Position numbers and translations under genes: made by a program
The notes under the pieces: generated by a model
What the model was told of the DNA's origin: nothing
Seen by the model: the letters and a program-made list of their open reading frames with translations, nothing else
Database searches by the model: none
Virus record (IMG/VR): IMGVR_UViG_3300042923_000668
Location: 1 to 46,448 of that record
Length of the DNA: 46,448 bases
From: a virus
Strand: one strand, 5' to 3'
Part shown: piece by piece, positions 1-46,448 of the stretch
Layout of the letters: each line of letters starts with the position of its first letter
How positions within the stretch are numbered: position 1 is the stretch's first letter

Positions 1-1
1 G

Positions 2-172
2 GACAGTTACACGCAAGCGACGGAGCATATAGCCGAGCAGGATAAGCAAATCGTACTGCTGCAACAAGAGATCGAGCATATGCGACGTGAGGAAATGTAC
101 ACGGCTGAACGTGGCACGAGACCGCGAGCGTGGAATCCAGATAATCCACTTAACAGCAGCCCAAGACAGTAA
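2..172 (+). CDS. C-terminal part of a small coiled-coil protein (5' end outside window)
   Basis: Open from the window edge to a TAA at 170-172. The visible 56 residues are polar and heptad-like (EHIAEQDKQIVLLQQEIEHM) and end in a proline- and serine-rich tail. It lies 12 bases before the portal gene, between terminase and portal if the genome is circular. The last 52 bases of the window begin a TTG-started ORF with a membrane segment; together they would make a membrane anchor followed by a coiled coil, but one base (or 1+3n bases) is missing at the junction to restore frame. Function unknown. Confidence 0.6.
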   Translation, partial: DSYTQATEHIAEQDKQIVLLQQEIEHMRREEMYTAERGTRPRAWNPDNPLNSSPRQ

Positions 173-184
173 GGAGGTGACACC

Positions 185-2062
185 ATGCCAAAAGTAGACG
201 ATAAGCCGATAGACATCGCAGACGATCGCAACGAGGACACAACGAAGCCGCCGCAGACACCCGATCAGGAAAGGTTAGCCTGTCGGGTACAGGACTTATT
301 TCGGGGTGCATACGAGGCCAAGGATCAAATGGACCTCATGGTCAACTGGGCGCGATTCGATGACTACGTTCATAGCATCCAAAACGAGCCGATCAGCGAG
401 GAGCATCCGGGTAGCGTCACAAATATCATCAAGCCGATTATCGACAGCGAAATATCGGATATAACGGATAAGCCGTTCAGCACCGACGCGCTAGGCCGGG
501 AACCGAGCGACCAGATGTATGCTACAGATGTACAGGACGGGATGGACTTCGTACTCGACAAGAACCAGTTTAAAACAAAACTGAGCCTATCCGAGCATGA
601 TCGGCTGGAACTCGGCACGACCGTGATCAAGGTATACACCGATCCCGAAGCGCTGAATAAACGTGGATTGCCGACGTTTGAGATTGTGTCACCGGCTAAC
701 TTCTTCCCTGACCCAAAGTGGACAGCGAGTCACCTACTGCAAGAATGCGAGTTCATCATTCACGCTGTACCGCGTCCGTTGTCGTGGATACGCAGAGCAT
801 TCCCAAAGATGGGCAAATATGTACACCGCGAGATATCGTGTCCATACGATCCTGATTTGGACATACCGACAACCAAAACAGACGAGGTTTCCGTAGATAC
901 ATCGCAAAAGGCGCTGCTTATTGAATGCTACATGCGCGATGACAACGGCGACCTTTTTTGCGTACATGTGGCGAATCACATCGTCCTAGAGGACAGCCGG
1001 GACAATGGGCTAGTCGGTACAAAGCTTCAACGGCGAAACATGTTCCCGTTTGAGGCGATTATCTGCTATCCGCGGCGCGGTACTGGATGGGGCATGGGTG
1101 ACGTTGAATACCTCATCCCTACGCAAGACCTAATCAACGATATGGACGATCAGATTCGCATGGCTGCTCGGTCGATGGGGAATCCGCAGATTGCGATAAG
1201 CCTGACCGCTGCTGGTAAAGGGTTTGACGCTCGCAAATGGACTAACATGCCAGGATTGCGGATACCTATGCGTGATATCAATGCGTTCAAGGTAGTTCCG
1301 CCTGTTCCTGTATCGTCTGACGTGGTTGTGCGGCGTGAGAAGGCGTTCGAGGAAGCAAACATTATATCCGGTCGCCCTGACGTTGCACGCGGTCAAACGC
1401 CGGGACAGGGAGTTACAGCAGCATCAGCAATCATCGCATTACAGCAGGCTGGGCAAAAGACGGTCATTCACAAGTTCGAGACGATGAAACAGGGTTGGTC
1501 AAGGGTACTCGGGCTTCTCTACGATGAGATGGTCACGCACTGGAAAGAGGGCATGTGGATACGGATTAATGGCCGCGCGCCGGATTTTCGCTTTATCGAT
1601 CCGTCAAAGCTCAGCAACGTGCCAATCATGGTGCCTAATCTTGAAAATGAGTCGGGCGGCGACACGCTCAAGCCGCTGATGGGTACGGAAATGGTTACTG
1701 ACCCGGAAACTGGATTGTCGTTCGAGCGCATGACTGAGCCTATGACCAGATCAGCGGAGTTTGACTTGAAGCTCAATATCGGCAATGGACTGCCGACAGA
1801 CAAAGCATTCATCTACCAAACACTATTGGACTTGGCGAAACTTCAAGTTGAGGGTAGACCAGTTATCTCGTGGCAGGAATTGCGCGATTACTTGCGCCAA
1901 GAAGTAAGCTTGCCACTACATTCTGACGAAGCGATGATGCAGCAGATTCCAGGTATGCCCGGGATGCCAGTACCGGGAGCCGCACCGATGGGTCAAGTAC
2001 CGAAACCAGCGACATTGCCGCCACAGCTTAAAGCTTTACAAGGAGGTGCGCCACCAATATGA
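185..2062 (+). CDS. Portal protein, P22-like
   Basis: 625 residues, the usual length for P22-type portals. The portal is the dodecameric ring at the DNA entry vertex that docks the terminase and later the tail. Visible hallmarks are a long alpha/beta body with GWGMGDVEYLIPTQDLIND near residues 300-318, the helical stem region after it, and a Pro/Met/Gly-rich tail (PGMPGMPVPGAAPMG). AAGGAGGTGA at 171-180 fixes the ATG at 185. It sits directly before the scaffold and capsid genes, as expected for a portal. The family assignment rests on motif and gene order. Portal identity is firm, the P22 subtype less so. Confidence 0.88.
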   Translation: MPKVDDKPIDIADDRNEDTTKPPQTPDQERLACRVQDLFRGAYEAKDQMDLMVNWARFDDYVHSIQNEPISEEHPGSVTNIIKPIIDSEISDITDKPFSTDALGREPSDQMYATDVQDGMDFVLDKNQFKTKLSLSEHDRLELGTTVIKVYTDPEALNKRGLPTFEIVSPANFFPDPKWTASHLLQECEFIIHAVPRPLSWIRRAFPKMGKYVHREISCPYDPDLDIPTTKTDEVSVDTSQKALLIECYMRDDNGDLFCVHVANHIVLEDSRDNGLVGTKLQRRNMFPFEAIICYPRRGTGWGMGDVEYLIPTQDLINDMDDQIRMAARSMGNPQIAISLTAAGKGFDARKWTNMPGLRIPMRDINAFKVVPPVPVSSDVVVRREKAFEEANIISGRPDVARGQTPGQGVTAASAIIALQQAGQKTVIHKFETMKQGWSRVLGLLYDEMVTHWKEGMWIRINGRAPDFRFIDPSKLSNVPIMVPNLENESGGDTLKPLMGTEMVTDPETGLSFERMTEPMTRSAEFDLKLNIGNGLPTDKAFIYQTLLDLAKLQVEGRPVISWQELRDYLRQEVSLPLHSDEAMMQQIPGMPGMPVPGAAPMGQVPKPATLPPQLKALQGGAPPI

Positions 2063-2364
2063 GCATGATCCATAAGGTTCGATACGATAAACGCACGACT
2101 CAAATGGACCCGAAAGAGGAAATGTACTGGCTGCACTTCCTCACGACAGATACCAAAGACCCAACAGTCCGCGACTATATCAAATCGCAGTTGCAGCATA
2201 ATCCGCAGTATCGCCGTGAAGTGCTACAACAGCCGGTTTGCTCTCGATGCGAGCGGTTTGCATTCCATCATAAGAACGGCGTACAATGCTCGTCGTGTGG
2301 TCACTGGACGCCGTATAAGACGGATAAGGTTAAACAGCATATGGCAAAAGGTGCATATCGATGA
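2059..2364 (+). CDS. Small zinc-ribbon protein
   Basis: 101 residues, starting at an ATG that overlaps the portal stop (ATGA), with AGGAGGTG at 2040-2047. The C-terminal third has a four-cysteine ribbon: CSRC near residue 74 and CSSC near residue 90, followed by GHWTPY. The N-terminal part is charged and helical. It is translationally coupled to the portal and to the next gene. Similar small metal-binding proteins occur beside portals in other phages, but no function can be read from it. Confidence 0.7.
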   Translation: MSMIHKVRYDKRTTQMDPKEEMYWLHFLTTDTKDPTVRDYIKSQLQHNPQYRREVLQQPVCSRCERFAFHHKNGVQCSSCGHWTPYKTDKVKQHMAKGAYR

Positions 2365-2561
2365 TAACCAAGCGCGTGTCTCTGAGTGCTGATAAGTCGA
2401 TGGGATACGGTCATTTGGTTATGTGCTGCGGTAAACGTCAACCAGTTCATATTGATCAGTTGAATTCTGGTGATTGGTGGTCATGCATGTACTGTGAAAA
2501 GCCGCTCATTATCCGAATAGAGGATACATGGTACATAGTAGGCGATAACATAACAATTTAG
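2361..2561 (+). CDS. Small cysteine-knuckle protein
   Basis: 66 residues, starting with an ATGA overlap on the previous stop. It carries VMCCGKRQPVHI and CMYCEKPLII, two CxxC-like knuckles that could hold one zinc ion. It is coupled to the preceding zinc-ribbon gene, so the two may act together. The next 113 bases contain a 6-bp hairpin (GACTAC/GTAGTC, 2640-2658) just before the scaffold ribosome site and no gene that I can support. Function unknown. Confidence 0.6.
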   Translation: MITKRVSLSADKSMGYGHLVMCCGKRQPVHIDQLNSGDWWSCMYCEKPLIIRIEDTWYIVGDNITI

Positions 2562-2674
2562 GCACATGGTGAGAATCCATCGGGCCTTTTCTATACGCTC
2601 ATTCGGAGCTGACACCGTGAAAGAACGGACGGGCGAATCGACTACGATGCCGGTAGTCACAAGGAGGTTCTATC

Positions 2675-3553
2675 ATGGATCGAGACGAGTACAACGCATT
2701 GAAACAAACGGGCGGATTGGTAACGGATGCCGCGTTACAAGGTTCAACAACGGAAATCATCGACGATCAGTATGGCGGTGAGAGCGAGGAGCAAGATTCG
2801 GACGAACAGGAGCAAGAAGAACAATCTGACGAATCCCAAGAAGCCTCAGAAACGAACGACGATGAGCAGGAGCCACAACTCACGGAGAAGGAAAAAACGG
2901 CCTTCGAAAAGCGTCGTCAACGTGATCTGGCGAAGACTGAAGAAAAACTTCGCGCACAACTCGAACAGGAGTATGAATCCAAGTACAGCAAGCACAAACA
3001 GGCTATCGAAGCGCTCGGCGGCGATCCTGATAAGCTTCTGCAAGCTGCGCGAGATGCACAAATGAAACGCGAAGCCGAACGGCTGGCCGATCAAAATGGC
3101 TGGACTGACGAGCAAACCGAATATTGGATCGAGCAGCAGAAGCAGCAACGGGAATTGAAGGAACTGCGAGTCCAAATGCAGATCAACAAACTGCGTGACA
3201 AACCGGAATACGCCGGTATCGCCAGCATGGAACGCGACATCCTAGCAAAGATCGACAAAACTAACGGCGCTTTATCGGTCGAGGAAGCATATTGGGCGCT
3301 TGGAGGGCCAAAACGAGCAGAGCAGATGAAAATGGAAGCCCAGCAACGTGAGATAGCCAATCGCACGAAGCCGACGCGCACAGTTCTTACAGACAGCCCT
3401 ACCAGTAGCGTAGGGGAAAAGCCGCTTTCGCCTGATGTCTTGCGTGAAGCCGAAAGAATGGGGATTTCTCCTACTGAGGCACGACGGCTCATGAGTTTAG
3501 AGCCAGCAAACAACATCGATGAATGGCGAGCAAAACGCAAACAAGCTAAATAG
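2675..3553 (+). CDS. Capsid scaffolding protein
   Basis: 292 residues, start fixed by AAGGAGG at 2661-2667. Residues about 25-75 are extremely acidic and Gln/Ser-rich. A long charged coiled coil follows (TEEKLRAQLEQEYESKYSKH) and the C-terminus is short and basic (WRAKRKQAK). This acid, coil, basic-tail plan and the place between portal and capsid are typical of phage scaffolds, which direct procapsid assembly and then leave. The basic end is the part that usually contacts the coat. There is no sign of a protease domain. The call is by architecture and synteny, not by a sequence signature. Confidence 0.8.
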   Translation: MDRDEYNALKQTGGLVTDAALQGSTTEIIDDQYGGESEEQDSDEQEQEEQSDESQEASETNDDEQEPQLTEKEKTAFEKRRQRDLAKTEEKLRAQLEQEYESKYSKHKQAIEALGGDPDKLLQAARDAQMKREAERLADQNGWTDEQTEYWIEQQKQQRELKELRVQMQINKLRDKPEYAGIASMERDILAKIDKTNGALSVEEAYWALGGPKRAEQMKMEAQQREIANRTKPTRTVLTDSPTSSVGEKPLSPDVLREAERMGISPTEARRLMSLEPANNIDEWRAKRKQAK

Positions 3554-3563
3554 GAGGATCAAT

Positions 3564-4010
3564 ATGGCATCTATCGTAAGATCGTATAACACGGATACAA
3601 ACGTACCAATTGTCGTACATGTCCCAATTGGCGATAGCCAAACCATCAACATCGGTGACTTGATTCAAATTGATGGAACCAGCCGCAAGGGTGTGGTTGC
3701 TGTAGCTGCATCAACCACACTTGTGGGAGTTGCACAAGAAGCAATCACAACAGGCACAGCAACCGACGCCGATGTCATCCCTGTAGTTCTCGTTCGCGGG
3801 CAAGTCGTTCGACTGGCTGTTGATCAGACCGGAAGCAAGAAGACATTTGCTGCTACGGACAAATACACAACACTGTTTGATCTCAAAGACAAAGTATCCG
3901 TAAATCCGGATGATACCACGAATGGCATGTGCTGCGTACAGGACTATGACAACACACAACATACTGTAGACGTTATTTTCGCCGCTGCTTCACTGGCGAA
4001 CGTCGGTTAA
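3564..4010 (+). CDS. Head decoration or stabilisation protein
   Basis: 148 residues of beta-rich, Val/Thr/Ala-rich sequence (GDSQTINIGDLIQIDG, VPVVLVRGQVVRLAV-like runs), directly upstream of the major capsid gene. TAGGAGGATCAAT places the ATG at 3564 rather than at the longer open frame upstream. A capsid-associated trimeric decoration protein is the usual product at this position. The GDLIQIDGTSRKGVV segment resembles the small beta barrel of such proteins. It is probably on the outer capsid surface. It could instead be a head fibre base. Confidence 0.65.
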   Translation: MASIVRSYNTDTNVPIVVHVPIGDSQTINIGDLIQIDGTSRKGVVAVAASTTLVGVAQEAITTGTATDADVIPVVLVRGQVVRLAVDQTGSKKTFAATDKYTTLFDLKDKVSVNPDDTTNGMCCVQDYDNTQHTVDVIFAAASLANVG

Positions 4011-4023
4011 GGGGGAATAAGAC

Positions 4024-4911
4024 ATGCCAGTAATGACAGGTCAGTTTAACAATTTATGGACGCGCAAAATCGATGAAACCTTTTTCGAAGCATGGGATGA
4101 AGAGCCGGAAGAGTGGCCGAAGTACCTCCGCAATGAAACATCCAATCAGCATAACGAGACGTACCAATCGTACGCCGGCATCAGCAATTGGAAGCCGAAA
4201 GCGGAAATGCAAAACGCTCAGCAAGACACTTTCAATCTCGCTGATCTTATCGTAACCGAACACACACCATTTGGTGTAGAAGTCGTTTTGTCGCGCGAAA
4301 TGATCGCGGATAGCAAATACGATGAGGTCATGGAAATGACGCGCGATGCCGGTCATGCGGGCCGCAATACGGTAGAGGAAAACTCAGCTACCGTACTTGA
4401 TAATGCTTTTACGGTAGATCAGTATGATGGAGAACCGATGTGTTCGGCATCACATCCTTACCGTAAAACGGGAGTGTCTGGCGTACAAACGAATCTCGCA
4501 TCCGGTGCGTTGTCGGATACTAACATTAAGGCCGGAATCAACCTTTTTAATTCACTGAATGACGAAGCCGTCAAACGTATCCGTATGCGTCCGAACAAAC
4601 TGATCACGCACGCGAACAATCAATGGGATGTAGCTACAATCTTTGAGTCGTCGCTGCGTTCTGGAACGGCAAACAATGATAAAAATGTGCTGCCGAGCAT
4701 GGAATTCGTCTACTCGACGTTCATGGCATCGCAAACGGCGTGGTTCTTGCAGTCGAAGCAACACAAGATGATTCACTTCTACCGGGAAAAACCGGAGTTT
4801 GTGAAGCGTAAGTATATGAATCCGAACGGTTCGCAGTCATGGGACGGTTACTTCCGCGAATCGACGGTTGTACGTCAATGGCGCGGCGTAGTCGGATCGA
4901 CCGGCGTATAA
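4024..4911 (+). CDS. Major capsid protein, HK97-fold, Mu gpT-like
   Basis: 295 residues. The N-terminal region (FEAWDEEPEEWPKYLRNE) leads into VVLSREMIADSKYDEV near residue 90, a typical spine-helix region, and MCSASHPYRKTG near 140, which resembles the STSHP motif of Mu gpT-type capsid proteins. The C-terminal part with RKYMNPNGSQSWDGYFRES fits the P-domain strand. Ribosome site AAGGGGGAA, ATG at 4024. It follows scaffold and decoration genes in standard order. Self-assembles into the icosahedral shell. There is no N-terminal delta-domain-like propeptide long enough to replace the separate scaffold. Confidence 0.85.
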   Translation: MPVMTGQFNNLWTRKIDETFFEAWDEEPEEWPKYLRNETSNQHNETYQSYAGISNWKPKAEMQNAQQDTFNLADLIVTEHTPFGVEVVLSREMIADSKYDEVMEMTRDAGHAGRNTVEENSATVLDNAFTVDQYDGEPMCSASHPYRKTGVSGVQTNLASGALSDTNIKAGINLFNSLNDEAVKRIRMRPNKLITHANNQWDVATIFESSLRSGTANNDKNVLPSMEFVYSTFMASQTAWFLQSKQHKMIHFYREKPEFVKRKYMNPNGSQSWDGYFRESTVVRQWRGVVGSTGV

Positions 4912-4923
4912 GGAGGGATTGCT

Positions 4924-5271
4924 ATGCCGACAGATTTCAGCTCGACATCTGGTGGTGACGGCATTGTCAAAGCCGATGAATTTCAAACAGGGGCAGGCGT
5001 TTCGGCTCCGAAGGTAACCCTAAGCACTACATTAACCATCAATCCTCCATCCCTGACAACGGGGGCCTTTGCAGAATCTGACTTCGCATTGCCAGGAGTG
5101 CAACTAGGCGATGCGATCGAATTATACCCGCCGTATGATACTCAAGGTATCATGTACCAAGCATCCGTACAAGCTGCGGACAATATCACCGTTAAATTCT
5201 CGAGCTGCAACACGGGGACAGTCGATCTTGCTTCCGGTTCATGGGGCGTCGTCGCGAAACGGAGGGTGTGA
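4924..5271 (+). CDS. Small beta-rich virion protein
   Basis: 115 residues. The second half (GVQLGDAIELYPPYDTQGIM, then ITVKFSSCNTGTVDLASGSW) follows a pattern often found in small phage structural proteins downstream of the capsid gene, probably a beta sandwich. AAGGAGGGATTGCT gives the start at 4924. Its place directly after the major capsid gene suggests a head decoration or head-fibre component. No enzymatic residues are apparent. Confidence 0.6.
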   Translation: MPTDFSSTSGGDGIVKADEFQTGAGVSAPKVTLSTTLTINPPSLTTGAFAESDFALPGVQLGDAIELYPPYDTQGIMYQASVQAADNITVKFSSCNTGTVDLASGSWGVVAKRRV

Positions 5272-5272
5272 T

Positions 5273-5461
5273 ATGCCGGAGAATGTCTGGAAGGTAGGTA
5301 GCCGGTCTGGAGAAACAACGGTGGTTTCAAACCGTCCTAAACTGGCACATCGTCCTCCATTTGAAATCAATAAGATGCCGAAAAATCAAATTCCATTCGC
5401 CGAGGGATGGAACGAAATGCGGGAACGTCTTATCCTGCTTGGGGAAATGGAACCACAGTAG
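5273..5461 (+). CDS. Small virion-region protein, unknown
   Basis: 62 residues. The ATG at 5273 lies two bases after the previous stop with GGAGGGTG at 5260-5267. The sequence has a basic N-terminal half and a helical end (EGWNEMRERLILLGEME). It is the last gene before a strong terminator hairpin, so it ends the portal-capsid transcription block. I do not recognise it. Confidence 0.55.
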   Translation: MPENVWKVGSRSGETTVVSNRPKLAHRPPFEINKMPKNQIPFAEGWNEMRERLILLGEMEPQ

Positions 5462-5469
5462 AAGCTACA

Positions 5470-5496
5470 GAGGGGGCGAAGGCTCCCTCTTTTTTT
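5470..5496 (+). terminator. Rho-independent terminator between head and tail genes
   Basis: Eight-pair stem GAGGGGGC (5470-5477) with GCTCCCTC (5482-5489), one G-U pair, GAAG tetraloop, then seven T (5490-5496). It is followed at once by the ribosome site of the next gene, so it probably attenuates rather than fully stops late transcription. Confidence 0.85.
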
Positions 5497-5508
5497 GTAG
5501 GAGGAACT

Positions 5509-5733
5509 ATGGAGTATTTCAAGGGTTTGAACGCACGTGAAAAGTACGACAACGAAATGATGCACCATGCACGTAAACAAACGGAACTGTTGGAGCAAAT
5601 TGCGCAATTGCTTCAAGGTTCGAAAGGGGTTAACGATGAGTACGGTTCAGCCAAGGGAGTATCCGTCAACAGTACTGGCAAAGGACAGCAAGGACAACGC
5701 CGAAGCTACAGCAAGCGTAACGGCGACGGCTAA
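5509..5733 (+). CDS. Small helical protein, unknown
   Basis: 74 residues from the ATG at 5509, chosen because GTAGGAGGAAC directly precedes it; the same frame is open further upstream but would read through the terminator. Residues 8-38 form an amphipathic helix (ARKQTELLEQIAQLLQGSK). The last 32 codons overlap the next gene in another frame. The overlap is long (98 bases), so either a +1 shift joins the two frames or the tail is tolerated. Function unknown. Confidence 0.5.
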   Translation: MEYFKGLNAREKYDNEMMHHARKQTELLEQIAQLLQGSKGVNDEYGSAKGVSVNSTGKGQQGQRRSYSKRNGDG

Positions 5734-5971
5734 CCAAAAGGTATACATCACAGGCATTGACGCCTCGTATACGACGCTCGACACGGTCGGGTTACTGCAA
5801 ATCAAAGAAGGATCGACAGTGGTTTGGGAAAACTATGTGCACACGTCGGCATTCGTAAGCTTTCCATCACCTATATCCGGTGCATATGGGTCGGCCATGA
5901 GTGCTGTATTAGCAGCTTCGGGAACCGGCAGCAATCTCGGTAAAGTCAATTTGCGCGGCTATCTCGTATAA
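5636..5971 (+). CDS. Small beta-sandwich virion protein
   Basis: 111 residues from ATG 5636 with GAAAGGGG before it. The Thr/Ser/Ala-rich sequence (ANQKVYITGIDASYTTLD, then ends in GKVNLRGYLV) looks like a small beta sandwich, a common kind of minor head or tail ornament protein. Its first 98 bases overlap the preceding gene in a different frame. It sits directly before the tailspike gene and may be part of the spike base, but that is only position-based. Confidence 0.55.
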   Translation: MSTVQPREYPSTVLAKDSKDNAEATASVTATANQKVYITGIDASYTTLDTVGLLQIKEGSTVVWENYVHTSAFVSFPSPISGAYGSAMSAVLAASGTGSNLGKVNLRGYLV

Positions 5972-5985
5972 AGGTGTGTGGTGAC

Positions 5986-7800
5986 ATGTACACTCAATCA
6001 GTACCGGCGTTGATAAGTAAAAATGTAGGGAATACACTGTCGAATTATACGACATGGGGAGGTGTCGTTTATAATGCAAAGCAATATGGAGCAAAAGGTA
6101 ACGGGGAAACAGATGATTATGCAGCCCTAACTAAACTCATTAATTCCACAATTAACGGAGATCAGGCAACGATCCTCTTTCCAAGTGGTATCTTTAAACT
6201 ATCAAGTGACATCACATTTCCAGCGAATATTTCAGTATGGTTTGTTGATGGAGCTATGCTTTCCCCGAATAGCGGAAAAACAGTTACCATTATGGGGCCT
6301 ATAGATGCCGGAATATATCAAATATTTACCGGTTCAGGAACCATTTCAGGATCACCGAAGGTAGACAAGTTTTATGCTCAGTGGTTTGGTGCTAAAGGTG
6401 ATGGAGTTGCAGATGATACGGATTCCTTGCAAAAAGCGGTCAATGCCGCTGCTGGTAATATCTTATTTATTCCTGCTGGTCGGTATATGATTACAAGCCA
6501 AATCAACATTTTAAGAGCATTGACGGTTACCTGTAACCATAAGTTTACAACCATTATCATGGCTACACAAAATCAAAATGGATTTGTCATAGGAGACGGA
6601 ACCACGGAAACGCGAAACGTTACTTTTTCGACTAGAATCGACGGACTCATTTTTGTTCCGTTAGATGGAATCGCAGCATTTACAAGCGGTTCATGCATCT
6701 ATCTGGATTTTGTTGCCTATGTCGAGATTGTTGGATGCAACTTTTATGGGTCAGACGGATTGGGCCGTAAATTATTTACTGCCATCACTGTAGATAAAGT
6801 CATAAATTTTCAAATACTTTCCTGTTACTTTCGTCTTTTGGGCGGCAAAGGAATTTCATGTTTTGGAGGATCAACACCTGAAACGCTTACCATAAACGGT
6901 CGAATTGATTATTGCGAATGGGAGCAAATCACCCAACAGTGTGTTTATTTTGGAGCCTGGTCGCAAGGCGTAACCGTAAACTTCCCGATCATGTACACGT
7001 TTGATGATGCAGGAATTCAGGTTGACGGAAACCCGAGTACGGAACAATGTTATAACTTCTTCATTGAGCAGCCGGATATCGAATTAGATGGTCCAACATC
7101 AAGAGGCATCTATGTTCCAAATGGAGCAAACGTTAATATCGTAGGCGGATGGATCGGAGCCAATACGGGGGTTGGCAATACGGCAATCGAATTTGCTTCG
7201 GGAAGTCATTCATGCTTGGCTCAATCCATAATCATAAATAATTCAATAGTGGTGGTGGATGCTCAATTTTGCACGATATCGGATTGTGACATCTCGGGGG
7301 ACGCATCGACAACACAAGACGGAATCGCAGTAGGTGGAAATTCCAATAAGCTCATTATTTCCGATTGCCGTATTCGACAATGGACGCGATATGGAATAAA
7401 CATTCAAGGAACACCCAATCAGGTTAATATCACCGGATGTTCCTTCAATGCCATAGGCACAATCGAGATCAATTCGACTAACAATAACCCAAACGTATTA
7501 TCACCGCAATCGTCGGGGATTATGTCAGATGTGAGTTTTTCTATGACAGCCGCAGCTAATATTGACTTACGTTATGGTCGTTATTTTATTCAAATTACAG
7601 GGGCCACGCCGATCACATCCATGCGTGCGTTGACAGTCGGTTACACACTCACAATTCAAGCAGGCACAGGCGGTCTTAATTGGACGGACGGTGCAAAACT
7701 TCATTTGAAAGGTGCGACCGATGCAGTTCAGACACAGTTCACGATCATATCATTTATATGTGATGGGGACGGGTGGTTTGAAACAAGCAGAACGTTCTAG
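5986..7800 (+). CDS. Tailspike, pectate-lyase-fold (beta-helix) receptor-binding protein
   Basis: 604 residues from ATG 5986 (AAAGGTG nine bases upstream; an in-frame GTG at 5974 is less likely). It carries the Pectate_lyase_3 entry motif twice: KQYGAKGNGETDDYAAL near residue 35 and WFGAKGDGVADDTDSLQKAV near 135. It then has long Gly/Asn/Ile-rich repeats typical of a right-handed beta helix up to about residue 500. The C-terminal 90 residues differ (GATPITSMRALTVGY) and may be a trimerisation cap. Such spikes bind and often cut surface polysaccharide. The catalytic residues cannot be assigned by eye. It is adjacent to an opposite-strand acyltransferase that may alter the same glycan. Confidence 0.82.
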   Translation: MYTQSVPALISKNVGNTLSNYTTWGGVVYNAKQYGAKGNGETDDYAALTKLINSTINGDQATILFPSGIFKLSSDITFPANISVWFVDGAMLSPNSGKTVTIMGPIDAGIYQIFTGSGTISGSPKVDKFYAQWFGAKGDGVADDTDSLQKAVNAAAGNILFIPAGRYMITSQINILRALTVTCNHKFTTIIMATQNQNGFVIGDGTTETRNVTFSTRIDGLIFVPLDGIAAFTSGSCIYLDFVAYVEIVGCNFYGSDGLGRKLFTAITVDKVINFQILSCYFRLLGGKGISCFGGSTPETLTINGRIDYCEWEQITQQCVYFGAWSQGVTVNFPIMYTFDDAGIQVDGNPSTEQCYNFFIEQPDIELDGPTSRGIYVPNGANVNIVGGWIGANTGVGNTAIEFASGSHSCLAQSIIINNSIVVVDAQFCTISDCDISGDASTTQDGIAVGGNSNKLIISDCRIRQWTRYGINIQGTPNQVNITGCSFNAIGTIEINSTNNNPNVLSPQSSGIMSDVSFSMTAAANIDLRYGRYFIQITGATPITSMRALTVGYTLTIQAGTGGLNWTDGAKLHLKGATDAVQTQFTIISFICDGDGWFETSRTF

Positions 7801-8930
7801 GCTTGTATGTTAGCTTTTTGCGAAACAGGTGTAGAAGATAATCTATTCAACTGTAATTTGGCGAGGTATTTATTTCGCAAATATTTTTGGGCTGGCTTTT
7901 CAAAAAACTCATAAGATATAGCGGAAATTAGTAGCGTGAATATGACTATTCCGATAAAAACAATTCTCGAAGAAAAGTTTATGTGTAACAAAAAAGTATC
8001 GTCAATAGAGTTAATTAGTATTTGAACAGGAAAGTGCCATAGGTATACGGAATAAGAAATCTCACCTAAATACACCAACGGTTTTATTGACATAATCTTA
8101 TTTAAAATACTTATGTTCAAGGAAATGATAACAATAAGTGGATAAATTAAAACAACATAAACAATAGGCCAATCACCAAATACCTTCGACCCAAACATAA
8201 TTCCCAAAAAAGTAACAAGTGATAGAACAAATACTAAAAATGTCATCCAGATGCCCTTATTTTTAGTATTGTTTATAAAAATATTAAATTTGTAGGTTAC
8301 ACACCCCATAAAAAATCCAATTAAAACTCTTGCAATATTCTCGTTAAATATGGGGTATTGTAATTTTGTGTCATGAATAGACAGTCCTATAAATATCAAA
8401 CAAACGAAACAAACAAAATATTTTTTATTAAACTTAAACAATATTAAAAAAAACAACAAATAGGCAACTATCTCAGTAGAAACAGACCAGGAAGGGGCAT
8501 TAAATGAAAAACCGTGCTCGAAACCAATCCCATGGACAAAAAGGATATTGAGTAGAAAATAGTAAACGTTGTTATAAGGAATATTGAAGAAATCATTGAA
8601 TGTTAGTGACCTTACAACAAAAATAATTATCACAACCAACAGTGTGACAAGATGTAAAGGATACAGCCTACTCAACCTTAGAATACTAAACTCACTAAGA
8701 GTTATTTTTCTTTCCAATATCTTTTGCAGATATATATACGAGAAAACAAATCCAGACAATACGAAAAAGAAGTCGACCAAATTCCATCCATAGTAATAAA
8801 ACCAATGAGCCACATGCCTAAATGGGCTTTGATCTTGTGGAATAAAATGCTGATAGTGCCAAAAAAAAGCAACACCGATTGCCGCAATTCCTCTAAGTGA
8901 ATCAAGTGGTTTTAATCGCATAGTTTGCAT
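7797..8930 (-). CDS. Membrane O-acyltransferase (acyltransferase 3 family), lysogenic-conversion gene
   Basis: 377 residues with about ten hydrophobic segments. It starts LDSLRGIAAIGVAFFWHYQH, the AT3 signature with Arg13 and the likely catalytic His25, then DFFFVLSGFVFSY near residue 55 and SYSVYLWHFPVQI near 300. The family moves acyl groups from the cytoplasm onto extracellular sugars. The gene is on the minus strand inside a plus-strand late operon, its stop overlaps the tailspike stop by CTAG, and it is visibly richer in A and T than its neighbours. It has its own promoter (8971-8999) and GAGGTG ribosome site. This is a classic moron: probably expressed in the lysogen to acetylate the receptor glycan (inference; analogous to Oac genes of Shigella phages). 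Confidence 0.88.
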   Translation of the reverse strand: MQTMRLKPLDSLRGIAAIGVAFFWHYQHFIPQDQSPFRHVAHWFYYYGWNLVDFFFVLSGFVFSYIYLQKILERKITLSEFSILRLSRLYPLHLVTLLVVIIIFVVRSLTFNDFFNIPYNNVYYFLLNILFVHGIGFEHGFSFNAPSWSVSTEIVAYLLFFLILFKFNKKYFVCFVCLIFIGLSIHDTKLQYPIFNENIARVLIGFFMGCVTYKFNIFINNTKNKGIWMTFLVFVLSLVTFLGIMFGSKVFGDWPIVYVVLIYPLIVIISLNISILNKIMSIKPLVYLGEISYSVYLWHFPVQILINSIDDTFLLHINFSSRIVFIGIVIFTLLISAISYEFFEKPAQKYLRNKYLAKLQLNRLSSTPVSQKANIQA

Positions 8931-8970
8931 GATTAGTTAAACACCTCATTCTAAAATATACCATTTAACA

Positions 8971-8999
8971 ATAATAAATGAATGATTCGTACGTATCAA
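8971..8999 (-). promoter_or_regulatory. Promoter of the acyltransferase gene
   Basis: On the minus strand TTGATA (8994-8999) is followed by a 17-base spacer and TATTAT (8971-8976), a near-consensus sigma-A promoter 41 bases before the start codon. It points only toward the acyltransferase and supports independent expression from the prophage. Confidence 0.72.
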
Positions 9000-9048
9000 G
9001 GTATTTATAGCATATTGAATGGTTTTTATCATTCAAAGGAGGGTCGGT

Positions 9049-9732
9049 ATGGCAACAATTCAACTATTGCTAAACGACATAAACCTGAAATACCGAAATA
9101 CCTTTACAACCGACCAAAAGTTAGTGTGGATGAACGAAGAACAGAGGGAACTTTTCGAGATTTTGGAACTCGATTCAGTTCCTTTTTCTTTTTCCACCGT
9201 TGCAGATATGTGGTTATATCCGATCCCGGACGGCGTGGAGAAAGATCGCATTAAAGTCATGACGATTCAGATCAATGATGCTGATCCACTAGAATTTACG
9301 GAAATCGATTTCGTCGAGAACGATAACCGTCAGTTTGCGCCATATACAAGTTACTGGTACACGATACTCGAAAACAACTTTTACATCAATGTACCAGGTG
9401 GGCCGCTAGATGACCGCCTTATCTACATTTACCTTGATGCGCAACCGGAAGACATAACCTCAGATCAGCTCAACATCGAACCGGCTGTTCCTGTACGGTA
9501 TCAAGAACTATTGAAGCTAGGCGTGTTGAAACGGATCGCGATGGCACGGAAAGATGCGCAGATGTACTCAAACTATGCTGGAGATTACGAAAATAAGATT
9601 GCTGACTTGCAAGAGAAAATGGCGTTGCAAGTTCCAGAGTTCCACAAACCTATCGACATGCTTCCCTTGATGAATCGCAACCGGCGAGGGAGATATGTAC
9701 AATTCGTTACATTGAACACGGGGGGATCGTAA
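9049..9732 (+). CDS. Phage adaptor (head-tail connector) protein
   Basis: 227 residues from ATG 9049, set by AAAGGAGGG at 9036-9043; the frame is open upstream but lacks a site. The sequence starts with a short helical region and has the PVRYQELLKLGVLKRIAMAR helix near 160-180, followed by a second helix, as in short-tailed phage adaptors that bind under the portal. It overlaps the next gene by TAATG. The connector role fits its pairing with a gp10-like protein. Confidence 0.68.
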   Translation: MATIQLLLNDINLKYRNTFTTDQKLVWMNEEQRELFEILELDSVPFSFSTVADMWLYPIPDGVEKDRIKVMTIQINDADPLEFTEIDFVENDNRQFAPYTSYWYTILENNFYINVPGGPLDDRLIYIYLDAQPEDITSDQLNIEPAVPVRYQELLKLGVLKRIAMARKDAQMYSNYAGDYENKIADLQEKMALQVPEFHKPIDMLPLMNRNRRGRYVQFVTLNTGGS

Positions 9733-11156
9733 TGGCATTCGTTCCGTGGAAACCGTTGCCGTCTGGTTTAGACAAAAAAACATATATGGAATTCAAGGAC
9801 GGCTTGAATCGCGGTTCGCCTTCATTTGAGGTAAAGGACACACAGTTCATCGACGGTTATGGATGGTCAACGGATGCATACCCCTCATTATCCACAGTTG
9901 CAGGTCGTACAACATATGGAACAAGCGGCGGCGCTGTAACACGTCTATTAGCTCCATTTGGGCAGACGCACATGGTTAGGGCAGTAGGCACAAAGTTGCA
10001 ATACAACTCATCAGGAACGACGTGGAGCGATATTACAGGCACGTTTGCAGATGCAGATTGGTCGTATGCGAACTTTGACGTTGGCGGTCCCGTTCTTCTG
10101 CTAACGAATGGTACGGATGAAGTGAAAAAGTGGAACGGATCGGCCATATCTGACCTCAATGCAACGGACGCCCCACAAGGAACGCTTATCGCTGCGGATA
10201 ACCGGAGGGTGTACATTGCTGGAATTGCCAACGAAGGCGATTACATCTATTACTGTGCGTTCCAAGACGCCACAGACTGGACTGGTGACGGTTCCGGTAC
10301 TGTTGAGTACTTCACAAACCTTGGAGGTCCTATAACGGCTCTGTATTGTTTTCAAGGGCAAATATGGGCGTTCAAAAAAAACGCGTTTGCTCTCATATTT
10401 CATACCGGTGACGCTAGGATTACACACCGACTCGTTGAAGGATCAAATAACATTGGGTGCGTATCACAAAAATCAATTGTCGAAGTAGGAGAATACCTAT
10501 TTTGGCTCGGAGCTGACGACGTGTATATGGGTGCTGCCGGCGCAGCATCACAGATCGGACAGCCAATCCGTTACTATTTGGACAACATCAATGCGGCTCA
10601 TTTGACCAAATGCAGTGCGTTTACAGACGGTCATAGGTTTTACCTTAACTTGGTCGTAGGAAGCGATACAGAACCAAATACGCAGCTCATATACGATACC
10701 CGTTACAGCACATGGTATCCAGGTATGATGAGTAAAGGGTATCGATACGGGGTACTGTTCAACAATATACCTTACGCCAGCGATTCAACCGGCCAGACGT
10801 ACAAAATCAATGATGGCACAACGGATGCAGGTTCAGCAATCGCTTATCAAGTGGTCACAAAAGATTTTGATGAAGGCATTCCCGAGAACGAGAAGGAATA
10901 TTGGGAGTTGGCGTTGCAATACAAAGCGCCTACCGGTACCACATTGATTCTCGAAGCGTCCGTAGATCAAGGTGTGACGTACTATCAAATTGGCGATCCG
11001 ATTACGACCGGAAACATCGCACAAATGGGGAACGAAATCATACCCTTAGATACCTTGCCACTAGGCAACTGGGTCCGATTCCGGTTAACGGGAACCGGAC
11101 CTTTTACGTTGTACCGCATGACTCGATTTTTCCGAATCCAACCTTTTCAATATTGA
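9732..11156 (+). CDS. Tail connector or packaged-DNA stabilisation protein (P22 gp10-like)
   Basis: 474 residues, start coupled to the previous stop. It has repeated Gly/Trp/Tyr-rich beta blades (e.g. YIYYCAFQDATDWTGDG and YLFWLGADDVYMGAAG) suggesting a beta propeller, and a C-terminal beta domain ending in YRMTRFFRIQPFQY. In P22-like phages a protein of this size follows the adaptor and closes the portal channel. The assignment is from order, size and fold impression. The alternative is a short-tail hub. Confidence 0.65.
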   Translation: MAFVPWKPLPSGLDKKTYMEFKDGLNRGSPSFEVKDTQFIDGYGWSTDAYPSLSTVAGRTTYGTSGGAVTRLLAPFGQTHMVRAVGTKLQYNSSGTTWSDITGTFADADWSYANFDVGGPVLLLTNGTDEVKKWNGSAISDLNATDAPQGTLIAADNRRVYIAGIANEGDYIYYCAFQDATDWTGDGSGTVEYFTNLGGPITALYCFQGQIWAFKKNAFALIFHTGDARITHRLVEGSNNIGCVSQKSIVEVGEYLFWLGADDVYMGAAGAASQIGQPIRYYLDNINAAHLTKCSAFTDGHRFYLNLVVGSDTEPNTQLIYDTRYSTWYPGMMSKGYRYGVLFNNIPYASDSTGQTYKINDGTTDAGSAIAYQVVTKDFDEGIPENEKEYWELALQYKAPTGTTLILEASVDQGVTYYQIGDPITTGNIAQMGNEIIPLDTLPLGNWVRFRLTGTGPFTLYRMTRFFRIQPFQY

Positions 11157-11165
11157 GGTGAGTTT

Positions 11166-11957
11166 ATGCCGATTCCACCACTTACGGGACTGCCCCCTAA
11201 AGCGGAATATGCAGATATCGTGAGAAAAGTGAACCAGCTTGTTAATGAATTGGTCAACACCTTGCTCAATCTTGATTCACTCAACGTTGTATCTTTAACA
11301 GCCGATCATATCGATGCTGGTACAATCAATGGTAATGTGGTCACGATACGCTCAGACTTAAATGGTGGCGCCTATATTGTCATCGACGGAACTGGAATGA
11401 CCGTGTCAGATGGGACGCAAACCACTTTACACATCGATACAGACGGAAATATCACCATGATTGGCACACTCAACGCCTCACAGATCAATGGCTCTACCAT
11501 TACAGGATCATTGTTTCAAACTAGCGCTCCAGGTACTTACCCAAGAGCCGAAATGAGAAGCTCTGATGAAATGTTTGAAGCCATGTCAGACGCCGACCAA
11601 TTTATTCGTATCATCGCTTCGGCTCTAGGGTCCCCATCTTTTGTGCTGGGAGATGTCAACTATGGTGCAGGTTCCATAACCTATTCCCTAGATATCTCAG
11701 GATCGAAAAGGGTTACAATTAGCTGTTCAGACGGAATTAATATAGATTCTGGCAATAATCCCATTGACTTAGTTACGGGGTTATCTGCCGTCCGCATACA
11801 AGACTGGAATAGTCTTGTCGCTCGATCTCCTTCGGGTCAAACATTGCAGGCAGCATTAAACGCCAAGGCTAACACCTTTACAGGATACACAGGATCATTT
11901 TCAACAGGTACACAAACTGTAACTGTGTCAAATGGCATTATTACAAACGTCGTTTAA
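11166..11957 (+). CDS. Tail fibre-like minor tail protein
   Basis: 263 residues. After an N-terminal helix (EYADIVRKVNQLVNELVNTL) come Ser/Thr/Asn/Gly-rich strands with the ADHIDAGTINGNVVTIRSD type repeat seen in phage tail fibres and tip proteins of Bacillales. A later part has GQTLQAALNAKANTFTGYTG, a typical fibre end. TGAGGTGAGTTT gives the start. Probably a trimeric fibre on the tail, accessory to the spike. Confidence 0.65.
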   Translation: MPIPPLTGLPPKAEYADIVRKVNQLVNELVNTLLNLDSLNVVSLTADHIDAGTINGNVVTIRSDLNGGAYIVIDGTGMTVSDGTQTTLHIDTDGNITMIGTLNASQINGSTITGSLFQTSAPGTYPRAEMRSSDEMFEAMSDADQFIRIIASALGSPSFVLGDVNYGAGSITYSLDISGSKRVTISCSDGINIDSGNNPIDLVTGLSAVRIQDWNSLVARSPSGQTLQAALNAKANTFTGYTGSFSTGTQTVTVSNGIITNVV

Positions 11958-11966
11958 TGGTATAAT
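11958..11966 (+). promoter_or_regulatory. Extended -10 promoter for the secreted CuAO-N gene
   Basis: TGGTATAAT immediately after the fibre stop codon is an exact extended -10 (TGN plus TATAAT). No good -35 is visible, as is common for extended -10 sites. It lies 30 bases before the next ATG. Confidence 0.6.
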
Positions 11967-11995
11967 TTACCGTAAAAACGGATGGGTGTGAAATT

Positions 11996-12520
11996 ATGAA
12001 AAAGTTTGTTATGGGTATGGTGGTAGGGGCCGTTCTGACGCTATCGGTATCTGTTTACGCGGACGATGTAGCGAAGTTGATCGGTAAACAGGTCGATAAC
12101 GAATATCCGGTTGTCCTGAATGGCGCACCACTCAGCAATAAAGCTCCATCAATTGAGGGAACCAGTTATGCGCCAGTACGTGAAATATCCGAAAAGCTTG
12201 GCCTAAATGTGGATTTTAAAGATGATACGGTCATTCTAACGAAGAAACAGGAGGTGACAGCGAAAGTGCCAGAACCACAAACTGAGGTTAGCAATGCAGA
12301 AAAAAACAAGGCGATTGACGCTCAAATATACGAAGTGAGATTGATGCTGAAATCCTTTCAAAGAGATAGCGATACCAAGCAACATATAATCGATACTGAC
12401 AGGACGGGCAGCAATCTCGAAAAGTTTAAACAAGATATCGAGAACAACAAAGCTAAAATGGCCGAGTTGGAAAAGCAGAAAGTCGAACTGGAGAAGGAAA
12501 AGACTGAGTTATTAAAGTAA
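11996..12520 (+). CDS. Secreted protein with copper-amine-oxidase N-terminal-like domain
   Basis: 174 residues. The signal peptide is MKKFVMGMVVGAVLTLSVSV with likely cleavage near YADD. Residues about 30-85 match the CuAO-N-like stalk domain (SYAPVREISEKLGLNVDF, DDTVILTKK), common in Paenibacillaceae surface proteins. The rest is a charged coiled coil rich in Lys and Glu. The gene is enclosed by its own extended -10 promoter and terminator inside the tail operon, so it can be transcribed separately, as moron genes are. Likely on the outside of the lysogen or infected cell. What it binds is unknown. Confidence 0.78.
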   Translation: MKKFVMGMVVGAVLTLSVSVYADDVAKLIGKQVDNEYPVVLNGAPLSNKAPSIEGTSYAPVREISEKLGLNVDFKDDTVILTKKQEVTAKVPEPQTEVSNAEKNKAIDAQIYEVRLMLKSFQRDSDTKQHIIDTDRTGSNLEKFKQDIENNKAKMAELEKQKVELEKEKTELLK

Positions 12521-12524
12521 CATA

Positions 12525-12553
12525 AGTCACTCAATCGAGTGGCTTTTTTATTT
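12525..12553 (+). terminator. Rho-independent terminator of the CuAO-N cassette
   Basis: Stem AGTCACTC (12525-12532) with GAGTGGCT (12537-12544), one U-G pair, AATC loop, then TTTTTATTT. It lies five bases after the stop codon and before the ribosome site of the next late gene. Confidence 0.85.
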
Positions 12554-12571
12554 CTCCAAAGGAGGGAGACC

Positions 12572-14086
12572 GTGGCAAACGATTATGGAATACGCTCAGG
12601 GTTGGTCAACAAAGGATACTCCAACGACGATATCGGTTACGATCAGAATACGGGCTATGTGACCGTAAAGGGCCAGAACTTCATGAAGCCGGATTTGAAC
12701 CTAGCCGGGACAACGTACACATCACAGCAGAACTTTGACAATGCGTATAACCAGTTGCAGAAATCATCCCAACAAGGGCCGTTACCGACCTATGCAATGC
12801 AGGGTACTCAACAGCAGCCTACATCACAATATAAGAACCCATACATGGATCAGTACACGCAAATGATCGGGCAGATTCAGCAGCAGTTAGCGAATCCAAC
12901 GCCGATTAATCCATACTCTACTCCACAATATGCCGCAGCACAGGCACAGGCACAGAAAGCCTCGCAGCAGGGCATACGATCAGCGCAAGAGGCGTTTGGA
13001 TCATCGGGATTCGGACGTTCGACAGCGCTCGGAAACGCCGCGCAGAGAGTTCAAAACGATGCCGACGCTTACCTCATGACGCAAGTTGTACCTAATATCG
13101 TGAATCAACTAAATAACGAGAGGCAGCAGCAGATACAGAACCAATTTAGCCTAATGAATCCAATCATGTCTTTGCTGAATCGTGAAGACAATCAAGCACA
13201 GCAAGCAAGAACTAATGCCCGAGCTGATGCAGCATTGACCGGTCAATATTTACCGGCTGATGCGCAAACGGTTATCAATCAAATACTCGGGTTGAAGCAG
13301 AAGGCTGAATCGGGTGCACTCGATCCTGAATCCGCACGTATTGAAGCTGATCGCTACCGAAACCAGTTGGCGAGTATGGGGATTGATCCTAATGTTGTGG
13401 GTTACGATGCAGACTATAATCAGGCACAACAAAACGTGGCTCAAGGATTCCCGACGCTTCAAGCGCGGACGGATCAACGTGATTTCGATTATAAGGCTGG
13501 ACGTGATGTGATTGGAGACGAACGGAATCAACGCTTAGACAACTTGAACGAAATGCAAGTTATGGCGCAATTAACGGGATATTTACCGGACGGCACACCG
13601 ACCAATGCGCAGCAACAACAAATGTTGGAAAACTTGTGGCAAGTGGCAGATGCAACCGGCACAATTCCGAACGAACTGGCACAACTATATGGAATTCCAG
13701 CAGGAACAACCACATTACAAGCGAAACAGATTGCGGCGAGCATCGCAAATGCAAACGCGGCTAGTGCTAGAGCAGGCGTAGCAGATCAGCGCACAGCGGA
13801 TAATCAGCGGTTAGGCGCGCTGATGGAAGTTTGGGACCGCACAGGCAAGGCTCCTGCGGGTATCCCGGGCGTTCAAGAAGGAACGACGCTAGCAGGGACG
13901 AAAGCGCCGAAGGAAACTAAGATCGATGCGAAAACATCGGCAGACAACTACGACATGATACTGGAGGACTTGAATTCTCCGAATGTTACTAAAGAAGTTG
14001 CTCGCCAACTGGTTGAAGCGAACAAAGACTTCCTATCCGACGCTGACTATAAAAAGCTACGGGACCACATCAATGACAACTTTTAA
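12572..14086 (+). CDS. Gln/Asn-rich internal virion (ejection) protein
   Basis: 504 residues from GTG 12572, with AAAGGAGGGAG directly before. It is extremely rich in Gln, Asn and Ala, has long helical parts, and repeats a motif of the type LTGYLPDGTPT (near residues 225, 345, 380 and 425). Similar repeats occur in internal proteins of phages. Size, composition and position beside a 1492-residue protein suggest an ejection protein that leaves the capsid with the DNA. No enzyme motif is seen. Confidence 0.6.
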   Translation: MANDYGIRSGLVNKGYSNDDIGYDQNTGYVTVKGQNFMKPDLNLAGTTYTSQQNFDNAYNQLQKSSQQGPLPTYAMQGTQQQPTSQYKNPYMDQYTQMIGQIQQQLANPTPINPYSTPQYAAAQAQAQKASQQGIRSAQEAFGSSGFGRSTALGNAAQRVQNDADAYLMTQVVPNIVNQLNNERQQQIQNQFSLMNPIMSLLNREDNQAQQARTNARADAALTGQYLPADAQTVINQILGLKQKAESGALDPESARIEADRYRNQLASMGIDPNVVGYDADYNQAQQNVAQGFPTLQARTDQRDFDYKAGRDVIGDERNQRLDNLNEMQVMAQLTGYLPDGTPTNAQQQQMLENLWQVADATGTIPNELAQLYGIPAGTTTLQAKQIAASIANANAASARAGVADQRTADNQRLGALMEVWDRTGKAPAGIPGVQEGTTLAGTKAPKETKIDAKTSADNYDMILEDLNSPNVTKEVARQLVEANKDFLSDADYKKLRDHINDNF

Positions 14087-14094
14087 GGGGTGAT

Positions 14095-17000
14095 ATGATG
14101 GTCGTGCGGTTGAAAGACCTGAATAACGAGCAAGAGAAGCCCCGAGGATTAGTACGTTTAAGTGATTTACAGCCAGCAAAGCCACAAGTAAACACCGATA
14201 CAAGAGGATTAGTCTCCGCTATGCAATCCGGTGTTGCTCCATCATTGGATGTGCGCAAATCAAAAGTTGTGCAGGATATCGAATCTGCGCCAACACAGCA
14301 GGAGAAAGAAAAGCCTGCATTATATCGTGTGCAAAAAGCAATATATGATAAAACTTTGGGTCCTCTAACAGATGCGGCATTACGTGTTGCCTCAAATGTT
14401 GCCGATCCCTTCCACATCACACGAGGCATCGCAGAAAGAGAAGGGGTAGACCTTAGAGCAAATCCGATCTTTCAAGGTATGAGCGCACCAGAGTCGACAT
14501 CCGAAAAGGTTACTGATGTTGTTGGACAGATTGCCGGAACTGTTGGACCTGGAACGCTGGCATATAAAACAGGTGGGAAATTAACTGCGAATACGTTCGC
14601 TAGACTCTTTCCAAATGCTCCTAAATTAGCGCAAACAGCAGTTAGAGGTGTTGGGGCAGGTGCAACATTTGGAGGCGCACGCGAGGCTTTAGAGGCTGTT
14701 ACAGGCGGCGAACAGTCTCTTGGAGGCAGAGCAAAGGACATTGGTTTAGATGCAGCAATAGGTGGGGCAGGAGATGCCGCCTTTTCTGCACTTGCTCCAT
14801 TGGCTTCTAGAGGCGTCGTACGCCTTCGCGATTTATTGAAAGAACGACAACTTTCAAATAAAGCCGATGTTCCAACCGTCCGTCAAGATGAAGTAGTGAC
14901 CGAGCCAAATACATCATCCATAGAAATCGAACAACCAGCGACTCAACTTCCTGACCCAAATGTACGGATAACCAATCCGACTAATCTGCAAGAACATAGG
15001 CTCATGATGTCCCAATTGACTCGTGATCGTCTCGAAGAGTTAGAGAATTCGGTTAAAGGGCTCGCCAATCCTCCTACTCGACAGGAACTATTTAATCAAG
15101 CTCGGGAGCAGGTACAAAAAGAATGGGTGGAAGGCAGCTTAGTTCCAAAAAGTGGTGAAGTGACGCCGCCACTTTCCCAAGAGAAAACTCCACAAAATAA
15201 AAGTAGTATCACTCAAACTGGACTTGATGAAGCTGGCGCAAAAATGGCTTCGGGCATAACCGATAATATGTATGCGATGTTGTGGAATAAGGTGCAAAAA
15301 GGCGATGTCACAGAGTTGGGGCAACCATCGGCAGTCTTACAAGTTGCCAAGGCTATTCGAGATAGAGGCGGTATGTCGAACCTTTCGGATTTCAAAGCAA
15401 TGGCTAGCGAGGTTCAAGCAATTCGCAATAAAGGAATTACAGGTAAACAATATCAAGATGAATTGCAAGGAGTAGTTGCAAAATACTCCAACCCACAAAG
15501 CTCGATATCGTCTCCACACGCTACACAGGAACCAACGATTGCACCACAAACGGAGGCAGTATCACGACCTCAGAAGGTCGATACAGTTCCAAATGAACGT
15601 GGCCTTGTAACAACACTACGACAATCGGGAAAGCTCACAGACGAAGTACAGCGAGGCATAGAGGCATCGCCAACGCGAGCATATGAACCGATTACGAACC
15701 AAGGCACGGTTGACGCAGCGACGCAACGAATAGGCCGCGGAGTTGACGCAGCTGAGGAATTTTCCCTAGGTGGTGGACGGAATGAATTGAATGCCGAACA
15801 GGTCGCAACAGGTTTCCGCTTGATTGACCAATTCCAGCGTAGTGGTCAAATAGAGCGCGCTGTAACGATGGCTGAACGCCTCGCTGAGCGCTTGACGCAA
15901 GCAGGGCAATCCATACAAGCAGCAAGCATTTGGAACCGTCTGACGCCGGAAGGTGCATTTGTAGCAGCGCAACGCATCGTCAATAGGGTCAACGATAAGC
16001 TTCCTAAGAACGCTAAGGATGTAACGCTAGATACGAAAACGGGTAATGACATTCGAAATGCGGCAGCAGCCATACAAAGCGCGGGAGAGAGCCAGCAACG
16101 TGCCGGTGATGTCATAGACATTCTCGACCGTATGAAGACTGGAGCAGCCGTTTCGGACGCCGAAAAGAAAGCAGTCATCGACTTTGTGCAGGACGCCAAA
16201 CAGTATATGAAACCGGAGAAACAGCCTCGACCAGCACGCCCACCGAAAGAAATGACGGAGCCACGTGTAAGGGATAAGGTTGTTTCTTTTTTGGACGCAC
16301 AGGAGCAAGCAGCTTTAGAGCGAATCCGAGCAAGGAAGAATCGTCTATCATCGACACCGTTTGACGAGTACGCCGATTATGCCGTTGTCGGAGCCTCTAA
16401 GCTTGCGAAAGGTGCAGTCAAATTTGCGGATTGGTCGGAACAAATGGTCAAGGAATTTGGCGAGAGCATCCGACCACAGCTTGCCAACATCTACAATCGT
16501 GCGCAGGATGTTGTATCGTCGAATGCAAAACGGATCAGCGGAGAAACGATCAGCCAAGCGGAGCGCATCGCAGAGAACTATGTTAAGCGCAATGAAGCAT
16601 CGCTAAAACCTGATGATATTCAGTTAGTTCGTAATCTTGCGCAAAAGGTATCGGCACTATCCGGTTCGGCCAAAGGTGCGGCAAGCCAAGATTTGCAAGC
16701 GATCCTAAACAGTTTCGAACGCGCTGGTATTGGTCGGAAAGTATCGGCTGTTCAGTACATCTCAATGTTGCTGAATCCAGTCACTCAGGTTAGGAACATT
16801 GTCGGCAACGAATTAATGTACCGGCTTGAGAGGTTAGCACGGATCGGTGCTACCCCCATTGATTGGGCCACGTCTAAACTGACCGGTACGGATCGGCAAG
16901 TAACATTTGCAAAGGGTGGATGGGATCAGTTTTTTGCACCTACTGCGGACTATTGGAAAGGTTTAATCGAAGGTGGTCGTGCTGGATGGCGTGGGGTAAA

Positions 17001-18573
17001 TCCAGAAGGACTCACCACATCCTATGACATCAATGGTCAAGCATTCCGTTCGAAACTTAATCCACTTACCTATCTTGAAAAAACGCTCGGTGCAGTCATG
17101 AAAGGATTTGACTACGCTTCATTTAACCGCGCCTCGAATCAAAGATTGCGCGAAATGGCGTATCTGGATGCAGTAAACAAAGGGTTGAAGGGATCGGAAA
17201 TCCGGCAGCATATGGACCGATACGCGGCTAATCTGGATGATAACATTGCCGCAATTGCCAAGGATTACGGCAAGTATGTAACGTTGCAGGACGATACTAC
17301 GCTTTCCCGGGCGTTATCTTCGTTCAAAAGAGGGGCAAATAAATTAACGTCCGGATCGAAGGAATTCGGTTTGGGTTCCGTTGTTCTACCATTTGCAAAG
17401 ACACCGGCCAATCTCCTAATGCGTGCAATAGATTACAGTCCGTTAGGGTTTGCCAAGGCGATTTACCAAACAAGCAATATCTTGCGAAGCCGATCAACAG
17501 ACCTTACTCGAGCCGATGTTATCCAATCCGTCACACGTGCATTATTAGGTTCAGGTCTTGGCGGCGTTGGTTTATGGCTTGCGGATAAAGGCGTATTGCG
17601 CGGGGAATCGGCTGGTGATCGTGATGTACGGGAGTTGGAAAAGCAAGCCGGCTTAAGCCAGTATCAGCTTAACGGATCAGCTTTGCAGCGCATGTTAGGT
17701 GCATTGGTAACAGGTAATTTGCAGGACGTGGACAAAGCCGCAAAGGTGCAACCAGGAGATACTTTTTGGCAATACGAGTGGGCGCAGCCGACATCTATTC
17801 CATTAGCATTGGGAGCCAATGTCATCCAAGAGCGCCAACAGGCACAACGAGCAGCATTGAAGAATGAGAAGCCCGAAGGGGCTTTGAAACGGAATGTAGA
17901 CATTACATTCGGTGCGCTTAACACATTGTTAAATACATCTGTACTCCAAGGATTGCAGCAAGCATTCGACCTGCCGCCAGGAGAGGAAAACAAGTTCAAA
18001 GCCGTCACAACAAATATTCTCAAACAGATACCGGGAATGTTTGCGCCTTCGACCGTAGCCCGGATAAATCAAGCATTTGACCCTGCGATTCGTGAGACAT
18101 ATAGCCCAAGTTTCATGGAAAACACGCTCAATCCATCGCGTGCTAAGATTCCTGGTCTTGCAAATGATTTACCGCAGCGTGTAGATACACTAGGACAACC
18201 GCAGACAAGGTTAAACAGTTTCTTCGATACATTCCTTTCACCATCGCAACGGTCGCAGTTTAAGCCGTCTGCGGAGGCTAAATTGGTTATGGATTTGCTG
18301 TCCGAGACTGGCGACGAACGGGTAGCTCCGCGAGCAGTGCCTAAGTATATTACCGGTACGGACCCACAAACGAGAAAAACCAAGCGCGTTGATTTGACCG
18401 GTGAGCAGTTGGTAAAGTATCAAACCATCGTTGGCCAAGAGACGGCGAAACGCCTAGGCCGTATCAACTCAAATGCATCGACGGAAGCGAAGGTAAAGGC
18501 GGTATTGAAAGCACTGAACGATGCTGGGGAAGTTGGTCGCAAAGAAATGCGAAGAGAATTAGGACTCAGATAG
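14095..18573 (+). CDS. Very large internal virion or ejection protein
   Basis: 1492 residues, the largest gene here; ATG 14095 or 14098 after AAGGGGTGAT. The N-terminus repeats short basic motifs (VRLKDLNN, LVRLSDLQPAKP). Residues about 130-240 contain Gly/Ala-rich, membrane-like helices (GQIAGTVGPGTLAYKTGGK). The middle is helical and charged. From about 880 a conserved-looking block begins (VQYISMLLNPVTQVRNIVGN) of the kind found in large polyvalent phage proteins, including a hydrophobic segment LLGSGLGGVGLWLADKGV near 1155. I see no lysozyme, protease or polymerase signature. Probably ejected with the genome and inserted in the host membrane. Confidence 0.65.
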   Translation: MMVVRLKDLNNEQEKPRGLVRLSDLQPAKPQVNTDTRGLVSAMQSGVAPSLDVRKSKVVQDIESAPTQQEKEKPALYRVQKAIYDKTLGPLTDAALRVASNVADPFHITRGIAEREGVDLRANPIFQGMSAPESTSEKVTDVVGQIAGTVGPGTLAYKTGGKLTANTFARLFPNAPKLAQTAVRGVGAGATFGGAREALEAVTGGEQSLGGRAKDIGLDAAIGGAGDAAFSALAPLASRGVVRLRDLLKERQLSNKADVPTVRQDEVVTEPNTSSIEIEQPATQLPDPNVRITNPTNLQEHRLMMSQLTRDRLEELENSVKGLANPPTRQELFNQAREQVQKEWVEGSLVPKSGEVTPPLSQEKTPQNKSSITQTGLDEAGAKMASGITDNMYAMLWNKVQKGDVTELGQPSAVLQVAKAIRDRGGMSNLSDFKAMASEVQAIRNKGITGKQYQDELQGVVAKYSNPQSSISSPHATQEPTIAPQTEAVSRPQKVDTVPNERGLVTTLRQSGKLTDEVQRGIEASPTRAYEPITNQGTVDAATQRIGRGVDAAEEFSLGGGRNELNAEQVATGFRLIDQFQRSGQIERAVTMAERLAERLTQAGQSIQAASIWNRLTPEGAFVAAQRIVNRVNDKLPKNAKDVTLDTKTGNDIRNAAAAIQSAGESQQRAGDVIDILDRMKTGAAVSDAEKKAVIDFVQDAKQYMKPEKQPRPARPPKEMTEPRVRDKVVSFLDAQEQAALERIRARKNRLSSTPFDEYADYAVVGASKLAKGAVKFADWSEQMVKEFGESIRPQLANIYNRAQDVVSSNAKRISGETISQAERIAENYVKRNEASLKPDDIQLVRNLAQKVSALSGSAKGAASQDLQAILNSFERAGIGRKVSAVQYISMLLNPVTQVRNIVGNELMYRLERLARIGATPIDWATSKLTGTDRQVTFAKGGWDQFFAPTADYWKGLIEGGRAGWRGVNPEGLTTSYDINGQAFRSKLNPLTYLEKTLGAVMKGFDYASFNRASNQRLREMAYLDAVNKGLKGSEIRQHMDRYAANLDDNIAAIAKDYGKYVTLQDDTTLSRALSSFKRGANKLTSGSKEFGLGSVVLPFAKTPANLLMRAIDYSPLGFAKAIYQTSNILRSRSTDLTRADVIQSVTRALLGSGLGGVGLWLADKGVLRGESAGDRDVRELEKQAGLSQYQLNGSALQRMLGALVTGNLQDVDKAAKVQPGDTFWQYEWAQPTSIPLALGANVIQERQQAQRAALKNEKPEGALKRNVDITFGALNTLLNTSVLQGLQQAFDLPPGEENKFKAVTTNILKQIPGMFAPSTVARINQAFDPAIRETYSPSFMENTLNPSRAKIPGLANDLPQRVDTLGQPQTRLNSFFDTFLSPSQRSQFKPSAEAKLVMDLLSETGDERVAPRAVPKYITGTDPQTRKTKRVDLTGEQLVKYQTIVGQETAKRLGRINSNASTEAKVKAVLKALNDAGEVGRKEMRRELGLR

Positions 18574-18592
18574 ACGCCTACGGGCGTCTTTT
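18572..18592 (+). terminator. Terminator after the virion genes
   Basis: AGACGCC (18572-18578) pairs with GGCGTCT (18583-18589) around a TACG loop (UNCG class, very stable), then TTT. It begins inside the stop codon of the large internal protein gene and separates the structural block from the lysis block. Confidence 0.82.
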
Positions 18593-18676
18593 ACTTTACA
18601 CTTTTACCGGAAAATTGCAAATTACTTTACACCAAAAATGTAAAGTTAGTACCTAAAATGCTCAAATATGTAAAGT
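18593..18676 (+). repeat. Symmetric four-site array of ACTTTACA / TGTAAAGT
   Basis: ACTTTACA occurs at 18593-18600 and 18624-18631, its reverse complement TGTAAAGT at 18639-18646 and 18669-18676. The inner pair forms a perfect 8-bp dyad with a 7-base spacer; the outer copies lie 23 and 22 bases further out. A TAAAAT -10-like box (18654-18659) follows the central dyad. I read it as the operator or activator site of a lysis-gene promoter. No TTGACA-like -35 at proper spacing is present. Confidence 0.65.
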
Positions 18677-18687
18677 GGAGGCGAACC

Positions 18688-18915
18688 ATGATCCATATGA
18701 TCGTACAATGGTGCAGCGTGCTGGATAAGCCAGCGGATCAAAGCGAGTATTATCAAGCGATGTGCCGGCTACACGGGAAAGACACGGCTGATCGCTACAC
18801 TTTCGAACAGGTGATTCCTCCACTAGATGAGATACGCCGCAGCGGCTCCGACGAACTGAATCAAGTGGTAGACATTATCACCAACGGCGTAGCGCCGGGG
18901 AGGGCTGTTAGATGA
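18688..18915 (+). CDS. Small lysis-operon protein, unknown
   Basis: 75 residues from ATG 18688 with GTGGAGG at 18675-18681; an upstream in-frame ATG at 18658 lies within the regulatory array and has no site. The protein is soluble and acidic (FEQVIPPLDEIRRSGSDEL). Its stop overlaps the holin start by ATGA. First gene of the lysis operon; possibly a regulator or antiholin partner, but nothing in the sequence proves it. Confidence 0.55.
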   Translation: MIHMIVQWCSVLDKPADQSEYYQAMCRLHGKDTADRYTFEQVIPPLDEIRRSGSDELNQVVDIITNGVAPGRAVR

Positions 18916-19310
18916 AGAAGTGGACGGACAACAAATTCCTAACTCTTATCGGGACCATGCTTGCCCTGATCCTGAACGAGAAGTTACATCTCGACATCGA
19001 CATCGACCGCCTCATGCCCGCGTTAATCGTCTCCGGTCAATACATCGCGATGCAATACGCTTTGGATCACGCAAAAGGCGAAGCTACCCGAACCTTCAAC
19101 AGCCGGAAGCTAATTGTAATGCTCGGGACATGTACCATCATTATCGTGAGCGAATACATCGGATTTGACCTTATGGAGATTATCGCAGTGACTGGCGTAG
19201 GAGCTGGATGGATTACGATGGAGGCCGTAAACGACTACAAACGGATCAAGAAAGGGGATACGGTCAGTGTCAATACGAAACCTGCAAATACCTTCGAATC
19301 TAATAAGTGA
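18912..19310 (+). CDS. Holin-like membrane protein
   Basis: 132 residues with hydrophobic stretches at about 8-22, 35-50, 66-82 (KLIVMLGTCTIIIVSEY) and 88-102, then a basic tail. The size, charge pattern and place directly before the amidase gene fit a holin, which makes the membrane lesion that lets the endolysin reach the wall. Start by ATGA overlap with the previous stop. It overlaps the amidase start by 44 bases. Confidence 0.7.
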   Translation: MKKWTDNKFLTLIGTMLALILNEKLHLDIDIDRLMPALIVSGQYIAMQYALDHAKGEATRTFNSRKLIVMLGTCTIIIVSEYIGFDLMEIIAVTGVGAGWITMEAVNDYKRIKKGDTVSVNTKPANTFESNK

Positions 19311-20061
19311 ACTCGGCATTCCGCAGATCATCGACATCACAGACGACCTCCCCAAACTCGGAAAAAAGGGATGGGATGGTTTAAACTCACCGAGGGACAT
19401 CAATGCCCTGACGGATGTTGTATGGCATCATACGGCTTGCTTTCTCAATATCGGAGCGACAGCCGTAACCCATGCCAACAACCATATCCGGGCCAATGAG
19501 GGTGGTATGCCGTACCACTTTTATTTGAAAGATGGGCAAATATATCAATGCAATGATGTGGTGACCTTTACTTATGGCGTATCAGCCAATAATACGTATA
19601 CGGTTCATTGCTCGGTTGAAGGCTGCTACGCACCAATAAGTAATCCGGACGGCAGCACAACACCCGCAGATGAGTTGTCCGATGATAACCTCCGCGCCAT
19701 GATCGGGTTAGAACTCACGCTTAGAACCGTGCTGCCGAAGTACAAACAGTCGAACGGACATAGTTACTACCGGCCAAATTTATGTCCCGGATACAGTATG
19801 ACCAAGTTTCGGGAAAGCGTTCTTGATATTGAAAAGAAACTTGAGTGGAAAAATACGAGTCAATATCGCGCTGAACTGGCGTATCGAATTGCGAATTCCA
19901 TTCTATGGACCCGGAACACATCTATGGGGATAGACCAATTCGGAAAGACTCAAAATGAGGACGGAACACCAACGGTTAAAGAGGAAGATAAAGATTGGGC
20001 AGTAGAGCGCTTGCTCTTGCTTGAACCGAAAGTGCGCGAACTGGGTTTCTTATTCGATTAA
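19267..20061 (+). CDS. N-acetylmuramoyl-L-alanine amidase (endolysin)
   Basis: 264 residues from GTG 19267, supported by AAAGGGG at 19251-19257. Amidase_2/PGRP fold: VVWHHTA with zinc ligand His54, MPYHFYL with Tyr83, and GHSYYRPNLCPG with His165 and Cys173, eight residues apart as in T7 lysozyme. It cuts the bond between muramic acid and L-Ala. The C-terminal 75 residues (helical, ending ERLLLLEPKVRELGFLFD) may be a wall-binding or dimer domain. Directly downstream of the holin. A terminator follows at 20068. Confidence 0.88.
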   Translation: MSIRNLQIPSNLISELGIPQIIDITDDLPKLGKKGWDGLNSPRDINALTDVVWHHTACFLNIGATAVTHANNHIRANEGGMPYHFYLKDGQIYQCNDVVTFTYGVSANNTYTVHCSVEGCYAPISNPDGSTTPADELSDDNLRAMIGLELTLRTVLPKYKQSNGHSYYRPNLCPGYSMTKFRESVLDIEKKLEWKNTSQYRAELAYRIANSILWTRNTSMGIDQFGKTQNEDGTPTVKEEDKDWAVERLLLLEPKVRELGFLFD

Positions 20062-20067
20062 ATGAAA

Positions 20068-20096
20068 AGAGCGCCTTCGGGCGCTCTCTTTTGTTT
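20068..20096 (+). terminator. Strong terminator after the lysis genes
   Basis: AGAGCGCC (20068-20075) pairs with GGCGCTCT (20080-20087) around a TTCG tetraloop, then CTTTTGTTT. It marks the end of the late operon before the opposite-strand integrase region. The next 148 bases hold no gene I can support; a short palindrome CCGGATATTCCGG is the only visible structure before the attP candidate. Confidence 0.9.
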
Positions 20097-20244
20097 CCGC
20101 GCGGCAAGCTGACCGTTGATAGGCCGATCCGGATATTCCGGGGCTGTATCGTTCGAAGTGTCAGACGCGGACCGACATGGCTGACTACAGTATAGTGCGA
20201 AGCGGTCGGGTGCTGTAATAATTATAACATGTAGCGACTTATCA

Positions 20245-20296
20245 GTACAGATAAGAAGATGATGTTAATGAGTTTACATCATGGGTTTATCTGTAC
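20245..20296. other. Candidate attP: 52-bp imperfect dyad beside the integrase gene
   Basis: Arms of 21 bases (20245-20265 and 20276-20296) match at 17 of 21 positions: outer GTACAGATAA with TTATCTGTAC and inner ATGATGT with ACATCAT, around TAATGAGTTT. The centre falls between G20270 and A20271, which would give a GA crossover dinucleotide. About 50 bp of dyad with a nonpalindromic centre is what large serine integrases use, and it ends three bases from the integrase stop. Reading either strand there is no T-run after it, so a terminator is less likely. Confidence 0.62.
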
Positions 20297-20298
20297 GG

Positions 20299-21882
20299 TC
20301 AGTCAGGCAGCTTGGTGTAAAGGCTTAGCGTGAATTCATCATTTCGCTGAGTTTTCTCTTTTCGGTATGTTGCATACTCCAAAACCGATTTCAACATCAT
20401 ATTTTTCTTTGCAGGGTCTTTCTCTTTCTGATATGCTTTAAGTACCGATTCAAACTTTGGGATAATGGTCTTTTGAGCCTTATCCTTTTTTGTTTCTGTG
20501 GATAGTTCGGATTTCACTTGCTCGATTGTTTGTTTCGTAGTCTCGATACGTTCGGAAAGCAGTCTGGAACGGTGAAGGTAAGTGTCGATATCGTATATCC
20601 TCCGCTCTAAAAAATCATGCAGCGTTCCTTTTTGCCCTTCTAGTTCCGTAAGTTCCTTCTCCAATCCTTTCAAAGCCGATTCTTTGGCCTCAAGCACAAC
20701 GTTCTTTTCTTCTTTATTCTTGCGATTCCCCCAATTGACTTTCAGTTGAGCAACGAATTGTTCAAGAGCTTCTACTAACTTTTGCTCGACGTACTGGAAC
20801 CGGCTGCTTTTATTATCGCAACGCTTACGGTTATAGCACATCAAATGACCCGGTTGATCGACATATGGACGGTAAACCATCGACGATCCACATTTGTCGC
20901 ATTTGATAAGACCGGCTAGGGGATTGGTAATTCCATTCTCGAGATGATAGGGTACGTGATACTTATATTTCAGTATTTCATGCGCAAGTTTAAATTGTTC
21001 TTCGCTGATCAACGGCTCGTGCTTACCCTGCACATCAATCCATTCCTCTATTGGGCGCGTTCGCGTATCGCGTTTTTTACCAGCTATCTTTGACTTCTTC
21101 TGTTCTTTCTTTTTCCATTGAATGCGACCAATATAAACGGCGTTTTTGATAATAGATAGCACGGAACTTGCTTCCCACGGTTTACCAGAGTATGTGGGGT
21201 ACTTTAGCCGATTCAGCTCGTTGGCGATTTTGTTTGTGCCTAGTCTTTTATGTGGATCGGTATGAGTGTACAGTTCGAATATCAGTTTTACAACGGGAGC
21301 CTGTTCGGGGTGCAAAATAAGCATCCGTTCACCTTTTCCCGTTTTCTCGATCTGGTATCCATACGGCGGTCTAGTGCCTATGTAGTTGCCTTCCTCGACC
21401 GAACGAACGCGACCGCCTTGTAGCCGCTTTGTCGTCTGTTTCAGTTCCATGCGAGCGAGGAAGGATCGCACCTCAACGCTAAATTCTCCTGACTCCTGGT
21501 TCATGTCGTAGATTTCGGTAGGAGTGATAATCAGCGCTTTGCTTTCTTTAAACGAGCGTTCGATTACTCCTTGATCGATCTTATCGCCGCGACCAAGCCG
21601 GTCAATATCCATGACCAAGACGCCGTTGGGCGGGTCGGTTTCCATCGATTGCAACATGCTCACCATCTCGGGCCGGTGGAAGATGCTTTCACCGGATGCG
21701 ATTTCTGGAAAAACACGAGTTATATTAATGTTATAGTCTTTTGCCAGTTTGAACAAAGCTTTACGGTGCTTATCCAGTGTTTCGCCTTCGCCGCGTGCCT
21801 CAGCTTCCAAATCAGCGCGGCTCTTACGAAGATACATCCAGTATTCTCCGTTTGGATCGAGTACATCAAATTGTTTGACCAT
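20299..21882 (-). CDS. int: Large serine recombinase (integrase)
   Basis: 527 residues. ATG 21882 is chosen for the GGAGG six bases upstream; an in-frame TTG at 21897 lacks one. N-terminal resolvase domain with catalytic Ser21 in YLRKSR, and GVLVMDIDRLGRGD near 87-100 supplying active-site arginines. Recombinase domain about 165-310 (RPPYGYQIEKTGKGERM). Zinc ribbon Cys328, Cys331, Cys349, Cys355 with a long coiled coil inserted after it (about 385-470), as in phage integrases of this class. It integrates the genome at attP x attB by 2-bp staggered cuts. The candidate attP is directly downstream. Confidence 0.95.
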   Translation of the reverse strand: MVKQFDVLDPNGEYWMYLRKSRADLEAEARGEGETLDKHRKALFKLAKDYNINITRVFPEIASGESIFHRPEMVSMLQSMETDPPNGVLVMDIDRLGRGDKIDQGVIERSFKESKALIITPTEIYDMNQESGEFSVEVRSFLARMELKQTTKRLQGGRVRSVEEGNYIGTRPPYGYQIEKTGKGERMLILHPEQAPVVKLIFELYTHTDPHKRLGTNKIANELNRLKYPTYSGKPWEASSVLSIIKNAVYIGRIQWKKKEQKKSKIAGKKRDTRTRPIEEWIDVQGKHEPLISEEQFKLAHEILKYKYHVPYHLENGITNPLAGLIKCDKCGSSMVYRPYVDQPGHLMCYNRKRCDNKSSRFQYVEQKLVEALEQFVAQLKVNWGNRKNKEEKNVVLEAKESALKGLEKELTELEGQKGTLHDFLERRIYDIDTYLHRSRLLSERIETTKQTIEQVKSELSTETKKDKAQKTIIPKFESVLKAYQKEKDPAKKNMMLKSVLEYATYRKEKTQRNDEFTLSLYTKLPD

Positions 21883-21915
21883 AGGGAACCTCCGCAATAT
21901 CTGGTATCCTCTATT

Positions 21916-22116
21916 TTAAAACAAAAACGGTTGAATGGGGTAGGGGATTTCTGTAGGTATATCGGGATATCCATTCGCTGTTGCAATGTATTCCCAATGT
22001 ACGGCGTTGCTGTGGCTGCTAGAACCGCATTTAGGGCATACACCATACTTGCCTAGATCAAACCTCCATCGATCCCTGTGTGTGGCGTAGCAGCAGCGTG
22101 AACACCATAGGTACAT
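21916..22116 (-). CDS. Small zinc-ribbon protein upstream of integrase
   Basis: 66 residues from ATG 22116 with GGAGG five bases upstream. CSRCCYATH near the N-terminus and CPKCGSSSH near residue 28 form a rubredoxin-like knuckle pair. Its stop lies 33 bases before the integrase start on the same strand, so the two are probably cotranscribed; in this position it might be a recombination directionality factor, but that is a guess from place alone. A terminator for the upstream gene separates it from the CuAO-N gene. Confidence 0.6.
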   Translation of the reverse strand: MYLWCSRCCYATHRDRWRFDLGKYGVCPKCGSSSHSNAVHWEYIATANGYPDIPTEIPYPIQPFLF

Positions 22117-22129
22117 GTGATCCTCCAAT

Positions 22130-22152
22130 GAAAAAAGCCCTGTGAGGGCTTT
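22130..22152 (-). terminator. Terminator of the envelope-protein genes
   Basis: On the minus strand AAAGCCCT and AGGGCTTT form an eight-pair stem with a CAC loop (22134-22152), followed by TTTTTTC. It ends transcription of the 22161-23327 gene before the zinc-ribbon and integrase genes. Confidence 0.82.
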
Positions 22153-22160
22153 AACTAATT

Positions 22161-23327
22161 TTATTTAGATACATTCTTTAGTTTTTCTTGTTCGCTTATT
22201 ATTTTTGCTTTTATTTGTGTTGCACTAAATTGCAACACTTGGACTTGTTTTGTGAACAGATTGAAATGCTCTTTTGCAACAGAGATATTTGCTCCATACA
22301 CATCGTTAGGCGTATCAAATCTTGCGATTTTCCAAGTAAAGAGACCTACATAGACATCATTTAGTGGTTGACTCAATGCGTATATTTCATTAATTATTTG
22401 ATTTGTAACAGTTAAATCAGTATTTAGTTTGGGGTACACTTCCTTTCCTTTATTATAAATTTCGGTTGCTTGAGCATATGCCTTTTTGTATTCTTGTTCA
22501 AGTTGAGAATCTGTAATCGTAATAGTCTTTCCATCGTACCATTGCTGGAAGTATTGATTTGATGTATTTACAAAACTAGAAAAAACATCTACTGAATTTT
22601 GAAGAAAGACGTAGAAATCGGACAATATGTTATTTTGTGAAATAATCTGAGCATTGTTATTTTGCGCTTGTGGTTGCTGCTGTGGTTGATAATAAGATTG
22701 GTTCTGTTGAATTGGTTGGTTGTTTGTGGGCTGCTGCAATTGATTGCTCTTCGGCTGAATGACAATCCTTTTATTAAACTCATCCGGAGTAATCTTTTTT
22801 TCATGTAGTTCTTTTATATTTTTTGTCATTATGATGTAAATAGAACCATTTGAACTTAGATCCTCTAACCGTATTTGTTTAACTCCATACCCTACTTTTT
22901 CAAGTACTTTTTGATATTTCGAAAGTTGCAAAACATCCGACGCATCAAACTTCAATTTAAATGATAGTTGGGTGAAATCGTCATTAGAAATCATGTATTC
23001 AATCGCAGATACTTCATCTACAAGTGTGGCTGTCAGCTTTTTTAAATCTGGGGTCGTTGCCGTTGTTGTTTCAGGAAGCTTAACATCAACCGCATACGTA
23101 ACCCCATCCCAAATAACAGAAGCGCCGAGCTGCCTTAACAAGGAAATTGGTACAACAGTATGCCCATCATAAATCATGGCCGGCACTTCGTCAGTTTCGA
23201 GTTGTTTCCCATTTGAAGTTACTTTCACAATTGGATTACCTTTGTAATCCCCGTTAATGCTTGATGCGTGAACAGTTCCAACAACAAGCATCATTAAAAA
23301 TACAAACAATACTACTTTCTTAAACAT
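22161..23327 (-). CDS. Secreted protein with CuAO-N-like domain, lysogeny module
   Basis: 388 residues. Signal peptide MFKKVVLFVFLMMLVVGTVHA. Residues about 30-90 are a CuAO-N-like domain (IYDGHTVVPISLLRQLGASV, then VTYAVDVKLP). The middle is a beta/alpha region. Residues about 195-225 are a Gln/Asn/Pro low-complexity linker, and the C-terminal 160 residues are helical. GAGGTGAG precedes the ATG. It lies between integrase and repressor on the repressor strand, with a hairpin leader shared with the next gene, and is AT-rich. Probably made in the lysogen and placed at the cell surface. A role in blocking superinfection is inferred from position only. Confidence 0.75.
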   Translation of the reverse strand: MFKKVVLFVFLMMLVVGTVHASSINGDYKGNPIVKVTSNGKQLETDEVPAMIYDGHTVVPISLLRQLGASVIWDGVTYAVDVKLPETTTATTPDLKKLTATLVDEVSAIEYMISNDDFTQLSFKLKFDASDVLQLSKYQKVLEKVGYGVKQIRLEDLSSNGSIYIIMTKNIKELHEKKITPDEFNKRIVIQPKSNQLQQPTNNQPIQQNQSYYQPQQQPQAQNNNAQIISQNNILSDFYVFLQNSVDVFSSFVNTSNQYFQQWYDGKTITITDSQLEQEYKKAYAQATEIYNKGKEVYPKLNTDLTVTNQIINEIYALSQPLNDVYVGLFTWKIARFDTPNDVYGANISVAKEHFNLFTKQVQVLQFSATQIKAKIISEQEKLKNVSK

Positions 23328-23342
23328 AAACTCACCTCAACG

Positions 23343-23361
23343 TTCCCGATCGGTTCGGGTA
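23343..23361 (-). promoter_or_regulatory. Leader hairpin 2 (upstream of the CuAO-N gene)
   Basis: On the minus strand TACCCGAACCGATCGGGAA forms CCCGA/TCGGG with a short loop, ending 15 bases before the start codon, just ahead of the ribosome site. It matches the hairpin at 23869-23887 at 16 of 19 positions, with a compensating C-G to T-A pair. Confidence 0.6.
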
Positions 23362-23374
23362 TTTGCTATATTAA

Positions 23375-23851
23375 TTACTTTTTGCCTACTGGAATTGGTA
23401 CGACATACCACGTTGATCCAATTTTCTTTGCTATTGAATTGGCCTCGTTAACTTTATCGTTATAGGACGTGATTCTTTTTTTATAATCATCGTACTGTTG
23501 GTTGTATGCGCCTAGTTTCATGTTGTACTCATCAACTAATTTATTATATCTATCGATATTACCGTTCTTGTTTGCTTTTAAATCTATCTCCAATTTATCC
23601 AGATTGGCGTTCTTCGAAGTTAATTCCCCCTCAATTCGATCTAAATCCTTTTTCTCATCATCCAAAATAGATTGAATCTGAGTTAGTTTCTTTTGGTCGC
23701 CACTATGCCAAACTTTTTGGCCACCAACTAAAACTAGATTTATCAATCCATACACTATCGCAATTGCGACCACTCCAACTACCCAACCAATTATGTTGGG
23801 ACTAGAATTTTGATGTTCCTGTGTGTCAACTATCTTACTTTCTGAATCCAT
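23375..23851 (-). CDS. Membrane-anchored coiled-coil protein, lysogeny module
   Basis: 158 residues. A short polar N-terminus is followed by one membrane span (IIGWVVGVVAIAIVYGLINL, about residues 20-39) and then a coiled coil to about residue 140. The C-terminal end is STWYVVPIPVGKK. The layout suggests the coil is outside the membrane. It is cotranscribed with the secreted CuAO-N gene (47 bases between them) and has the matching leader hairpin. I do not recognise a family. The pair could form an envelope complex. Confidence 0.68.
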   Translation of the reverse strand: MDSESKIVDTQEHQNSSPNIIGWVVGVVAIAIVYGLINLVLVGGQKVWHSGDQKKLTQIQSILDDEKKDLDRIEGELTSKNANLDKLEIDLKANKNGNIDRYNKLVDEYNMKLGAYNQQYDDYKKRITSYNDKVNEANSIAKKIGSTWYVVPIPVGKK

Positions 23852-23868
23852 TATACATACCCCAATAA

Positions 23869-23887
23869 TTCCTGATCGGATCAGGTA
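23869..23887 (-). promoter_or_regulatory. Leader hairpin 1 (upstream of the membrane coiled-coil gene)
   Basis: On the minus strand TACCTGATCCGATCAGGAA gives a perfect six-pair stem CCTGAT/ATCAGG with CCG loop, 17 bases before the ATG. Same element as at 23343-23361. It could be an RNA control hairpin or a DNA operator, since it is also a dyad. Confidence 0.6.
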
Positions 23888-23912
23888 CTTGCTTGAAGTC
23901 TGTCAATACCTA

Positions 23913-23941
23913 TTGATACATAAATATCCAGTAATTGTCTA
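23913..23941 (-). promoter_or_regulatory. Possible promoter of the envelope-protein genes
   Basis: On the minus strand TAGACA (23936-23941), 17-base spacer, TATCAA (23913-23918). The match is moderate. The whole gap 23852-24197 has no supported gene. It holds this promoter, the leader hairpin, a CCGAAAGTTTCGG palindrome (23950-23962) and a plus-strand extended -10. Confidence 0.4.
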
Positions 23942-24131
23942 TATGTAATCCGAAAGTTTCGGTTATTTTCATGAGGAAAAAGTCTTGTTCGACAAAATGT
24001 TTTGAACCTTTGTTACTAATTGTCAAAATTGTCAGATAATAATCTTTTCAACATTAACAACACGTGTTATATTGATCTTGCAAATGGAAATGCTTACATT
24101 GTTGACATTCAATACTTATGTTTCCTTATTC

Positions 24132-24140
24132 TGATATAAT
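24132..24140 (+). promoter_or_regulatory. Extended -10 promoter pointing into the HTH gene's 3' end (antisense)
   Basis: TGATATAAT is an exact extended -10. A TTGACA is at 24102-24107, but the 27-base distance is too long for one promoter. A transcript starting near 24147 would contain the 9-bp hairpin 24171-24190 and run antisense to the minus-strand HTH gene. Confidence 0.45.
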
Positions 24141-24170
24141 GTGGTAGTACAAGACGTTGACCGGATGCTA

Positions 24171-24190
24171 CAGAGTAGATTTCTACTCTG
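24171..24190. repeat. Perfect 9-bp inverted repeat
   Basis: CAGAGTAGA and TCTACTCTG with a two-base centre, eight bases past the stop of the HTH gene. Neither side has a T-run, so it is not a normal terminator. It could be a regulator site or the stem of a small antisense RNA. Confidence 0.55.
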
Positions 24191-24197
24191 ATGATGC

Positions 24198-24410
24198 CTA
24201 CTCCTCAACCCACTCGTACAGATCGTCCATCGGCAGTTGTAAAGCGTTTGCCACCGTCTTTAATGTGTCGATGGACATCTTTCTTTTCTTGTTTGAGTAC
24301 ACGTAATACTGCTGCTTCGACCATCCTATGTCAGTGTAAAATTTGATATGGTCTATTTTACGTTCTTTTAGGATTTGAGCGAGTAGGCATTTACCGGCTT
24401 TAATCGCCAT
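24198..24410 (-). CDS. Small HTH (XRE/Cro type) regulator next to a LexA box
   Basis: 70 residues from ATG 24410, with AGAGGG six bases upstream; an in-frame GTG at 24425 is less likely. A helix-turn-helix lies at about residues 24-50 (FYTDIGWSKQQYYVYSNKKR) and the end LPMDDLYEWVEE is typical of Cro/CI-like proteins. It has no C-terminal cleavage domain. A consensus Bacillus LexA box is 37 bases upstream, in the promoter area. It may be an SOS-induced antirepressor or a second switch regulator (inference). Confidence 0.72.
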   Translation of the reverse strand: MAIKAGKCLLAQILKERKIDHIKFYTDIGWSKQQYYVYSNKKRKMSIDTLKTVANALQLPMDDLYEWVEE

Positions 24411-24446
24411 GTAATACCCTCTCACATATTTTTTTTACTTAATTAT

Positions 24447-24460
24447 CGAACATATGTTCC
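24447..24460. promoter_or_regulatory. LexA (DinR) box
   Basis: CGAACATATGTTCC matches the Bacillus subtilis LexA consensus CGAACRNRYGTTYC at every position and contains a 12-bp perfect palindrome. It lies between the divergent HTH gene (minus) and a 53-residue gene (plus), where host LexA could repress either. Confidence 0.75.
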
Positions 24461-24518
24461 TGAACAAGCGTATAACATGTTAAAATGGTAATCCAAGATG
24501 TGACAGGATGGTGTCGAG

Positions 24519-24680
24519 ATGGATAAATCAACATTTAAAGAATTTATTTTGAGAGCAACTGAAGAGCAAATACAAATTTTTTTTGATCGTCTTAATTGTG
24601 GCAACTGCGATTGTAAGGATTCATGTGAAGTTATTTATACCATAAATGAGATCAGTTCTTCTCAGACTCCATCTCCTTAA
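24519..24680 (+). CDS. Small cysteine-rich protein in the lysogeny region
   Basis: 53 residues, too short to stand out, on the plus strand between the two minus-strand regulators. It begins MDKSTFKEFILRATEEQIQI and has a CGNCDCKDSC cluster at about residues 27-36 that could bind metal. The upstream AGGATGGTG is a weak ribosome site. Its end overlaps the repressor gene by 29 bases, tail to tail. It would be served by any plus-strand promoter at the LexA box. Function unknown. Confidence 0.5.
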   Translation: MDKSTFKEFILRATEEQIQIFFDRLNCGNCDCKDSCEVIYTINEISSSQTPSP

Positions 24681-25035
24681 TCATGACCTCGGCAAGTCTG
24701 TCCAGAATGTTCTGTTTATCTTTTGGTAGTGCATCATACATTTCGATTAGTTTTCGTTTTTGATCATTGATTTCATATTTCATGATTTCTTCTTTGACCT
24801 TGTTTTTTTCGTATTTCTTGATGTATCCAGCTTTCGCCATTAGTTTCTCATAATCAACCCCTAACGGTTTCGCTAGTTTTTCCAGAATATCTGGTGATGG
24901 AATTCCTCTTTCCCCTCTTTCCAATTGAGAAATGTACGCATTGGAAACCTCCGAAAGCATCTCTAGTTTCCTGATCGTCATTTTTTTCCCCGTTCTCAAC
25001 TCCTTTAAATAGATTCCAAATTCGTTTGCTTCCAA
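24652..25035 (-). CDS. Phage repressor (XRE family, CI-like, no protease domain)
   Basis: 127 residues from TTG 25035, chosen because GGAGG lies nine bases upstream; another TTG at 25041 is too close to it. HTH at about 8-62 (MTIRKLEMLSEVSNAYISQL, then LERGERGIPSPDILEKLA). The rest is a charged helical domain (KLIEMYDALPKDKQNILDRL), probably for dimerisation. There is no LexA-like serine protease domain, so RecA-driven self-cleavage is not expected. Divergent from the Cro-like gene with several operators between. One operator covers its own start region, suggesting autoregulation. Confidence 0.85.
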   Translation of the reverse strand: MEANEFGIYLKELRTGKKMTIRKLEMLSEVSNAYISQLERGERGIPSPDILEKLAKPLGVDYEKLMAKAGYIKKYEKNKVKEEIMKYEINDQKRKLIEMYDALPKDKQNILDRLAEVMIKEMESEKN

Positions 25036-25168
25036 GTGCAAGCACCTCCTACGTAGATTATAGACAATAATTTTAAGTTTGCTTACAAAAGTCGATAAAA
25101 AATGCTTGCAAAAGCAATCATAACATGGTAGATTGGTAACAACAGCAAGATAACACTTGCAAGCAAAG
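25027..25168. promoter_or_regulatory. Operator cluster of the lysis-lysogeny switch
   Basis: Related sites built on TGCTTGCAA: 25027-25044 (TGCTT and AAGCA arms over the repressor start), 25078-25092 TTTGCTTACAAAAGT, 25102-25118 ATGCTTGCAAAAGCAAT and 25154-25168 CACTTGCAAGCAAAG. A fifth, ATGCTTGCAAAAGTT, lies at 25395-25409 within the end of the Cro-like gene. A perfect TATAAT on the minus strand (25057-25062) lies 22 bases before the repressor start codon and probably serves it, though no -35 matches well. Confidence 0.72.
25106..25134 (+). promoter_or_regulatory. Early promoter (PR-like)
   Basis: TTGCAA (25106-25111), 17-base spacer, TAGATT (25129-25134) with TGG before the -10. The -35 lies inside the operator at 25102-25118, so repressor binding would block it directly. 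Confidence 0.6.
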
Positions 25169-25186
25169 ATCGAAGGTGGTGATTAC

Positions 25187-25423
25187 ATGACAATCAAATT
25201 GAAGGATGCGGCTGCTTTCCGTAAAGAACTTATCATGAGAGGCTACTCCTTCAACGAGTTTGCGAGAGTTGCAGGGATTTCGGGTCCCTATGTAGCGCAA
25301 ATTGCAAATGGTACAAGAAACCCGAGTGCAAAAGTAGCAAAAAAAATATCCAATGCTTTAAATGTAGAGTTTGATGATATTTTTTTTGTGGATGATGCTT
25401 GCAAAAGTTATCAGACGGCATAA
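25187..25423 (+). CDS. Cro-like HTH regulator
   Basis: 78 residues from ATG 25187 with GAAGGTGGTG before it. XRE-type HTH at about 12-60 ([20 protein letters not shown], then [14 protein letters not shown]). First gene of the rightward early operon and divergent from the repressor, the standard place of Cro. It has an internal operator copy near its 3' end. Probably binds the same sites to shut off the repressor. Confidence 0.82.
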
Positions 25424-25434
25424 AGGAGGCAGAA

Positions 25435-26343
25435 ATGAAACAACTAACGCTATCAAATAATCTATCGGATATAACCGCTGAGATTAATATTTGGAAGCAA
25501 ACAGCAGGACAAGCAGTTTTTGAAATTGGGCGAAGGTTGAAGCATGTAAAAGAAAATAATCTCGCACACGGTCAATGGGAAGAATGGTTGAAAGATCATG
25601 TGCAATTTTCGCAAGAAACAGCAAGAAAAATGATGCGGGCATATGAGCAGTTCGGAAATTCCACGACGTCGTGGAATTTAGAATCGGCTCAAATGTTTGA
25701 AATGCTCTCTTTGCCCGAATCTATTAACCGCGAAGACTTTGTAAAAAAGGAACACACCATTCCATCTACTGGTGAAACCAAAACAGTAGACGAGATGACA
25801 GTCAAACAGTTGCGAGAAGTCACCAAGCAATATAAAGAAGCAGAGCGCCAAGCAAAGGAAGCTGCTGAGCGAGCTGCCAAAGCGGAACAAGACGCCTTGC
25901 ATTGGCAGGGTGTAGCGAAATCGGCGCAGAATAGGCCGCCGAGAATCGAAACGAAAACGGTGGAAGTCATACCGGAACACGTAAAGAAGGACTTGGCTGA
26001 TAAAGAGTTTCAAATTCGGAACTTACGTGTTGGTTATCAGGAAGCAAAAGAAAAGCTCCAATCATACGAACTTCGAAACGTTGACGAATTCGATGAAGAG
26101 GCCGCACGAAAGGAACGTGAAAAGCTTCAACATGCTGCTGAGACGACTACATTACAAGTTCGGATCGCATACAAGTCATTTATCGAAGCAGCAGCGGTTA
26201 CCGGCTACATTCACGGTGCAATTGCTTGTGCTAGTCAATCCGAAAAAGATCGGCTTGCTGAAATGGTCGAATCTGCTCAAAAGATTATCGATCAAACCAA
26301 ACTAGCCCTAAGAGGCAGAAAGCTAGGTGTTGTCAATGAGTAA
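25435..26343 (+). CDS. DUF3102 family protein
   Basis: 302 residues from ATG 25435 with AAAGGAGG. The N-terminal half matches the DUF3102 pattern ([20 protein letters not shown], then [20 protein letters not shown]). The middle is a Lys/Glu/Ala coiled coil, and the last 80 residues are helical ([20 protein letters not shown]). DUF3102 proteins are frequent early phage proteins next to Cro-like genes and have been considered ParB-like or regulatory, with no settled role. It overlaps the next start by 8 bases. Confidence 0.78.
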
Positions 26344-26794
26344 AGCACTGAAAGTAGTGGAGCAACAGCAAAAAGTATTTTCCATTCTGCAAAACCAAAT
26401 CGATAATCAGCGCCAGCAAGCCGAAACAGCACAATTGATGCTGAATGAAATTAGTATGATCCGCGACGATGTACATTCGGTTAAAAACGAAGTTTCCCAA
26501 AAGTTCGATGAAATGAGCGAAATGGTTCAAGAAGTTCGCGACAGTGTCACGCTCACCAATTCCGAATGCACGCTGATTCATTCCGATGTTGCCACCAAAT
26601 CCTGCTCCTTAGCCAAAGATCGCTACAGCGAAGAGGAAGGCGAGTTCAAAAAGGTTGTCGGATATTACCGCCGTATGATTTGGAAGCAGCTAAAGGAAAA
26701 ATACAACCTTCCGAAATACAACTGCTTACGCCGGATAGATTTTGAAGAAGCTCGAACATTCATCAAGCAATTCAGACCGGAAGATTACCTATAA
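26336..26794 (+). CDS. Coiled-coil protein with ORF6C-like C-terminus
   Basis: 152 residues from ATG 26336. Residues 1-70 form a long coiled coil ([20 protein letters not shown]). The C-terminal 60 residues ([20 protein letters not shown], then [14 protein letters not shown]) look like the ORF6C domain found in phage antirepressors and regulators. The Bro or KilA N-terminal part that such antirepressors often have is absent. A regulatory role is plausible. Confidence 0.6.
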
Positions 26795-26831
26795 CCCATC
26801 CAAGCCTAACCAATGAAAGGAGCGTGAAAAA

Positions 26832-27089
26832 ATGAGTGTCGTCCCACTCCGAAAGCGGCATATAGATCATCGAGGTGATCAAATGCCGAACATTGTCCGA
26901 ACCATGCAGTTAGGCAACACCACCGTACACATCTGTAGCGATTGCTTCCCGAAATCTGAGGAAGAGCGCAAACAGGTTGAACAAAACATCATTGATACGA
27001 TGTGGGCATGGTGGGAAAGCCATACGGTCGAAGAACAGATCGCACTCAATGCATCACTTGAAGAAGATCAAGAGAAAAGCGCCGGGTAG
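26832..27089 (+). CDS. Small acidic protein, unknown
   Basis: 85 residues from ATG 26832 with GAAAGGAGCGTG. The N-terminus is basic (VPLRKRHIDHRGDQ), then ICSDCF and an acidic helical end (TMWAWWESHTVEEQI). One CxxC pair only. I do not recognise it. A DnaA-box and AT-rich region follows. Confidence 0.55.
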   Translation: MSVVPLRKRHIDHRGDQMPNIVRTMQLGNTTVHICSDCFPKSEEERKQVEQNIIDTMWAWWESHTVEEQIALNASLEEDQEKSAG

Positions 27090-27115
27090 TTGGCGCTAAC
27101 TACAATGGACAAGCC

Positions 27116-27171
27116 TTATCCACAATCTATGCACAGTAGGTAATCATACCATAATTTGTATAAATATACAC
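27116..27171. other. DnaA boxes and AT-rich stretch, possible replication origin
   Basis: TTATCCACA (27116-27124) is a perfect DnaA box and CTATGCACA (27127-27135), 11 bases further, is a 7/9 match. A short dyad GGTAATCATACC (27139-27150) and the AT-rich ATAATTTGTATAAATATAC follow. The order box, box, AT-rich is origin-like. TATAAA at 27159 could also be a -10 element. Confidence 0.4.
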
Positions 27172-27232
27172 GGTTCGGCCCCCGCAAGCTGGGTGATTCG
27201 GTCGAATCGAAGCAAATTCAAAATCAAAGGAG
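27172..27232 (+). repeat. Cassette element A (upstream form)
   Basis: Contains CGGCC (27176), core ATTCGGTCG (27196-27204) in a GATTCG/CGAATC hairpin, and the tail CAAATTCAAAATCAAAGGAG that is the ribosome site of the next gene. It lacks the GC hairpin present in C and D, as if deleted. Inverted partner is element E. Confidence 0.75.
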
Positions 27233-27240
27233 AATTCAAA

Positions 27241-27450
27241 ATGATTAGAGTAAGAGGAACGGCAAGGATTCGGGCTGACTTCGAAGTGGAATTAGACATG
27301 ACGGAAGAAGAGTTCGATGCACTACCCAGTCACGAACAAGACGATATTTTGGACAGTGCGATTGATTGGCATAACGTACTTGATAGTTCAGAAACTGACG
27401 ATTTTGAAATCGATGATGTTGAAGAAGTTGAGGACGAACAATCTGCATAA
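27241..27450 (+). CDS. Small acidic protein flanked by inverted elements A and E
   Basis: 69 residues from ATG 27241 after AAAGGAGAATTC. It begins MIRVRGTARIRADFEVELDM and then becomes strongly acidic (DDFEIDDVEEVEDEQ). Similar short proteins with a TEEEFDAL helix are found in other Bacillales phages. It is the only gene between an upstream-type and a downstream-type repeat. Function unknown; the acidity could suggest DNA mimicry, which is speculation. Confidence 0.65.
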   Translation: MIRVRGTARIRADFEVELDMTEEEFDALPSHEQDDILDSAIDWHNVLDSSETDDFEIDDVEEVEDEQSA

Positions 27451-27497
27451 GGCCGAACGGCCAACGTTTCGACCGAATAAGCCCAAGCCGAAGGAGG
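27451..27497 (-). repeat. Cassette element E (downstream form)
   Basis: Begins the base after a stop codon with hairpin GGCCGAACGGCC, core CGACCGAAT (27470-27478, exact reverse complement of the core in A), then AAGCCG and the AAGGAGG ribosome site of the next gene. Confidence 0.75.
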
Positions 27498-27502
27498 CAC
27501 CC

Positions 27503-27706
27503 ATGCAAATACAAGTGGAAAACAACACTGTAAACGACCGTCTGCACGCTTCAAGAAACTATACCCCAGCATTGTATTTTCCGGATCGAGAATGCGAATG
27601 CGGCGACCGCGCAAAGTATCGCATCAACCGCAAATATTACCGCTGCACCAATTGCGCGGATGATGAAAATGTGGACGTTGATGACGAGGGGGTGGAAGTC
27701 CTATGA
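27503..27706 (+). CDS. Small zinc-ribbon protein
   Basis: 67 residues from ATG 27503 (AAGGAGG at 27491-27497); the frame is open upstream through the previous gene, but that part has no site. Cysteine pairs CECGDRAKYR and YRCTNCADDE make one zinc ribbon, followed by an acidic tail. Stop overlaps the next start. One of many such small metal-binding proteins in this operon. Confidence 0.62.
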   Translation: MQIQVENNTVNDRLHASRNYTPALYFPDRECECGDRAKYRINRKYYRCTNCADDENVDVDDEGVEVL

Positions 27707-27897
27707 ATCCTATGAACGTGCCAACAAAAGAGGAAATGGCTGCACTGGAACGGGCATTGAGCAAGATGCAAGCGTATGTGGAGGCACAAGAACGAGTGGT
27801 TGAATGCCAACACAAGGCCCTCGCTGCTATGAAGAATTTAACTCGATTTTACGAGGAAGTGCTGTGTCCAGTAGAAAGTGAGGTGAAAACAGCCTAA
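27703..27897 (+). CDS. Small helical protein, unknown
   Basis: 64 residues, start overlapping the previous stop (ATGA). Mostly one or two amphipathic helices (MAALERALSKMQAYVEAQER). Stop overlaps the next start as TAATG. Not recognised. Confidence 0.55.
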   Translation: MNPMNVPTKEEMAALERALSKMQAYVEAQERVVECQHKALAAMKNLTRFYEEVLCPVESEVKTA

Positions 27898-28058
27898 TGG
27901 ACATCGACTCGCTCTATCTCAAACTGCGGTTTTCTCAACGACAGATGATTCGATCAGCCGGGACCGCGGCGCACAGCACGTGGAAGATGATCGTGCGTGA
28001 ATTGGACGCAAAAATAAGAGCGCTCACCGTGTGCGAAACGGTAAGCGCCAGTGCTTAA
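27897..28058 (+). CDS. Short basic helical protein
   Basis: 53 residues from an ATG overlapping the previous stop. The sequence SLYLKLRFSQRQMIRSAGTA suggests a small DNA-binding-like helix pair. GAGGTG lies 11 bases upstream. Its 3' end includes an 11-pair hairpin (GCGCTCACCGT with ACGGTAAGCGC, 28020-28048) with no T-run. Could be a small regulator; low certainty. Confidence 0.45.
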   Translation: MDIDSLYLKLRFSQRQMIRSAGTAAHSTWKMIVRELDAKIRALTVCETVSASA

Positions 28059-28114
28059 AGCCCTGTCCAAAGGTCTTACCTGTCATTATACCAGATTATA
28101 CGGAGGTTTAATAT

Positions 28115-28597
28115 ATGCGGTTATTCGATATCGCTGATCAATATAACGGGCTGTTTGAAATGCTCGAGCAAGACGCAAGCAACGAGGAATTGCAACAAAT
28201 GCTGGCAGGGATGCAAGGCAAACTCGAAGACAAGATCGACGCTGTTTTGAGTATCAGAGCTGGCAAAGTGGCCGAAGCGAAGGCACTTGTTGAGGAGTCT
28301 AAACGGCTTTCGGCGCGTGCAGCGCAATACACCAATGAAGCAGAACGCCTTGATCAACTCGTTGAACACGCACTGAGCGTGACCGGCTTGGAGAAGGTAA
28401 AAACGCTCAAGTTTACAGCATGGATGCAGATGTCGAACCCGAGTGTAATCGTACTTGATGAATCGGCGATCCCAAAGGAATTTTACGTTTCGAAGGAACC
28501 GGAGATTCGCAAGAGCATGATATTGGAGTCTTGGAAGAATGGACAAGTCGTCCCGGGCGTGGAGATACGGCAATCGAAATCGTTGAGGGTGAGGTGA
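28115..28597 (+). CDS. Gp157-family protein
   Basis: 160 residues with CGGAGG before ATG 28115. It matches the siphovirus Gp157 pattern: acidic N-terminal helix (LFEMLEQDASNEELQQML), a coiled coil around residues 40-90, and the beta strand region ending SNPSVIVLDESAIPKEFYV. These proteins lie next to single-strand annealing recombinases. Their role in phage recombination or host range is not established. Overlaps nothing but is coupled to the ERF gene. Confidence 0.82.
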   Translation: MRLFDIADQYNGLFEMLEQDASNEELQQMLAGMQGKLEDKIDAVLSIRAGKVAEAKALVEESKRLSARAAQYTNEAERLDQLVEHALSVTGLEKVKTLKFTAWMQMSNPSVIVLDESAIPKEFYVSKEPEIRKSMILESWKNGQVVPGVEIRQSKSLRVR

Positions 28598-28602
28598 TCG
28601 AA

Positions 28603-29295
28603 ATGTGCAACAAAAGCGAGTCCATCCAAAAGCTGGCCGTTGCGCTCGTGAAGTTCAACAGCGAAGTGAAGATCATCGAAAAGGACGCTTCGAATCCTCA
28701 CTTCAAGAACCGGTATGCTTCCTTGGATACGATCATTGACGAGGTGCGGCCCCTGTTGGCGAAGCACGGTTTGTCTGTCCTGCAATTCCCGGGTGGTGAC
28801 GGTGAAAAATTCACCTTGCGGTCTATGCTGGTTCATGAATCTGGTGAGTGGATCGAGTCCGAACCACTAACAATGCGACCTGTAAAGAACGATCCGCAGG
28901 GAATCGGGAGCTGCAACACATACGCACGTCGGTATAGTCTATCGTCGTTGCTTTCGCTCAATACGGGTGAGGATGACGATGGAAACGATGCTACCCACGG
29001 TAACGTTCAACAACCGTCTTCAAACGCTCATACAGGGCAGCAGACGCAACGGAATACCGAAACAAGGACAAGCCAACCGGCAGCTTCTAGCGGTCAATCT
29101 GGAGGTACTGTACACGCTTCTAGTAGAGTGTTTGCGATATCGAAAGAACTTGGTTGGAAGTCGAATGACTTGAACGCATTTGCAACAGATGTGTTGGGTC
29201 GCGAAGTCAAATACCCTATGAAAGATTACGTCAAGACAACGGAAGATTGGGAGAAGATCGAACAAGCATTGATTGTCACCAAGGCGGCATCATGA
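28603..29295 (+). CDS. erf: ERF-family single-strand annealing recombinase
   Basis: 230 residues from ATG 28603 with GAGGTG six bases before; upstream open frame lies within the Gp157 gene. The ERF core is clear: FKNRYASLDTIIDEVRPLLA near 27-46, GLSVLQFPGGD, and GIGSCNTYARRYSLSSLLSL near 100-120. The C-terminus after about residue 135 is a Ser/Thr/Gln-rich linker and a small helical domain. It anneals complementary single strands in phage recombination and genome circularisation. Next to Gp157 and HNH genes. Confidence 0.9.
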   Translation: MCNKSESIQKLAVALVKFNSEVKIIEKDASNPHFKNRYASLDTIIDEVRPLLAKHGLSVLQFPGGDGEKFTLRSMLVHESGEWIESEPLTMRPVKNDPQGIGSCNTYARRYSLSSLLSLNTGEDDDGNDATHGNVQQPSSNAHTGQQTQRNTETRTSQPAASSGQSGGTVHASSRVFAISKELGWKSNDLNAFATDVLGREVKYPMKDYVKTTEDWEKIEQALIVTKAAS

Positions 29296-29627
29296 ACAAC
29301 TTAGCCAATCAACCAGTACGGAGGTATAGCAAGGACGATCAATGTAAAAGTAACCGTGTAAAGCTCACAAACAGCCAGAAAACGGAGTTATCGGCTAAAG
29401 AGGTAAAGAGACTAAGGGAGCGATCGAACGGCGTATGCGAGCGCTGCGACCGTCAGAGAGCCGCAGAAAAAGCTCATGTGGAACGAAGATGGCACAGTGT
29501 TAAGCGTCCGACAGCCGAAGACTTCGTTCACCTCTGTATTACTTGTCATCGCTGGTGTGATGGATCAAAGGTAGGCCGTGATTGGCTTATAGCATTTCAA
29601 GATAAGTTGTTGGGTATAACCCATTAA
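29292..29627 (+). CDS. HNH-like zinc protein, probable nuclease
   Basis: 111 residues from ATG 29292 overlapping the ERF stop. Motifs: CERCDRQRAAEKAHVERRWH near residues 53-72 and HLCITCHRWCDG near 84-96, an arrangement of CxxC, AHxxxR and CxxCHxxxH-like HNH proteins. Probably a metal-dependent DNA-cutting or structural enzyme. The final H of a canonical HNH is replaced by a Cys/Asp pair, so activity is uncertain. Confidence 0.68.
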   Translation: MNNLANQPVRRYSKDDQCKSNRVKLTNSQKTELSAKEVKRLRERSNGVCERCDRQRAAEKAHVERRWHSVKRPTAEDFVHLCITCHRWCDGSKVGRDWLIAFQDKLLGITH

Positions 29628-29633
29628 TACAAA

Positions 29634-29716
29634 GAGGCCGGTATACGGCTACCGGCTTCGCCTAAGCGGATTCGGTCGGAACGATGGCGCTACGCGCAAA
29701 ATCAAATTCAAAGGAG
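29634..29716 (+). repeat. Cassette element B (upstream form)
   Basis: GAGGCCGG at 29634, CCTAAGCG, core ATTCGGTCG (29670-29678), hairpin GCGC-TAC-GCGC (29687-29697) and tail CAAAATCAAATTCAAAGGAG ending in the ribosome site of the 29727 gene. Hairpin bases differ from C and D but pairing is kept. Inverted partner F. Confidence 0.72.
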
Positions 29717-29726
29717 AAAACCATAA

Positions 29727-30383
29727 ATGTACCATGACGACGAATTTTTCTATGAACCATCTGAATTTGACCAACAGGTTAATGAATTTAAGTTGGCACT
29801 TATGAATTCCGTGAAAGACGAGTTCAAGACGGAAATGGAACGGCTGCGAAATGAAAATGAGGAACTTCAACGGGTTAAACGGGATTGGGAAAGCATTCAA
29901 AAGGAATATGCCAATAAACATCGGCAATTGGAATACGATAAAAGCCAATTGGAACGAACTGTGCGGTGGGCAAAGTTAGGCGAGTTGATGAAAGAACTTA
30001 ACGTCACATTGTACAAAGCTGTTGTTTCTTATACCGAAAAACCGAAATGCAGCAAGTGTAATGAAAAGAGACAGATTGAGTTTACAAGCCCTTCCGGAAA
30101 GTTGATGGGTGAAAATTGTGAATGCGCTACAAAAAATAAAAATTATGTGCCAGAAGGAAACATCATGTCTGAAATGAGGAGTCGAGATGGCAAAATAACC
30201 GCTTGGTATAAAAATTATAGAGACAGCGATGAAGGACTGACACTCAGTACGAGTACAGTTGTGAGTAAAATCTATGATCAAGGAATGCCATTTGAAAGCA
30301 TCGAGAGATACGGCATGTTTTTCCGAGATAAAGAGGATTGTCAAAAATACTGTGATTGGTTGAACGAGAACAACCCTGCGTAA
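29727..30383 (+). CDS. Coiled-coil zinc protein flanked by elements B and F
   Basis: 218 residues with AAAGGAG in element B. Residues about 10-85 form a long coiled coil (EMERLRNENEELQRVKRDWE). Cysteines at about 109-135 (PKCSKCNEKRQ and GENCECATK) make a zinc site, followed by a mixed region ending FRDKEDCQKYCDWLNENNPA. I do not recognise a family. Only gene in the cassette. Confidence 0.65.
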   Translation: MYHDDEFFYEPSEFDQQVNEFKLALMNSVKDEFKTEMERLRNENEELQRVKRDWESIQKEYANKHRQLEYDKSQLERTVRWAKLGELMKELNVTLYKAVVSYTEKPKCSKCNEKRQIEFTSPSGKLMGENCECATKNKNYVPEGNIMSEMRSRDGKITAWYKNYRDSDEGLTLSTSTVVSKIYDQGMPFESIERYGMFFRDKEDCQKYCDWLNENNPA

Positions 30384-30389
30384 ATCATT

Positions 30390-30440
30390 GGCCGAATGGC
30401 CTTCGCTTCGCTGGGTATTGCTGTCGAGCGAAGGCCGATC
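30390..30440 (-). repeat. Cassette element F (downstream form, divergent core)
   Basis: Six bases after the stop: GGCCGAATGGCC, then a perfect 10-pair stem GGCCTTCGCT (30398-30407) with AGCGAAGGCC (30427-30436), then GATCC. The CGACCGAAT core is not preserved, but the hairpin and the GGCC brackets are. Confidence 0.6.
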
Positions 30441-30470
30441 CAATCCCTTAAATCAATAATATACAGCTTA

Positions 30471-30514
30471 CCGCTATCGCTAAGTATTTCGGTAGATGGC
30501 GGCTAATGCAAGGA
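30471..30514 (+). repeat. Cassette element G (upstream form, divergent)
   Basis: CCGCTATC (30471-30478) pairs with GATGGCGG with one wobble, enclosing GCTAAGTATTTCGGTA, whose ATTTCGGTA is a degenerate core. It ends in the ribosome site AAGGAGTG of the 30525 gene. It shares CTAAGTATTTC with the reverse complement of element K. Confidence 0.58.
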
Positions 30515-30524
30515 GTGAAAGAAT

Positions 30525-30881
30525 ATGAGTAAACCGGTGGTTAAGAAACTTTACCGAATCATAACCCAAACAGAGGGAATGACCATAACGGCAGAAACTT
30601 CTCACGACATGACGGAAAGTGAGGCTAGAAATGCGGCAGAAAAAGATGTGCTTTCCCCAAATGGCAAGTACAAACCCTATGTTCTTGTGCCGATATGCAC
30701 AGAGTTTCAATGGAAATATGGTCAAATCAACTTCTGCCCTCGTTGCGGTCATAACATTTCGGAGTATGTTGGCGGCGATAACCTTGAAGGCGTGACAGAG
30801 AGCCTTGAATTTGAATGCCCTCAATGTGAGGCGGAAGTATATGTGAATATTTCTAATACGCCTGAGCAATTTGAAGAATGA
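30525..30881 (+). CDS. Zinc-ribbon protein flanked by elements G and H
   Basis: 118 residues, AAGGAGTG before ATG 30525. N-terminal beta region (KLYRIITQTEGMTITAETS), then CPRCGHNISEYV near residue 71 and ECPQCEAEVYVN near 97, one treble of two CxxC pairs. Single gene between inverted elements. Not recognised. Confidence 0.62.
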   Translation: MSKPVVKKLYRIITQTEGMTITAETSHDMTESEARNAAEKDVLSPNGKYKPYVLVPICTEFQWKYGQINFCPRCGHNISEYVGGDNLEGVTESLEFECPQCEAEVYVNISNTPEQFEE

Positions 30882-30889
30882 AGCTCATT

Positions 30890-30945
30890 GGCCGAACGGC
30901 CTCCAATCCGACTGAATCGCTTAGGGCGATAGCCCGGAGGCCGTC
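30890..30945 (-). repeat. Cassette element H (downstream form)
   Basis: Eight bases after the stop: GGCCGAACGGCC, GGCCTCC (30898-30904) pairing with GGAGGCC (30936-30942), inner hairpin GGGC-GATA-GCCC, and core CGACTGAAT (30909-30917, one change from consensus). Confidence 0.7.
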
Positions 30946-30977
30946 AAAGCAAGTTAAAAGAAAGGAAGTAATCCAAT

Positions 30978-31355
30978 ATGAGAAACATAAGAGCATGGGA
31001 CGATATAGCCAAGAAAATGAGTTACGGAAAGATCGAGCAATTTGACGATATGCTCGGATACCGGTTTGACCATTTCGAGACGGAAAAGCCGGTGTACATG
31101 TGGAGCATTGGAATAAAGGATATGAACGGTAAGGATATATTCATAGACGATATTTTCCCTTCTACGCCTAGGACAAGGGACGAGGTAACAATCATATGCT
31201 ACGACTCTCGTCAGGGGCGGTACAAGGCTGTTCCACTCGGACTGTATAAACGTAATGCGGGTAATGGCGGATGGACTGGATACGATGTAAACCCATATAG
31301 CGAAGTGATCGGGAATGTTCATGAACATCCTCATCTACTGGAGGAATCAAAATGA
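30978..31355 (+). CDS. YopX-family protein 1
   Basis: 125 residues with AAAGGAAGTAATC before ATG 30978. It follows the YopX plan: IRAWDDIAKKMSYGKI at the start, IGIKDMNGKDIFIDDIF near residues 43-59 and VIGNVHEHPHLL at the end. YopX is a common small phage protein of unknown biochemical role. Overlaps the next YopX gene by ATGA. Confidence 0.78.
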   Translation: MRNIRAWDDIAKKMSYGKIEQFDDMLGYRFDHFETEKPVYMWSIGIKDMNGKDIFIDDIFPSTPRTRDEVTIICYDSRQGRYKAVPLGLYKRNAGNGGWTGYDVNPYSEVIGNVHEHPHLLEESK

Positions 31356-31774
31356 GTCGTGAGATTAAATACCGAGCATGGTTAATAGCTGAAAGTCGAA
31401 TGATTGACCCAGTAGCAGCAATTGACTTATTACACCCACATCCCTCAATCAGCTGGTACGAAGATGTGCACGACGCCATAAGTGGCGTTACGACCGATGC
31501 TCCTCTTGATCGCGTAGTGCTTATACCCTACATCGGGTTAAACGACGAAAACGGCAACGAAGTTTATGCCGGAACGATACTCGGACGCGAATCTCCTCTT
31601 ACCGGAGTAACCTACTATTACAAAGTGGTATGGGACGACGAGAACGCGCGGTATATGTCTGAATCAATCACCGGCACGTTACGCGAATTGGTTAGCGCGA
31701 GCATCGAACGATGCTGCACGGTGTACGGGAATGTATGGCAGCATCCTCATCTATTAGGAGGGAACCAAGAGTGA
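31352..31774 (+). CDS. YopX-family protein 2
   Basis: 140 residues, start overlapping the previous stop. Same plan: IKYRAWLIAESRMIDP, LIPYIGLNDENGNEVYAGTI and VYGNVWQHPHLL. It is clearly divergent from YopX 1, so this is an old tandem pair rather than a recent copy. Role unknown. Confidence 0.78.
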   Translation: MSREIKYRAWLIAESRMIDPVAAIDLLHPHPSISWYEDVHDAISGVTTDAPLDRVVLIPYIGLNDENGNEVYAGTILGRESPLTGVTYYYKVVWDDENARYMSESITGTLRELVSASIERCCTVYGNVWQHPHLLGGNQE

Positions 31775-32214
31775 GCGATGATCCTAAAGTAATGGTCGAG
31801 TATTATAAGCAGAAAAAGCTAGATGAACTAATGTCGATGCAGCCGGGACTAGAACTGGATGACTTGGCCGAGGAAATCATTTTCGGGCGAACTATTAAAG
31901 AATTTGACAGCATCTACACGAATCGGTGGCGATTTAAACGCCGCGATGACGAGAAGTTTGCGAATCACTGGCATCCTTCACAACCATACTCCACAGCGCG
32001 GGAATGCGTATGGCTTGTAATCGATGAAATGCAACGACGGGGATGGGATTACCGAATCGAAACGGTCGGCAGCGTTAAGGAAGTAGCCTTTTTCAAACGT
32101 ATCGCCGGTTGGTACGAGGAAATGCAGGGCGAAGATTTATGCCTAATCTGCACTTTGGCAGCTATTAAGGCTCTACAAGGGAGTGAAACCACGAATGAAT
32201 CCAATCATCGTTAA
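31771..32214 (+). CDS. Phage ABA-sandwich-like protein
   Basis: 147 residues from GTG 31771, set by GGAGGG eight bases upstream. Pattern: LDDLAEEIIFG near the N-terminus, QPYSTARECVWLVIDEMQRR near 75, and ICTLAAIKALQG at the end, as in the small phage ABA sandwich family. Function of the family unknown. It overlaps both neighbours, so translation is coupled. Confidence 0.68.
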   Translation: MSDDPKVMVEYYKQKKLDELMSMQPGLELDDLAEEIIFGRTIKEFDSIYTNRWRFKRRDDEKFANHWHPSQPYSTARECVWLVIDEMQRRGWDYRIETVGSVKEVAFFKRIAGWYEEMQGEDLCLICTLAAIKALQGSETTNESNHR

Positions 32215-32383
32215 TAAAAATGCTGCAATATTTGACGGAATGTTAGTCGGTGTGATTGGTAGGGTAGTCGGAGCAGATTCGGAACTGAAAGAAGTAACAC
32301 TGGAGATCGAGAAAGGAACCTACGTTACGGTGTCCAGAGATCGGGTGTATCAAGGGGAGGATACCCATGGAACCAGTAAATAG
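32195..32383 (+). CDS. Small beta-rich protein, unknown
   Basis: 62 residues from ATG 32195 after AAGGGAGTG, overlapping the end of the previous gene by 20 bases. Mostly beta strands (FDGMLVGVIGRVVGADS, VTLEIEKGTYVTVSRDRV), like a small SH3 or Sm-like barrel. Not recognised. Confidence 0.52.
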   Translation: MNPIIVNKNAAIFDGMLVGVIGRVVGADSELKEVTLEIEKGTYVTVSRDRVYQGEDTHGTSK

Positions 32384-32714
32384 CCGGAAGCTTTATACCC
32401 TCGTTTCAGAAGATGACGTTTACCGTAAACTTGTTCACTTGAAACTAAGTTTATATCAGATGGTTGGCGGTGCTATCAATATCAAGAATCTTGCGTATCT
32501 GCTCCATACTAGTGAATATCAGGTGCGGAAGCACATGCGGAGTCTACGCGACAAGGGCATAGTCGAACTGAAATGCTTCAATATTCCTGATGATGAAGAA
32601 ATTTACCCTCCGTATTGGGGATACGTGCTGACGGAAAAAGGGTGCACAACGGAATATTACCTGAAAGCTGACGAAGAACATAACCGGATAATCGTTGAAT
32701 GCTTTGGAACCTAA
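32367..32714 (+). CDS. Winged-helix-like DNA-binding protein
   Basis: 115 residues, GGGGAGGATACCC before ATG 32367. A recognisable winged helix at about 30-85: INIKNLAYLLHTSEYQVRKH followed by MRSLRDKGIVELK and a C-terminal beta wing. It may be a regulator within the early operon or an autoregulator. The partner site is not visible. Confidence 0.62.
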   Translation: MEPVNSRKLYTLVSEDDVYRKLVHLKLSLYQMVGGAINIKNLAYLLHTSEYQVRKHMRSLRDKGIVELKCFNIPDDEEIYPPYWGYVLTEKGCTTEYYLKADEEHNRIIVECFGT

Positions 32715-32731
32715 ATGGGAAGGTGAAATAG

Positions 32732-33094
32732 ATGGAACCAGTAAATGAACCATTCGGAAATACCGAAAAGTTGGAACCAGTAAGTAATGCTGATCTTGTA
32801 TTGATGCAAGCAATAATAGCTAATCAAAAGACCACTATCCGTGAACAATCAGATAGAAATCGGAGACTGAGAGAAGAACTAATTTACGAAAAGTCACGAA
32901 ACGAGACGTACTCCAACGGCGTGAAATTACTCGAACATCAACTCCAATCCATACAGCAGGAAAGGGATAAGCTTGTTAAAGGGCTGCAAGTCATGGCTAA
33001 TTCCGATGACAAGTGGTATGTAGTGATAACTCCAATGCAAGAGTATGCGGCTCGGCTGCTTGAGGATATCGGAGTAGGGGAGGAAAGGACATGA
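32732..33094 (+). CDS. Coiled-coil protein, unknown
   Basis: 120 residues after AAGGTGAAATAG. It starts with the same four residues MEPV as the gene before, then has a long coiled coil (IREQSDRNRRLREELIYEKS through residue 85). Overlaps the next start by ATGA. Function unknown. Confidence 0.6.
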   Translation: MEPVNEPFGNTEKLEPVSNADLVLMQAIIANQKTTIREQSDRNRRLREELIYEKSRNETYSNGVKLLEHQLQSIQQERDKLVKGLQVMANSDDKWYVVITPMQEYAARLLEDIGVGEERT

Positions 33095-33318
33095 CCTTAT
33101 GCGAACCCCATGGGCGCTTACGGTGCGGTGAATGTGCGTATGTAGAGGAGTTACAGGAGAGAATCCAATCCCTCCAACAACAGGTAAACACGCTGACAGA
33201 AGCGCTGGAACGCATTGTTGCTCTTGCAGTAAATGGACGGCATGAGACATATGAATCTGAAATCGCCATAGCAGCCCTACAGTCTATAAAGGAATCCCCG
33301 AGGGAGGAGCGGACATGA
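33091..33318 (+). CDS. Small coiled-coil protein with N-terminal cysteine knuckle
   Basis: 75 residues. CEPHGRLRCGEC near residues 4-15 could bind zinc, and the rest is a coiled coil (EELQERIQSLQQQVNTLTEA). Coupled to both neighbours by ATGA overlaps. Similar short proteins are common in Gram-positive phage early operons. Role unknown. Confidence 0.58.
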   Translation: MTLCEPHGRLRCGECAYVEELQERIQSLQQQVNTLTEALERIVALAVNGRHETYESEIAIAALQSIKESPREERT

Positions 33319-33500
33319 GCGGTACAACGGCAAAGTTTACGTATAAGCAGCTACAGACGTTAAAACATGCGTTGATCGTATATCAAAATCGTGATGATGC
33401 AACAATCAGCGATACGTTGAGTGAAGAAGTTCTACTGGGTAAATTGGAGGACATCATCGAACGGATGGAATACCAAAATGGTATAGGGAGGAGCAAGTGA
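33315..33500 (+). CDS. Small helical protein, unknown
   Basis: 61 residues, GGGAGGAG before ATG 33315. Two helices (TYKQLQTLKHALIVYQNRDD and EEVLLGKLEDIIERMEYQ). Not recognised. Ends one base before the next ATG. Confidence 0.55.
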   Translation: MSGTTAKFTYKQLQTLKHALIVYQNRDDATISDTLSEEVLLGKLEDIIERMEYQNGIGRSK

Positions 33501-33501
33501 A

Positions 33502-33786
33502 ATGATTAAATTGACCGGACAAGACGGAACACCAATATACTTATCACCGGAGCAAATCGCAAGTACACAGGAGAGTGGCGGTATTTTGACAAGGGTGTAC
33601 ATCGCTGGAACGATGGCTGACTGTTTTTTGGTTAAGGAAGCGCCCGAAGAAGTAGTACGCAAGATCATGGATTACAAAGTGAAAATGGTCCATCTAAAGT
33701 CGATTCTATGCCCGCCCGAACCAAACCTTGAACTTGCTGATGAATTTGAAACAGATTTGCGAGAACTGGCCGGATTGGCCCAATAG
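33502..33786 (+). CDS. FlbD-like small protein
   Basis: 94 residues, GGGAGGAGCAAG before ATG 33502. Residues 1-60 follow the FlbD pattern: MIKLTGQDGTPIYLSPEQIA, then VYIAGTMADCFLVKEAPEEV and VRKIMDY. In bacteria FlbD is a small protein of flagellar operons with unclear function; phage copies suggest a general small beta fold, so no flagellar role is inferred. The C-terminal 35 residues are acidic and extra. Confidence 0.6.
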   Translation: MIKLTGQDGTPIYLSPEQIASTQESGGILTRVYIAGTMADCFLVKEAPEEVVRKIMDYKVKMVHLKSILCPPEPNLELADEFETDLRELAGLAQ

Positions 33787-33808
33787 GGGATAAGGGAGAA
33801 GAGGATAT

Positions 33809-34006
33809 ATGGGTAAAAAGAAGCTTTTCAGCGAAGAGACGGTAAGAGTGGACGACTGCCAATGTGTATATTGCGGGCATATCTTCCACGGTCGAAACGC
33901 TTGCAATGCAAACATGGATTGCAGGTCCGTAACCTGCCCCAAGTGCAATAAAGATATGAATGTGTTCATTTCGGTGGAATATACTTGCACGCCGCTTGAG
34001 GAATGA
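33809..34006 (+). CDS. Small zinc-ribbon protein
   Basis: 65 residues, AAGGGAGAAGAGG before ATG 33809. Cysteines CQCVYCGHIF near residue 17 and CRSVTCPKCNKD near 38 form a ribbon, with CTP near the end. Not recognised beyond metal binding. Confidence 0.6.
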   Translation: MGKKKLFSEETVRVDDCQCVYCGHIFHGRNACNANMDCRSVTCPKCNKDMNVFISVEYTCTPLEE

Positions 34007-34025
34007 AGGGGCACATAAAGGATAG

Positions 34026-34650
<625 letters not shown>

Positions 34651-34653
34651 TAA

Positions 34654-34702
34654 GGCCGAACGGCCATCGAGTTGACCGAAACACACAGCGCCAGCGGTGG
34701 CC
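34654..34702 (-). repeat. Cassette element I (downstream form)
   Basis: Three bases after the exonuclease stop: GGCCGAACGGCC, GGCCATCG (34662-34669) pairing with CGGTGGCC (34695-34702) with one wobble, and degenerate core TGACCGAAA (34673-34681). Confidence 0.7.
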
Positions 34703-34705
34703 GGA

Positions 34706-34882
34706 TCAATCATCCCAATCATGGGGTGGATTATGGTAAAAATCAATTAATTCTCGCGCTTCTTGAACCGTACTAACCAATTTTGTTCGTTTCGTACCAA
34801 GGTCGGCACGGTAACCATTTTCGGACTCATATTGCAGAATTGGAATTTTACGATATGTCTCGATCAGCTTGTAATTAAACAT
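34706..34882 (-). CDS. Small protein on the opposite strand, unknown
   Basis: 58 residues from ATG 34882 with AGGTGG nine bases upstream and an extended -10 TGGTATACT further up on the minus strand. The protein looks real (KIPILQYESENGYRADLGT, then VSTVQEARELIDFYHN). It begins near the 34955 gene and ends four bases from element I, so it lies convergent to the exonuclease cassette. An isolated minus-strand gene in a plus-strand operon suggests its own control. Function unknown. Confidence 0.55.
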   Translation of the reverse strand: MFNYKLIETYRKIPILQYESENGYRADLGTKRTKLVSTVQEARELIDFYHNPPHDWDD

Positions 34883-34954
34883 CAGGCGGCACCACCTAAA
34901 ATGAGTTAGCAAAAGTATACCATAAAATTTCCAGTTAAGGGAGGGAGTAACCCT

Positions 34955-35440
34955 ATGAAACCCAATATAGCAGAGATACTTCGAGAGGTGCGAGATTTCG
35001 CAGACAATTTACCAGATGGCGCTCAATTAGTAGTACCAAAAGATGTCGTCATATTATTTTGCGATGAAGTAGAGAGACAGACCAAAGAAATCGAGATATT
35101 GCAGCAACTTTTGAAACGAAGCCTGCCTTACATCGAGACAGAAGTCGAACAGCATGGATACGGTTTCTTCCCTGGAGGCGATCCGACTGCATTTACACCG
35201 GATGAGCAAATGAACAGACCTCAAGAGATTGAAAACTGGAAAGAAGCTTGCAAACGGTGGAACGACGGGAACAGGTACGGAGAACCATCGTCCCACATGC
35301 CGATTGTTCGGGGCGAAGAAGTCATAGGACACGCAACTGTAGCAAAGTTGGGCATGGGCAGTTATATCTATGTTGACGAAGAAGCGAAAGCGTTAGTCGA
35401 TGCCATCGGGGAGGCACTAAGGAGGGATACCCAACAATGA
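34955..35440 (+). CDS. Phage protein of unknown function
   Basis: 161 residues, AAGGGAGGGAGTAACC before ATG 34955. N-terminal helical part (ILREVRDFADNLPDGAQLVV) and a mixed middle with FFPGGDPTAFTPDEQM. Not recognised. Stop overlaps the next start by ATGA. Confidence 0.62.
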   Translation: MKPNIAEILREVRDFADNLPDGAQLVVPKDVVILFCDEVERQTKEIEILQQLLKRSLPYIETEVEQHGYGFFPGGDPTAFTPDEQMNRPQEIENWKEACKRWNDGNRYGEPSSHMPIVRGEEVIGHATVAKLGMGSYIYVDEEAKALVDAIGEALRRDTQQ

Positions 35441-35556
35441 GCCCAGACAAACGTTGTCTCTTTTGCAACGGAACCGGCGTCATGCTTTTGATCAGCGGAA
35501 AATACGAGTGCTATTGTGTCACAGCAGCTAAACGGAGGGATACCCATGAAACGTAA
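35437..35556 (+). CDS. Very small zinc-finger-like protein
   Basis: 39 residues from ATG 35437 overlapping the previous stop, GGAGGGATACCC upstream. CLFCNGTG and CYC match a DnaJ-type half zinc finger. Short but with a good site, and its overlap position supports it. Overlaps the next tiny gene by 11 bases. Confidence 0.45.
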   Translation: MSPDKRCLFCNGTGVMLLISGKYECYCVTAAKRRDTHET

Positions 35557-35629
35557 ACTCATCTTATGGATGAACACGATGCGAGATTATCGATATCTAC
35601 GCAAATGGATAAAGGGAAAGAGAGTTTAA
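35546..35629 (+). CDS. Basic microprotein
   Basis: 27 residues (starts MKRKLILWMNTMRDYRYLRK), GGAGGGATACCC before the ATG. Very basic and partly hydrophobic. It may be membrane-peripheral or nucleic-acid-binding, or not a real product. Its site is identical in sequence to that of the previous gene. Confidence 0.35.
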   Translation: MKRKLILWMNTMRDYRYLRKWIKGKRV

Positions 35630-35631
35630 AT

Positions 35632-35700
35632 CGGCCCCCGTTTCACTGGGTGATTCGGTCGATACGGAGGCGGCGATGCCGCAAAATCAAAACAAAGGAG
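35632..35700 (+). repeat. Cassette element D (upstream form)
   Basis: CGGCCCCCG (35632), core ATTCGGTCG (35653-35661) followed by ATACGGAG, hairpin GCGGC-GAT-GCCGC (35670-35682), tail CAAAATCAAAACAAAGGAG. It lies two bases after a stop codon and ends in the next ribosome site. No inverted partner is found after the next gene. Confidence 0.72.
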
Positions 35701-35710
35701 AGTGCAAACG

Positions 35711-35872
35711 ATGGAAAAGCGCAAAGTGTTCATCAATACAGCAGGGTATAGCGAACAGGATCAGCAACAAATGGTTGATGCGATCCGAGCTTACGAGGAA
35801 GGAAAGGAACAACCCCAAGGTAGATTCAAGATAATTGGAACGCTACCAAAAGAGGGACAGGAGGGAGCTTAA
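35711..35872 (+). CDS. Small protein after element D
   Basis: 53 residues from ATG 35711, eleven bases after AAAGGAG. Sequence FINTAGYSEQDQQQMVDAIR, then RFKIIGTLPKEGQEGA. Ends tail-to-tail with the minus-strand HTH gene (overlap 35869-35872). Not recognised. Confidence 0.5.
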   Translation: MEKRKVFINTAGYSEQDQQQMVDAIRAYEEGKEQPQGRFKIIGTLPKEGQEGA

Positions 35873-36075
35873 CCCTCCTCATAGTACAGGATATCGGATA
35901 CTTGACAGTTGAAATGGCGGCATAGGGTGTCGAGTGTTGCGTACTCGATCCCCTTTCCCTCACCATCATATATCTTGGTCAATGACAGGCGCGATATTTT
36001 AGTTAATTCGGAGAGCTGGCGAATGCTCTTAATCTTATGTTTTCCCATGAGTATATGCAAATTTGACTTTATCAT
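35869..36075 (-). CDS. HTH_26-type Cro/CI-like regulator on the minus strand
   Basis: 68 residues: IKSIRQLSELTKISRLSLTK near 14-33 is the helix-turn-helix, and YATLDTLCRHFNCQVSDILY the typical end of HTH_26 regulators. AGGGAC lies seven bases before the ATG. It is divergent from the RHH gene with dyad-symmetric sites between them, forming a second regulatory node in the early region. Could control the second half of the early operon. Confidence 0.78.
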   Translation of the reverse strand: MIKSNLHILMGKHKIKSIRQLSELTKISRLSLTKIYDGEGKGIEYATLDTLCRHFNCQVSDILYYEEG

Positions 36076-36102
36076 TATACGTCCCTACTAAGTTTTAATA
36101 TC

Positions 36103-36131
36103 AATATAAATCATTGCCATGAAAGTTGTAA
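36103..36131 (-). promoter_or_regulatory. Promoter of the HTH_26 gene
   Basis: On the minus strand TTACAA (36126-36131), 17-base spacer, TATATT (36103-36108). It overlaps the left arm of the dyad at 36114-36128, so autoregulation is likely. Confidence 0.55.
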
Positions 36132-36166
36132 CGTATACTAGCAAAATTGCAACTACATGATGGCAA
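36114..36166. promoter_or_regulatory. Dyad operator between the HTH_26 and RHH genes
   Basis: TTGCCAT (36114-36120) and AGTTG (36124-36128) on the left mirror CAACT (36150-36154) and ATGGCAA (36160-36166) on the right. The spacings inside the arms differ by two bases. It lies in the divergent promoter region. Confidence 0.6.
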
Positions 36167-36180
36167 TTTAGTAACTAATA

Positions 36181-36189
36181 TGATACAAT
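36181..36189 (+). promoter_or_regulatory. Extended -10 promoter of the RHH-initiator operon
   Basis: TGATACAAT (extended -10 of the TGN type), followed by TTGATACG before the ribosome site. No -35 at proper distance is obvious. The same TGATACAAT occurs before the 40615 gene. Confidence 0.5.
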
Positions 36190-36220
36190 GTAATTACAAA
36201 ATTGATACGAGGTGGTTGCC

Positions 36221-36382
36221 ATGAAACTAGCCAAAATTAAAACATTTCCTCTCCGAATGGATGAACAATTTCACGAGAAAATTGGACAAGCTCTCGAACG
36301 GTCGATCCTGAAAAGTAAGCACGATTACATCATGAAAGCAATCGCTGAGAAGATCGAGCGTGAAGCAAATCGGGCGGTGTAG
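36221..36382 (+). CDS. Ribbon-helix-helix (Arc/CopG-like) regulator
   Basis: 53 residues, GAGGTGG before ATG 36221. KIKTFPLRMDEQFHEKIGQA at the start is the beta strand and first helix of an RHH protein, and SKHDYIMKAIAEKIER the second helix. Divergent from the HTH_26 gene and first gene of the operon with the replication initiator. Probably binds the dyad at 36114. Confidence 0.72.
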   Translation: MKLAKIKTFPLRMDEQFHEKIGQALERSILKSKHDYIMKAIAEKIEREANRAV

Positions 36383-36386
36383 GTGT

Positions 36387-37169
36387 ATGGCTGAAAGAAA
36401 AGCAATATCTAAGAAAATACGTTTTGAAGTGTTTAAACGTGATGCGTTTAAGTGTCAATACTGTGGTAGATCGGCACCGGATGTAATTCTAAATGTTGAC
36501 CATATAAAGCCGGTCAAAGAAGGTGGAACAAACCATCTAACCAACTTGATAACATCATGTTTTGATTGCAATAGCGGAAAAAAAGATCGTCTTCTTGATG
36601 ATAACTCGGTTATAGAAAAACAGCGAAAACAACTCGAGGAACTTAATGAGCGGCGTGCTCAACTTGAAATGATGATGCAGTGGCGTGAGGGGTTAGCCAA
36701 TCTCGAGGAAGATAAAGTTAAGGCTGTTGCAAAACGATGGGCGCAATTAACACAAGACTATCATTTAAACGAAAACGGATTGAAAGCATTGAAATCGTGG
36801 ATTCGAAATTTCGAAATTAACTTGATTTTGGATTGCATGGAAATTTCCCTATCACAATACGGTGTTCCTGATGCAAAAAACATGTACACGAAAGAATCTG
36901 TAGAAAAAGCATTCAACTATGTACCTAAAATCGCCAAAAATAAACAAAAAGAAGAAGAGAAGCCATATCTTAAAGAACTGTACTACATGCGTGGAATCTT
37001 GAAAAACAGATTGAATTACTATGACCCACACAAAGCGTTGAATTACTTGGAAAAAGCTTATTTACATGGTGCTTCGTTAGTGTGGTTGAAAGAATTATGT
37101 CTTGAGGCACCGCATTGGACTTATTTTCGTCAATCCGTGGAACAGTTTTGGGAGGAGACGGAGGAATGA
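36387..37169 (+). CDS. HNH endonuclease-domain protein
   Basis: 260 residues from ATG 36387 (AGGTG; the start is close to the RHH stop). HNH domain: FEVFKRDAFKCQYCGRSAPD near 14-33, then NVDHIKPVKEGGTNHLTNL and CFDCNSGKKDR; both CxxC pairs and the DHI box are intact. The C-terminal 150 residues are helical (WRNFEINLIL-like and YLHGASLVWLKELCLEAPHW). It lies directly before the initiator and could act in replication or packaging. Stop overlaps the next start by ATGA. Confidence 0.82.
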   Translation: MAERKAISKKIRFEVFKRDAFKCQYCGRSAPDVILNVDHIKPVKEGGTNHLTNLITSCFDCNSGKKDRLLDDNSVIEKQRKQLEELNERRAQLEMMMQWREGLANLEEDKVKAVAKRWAQLTQDYHLNENGLKALKSWIRNFEINLILDCMEISLSQYGVPDAKNMYTKESVEKAFNYVPKIAKNKQKEEEKPYLKELYYMRGILKNRLNYYDPHKALNYLEKAYLHGASLVWLKELCLEAPHWTYFRQSVEQFWEETEE

Positions 37170-38077
37170 GCCGAAGAAGATATATCAGCACAGATATAAG
37201 TTCAGATGGAAAAGTAGCTGATCTTGCAGCACATGGTTTGTTGGTTCCTCTCATCTATACATGGACTATTCCGCATATGGACGATTGGGGTCGAATTACT
37301 GGTGATGCGAGAGAATTTAGAATGCAAGTTTGCCCTGGACTTAACGTCGCAATCGAAGAAGTTGAATCAGCAATACAAGAAATCGTAAAAGTCGGATTAT
37401 GGATTCGGTACGAAGTTGATGGTAAGCGCTGCATATCAGTTTCTAAGCCTGACAAGTGGTTTAAGCATCAATCCTATATTAACAAATCAAAAAGAGACGA
37501 TGACTCAGGATCGAATTATCCCGGTCCCGACAAACGCCGCAAAACGCCGCAAAACGCCGAAGAACAACAAGCAACGCCGAGTAATCCCGAAGAAGGACAA
37601 GGAATGCCGCAAAAGGCCGTTTCTTTTTCACCTTCACCTTCTTTTTCACCTTCACCTTCACCTTCTGAATCAGTTAGTAGTGGTATAGCTAGAAATCCGT
37701 TCACACTTTTTGAGAAACAGGAATTTGGAAAGATCGATGAATTCACAGCCACAATGATAGGCGACCTAATTGACGATTACACAGAAGAATGGGTAATGAA
37801 GGCGATGGTCGAAGCCATAAGACAAGGTGAGAAAAAATTATCATATGTCAAAGGAATTCTAAAGCGATGGAGAACGTCAGGCGTGGAAAAGCCTTGGACT
37901 CTTGAAAAGACTGATCCAAAGAAAGATGAACATCGCCAACAGCGTCCTTTCCCTCGCGGCCAGCAAAACAAACCTAAGCTCGCTATTGTAAATGCACCAT
38001 CACAGCCGTTAACAGATGACCAATTAAGAGAAATTAAACAATTAGCACGTGAGATCGATGGGGCGGCTAGTCACTAG
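37166..38077 (+). CDS. Replication initiator with DnaD-like C-terminal domain
   Basis: 303 residues from ATG 37166. N-terminal winged-helix-like part (ADLAAHGLLVPLIYTWTIPH, then IVKVGLWIRYEVDGKRCISV) as in Gram-positive phage initiators. Residues about 115-175 are a low-complexity linker (repeated Ser-Pro). The DnaD/DnaB_2 domain is at about 180-245 (MIGDLIDDYTEEWVMKAMVE, then KLSYVKGILKRW). It probably binds the origin and loads host helicase. The linker DNA carries 10-bp iterons (37531-37620), so the origin may lie inside this gene. Confidence 0.82.
   Translation: MSRRRYISTDISSDGKVADLAAHGLLVPLIYTWTIPHMDDWGRITGDAREFRMQVCPGLNVAIEEVESAIQEIVKVGLWIRYEVDGKRCISVSKPDKWFKHQSYINKSKRDDDSGSNYPGPDKRRKTPQNAEEQQATPSNPEEGQGMPQKAVSFSPSPSFSPSPSPSESVSSGIARNPFTLFEKQEFGKIDEFTATMIGDLIDDYTEEWVMKAMVEAIRQGEKKLSYVKGILKRWRTSGVEKPWTLEKTDPKKDEHRQQRPFPRGQQNKPKLAIVNAPSQPLTDDQLREIKQLAREIDGAASH
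37531..37670 (+). repeat. Iteron-like 10-bp repeats and pyrimidine tract in the initiator gene
   Basis: CAAACGCCGC, AAAACGCCGC and AAAACGCCGA follow each other in exact 10-base register (37531-37560), with more distant copies at 37571, 37601 and 37611. Next comes a one-strand pyrimidine tract of TTCACC units (about 37620-37668). Iterons plus an easily opened tract within the initiator gene are origin-like. Confidence 0.5.
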
Positions 38078-38111
38078 TTGCCCTGTACCCCAAATAACCA
38101 GGAGGGCGACT

Positions 38112-38351
38112 ATGGCACGAACAGAGCGCAAGAAAGAAATGTTGGAAACAGCAGAAAGTTTCCGTTGGCTGCTCAAAGATAAATTAGTATCGATGGACAA
38201 CGTAACTCGGGCGATGATCAGCGAAATGAGAACGCTTTGCGTAAGCACGGAATTGATTGCGGAATACTTGCCCGAGTATTTTCAAGAGTTGGCAAATGAA
38301 GTGGTCAGGGAACAAACGGAAAAGTACGACAAGAAGGGACGACCAGCATGA
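38112..38351 (+). CDS. Small helical protein, unknown
   Basis: 79 residues from ATG 38112, CAGGAGGG upstream. All helical (SFRWLLKDKLVSMDNVTRAM, LPEYFQELANEVV). Follows the initiator; could be a helicase-loader accessory, but no motif shows it. Overlaps the next start by ATGA. Confidence 0.55.
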   Translation: MARTERKKEMLETAESFRWLLKDKLVSMDNVTRAMISEMRTLCVSTELIAEYLPEYFQELANEVVREQTEKYDKKGRPA

Positions 38352-38578
38352 GTAATCAGTATTGGGAGGAAATGAGCAAAGGCCAGCCACTTCTGGGGAT
38401 GAAGGAACGGTGTCACGATTGTGCGATCAGTACCGGATTTTATACGGAGATCGCTGACGAGTTACTGAAACAGCCGCTGGAAATACAACAAAAATGTGTT
38501 CAAGCGTGGTATTGTCATAATTTCGCCAATCGTGCTTGCAAGGGCGCGGAAGAATATATTTTGCAAGGAATCTGTTAA
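38348..38578 (+). CDS. Small cysteine/histidine-rich protein
   Basis: 76 residues. CHDCA near residue 22 and CVQAWYCHNFANRACKG near 50-66 suggest a zinc site or an Fe-S-like cluster. Not recognised. Confidence 0.58.
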   Translation: MSNQYWEEMSKGQPLLGMKERCHDCAISTGFYTEIADELLKQPLEIQQKCVQAWYCHNFANRACKGAEEYILQGIC

Positions 38579-38597
38579 TAGAGAGGAGCTTAACCAA

Positions 38598-38870
38598 ATG
38601 AAACGGATCGCACTGGAAGTCGAAGAAGTACTGACATATCGTAGGAAGATTTATGTAAACGTGCCGGATGAAATGGAAGATTCAGAGATCGAGCGCATTC
38701 TTACAAAAGCTGAGAAAGAAGAATACTTGTCTGAATTCATGTATATTCTCGACGCAAATCTCATGGAGACTACAGACGGATACGACGATGACCTGAGTTC
38801 GCCTTGGTCATCAGAGGTAGAATGCACTGAATATTACCAAGTCGATGAAAAGGGCGAAGAAATTGCATAG
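38598..38870 (+). CDS. Acidic phage protein followed by element J
   Basis: 90 residues from ATG 38598, GAGAGGAGC upstream; the longer open frame would begin inside the previous gene. ALEVEEVLTYRRKIYVNVPD at the start, acidic end (DDDLSSPWSSEVECTEYY). The stop TAG gives its last G to element J. Not recognised. Confidence 0.58.
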   Translation: MKRIALEVEEVLTYRRKIYVNVPDEMEDSEIERILTKAEKEEYLSEFMYILDANLMETTDGYDDDLSSPWSSEVECTEYYQVDEKGEEIA

Positions 38871-38918
38871 GCCGAAGGCCATCGTATCGACCGAATAAGC
38901 GCGAGCCGATAAAGGGAG
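38870..38918 (-). repeat. Cassette element J (downstream form)
   Basis: GGCCGAAGGCC starts on the last base of the stop codon, then ATCGTAT and core CGACCGAAT (38888-38896), GCGAGCCGAT and the AAAGGGAGG ribosome site of the next gene. No upstream-form partner before the 38598 gene. Confidence 0.75.
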
Positions 38919-38927
38919 GAATAAACC

Positions 38928-39110
38928 ATGCTATGGGCAGTATTTCAGAGAAACTACCGCATAAGCAAGAAGCCGCTGACTGAGTACGAGGCAAGAAATG
39001 AAATGGCGAGCTGGGGCGGTATGCTATCAAATCTGGAAGTAAGAGAGATCGAGCAGCCGACCAAACCGGCGAAGAAACGAAAACCGCGTAGAAGGATGTG
39101 TTCAGGATGA
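38928..39110 (+). CDS. Small basic protein, unknown
   Basis: 60 residues, AAAGGGAGGAATAAACC before ATG 38928. N-terminal strand region (MLWAVFQRNYRISKKPLTEY) and very basic C-terminus (KPAKKRKPRRRMCSG). Could bind nucleic acid. Overlaps the next small ORF by ATGA. Confidence 0.52.
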   Translation: MLWAVFQRNYRISKKPLTEYEARNEMASWGGMLSNLEVREIEQPTKPAKKRKPRRRMCSG

Positions 39111-39235
39111 ACCCAATATCGCATCAACAAATCAAGGAGCAGATGAAAAACCTCGAGGCGGTGAATGCAAAGTATGCGTTTGACAATACCAGGTACATTG
39201 CCGGGGACAAACGAGATCCTAAACGCGAGCAATAA
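39107..39235 (+). CDS. Short ORF overlapping rusA
   Basis: 42 residues (HQQIKEQMKNLEAVNAKYAF) starting on an ATGA overlap. It shares 71 bases with the rusA gene in another frame. It may exist mainly to couple translation of rusA. Low certainty. Confidence 0.3.
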   Translation: MNPISHQQIKEQMKNLEAVNAKYAFDNTRYIAGDKRDPKREQ

Positions 39236-39536
39236 CAATCGGCACATCTACAACGAGCTTAAACGAAATTATACGAATCTGGTCGCCTTGTGTGCGAAGC
39301 AAGCAAAATTACCGGAGCTGCCGCCGGCCGATTACACGATAACATGGTACTGCCCAAACAAGCGGAAGGACAAGGACAACGTCATGGGCGGTCAAAAATT
39401 TATATTTGATGGGCTGGTTGAGTCCGGCAAACTACGGAATGATGGCTGGAACGATATCGGAGACATATCGCATCGGTTCCGGGTGGACAAGGAGAATCCA
39501 CGAGTGGAAATCGAGATCAAGGAAGTGAGCGCATGA
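39165..39536 (+). CDS. rusA: RusA-family Holliday junction resolvase
   Basis: 123 residues; ATG 39165 or 39174 (the second gives the usual MRLTIPGTLPG start). Catalytic aspartates fit the RusA pattern: RKDKDNVMG with Asp69 and Asp71, FDGLVESGKLRNDGW with Asp82 and Asp93. As a dimer it cuts four-way junctions, resolving branched DNA made by ERF recombination and replication before packaging. Overlaps the small ORF before it. Confidence 0.88.
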   Translation: MQSMRLTIPGTLPGTNEILNASNNNRHIYNELKRNYTNLVALCAKQAKLPELPPADYTITWYCPNKRKDKDNVMGGQKFIFDGLVESGKLRNDGWNDIGDISHRFRVDKENPRVEIEIKEVSA

Positions 39537-39679
39537 AATGGATGGATGCAATAGCCCTCATGGGAATCATCGCGTGCACCGTATCACTCAAAAGTTCGTC
39601 AAGATACAACACATGGTGGATGAAAGTGGTATTCGCAATAATACTGATGTTTCTTTTTTTCTCGATCTTGTTTGAGTGA
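39533..39679 (+). CDS. Small membrane protein (two spans)
   Basis: 48 residues starting on an ATGA overlap with rusA. Hydrophobic stretches DAIALMGIIACTVSL and VVFAIILMFLFFSILF with a polar middle. Unknown; small membrane proteins in early operons are sometimes superinfection-exclusion or defence modulators. Confidence 0.5.
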   Translation: MKWMDAIALMGIIACTVSLKSSSRYNTWWMKVVFAIILMFLFFSILFE

Positions 39680-39693
39680 AGGAGGTCAGTTGA

Positions 39694-39804
39694 ATGTACT
39701 GGGTTGGCATAATATTTTTCTCAACCGTAATCACACTTGAACTGGTTGCAATGTTCTGTTTGATATCCAGGATCATCAGGTCAGCCAAAGGAGGATCAAG
39801 GTGA
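39694..39804 (+). CDS. Membrane microprotein (one span)
   Basis: 36 residues, GAAGGAGGTC before ATG 39694. One span (VGIIFFSTVITLELVAMF) and a basic tail RIIRSAKGGSR. Its last bases overlap the GTG of the next gene. Probably inner membrane; function unknown. Confidence 0.48.
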   Translation: MYWVGIIFFSTVITLELVAMFCLISRIIRSAKGGSR

Positions 39805-39989
39805 AACCCATAGCAACCATACATTGGACAGTTGACGGGGAAGAGTGCTCACGAGAATATTACGAACGATATTTGCTAGAACAAAAGATTGAACATTTGA
39901 AAAAGCAAGACAGAATGTTCTACGTTTGCATTAACAGCACACTCAACCCGTTGCCTAGCAATACCCCAGTAATCCCCATATCAAGATAG
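39801..39989 (+). CDS. Small protein, unknown
   Basis: 62 residues from GTG 39801 (GGAGGATCAAG upstream, GTGA overlap with the previous stop). Sequence IATIHWTVDGEECSREYYER, then LLEQKIEHLKKQD. Not recognised. The following 86 bases hold no gene I trust; a CCGGGGTAACCCCC motif lies at 40034. Confidence 0.52.
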   Translation: MKPIATIHWTVDGEECSREYYERYLLEQKIEHLKKQDRMFYVCINSTLNPLPSNTPVIPISR

Positions 39990-40075
39990 CGGCATACCAA
40001 TTGCACCTGACGTTACGGAAAAGTCGATTTATACCGGGGTAACCCCCATGAAAAACTATAAAGTGAGGGCTAAAA

Positions 40076-40354
40076 ATGGCATACACAAGGGACGAAATGG
40101 AGACTACCTGCAACTACGATCACGTAACGAAGTTATGGACCGTTTACACATGTGTTCCGACGCACATCACGAAGCTGCTGAAAATAGCTGATCCATACTG
40201 GAAAGAGGAGGGCGACGGAAAGCACGGACCGCGCATAATTGCTGGAAAGTGGCATCTGAAGAAAAGCCAAGTGCGATTCGCAAAACTGTTTGAAGCTAAG
40301 TCGGACAATGACGAAACGGAAAATGATGACGAAGAAGTAGAAGAATCGGCGTAA
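40076..40354 (+). CDS. Small acidic-tailed protein
   Basis: 92 residues, GTGAGGG before ATG 40076. The core (YDHVTKLWTVYTCVPTHITK, then RIIAGKWHLKKSQVRFAKLF) may be a small alpha/beta fold, and the last 20 residues are nearly all acidic. Not recognised. Confidence 0.55.
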   Translation: MAYTRDEMETTCNYDHVTKLWTVYTCVPTHITKLLKIADPYWKEEGDGKHGPRIIAGKWHLKKSQVRFAKLFEAKSDNDETENDDEEVEESA

Positions 40355-40382
40355 TCCATACTCCATCAAAGGGGGTGAACCC

Positions 40383-40514
40383 ATGCTAAGGAGATTCATC
40401 CGAAGGTTACTCCGCAGGAGGCAGCAATCGCGGAATCGATCCGAATACAAACCGCGAATTAGAGTGCCGGAGACGCAGGCTAGAATCACATGGCCGCGTG
40501 ATAAAAAGTATTGA
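40383..40514 (+). CDS. Arginine-rich microprotein
   Basis: 43 residues (MLRRFIRRLLRRRQQSRNRS at the start), AAAGGGGGTGAACCC before ATG 40383. Very basic, amphipathic at the N-terminus. Could bind nucleic acids or membranes. Confidence 0.42.
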   Translation: MLRRFIRRLLRRRQQSRNRSEYKPRIRVPETQARITWPRDKKY

Positions 40515-40530
40515 AAATCGTCGTAATCCC

Positions 40531-40580
40531 TTGATACATAAGGGTTTATGGTATCAATCGAACGAAATTTGTGATACAAT
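40531..40580 (+). promoter_or_regulatory. Promoter with TTGATAC dyad before the coiled-coil gene
   Basis: TTGATAC (40531-40537) and GTATCAA (40551-40557) form a perfect 7-bp dyad. TGATACAAT (40572-40580) is an extended -10 identical to that at 36181. The dyad lies where the -35 region would be. Confidence 0.52.
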
Positions 40581-40614
40581 ATTATCATGGATAAACCTTA
40601 GGAGGGTACGGTAT

Positions 40615-41664
40615 ATGAACTTGCAAGAGAGCTTGGAACAAAAGGTAGCACGGCTAAAATTGAAACTAGCGCAAATCGAGGAAAATTTCACCGGCACGAC
40701 GGAAGAAACGAACAACCGGAACTGGGTAAGTAATCAGCTATCGGAAGCTGAAGACGAGTTGCAGAAGCAACGTGCCATGGAAGTGCGGGAGCAGAAGACA
40801 GAGGAAATGCTCGATGAGTACAATGACACGCTGAACCGGATTTTCAATGTGATCATGCCGGAAGACGTATTTTCTCAGGTTCTTGGAGTGAACGAGTACA
40901 GCGAAAAGCGAAGCGACTTCAAAAAAATCATGCGAGCATACTACTCCGAAAAGTTGGCAGCGCTCAACGCCGATCATGCCGCCGAGATCGATGCATGGCG
41001 CAAGAAGTTCGGGCGATTGACAATGCAGGCACAGCAGACTGAAAATCAGTTGGCAGAACAAAAGAGTAACAGTGAGAAGAAAGAAAGTGAATGGGCGGAA
41101 AGTGAAGAAAAATACGAAGCAGAAATTCGCGAAAAGGAATTGTTGCTCAACCAGACGCAAACGCTGCTTAACTTGGCGAACGATCGTTTTGCTGAACTTG
41201 AAGCGAAACTCGAACAGGCGACGAAGCCAAAGGAAGCCGCACCGAGTGAAGCACTCGACAAGGTGCTGGAAGAAGTACAATCCCGGAAGAAACTGAACAC
41301 CGACGAAATCATGAAGCGATTCGAGGCGCGTCAAACCAATGGCGGCAAAGTGATGGCAATTGACCACAGTAAAATCGTGTTACCGGAGTTGCCCTTTCGC
41401 ACGAATCCCGAAGTGGTTGCGCCTCCTGTGGGACAAAGTGCCGATATTCCGACAATCGTAACGCCGGAACAGTTTCGCGGAAGCAACGCAAACGTGGATC
41501 AACAGGCAGCGCATACCGAGGACGGAAACGGAGCGCAGGGAGACAATGGAAGCAGCCCGGACGATGCGCCGGTTTCTCGAGCAGAACTCGAAGCGCGGTT
41601 CAAGCGGATCGAAAGCCAACTTGGGTTGAAGTTGTGGCAGTATGAAGCGGAGGTTGTGGCGTAA
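40615..41664 (+). CDS. Long coiled-coil protein
   Basis: 349 residues from ATG 40615 with TTAGGAGGG; the frame is open upstream across the promoter. Residues about 1-60 and 130-235 are coiled coils rich in Glu, Gln and Lys. After about 270 comes a Pro/Gly/Asp-rich linker and a short C-terminal helix (RAELEARFKRIESQLGLKLW). Its own promoter starts a sub-operon with the Tad2-like gene. Function unknown. Confidence 0.65.
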   Translation: MNLQESLEQKVARLKLKLAQIEENFTGTTEETNNRNWVSNQLSEAEDELQKQRAMEVREQKTEEMLDEYNDTLNRIFNVIMPEDVFSQVLGVNEYSEKRSDFKKIMRAYYSEKLAALNADHAAEIDAWRKKFGRLTMQAQQTENQLAEQKSNSEKKESEWAESEEKYEAEIREKELLLNQTQTLLNLANDRFAELEAKLEQATKPKEAAPSEALDKVLEEVQSRKKLNTDEIMKRFEARQTNGGKVMAIDHSKIVLPELPFRTNPEVVAPPVGQSADIPTIVTPEQFRGSNANVDQQAAHTEDGNGAQGDNGSSPDDAPVSRAELEARFKRIESQLGLKLWQYEAEVVA

Positions 41665-42125
41665 TGAATTTCGGACAAGCGATTGAGGCGTTGAAGTTGG
41701 GGAGCAAAGTTGCGCGTGAAGGATGGAACGGGAAAGGGATGTTTATTTACTTGGTGAGGGGATCGTTGGTAAATGAACTCCGAGGGGAAGCAGCAACCCA
41801 TGTTGGACAGCCAAAAGAAGGAGATGCCCAGGTCATCAACTCACACATCGAAATGAAAGCCGCTGATGGTTCCATCGTTGTCGGATGGTTTGCCTCTCAA
41901 ACGGACATTCTGGCAGAGGATTGGGTAATCGTACTCGACGGTGGAAAAAACGAAACGGACGAAAGATGGAAAAGTGCCATTGAAAATGCACGGTTCATGC
42001 TGGAAGAGTACAAAAAGATTCCGAATGGCATATTTGGTGCAATGAATATTGCCAATATTATTGCGAGATATGATAGTGGCGAACGAACGAAAGAACTGCT
42101 AGAAGAACTCGAAGGAATTGAATAG
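41664..42125 (+). CDS. tad2: Tad2-like (DUF2829) anti-Thoeris protein
   Basis: 153 residues, start overlapping the previous stop as TAATG. The DUF2829 signature is plain: MNFGQAIEALKLGSKVAREG, WNGKGMFIYLV, then VGWFASQTDILAEDW near residues 75-89. Tad2 proteins bind and sequester the cyclic-ADP-ribose-type signal made by Thoeris defence. The family core is about 95 residues; a C-terminal extension of about 55 residues here (RWKSAIENARFMLEEYKKIP) is extra. An accessory gene, with cassette element K starting on the last base of its stop. Confidence 0.8.
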   Translation: MNFGQAIEALKLGSKVAREGWNGKGMFIYLVRGSLVNELRGEAATHVGQPKEGDAQVINSHIEMKAADGSIVVGWFASQTDILAEDWVIVLDGGKNETDERWKSAIENARFMLEEYKKIPNGIFGAMNIANIIARYDSGERTKELLEELEGIE

Positions 42126-42198
42126 GCCGAAGGCCATCGCTCGACAGAAATACTTAGGGGCGGAGTCCCGGAGGCCGACAAGGGGCTTTGGGGACTCC
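42125..42198 (-). repeat. Cassette element K (downstream form)
   Basis: GGCC-GAA-GGCC starts on the last base of the Tad2 stop. Degenerate core CGACAGAAA (42142-42150), CTTAGGGG, and GGAGTCCC (42162-42169) that can pair with GGGACTCC (42191-42198) just before the next ribosome site, in competition with GGAGGCC (42170-42176). Confidence 0.68.
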
Positions 42199-42213
42199 AT
42201 AGAGGTGAATACA

Positions 42214-42363
42214 ATGGGATGGATGGGAGACCCTCTCGGGGATTACTTGAAATTCAGGGGAATGACTCCATTAGGAATATTGTTATATCCAATACTTGCT
42301 CCAACTTTGCTGGTTATCGCTTTAGTAATAACCGTGAAAAGCTGGTTCGAACCCAATAAGTAG
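42214..42363 (+). CDS. Small membrane protein
   Basis: 49 residues, AGAGGTG before ATG 42214. One long hydrophobic segment (LGILLYPILAPTLLVIALVI). Unknown. Directly after element K and before three genes sharing the TAGGTGAAC ribosome cassette. Confidence 0.5.
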   Translation: MGWMGDPLGDYLKFRGMTPLGILLYPILAPTLLVIALVITVKSWFEPNK

Positions 42364-42372
42364 GTGAACCAC

Positions 42373-42543
42373 ATGCCTAAAACAATACTCAAACATGAAA
42401 CTCAAGTCATCGAAACCAAAAACGGGGAATTGATGGTAGAGTTCTGGACCAAAGAAGTCAAGCGACCAAACCAATACGGTAAATATGAAATTGACATGGA
42501 ACGATTGGAACGGATGATGCACCAATCATGGATGAGTAGGTGA
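42373..42543 (+). CDS. Small protein, unknown
   Basis: 56 residues, TAGGTGAACC before ATG 42373. Contains ELMVEFWTKEVKRPNQYGKY, probably alpha/beta. Not recognised. Confidence 0.5.
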   Translation: MPKTILKHETQVIETKNGELMVEFWTKEVKRPNQYGKYEIDMERLERMMHQSWMSR

Positions 42544-42547
42544 ACAT

Positions 42548-42787
42548 ATGGGTAAATTCGATAAACTATGGGATCGATATGGAGTAGGTGAACGTATGGA
42601 AAAAGAATATGTACCCCATGTGATCGAAGAAGGCAGTAGAGAACATGTGATCAGCTATATCGGGGGATCATTTGGTTCATTCGAAAAATGCAATATAGAA
42701 AATTGTGAGATAAACAAGCGTTGGGATGAGCATAGAAAAGATGTATTGGAACGGCTTACACTAATGGCATTTTCTGAAAGTGAGTAG
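42548..42787 (+). CDS. Small protein with two possible starts
   Basis: 79 residues from ATG 42548; a second in-frame ATG at 42596 has an equally good TAGGTGAAC ribosome cassette right before it, so two forms (79 and 63 residues) are possible. Middle part: HVIEEGSREHVISYIGGSFG, then CNIENC. Not recognised. Confidence 0.5.
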   Translation: MGKFDKLWDRYGVGERMEKEYVPHVIEEGSREHVISYIGGSFGSFEKCNIENCEINKRWDEHRKDVLERLTLMAFSESE

Positions 42788-42795
42788 GTGAACAG

Positions 42796-43050
42796 TTGAA
42801 ACTAAAAACACTGATACTCATACTCGTTTTGGTGTTAACTGGATGCAACCAATCGAGCTATGCAGAAGAAAAATATGTTTTACAGAAAATTGGAATTGCT
42901 GGGGATGAGAGAAGTTTAAACGTTGATGTAATAGTGGTTAGGGATAAAGACACTGGATGCGAATATTTCTTAGGAACATTTTACGCAGGATTCATGAACC
43001 CACGTATGAATGCTGATGGAACACAAAAGTGTGAAGCACCCAAACAGTAA
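42796..43050 (+). CDS. Small lipoprotein
   Basis: 84 residues from TTG 42796 (TAGGTGAAC cassette). Lipoprotein signal TLILILVLVLTGC with the lipobox LTGC at about 12-15. The mature part has VDVIVVRDKDTGCEYFLGTF and ends with a cysteine near the C-terminus (possible disulphide). A surface lipoprotein encoded by a phage is a candidate superinfection-exclusion factor (known for other phages; inferred here). Confidence 0.65.
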   Translation: MKLKTLILILVLVLTGCNQSSYAEEKYVLQKIGIAGDERSLNVDVIVVRDKDTGCEYFLGTFYAGFMNPRMNADGTQKCEAPKQ

Positions 43051-43094
43051 TTCCGTCCGGCATGACGGCCAATACAATAGCGGAGGTGATACCG

Positions 43095-43529
43095 ATGACC
43101 AATGATCAAATCACGGAGCTGCTAAGAAACTTCCGCTCGTATGAATACGCAGCATTAAACTGCGGTCGATCTGACCTCGATCAGCTACCACTCGTCATAT
43201 CCGAGCGCAAACGGAACAAAGATGTGTGGGACCGTAGTCGATATAACCGCGTCGTAAAGATCGTAAGAGGCGCAATCGAACACGTGCTGAGCGATGACCA
43301 ACGGACGGTTATATCGAGGAAATACCTTGAACGGAACACGATGACACTGAACGAGATTTCAGACATACTCCATAAGGATCGCACTACGATTGGACGTTGG
43401 CATTCGGAAGCGATACGCAGACTCGCAATCGCCCTGGAGCCGCTAAATGAGGATGAACTGGAACTCACCCCATTCAACCACATGTTCGACCACAAAGGAC
43501 GGTTCCGCGAACCGCAGGAAACCGCATAA
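43095..43529 (+). CDS. ArpU-like late transcription regulator (sigma region 4-like HTH)
   Basis: 144 residues from ATG 43095, CGGAGGTG upstream. The C-terminal half has a sigma-4-type HTH: VISRKYLERNTMTLNEISDI followed by HKDRTTIGRWHSEAIRRLAI. Proteins of this type lie just before the terminase genes in Gram-positive phages and control late transcription. A hairpin CCGTC/GACGG (43052-43069) precedes it. Target site not known; the array at 18593 is a candidate. Confidence 0.75.
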   Translation: MTNDQITELLRNFRSYEYAALNCGRSDLDQLPLVISERKRNKDVWDRSRYNRVVKIVRGAIEHVLSDDQRTVISRKYLERNTMTLNEISDILHKDRTTIGRWHSEAIRRLAIALEPLNEDELELTPFNHMFDHKGRFREPQETA

Positions 43530-43633
43530 ATGCCGCATTTTTGCACACAAATGCAACAAGCTAAGTAGTAAAATGTAATCATGGGGAAGTTGATCAGGGA
43601 GCTCCCGGCGTACCCACTAGAGAGTCATATCGC

Positions 43634-43675
43634 AAGGTCGCGCGATCCGCAGCGGCCTTCCGGTTTTGGCTCTTT
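43634..43675 (+). terminator. Terminator-like hairpin after the late regulator
   Basis: AAGGTCGC (43634-43641) pairs with GCGGCCTT (43652-43659, one wobble) around a 10-base loop, with CCGGTTTTGGCTCTTTTT after it. The T-run is delayed, so efficiency is unsure. The rest of 43530-43698 holds no gene I can support. Confidence 0.42.
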
Positions 43676-43698
43676 TTGCTTCGATAGGGGTGATGATG

Positions 43699-43920
43699 AT
43701 GAGGGATGAAGAGGTATTCACAGCGTTGAATGAGCTGTACAATAACAGATTCAAACAAATTGTGTTTCGTGGTGCTTCAACAGACGAGGAAGAACATTAT
43801 CGTCATTTCTCCTTCGGTTGCGTGGAACAAAATAATGCGACAACGGGAGTTCATGTGTACCTTGATCTAAATACAAACAGCATCTTCCACATATACGAAA
43901 GTGCCGGGGAAGGAATATAA
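43699..43920 (+). CDS. Small protein, unknown
   Basis: 73 residues; three ATG codons in a row (43693, 43696, 43699), the last best spaced from AGGGGTG. Contains EVFTALNELYNNRFKQIVFR and HVYLDLNTNSIFHIYESAG. Followed by element L. Not recognised. Confidence 0.5.
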   Translation: MRDEEVFTALNELYNNRFKQIVFRGASTDEEEHYRHFSFGCVEQNNATTGVHVYLDLNTNSIFHIYESAGEGI

Positions 43921-43933
43921 AAGAAGTAGTCAA

Positions 43934-44000
43934 GGCCGAAGGGCAACGACATCGACCGAATAGGCTTAGGACGACAGTCCGGGGGCCGATGAAGGGGAGG
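43934..44000 (-). repeat. Cassette element L (downstream form)
   Basis: 13 bases after the stop: GGCCGAAGGGC, core CGACCGAAT (43953-43961), GGCTTAGGAC-GACA-GTCC hairpin, GGGGGCCGATG and the GGGGAGG ribosome site. No upstream-form partner before the 43699 gene. Confidence 0.75.
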
Positions 44001-44009
44001 ATTGATCAC

Positions 44010-44213
44010 GTGAAAGCCACAATAAACGGAATCATGGTAGAAGGCACACCCGAAGAGATACACGCCTTCATGCAGATGCAACAGCAGAGTGAGCAGGGGT
44101 ATCACAAATACGTGCTTCCATACGTGACGCCAACAAGTATACCGGTTTGGGAGAAGGCAGATTGGTATAAAGTAACATGTGATAGGGGCGAAATTACGTA
44201 TACAATATCGTAG
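44010..44213 (+). CDS. Small protein before terminase, unknown
   Basis: 67 residues from GTG 44010 (GGGGAGG nine bases upstream, from element L). Sequence IMVEGTPEEIHAFMQMQQQS and a C-terminal half VWEKADWYKVTCDRGEITYT. Not recognised. Confidence 0.5.
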   Translation: MKATINGIMVEGTPEEIHAFMQMQQQSEQGYHKYVLPYVTPTSIPVWEKADWYKVTCDRGEITYTIS

Positions 44214-44290
44214 AATAACTCCAGAAAGTTGCGTAAAAAGCGCCAATATACAAAATTTTGTGTAGACTAATTCAATTGGGGGTGGATGAT

Positions 44291-44833
44291 ATGGCTAAGC
44301 AAGGGCAGAAGCTAACGGACGAGTTGAAAGAGAAGATCAAAGCGCACCTTGCCTCTGGCGGCAACATCAGGGAAACAGCAAGGGCGTTAGGTGTATCCCC
44401 TTCGACGGTGAAGAAGGTTAAGGAGGAAAAACCCGACGAGTTCGAACGCCTTCGAACGGAGAAAAGGGAAGAACTGATCGACGTGATCTATGACGATATG
44501 AAAGACGCCCTGACACTAGGACGGCAGAAAATTAAGATTGCTCAAGTCGCACTGGATGAATTCAAACCGACGATTGACAAATTAATCGAATTGTTGAGCG
44601 ACAAAGATGACGTAAAGGGCAATGACATCATAGAGGTGATCAAAGCAATTTCGTCTATTACCAGTATTCCACTAGGGCAAATATCAACGTACTTCGGCAC
44701 GTTGTACGATAAACGCGCTTTGATGCGCGGTGATCCAACGAATAATACAAATCATAGCGGATCGATGACACATCGTCACATCAGCGACATGAGCGATGAG
44801 GATTTGGAGAGGATAGCCAATGGCGCTGTCTAA
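44291..44833 (+). CDS. terS: Terminase small subunit
   Basis: 180 residues, GGGGGTGGATGAT before ATG 44291. HTH at about 22-45 (GGNIRETARALGVSPSTVKK), then a long helical oligomerisation region (VIYDDMKDALTLGRQKIKIA), ending in a C-terminal part SDMSDEDLERIANGAV, as in small terminases that recognise the packaging site. Overlaps the large-subunit gene by 14 bases. Confidence 0.82.
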   Translation: MAKQGQKLTDELKEKIKAHLASGGNIRETARALGVSPSTVKKVKEEKPDEFERLRTEKREELIDVIYDDMKDALTLGRQKIKIAQVALDEFKPTIDKLIELLSDKDDVKGNDIIEVIKAISSITSIPLGQISTYFGTLYDKRALMRGDPTNNTNHSGSMTHRHISDMSDEDLERIANGAV

Positions 44834-46400
44834 TCGGGAATCATTAATCCGTAAGGCTGCGGCTCGTGTTGAGCTTGAGATGCGCAAGATGAGACGGGAC
44901 AAAGCTTACTTTATCGAAAACTACTGCCATATCGAAAATAAAGATATCGCTGAGCAAATGGAATTGTTCAAACTATGGGATGGTCAGAAGAAGGCGCTAC
45001 AGGCATTTGACGATTATCGACTCAATATCACCCTAAAGGCTCGGCAAATGGGACTGACGTGGCTTGCATTGAGTTACAGCAATCAGCAGATGATCTATCA
45101 ACCTGGGTACACGGTAGTCGGACTATCAAAAAAGGAAGACGACGCGAAGGAACTTGTGCGACGGGTGAAGTTTCAACTTGAGAATATGCCTCAATGGTTA
45201 ATACGGGAACACGATCCAAAGCGTCCATTTCCGATCACATACAGCACCACAACATTATCAATCCAACTCTACCACGATGGTAAAGAGACATCGCGGTTTA
45301 TTGCTATGCCCGCAGCTAAAGATTCGGGACGTTCCTTCACCGCAAACTTAGTGATTATCGACGAATGGGCATTCCAACAATGGGCGCATGAGATATGGAC
45401 GGCGGCTTACCCAACAATCAACCGGCCAACAGGCGGTAAGGTCATCGGCATTTCAACGGGATTGCGCGGAACGCTGTTCGAGGAAATATGGAATGGAGCA
45501 ACCACAGAGGAAAATGGATTTCACGCGACGTTTCTTCCTTGGACTACTGATCCGCGTAGAACGAAAGAATGGTACGAGGAGACGAAAAAAGCCTTGCCTA
45601 GATCATATCGACAGGAATATCCGACAAATCCAGAAGACGCATTTACGGCAGGTGAAGGAGCATTTTTTGGCGAGTGGGATCAAGCCATACATGTCAAACA
45701 GCATTGGTATCCTCCAAAAAGTTGGACCATCGTCGGTGCATACGATTATGGCTACAGTTCTCGCGCTTGTTACAAGTGGTACGCGCTTAGCCCGGATGGG
45801 TGGGCAAGGTGTTACCGGGAATATTATCCGACAAAGGTTAGAGTGTCGGAACAAGCAAGAGCCATAGCGGAGATGAGTAAGCGACAGGACGGAACTCCCG
45901 AAGAAATCGACTATACCGTTGCCGATACGCAATGCTGGACGCCGAACGGAGAGACAGGCGAAACAATAGCCGAAACCTTCGCTAACAACGGCGTACCGAT
46001 GATCAAAGCGGATAAAGAGCATCACAGCGGATGGGCGAGGCTGCATGAGTGGTTGGCACCGTACGCTGATGAATGGGGCAATCAAACCGCATTGCTTACG
46101 TTTACACCAAATTGCCCGAACACAATCCGAACGTATCCGTCACTAATACAAGACGAAAACAACCCGGAAAAGTTGAAGGAAGGTCAAGAAGACCATTGTC
46201 AAGATGTGGACCGGTATTTTGTCATGAGCAGACCGGAACCCGTGAATATGAATGTTGTAGTAGGTTCCACTCCATTACCCAACAGCGGAACTGGCGACAA
46301 CTGGGTACGAAAAGACGATGGCACAATGGTGCATAAGTCGGAAATACGGGATCAGCGGAAAGAAGAAACCGAAGATTGGGCGAGGGGATGGTTTAATTGA
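44820..46400 (+). CDS. terL: Terminase large subunit
   Basis: 526 residues. ATPase domain: Walker A-like LKARQMGLTW (72-81, the noncanonical Arg-Gln type seen in many terminases), Walker B LVIIDEW (Asp181, Glu182), coupling segment GISTGLRG. Nuclease domain: GAYDYGYSS (Asp309), TVADTQCW (Asp368) and a late CQDVDRYF. The motor packages DNA into the prohead through the portal and cuts it. No intein or split. Next gene is the membrane and coiled-coil ORF that continues at the window start. Confidence 0.95.
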   Translation: MALSNRESLIRKAAARVELEMRKMRRDKAYFIENYCHIENKDIAEQMELFKLWDGQKKALQAFDDYRLNITLKARQMGLTWLALSYSNQQMIYQPGYTVVGLSKKEDDAKELVRRVKFQLENMPQWLIREHDPKRPFPITYSTTTLSIQLYHDGKETSRFIAMPAAKDSGRSFTANLVIIDEWAFQQWAHEIWTAAYPTINRPTGGKVIGISTGLRGTLFEEIWNGATTEENGFHATFLPWTTDPRRTKEWYEETKKALPRSYRQEYPTNPEDAFTAGEGAFFGEWDQAIHVKQHWYPPKSWTIVGAYDYGYSSRACYKWYALSPDGWARCYREYYPTKVRVSEQARAIAEMSKRQDGTPEEIDYTVADTQCWTPNGETGETIAETFANNGVPMIKADKEHHSGWARLHEWLAPYADEWGNQTALLTFTPNCPNTIRTYPSLIQDENNPEKLKEGQEDHCQDVDRYFVMSRPEPVNMNVVVGSTPLPNSGTGDNWVRKDDGTMVHKSEIRDQRKEETEDWARGWFN

Positions 46401-46448
46401 ACGTGCTCATCAGCTTCATATGCATCGCCATAGCCCTCGCGATATTCG
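46397..46448 (+). CDS. N-terminal part of a small membrane protein (cut by window end)
   Basis: TTG 46397 overlaps the terminase stop by four bases, GAGGGG upstream. The visible residues LISFICIAIALAIF are a membrane anchor. It probably continues into the coiled-coil part at 2-172, but the frames differ by one base at the junction. Confidence 0.5.
   Translation, partial: MNVLISFICIAIALAIF

Follow-up and report, generated by a model that had tools for sequence, protein, structure and literature searches.

Short oriented DNA elements bracket single accessory genes in the window (the whole analysed stretch, 46,448 nucleotides of viral DNA) and in related phages and prophages, where they coincide with breakpoints of homology and, in two cases, with the replacement of a single gene between kept flanks. 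With a probability of roughly 0.55, we propose that the elements are inverted boundary ("plug") sites for the exchange of single-gene cassettes, most likely via short-homology recombination. A preliminary description had claimed at least twelve oriented elements bracketing single genes, and this was borne out by 12 window copies of one element, approximately 40 to 60 bp each: five U copies (reverse orientation, upstream of a ribosome site) and seven D copies (just past a stop codon). The orientation ascribed to the two forms of the core also holds, as 5/5 U copies end in the next gene's ribosome site and 7/7 D copies lie 0 to 14 bases past a stop codon. All copies were said to be intergenic; among relatives, however, the D element frequently extends into the 3' end of the coding sequence, so it is not strictly intergenic.

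In the window all U copies lie on the minus strand, and the D copies and the genes discussed here lie on the plus strand. The copy U1 (27172 to 27228; core TTCGGTCG at 27197 to 27204) is upstream of the first bracketed gene (27241 to 27450, 69 amino acids, no family above cut-off), and D1 (27452 to 27490; core CGACCGAA at 27470 to 27477) begins 1 base past its stop. The second gene (29727 to 30383, 218 amino acids) belongs to phrog_9300, of unknown function, and is preceded by U2 (29640 to 29702; core 29671 to 29678) and followed by a degenerate D2 (30389 to 30441) that keeps the GGCCGAATGGCC hairpin, has lost the core and is under the profile threshold. A further degenerate copy, U3 (30469 to 30510; TTCGGTAG, 9 bits with the profile), and D3 (30890 to 30943; core CGACTGAA) enclose a zinc-ribbon-like protein of 118 amino acids with a weak Lar-like match (30525 to 30881). 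An Rv2179c-like 3'-5' exoribonuclease of 172 amino acids (34132 to 34650) lies between U4 (34064 to 34107; core GTTCGGTCG) and D4 (34653 to 34702; core TGACCGAA). The remaining copies are U5 (35632 to 35685; core 35654 to 35661), D5 (38870 to 38908; core 38888 to 38895), D6 (42125 to 42177; core CGACAGAA) and D7 (43934 to 43987; core 43953 to 43960). The 90-amino-acid gene before D5 (38598 to 38870) has a homologue in another phage (L173, G003) with a D copy at its end as well; past the core, the DNA differs. The gene before D6 (41664 to 42125) encodes a protein like Tad2 (Thoeris anti-defence 2; Pfam PF11195, E=1e-25).

Exact cores read on the plus strand as ATTCGGTCG at 27196, 29670 and 35653 and as CGACCGAAT at 27470, 38888 and 43953, and all six fall within 27.1 to 44.0 kb. 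The nine-mer with one mismatch, taken alone, is not in excess (17 seen against 13.7 +/- 4.0 expected); the case for a family rests on the whole element. An nhmmer profile built on 93 copies, including six window copies, found 10 window copies, every one within 27.1 to 44.0 kb; two more, at 30389 (degenerate) and 30909, are evident by eye. Run against 1.08 Mb of DNA from phages and prophages, the profile gave 257 matches of at least 12 bits, compared with 0 in the shuffled control, an excess over shuffled sequence. Individual phages carry up to 17 copies, and the carriers, among those found, are phages and prophages of Paenibacillaceae only, with Paenibacillus-like soil bacteria as hosts. A pattern scan of genome contigs returned 68 loci, of which almost all were chance hits in genomes of high GC content; of two loci tested with the profile model, that in Cohnella nanjingensis was a real element and that in Paenibacillus flagellatus was not. 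The element was absent from the P. larvae phages Fern, Tripp and API480, and an INPHARED megablast with the window and two relatives as queries gave no match to named phages. Literature searches did not find a description of the element. Its reported absence from the structural and lysogeny genes applies to the window; relatives also have copies next to opposite-strand lysogeny genes (e.g., G002, 7.2 to 8.6 kb). The copies are thus features of accessory regions and are not confined to the early region.

The element has three parts: the inner hairpin (GGCC-GAA-GGCC or GCGGCnnnGCCGCC), the core (CGANN-CGACCGAA) and an outer segment, in which a further hairpin ending in GGCCG may be present. Copies within one genome differ strongly in sequence. 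Core bases are each kept at approximately 91 to 100%, most above 95%, across diverged phages. The orientation is not random in relatives: a ribosome site and start codon lie inward of 40/49 antisense (U) copies but of only 22/139 sense (D) copies (p=1e-16). This fixed position beside ribosome site and stop, together with conservation of the core in both orientations, would also fit a regulatory or protein-binding site (an insulator, anti-silencing, translation or mRNA-end element) needed at both ends of accessory genes, the mosaic joints described below then arising secondarily from shared sequence. D copies favor an in-frame stop behind the core (35%, against 15% in U copies), which is consistent with such a role. 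However, no sigma-70-like promoter was detected at the window copies, the region scored below the shuffled mean, and terminators were not in excess there. Rfam 15 covariance models gave no match at E<=1 in 26.0 to 46.4 kb, RNAalifold predicted no pair and no consensus fold for the 93 copies, and with DNA energies one of ten window copies folded clearly better than shuffles, whereas nine of ten folded no better. In addition, the hairpin loops keep the polarity of the element (GNA/GNNA 64 to 1 in D and 10 to 0 in U). Loops and core thus track the element and not transcription, which suggests that it acts as DNA rather than RNA and speaks against RNA processing, one of the functions first suggested. 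The same gene occurs with the element in some phages and without it in others, which favors cassette exchange and also counts against a regulatory requirement, and we regard this explanation as unlikely. Some D copies are translated, so that unrelated proteins end alike, in -S/T-T-E-stop. Our simple ORF caller initially assigned many copies to gene interiors; on inspection, this was partly true C-terminal coding and partly the result of wrong starts.

Across 38 sequences of phages and prophages, we counted 28 U-gene-D brackets with exactly one gene inside; 10,000 permutations gave 9.7 on average and never more than 18. Median U-D spacing was 473 bp, while D-U and D-D spacings were approximately 2 kb. 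Bracketing by pairs, as first described, fits the U copies, which are nearly always followed by a D copy, but not the D copies (134 in total, against 60 U), which are often unpaired. Many different cargos lie between paired copies, including, elsewhere among the brackets, cytosine methylases and a weakly Mom-like protein. The cargo may often be counter-defence.

We then compared homology on the two sides of the elements. It was one-sided at 50 element sites and both-sided at 5; for gene stops up to 4 kb away, taken as controls, the respective counts were 350 and 179 (odds ratio, 5.1; p=6e-5). These flank-coverage tests replaced a test on raw BLAST ends, in which the enrichment was weak, as BLAST alignments run through the shared element. 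The elements are joints of mosaicism. In pairs sharing the outer side, fine mapping showed identity of 0.75 to 0.86 until the core and background levels inside the inner half. Two gene replacements were clean on both sides, the only ones found: in G012/G037 and in contigs C3/C66 of genome G407, the neighbors are the same, with flanks 91 to 97% identical around a completely different single gene. The bracketed gene can thus differ between relatives while the elements stay, and the breakpoints and these two allelic replacements support the earlier suggestion of cassette exchange by recombination, which appears to act at the element itself. Inverted terminal copies around one gene, with many and different cargos, could also describe nonautonomous transposable cassettes, the two copies being terminal inverted repeats moved in trans by a transposase. 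We consider this very improbable: D copies are alone in many cases, copies of one genome are strongly different, and the replacements kept position and neighbors instead of occurring at new sites. A search for empty sites with a target duplication found none among the relatives compared.

Under the plug-site model, a cassette would comprise one small accessory gene, complete with ribosome site and stop codon, and one copy per side, the cores of the two copies pointing outward as inverted repeats. Exchange would take place in or beside the core, such that the gene would move with the two inner halves and the outer halves would stay with the phage backbone. Crossovers with the pair of another phage would swap the gene and keep its reading direction; since the sites of a pair are inverted relative to each other, recombining them could at most invert the gene and could not delete it. 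The outer half of D could supply an in-frame stop (CGACCGAA-TAA) to an incoming gene that has none. Candidate agents would be phage annealing proteins, ERF or RecT, which many of these phages carry, or host RecA. Several observations stand against this model: clean two-sided replacements number only two, D copies often lack a U partner, the core is more nearly invariant than homology-driven exchange needs, and Pfam-recognized annealing proteins (ERF in 13/32 and RecT in 6/32 element phages) are not in every carrier. In addition, certain pairs of close relatives differ in the outer hairpin but agree in the DNA beyond it, which places exchange outside the core at least sometimes. The near-invariant 8-bp core, with CG at -5/-4 and variable flanks, the near-palindrome ATTCG-AC-CGAAT in many copies and the inverted one-gene brackets would suit a dedicated site-specific system, in which a phage or host recombinase would recognize inverted CGANNCGACCGAA sites and exchange the cassettes there, in the manner of XerC/XerD at dif modules. 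The pair G021/L343, 99.7% identical outside, breaks within a few bases of where the core starts, and this fits both such a system and the plug-site model. Some breakpoints, however, lie up to approximately 22 bp inside the core. Moreover, no recombinase family is common to all carriers: serine recombinases occur in 24/32, the serine integrase was rejected as the exchange agent since it is missing from 8/32, protein clustering gave no universal candidate, and the analysis found no enzyme performing exchange. A dedicated system is a less likely possibility, and short-homology recombination seems the better mechanism. Natural cassette exchange borne by phages, in which a dedicated recombinase acting on inverted CGANNCGACCGAA sites swaps single counter-defence or other accessory genes among Paenibacillaceae phages, is doubtful; if true, it would be the phage equivalent of recombinase-mediated cassette exchange.

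Integron cassettes usually hold one gene, with a hairpin-rich, variable attC site after the stop codon, a layout that the element resembles; attC sites, however, are arranged as direct repeats and serve the tyrosine integrase IntI, whereas paired copies of the element are inverted. The dif (pdif) modules of Acinetobacter plasmids hold single genes or small gene groups between inversely oriented recombination sites and are shuffled as modules (PMC13141974, PMC6449649). The 28 one-gene U-D brackets are alike in using inversely oriented sites, but pdif sites are XerC/XerD sites in plasmids, and the present element is found in phages and carries hairpins to either side; its longest match to a Bacillus subtilis dif sequence is 4 consecutive bases. 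The element would work like Acinetobacter dif modules, yet by its sequence it is not one. The PeSLs of T4-like phages, as far as summarized in PMC4503421 (citing Arbiol 2010 and Comeau 2014), are repeated intergenic stem-loop elements that mediate the shuffling of small accessory genes and are composite promoter-terminator motifs. The present element is likewise repeated in phages, has stem-loops and is linked to accessory-gene shuffling; unlike PeSLs so described, it shows no sigma-70-like promoter or terminator and forms inverted brackets around one gene. The SAS/ESAS of cluster K mycobacteriophages are short conserved repeats of unknown function, some with inverted repeats, upstream of many gene starts (PMC3203893). 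They share with the element a short repeated sequence with copies upstream of gene starts but are mostly in one orientation, whereas the element also follows stops in the opposite orientation and, unlike SAS/ESAS, coincides with joints of mosaicism.

Defined sites marking the ends of single exchangeable genes have rarely been seen in mosaic phage genomes. Because hundreds of copies occur among phages of a single host family, the old question of special linker sequences for module exchange becomes directly testable. The common translated tail calls for caution in annotation and homology searches, and the brackets point to accessory genes worth assaying, such as those for the exonuclease, the cytosine methylases and the weakly Mom-like protein, and the Tad2-like anti-Thoeris gene before D6 of the window.

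Twelve copies of the element, which spans about 40 to 60 bp, were recognized by eye in the window, the sequence of an IMG/VR virus record. Seven lie just after a stop codon (D copies; window positions 27452, 30389, 30890, 34653, 38870, 42125, and 43934), and five are the same site turned around, upstream of a ribosome site (U copies; 27172, 29640, 30469, 34064, and 35632); the copies at 30389 and 30469 are degenerate. The six exact nine-mers located in the preliminary description were confirmed at their positions. With one mismatch allowed, the nine-mer was no more frequent in the window than in shuffled DNA, and the case for a family therefore rests on the whole element. Degenerate-pattern searches found the same element in many further viral contigs, and a consensus was derived from an alignment of 93 copies in D orientation. 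It begins with an inner hairpin of the GGC-nnn-GCC type followed by (A/T)TCGANN-CGACCGAA-T, and continues after the core with CCCAG, an optional short hairpin, and the end GGGGGCCG. The core and final GCCG did not vary across the alignment, partly because both served to select the copies. An nhmmer search with the 93-copy profile gave 257 matches of at least 12 bits at 146 loci versus none in second-order Markov shuffles, an excess over shuffled sequence that upholds the proposed family.

Matches to the model occurred in 49 of 50 records, with a maximum of 17 per phage. Copies were present in 46 of 300 bacterial genomes from the Paenibacillaceae, the family of Cohnella nanjingensis, in 25 of 201 from its order, and in only 4 of 400 from its class, all 4 already counted among the family matches. 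The Paenibacillus larvae phages Fern, Tripp, and API480 carried no copies. No prior description of the element was found in the freely accessible literature searched.

The preliminary description had stressed strict orientation, and this was also observed in the relatives, most of which were located by means of the element itself. When copies were scored against the coding strand around them, 40 of 49 antisense copies versus 22 of 139 sense copies had a ribosome site plus start codon on their inward side (p=1e-16), and a coding stop fell at -80 to +60 in 132 of the 139 sense copies. The 39 sequences from phages and prophages used to measure intervals held 134 D copies and 60 U copies. Along transcription, 48 intervals ran from U to D, with a median of 473 bp; D-U and D-D intervals had medians of about 2 kb. 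With genes called by a simple script, 28 of the 48 enclosed exactly one gene. In 10,000 permutations of the U/D labels within runs, made on 38 sequences after removal of a duplicate prophage, one-gene brackets averaged 9.7 and reached 18 at most. The rule tracked transcription rather than genome direction, holding in leftward operons too. Long stretches of large structural-type genes were free of copies, for example, 9.5-30.3 kb in G023 and 15.2-37.3 kb in G014, two of the compared sequences.

Two complete replacements of a bracketed gene between retained sites were found, as the cassette reading had anticipated. Sequences G012 and G037 have 91-95% identity in both neighboring genes but hold different genes in the bracket (61 versus 98 codons); homology is interrupted from roughly 20 bp inside the U core to roughly 10 bp ahead of the D core. 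In contigs C3 and C66 of genome G407, identity is 91% over 80 bp at U and 97% at and after D, and the bracketed gene of one contig encodes a weakly Mom-like protein, that of the other a 77-residue protein unrelated to it. A D copy was also present beside some genes in one phage and absent from their homologues in another. Elsewhere in G407, contigs C85 and C70 (L338/L339) share an entire bracket, with 96% identity over 1.3 kb spanning U and D, and probably represent a second related prophage within one host.

Element flanks were then compared among non-redundant sequences. Where one side was homologous to another phage, the other side was non-homologous at 50 element sites and homologous at 5, compared with 350 and 179 at control gene stops (within 4 kb, away from elements), giving an odds ratio of 5.1 (p=6e-5) from counts that are not phylogenetically independent; starts as controls gave the same outcome. 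Pairs sharing the outer flank were 0.75-0.86 identical as far as the core and reached background within the inner, gene-side half. In the sharpest pair, G021 and L343 (contig C4 of genome G154), the outside is 99.7% identical over 385 bp, the inside is unrelated, and the switch falls in the first core bases; the G021 copy is identical to one on contig C6 of G154. Separately, about 750 bp around one D copy are nearly identical at three places in genome G269 (L347-L349) and the DNA beyond differs, possibly reflecting three related prophages that recombined.

We prefer short-homology recombination as the means by which genes would be exchanged at the elements. The main rival is a dedicated enzyme. 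Among 32 carrier records, serine recombinases were found in 24, ERF in 13, and RecT in 6; no candidate machinery was common to all 32, and clustering of 3006 predicted proteins yielded no universal recombinase, hence our preference. The inverted layout makes sense with either mechanism, because direct repeats would cause gene deletion. The paired arrangement functions like Acinetobacter dif modules, the purpose resembles that of T4 PeSLs, and U copies resemble SAS/ESAS, but the element lacks a defining feature of each of these systems.

RNA processing and regulator's sites had also been proposed. RNAalifold predicted no pairs on the 93 copies, Rfam gave no match, and 9 of 10 window copies folded no better than shuffles (DNA energies). 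No excess of promoters or terminators was seen; some D copies in relatives adjoin an intrinsic terminator directly upstream, as judged by eye. Where hairpins exist, the strand of the element itself carries GNA/GNNA and not TNC/TNNC loops in U and D copies alike, and the core is identical in both, despite transcription from opposite strands. These observations favor an element that acts, or at least has its history, at the DNA level.

At many D copies, the upstream gene runs into the element in a single fixed frame, so that unrelated proteins share C-terminal ends (...PKAxxSTE, ...ESTESA, or ...STEQPSEAAAE). Translation of these genes ends at position +11, where TAA or TAG comes after CGACCGAA, or else at +17, +35, or +38. 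The -S/T-T-E-stop tail and longer forms, whose codons belong to the element, end unrelated small phage proteins at L223 (17030-17215), L340/L341, and many other loci. A stop codon immediately 3' of the core, found in 35% of D copies versus 15% of U copies, fits a site obliged to take any incoming gene end.

Several other features of the window were observed. Near-identical leaders, (GAG)TAGGTGAAC, each containing the preceding gene's stop and the next gene's ribosome site, precede four consecutive small genes at 42361-42798. At 32360-32790, ATGGAACCAGTAAAT opens two neighboring genes and a third copy, GGAACCAGTAAGT, follows, which looks like local duplication of a gene start. Adjacent genes at 30978-31774 end similarly (VHEHPHLLEE and VWQHPHLLGG) and are probably paralogues. 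An HNH endonuclease gene (PF01844; 36390-37169) lies within the multi-gene interval between the fifth U and fifth D copies.

Cargo genes, taken as those inside a bracket or ahead of an element, include an Rv2179c-like exoribonuclease, cytosine methylases, and many unknowns. The Mom-like cargo protein scored under Pfam's cutoff. A Tad2-like (Thoeris anti-defense 2) gene (window 41664-42125; PF11195, E=1e-25) lies directly upstream of a D copy. Counter-defense is a plausible candidate for the common theme of the cargo.
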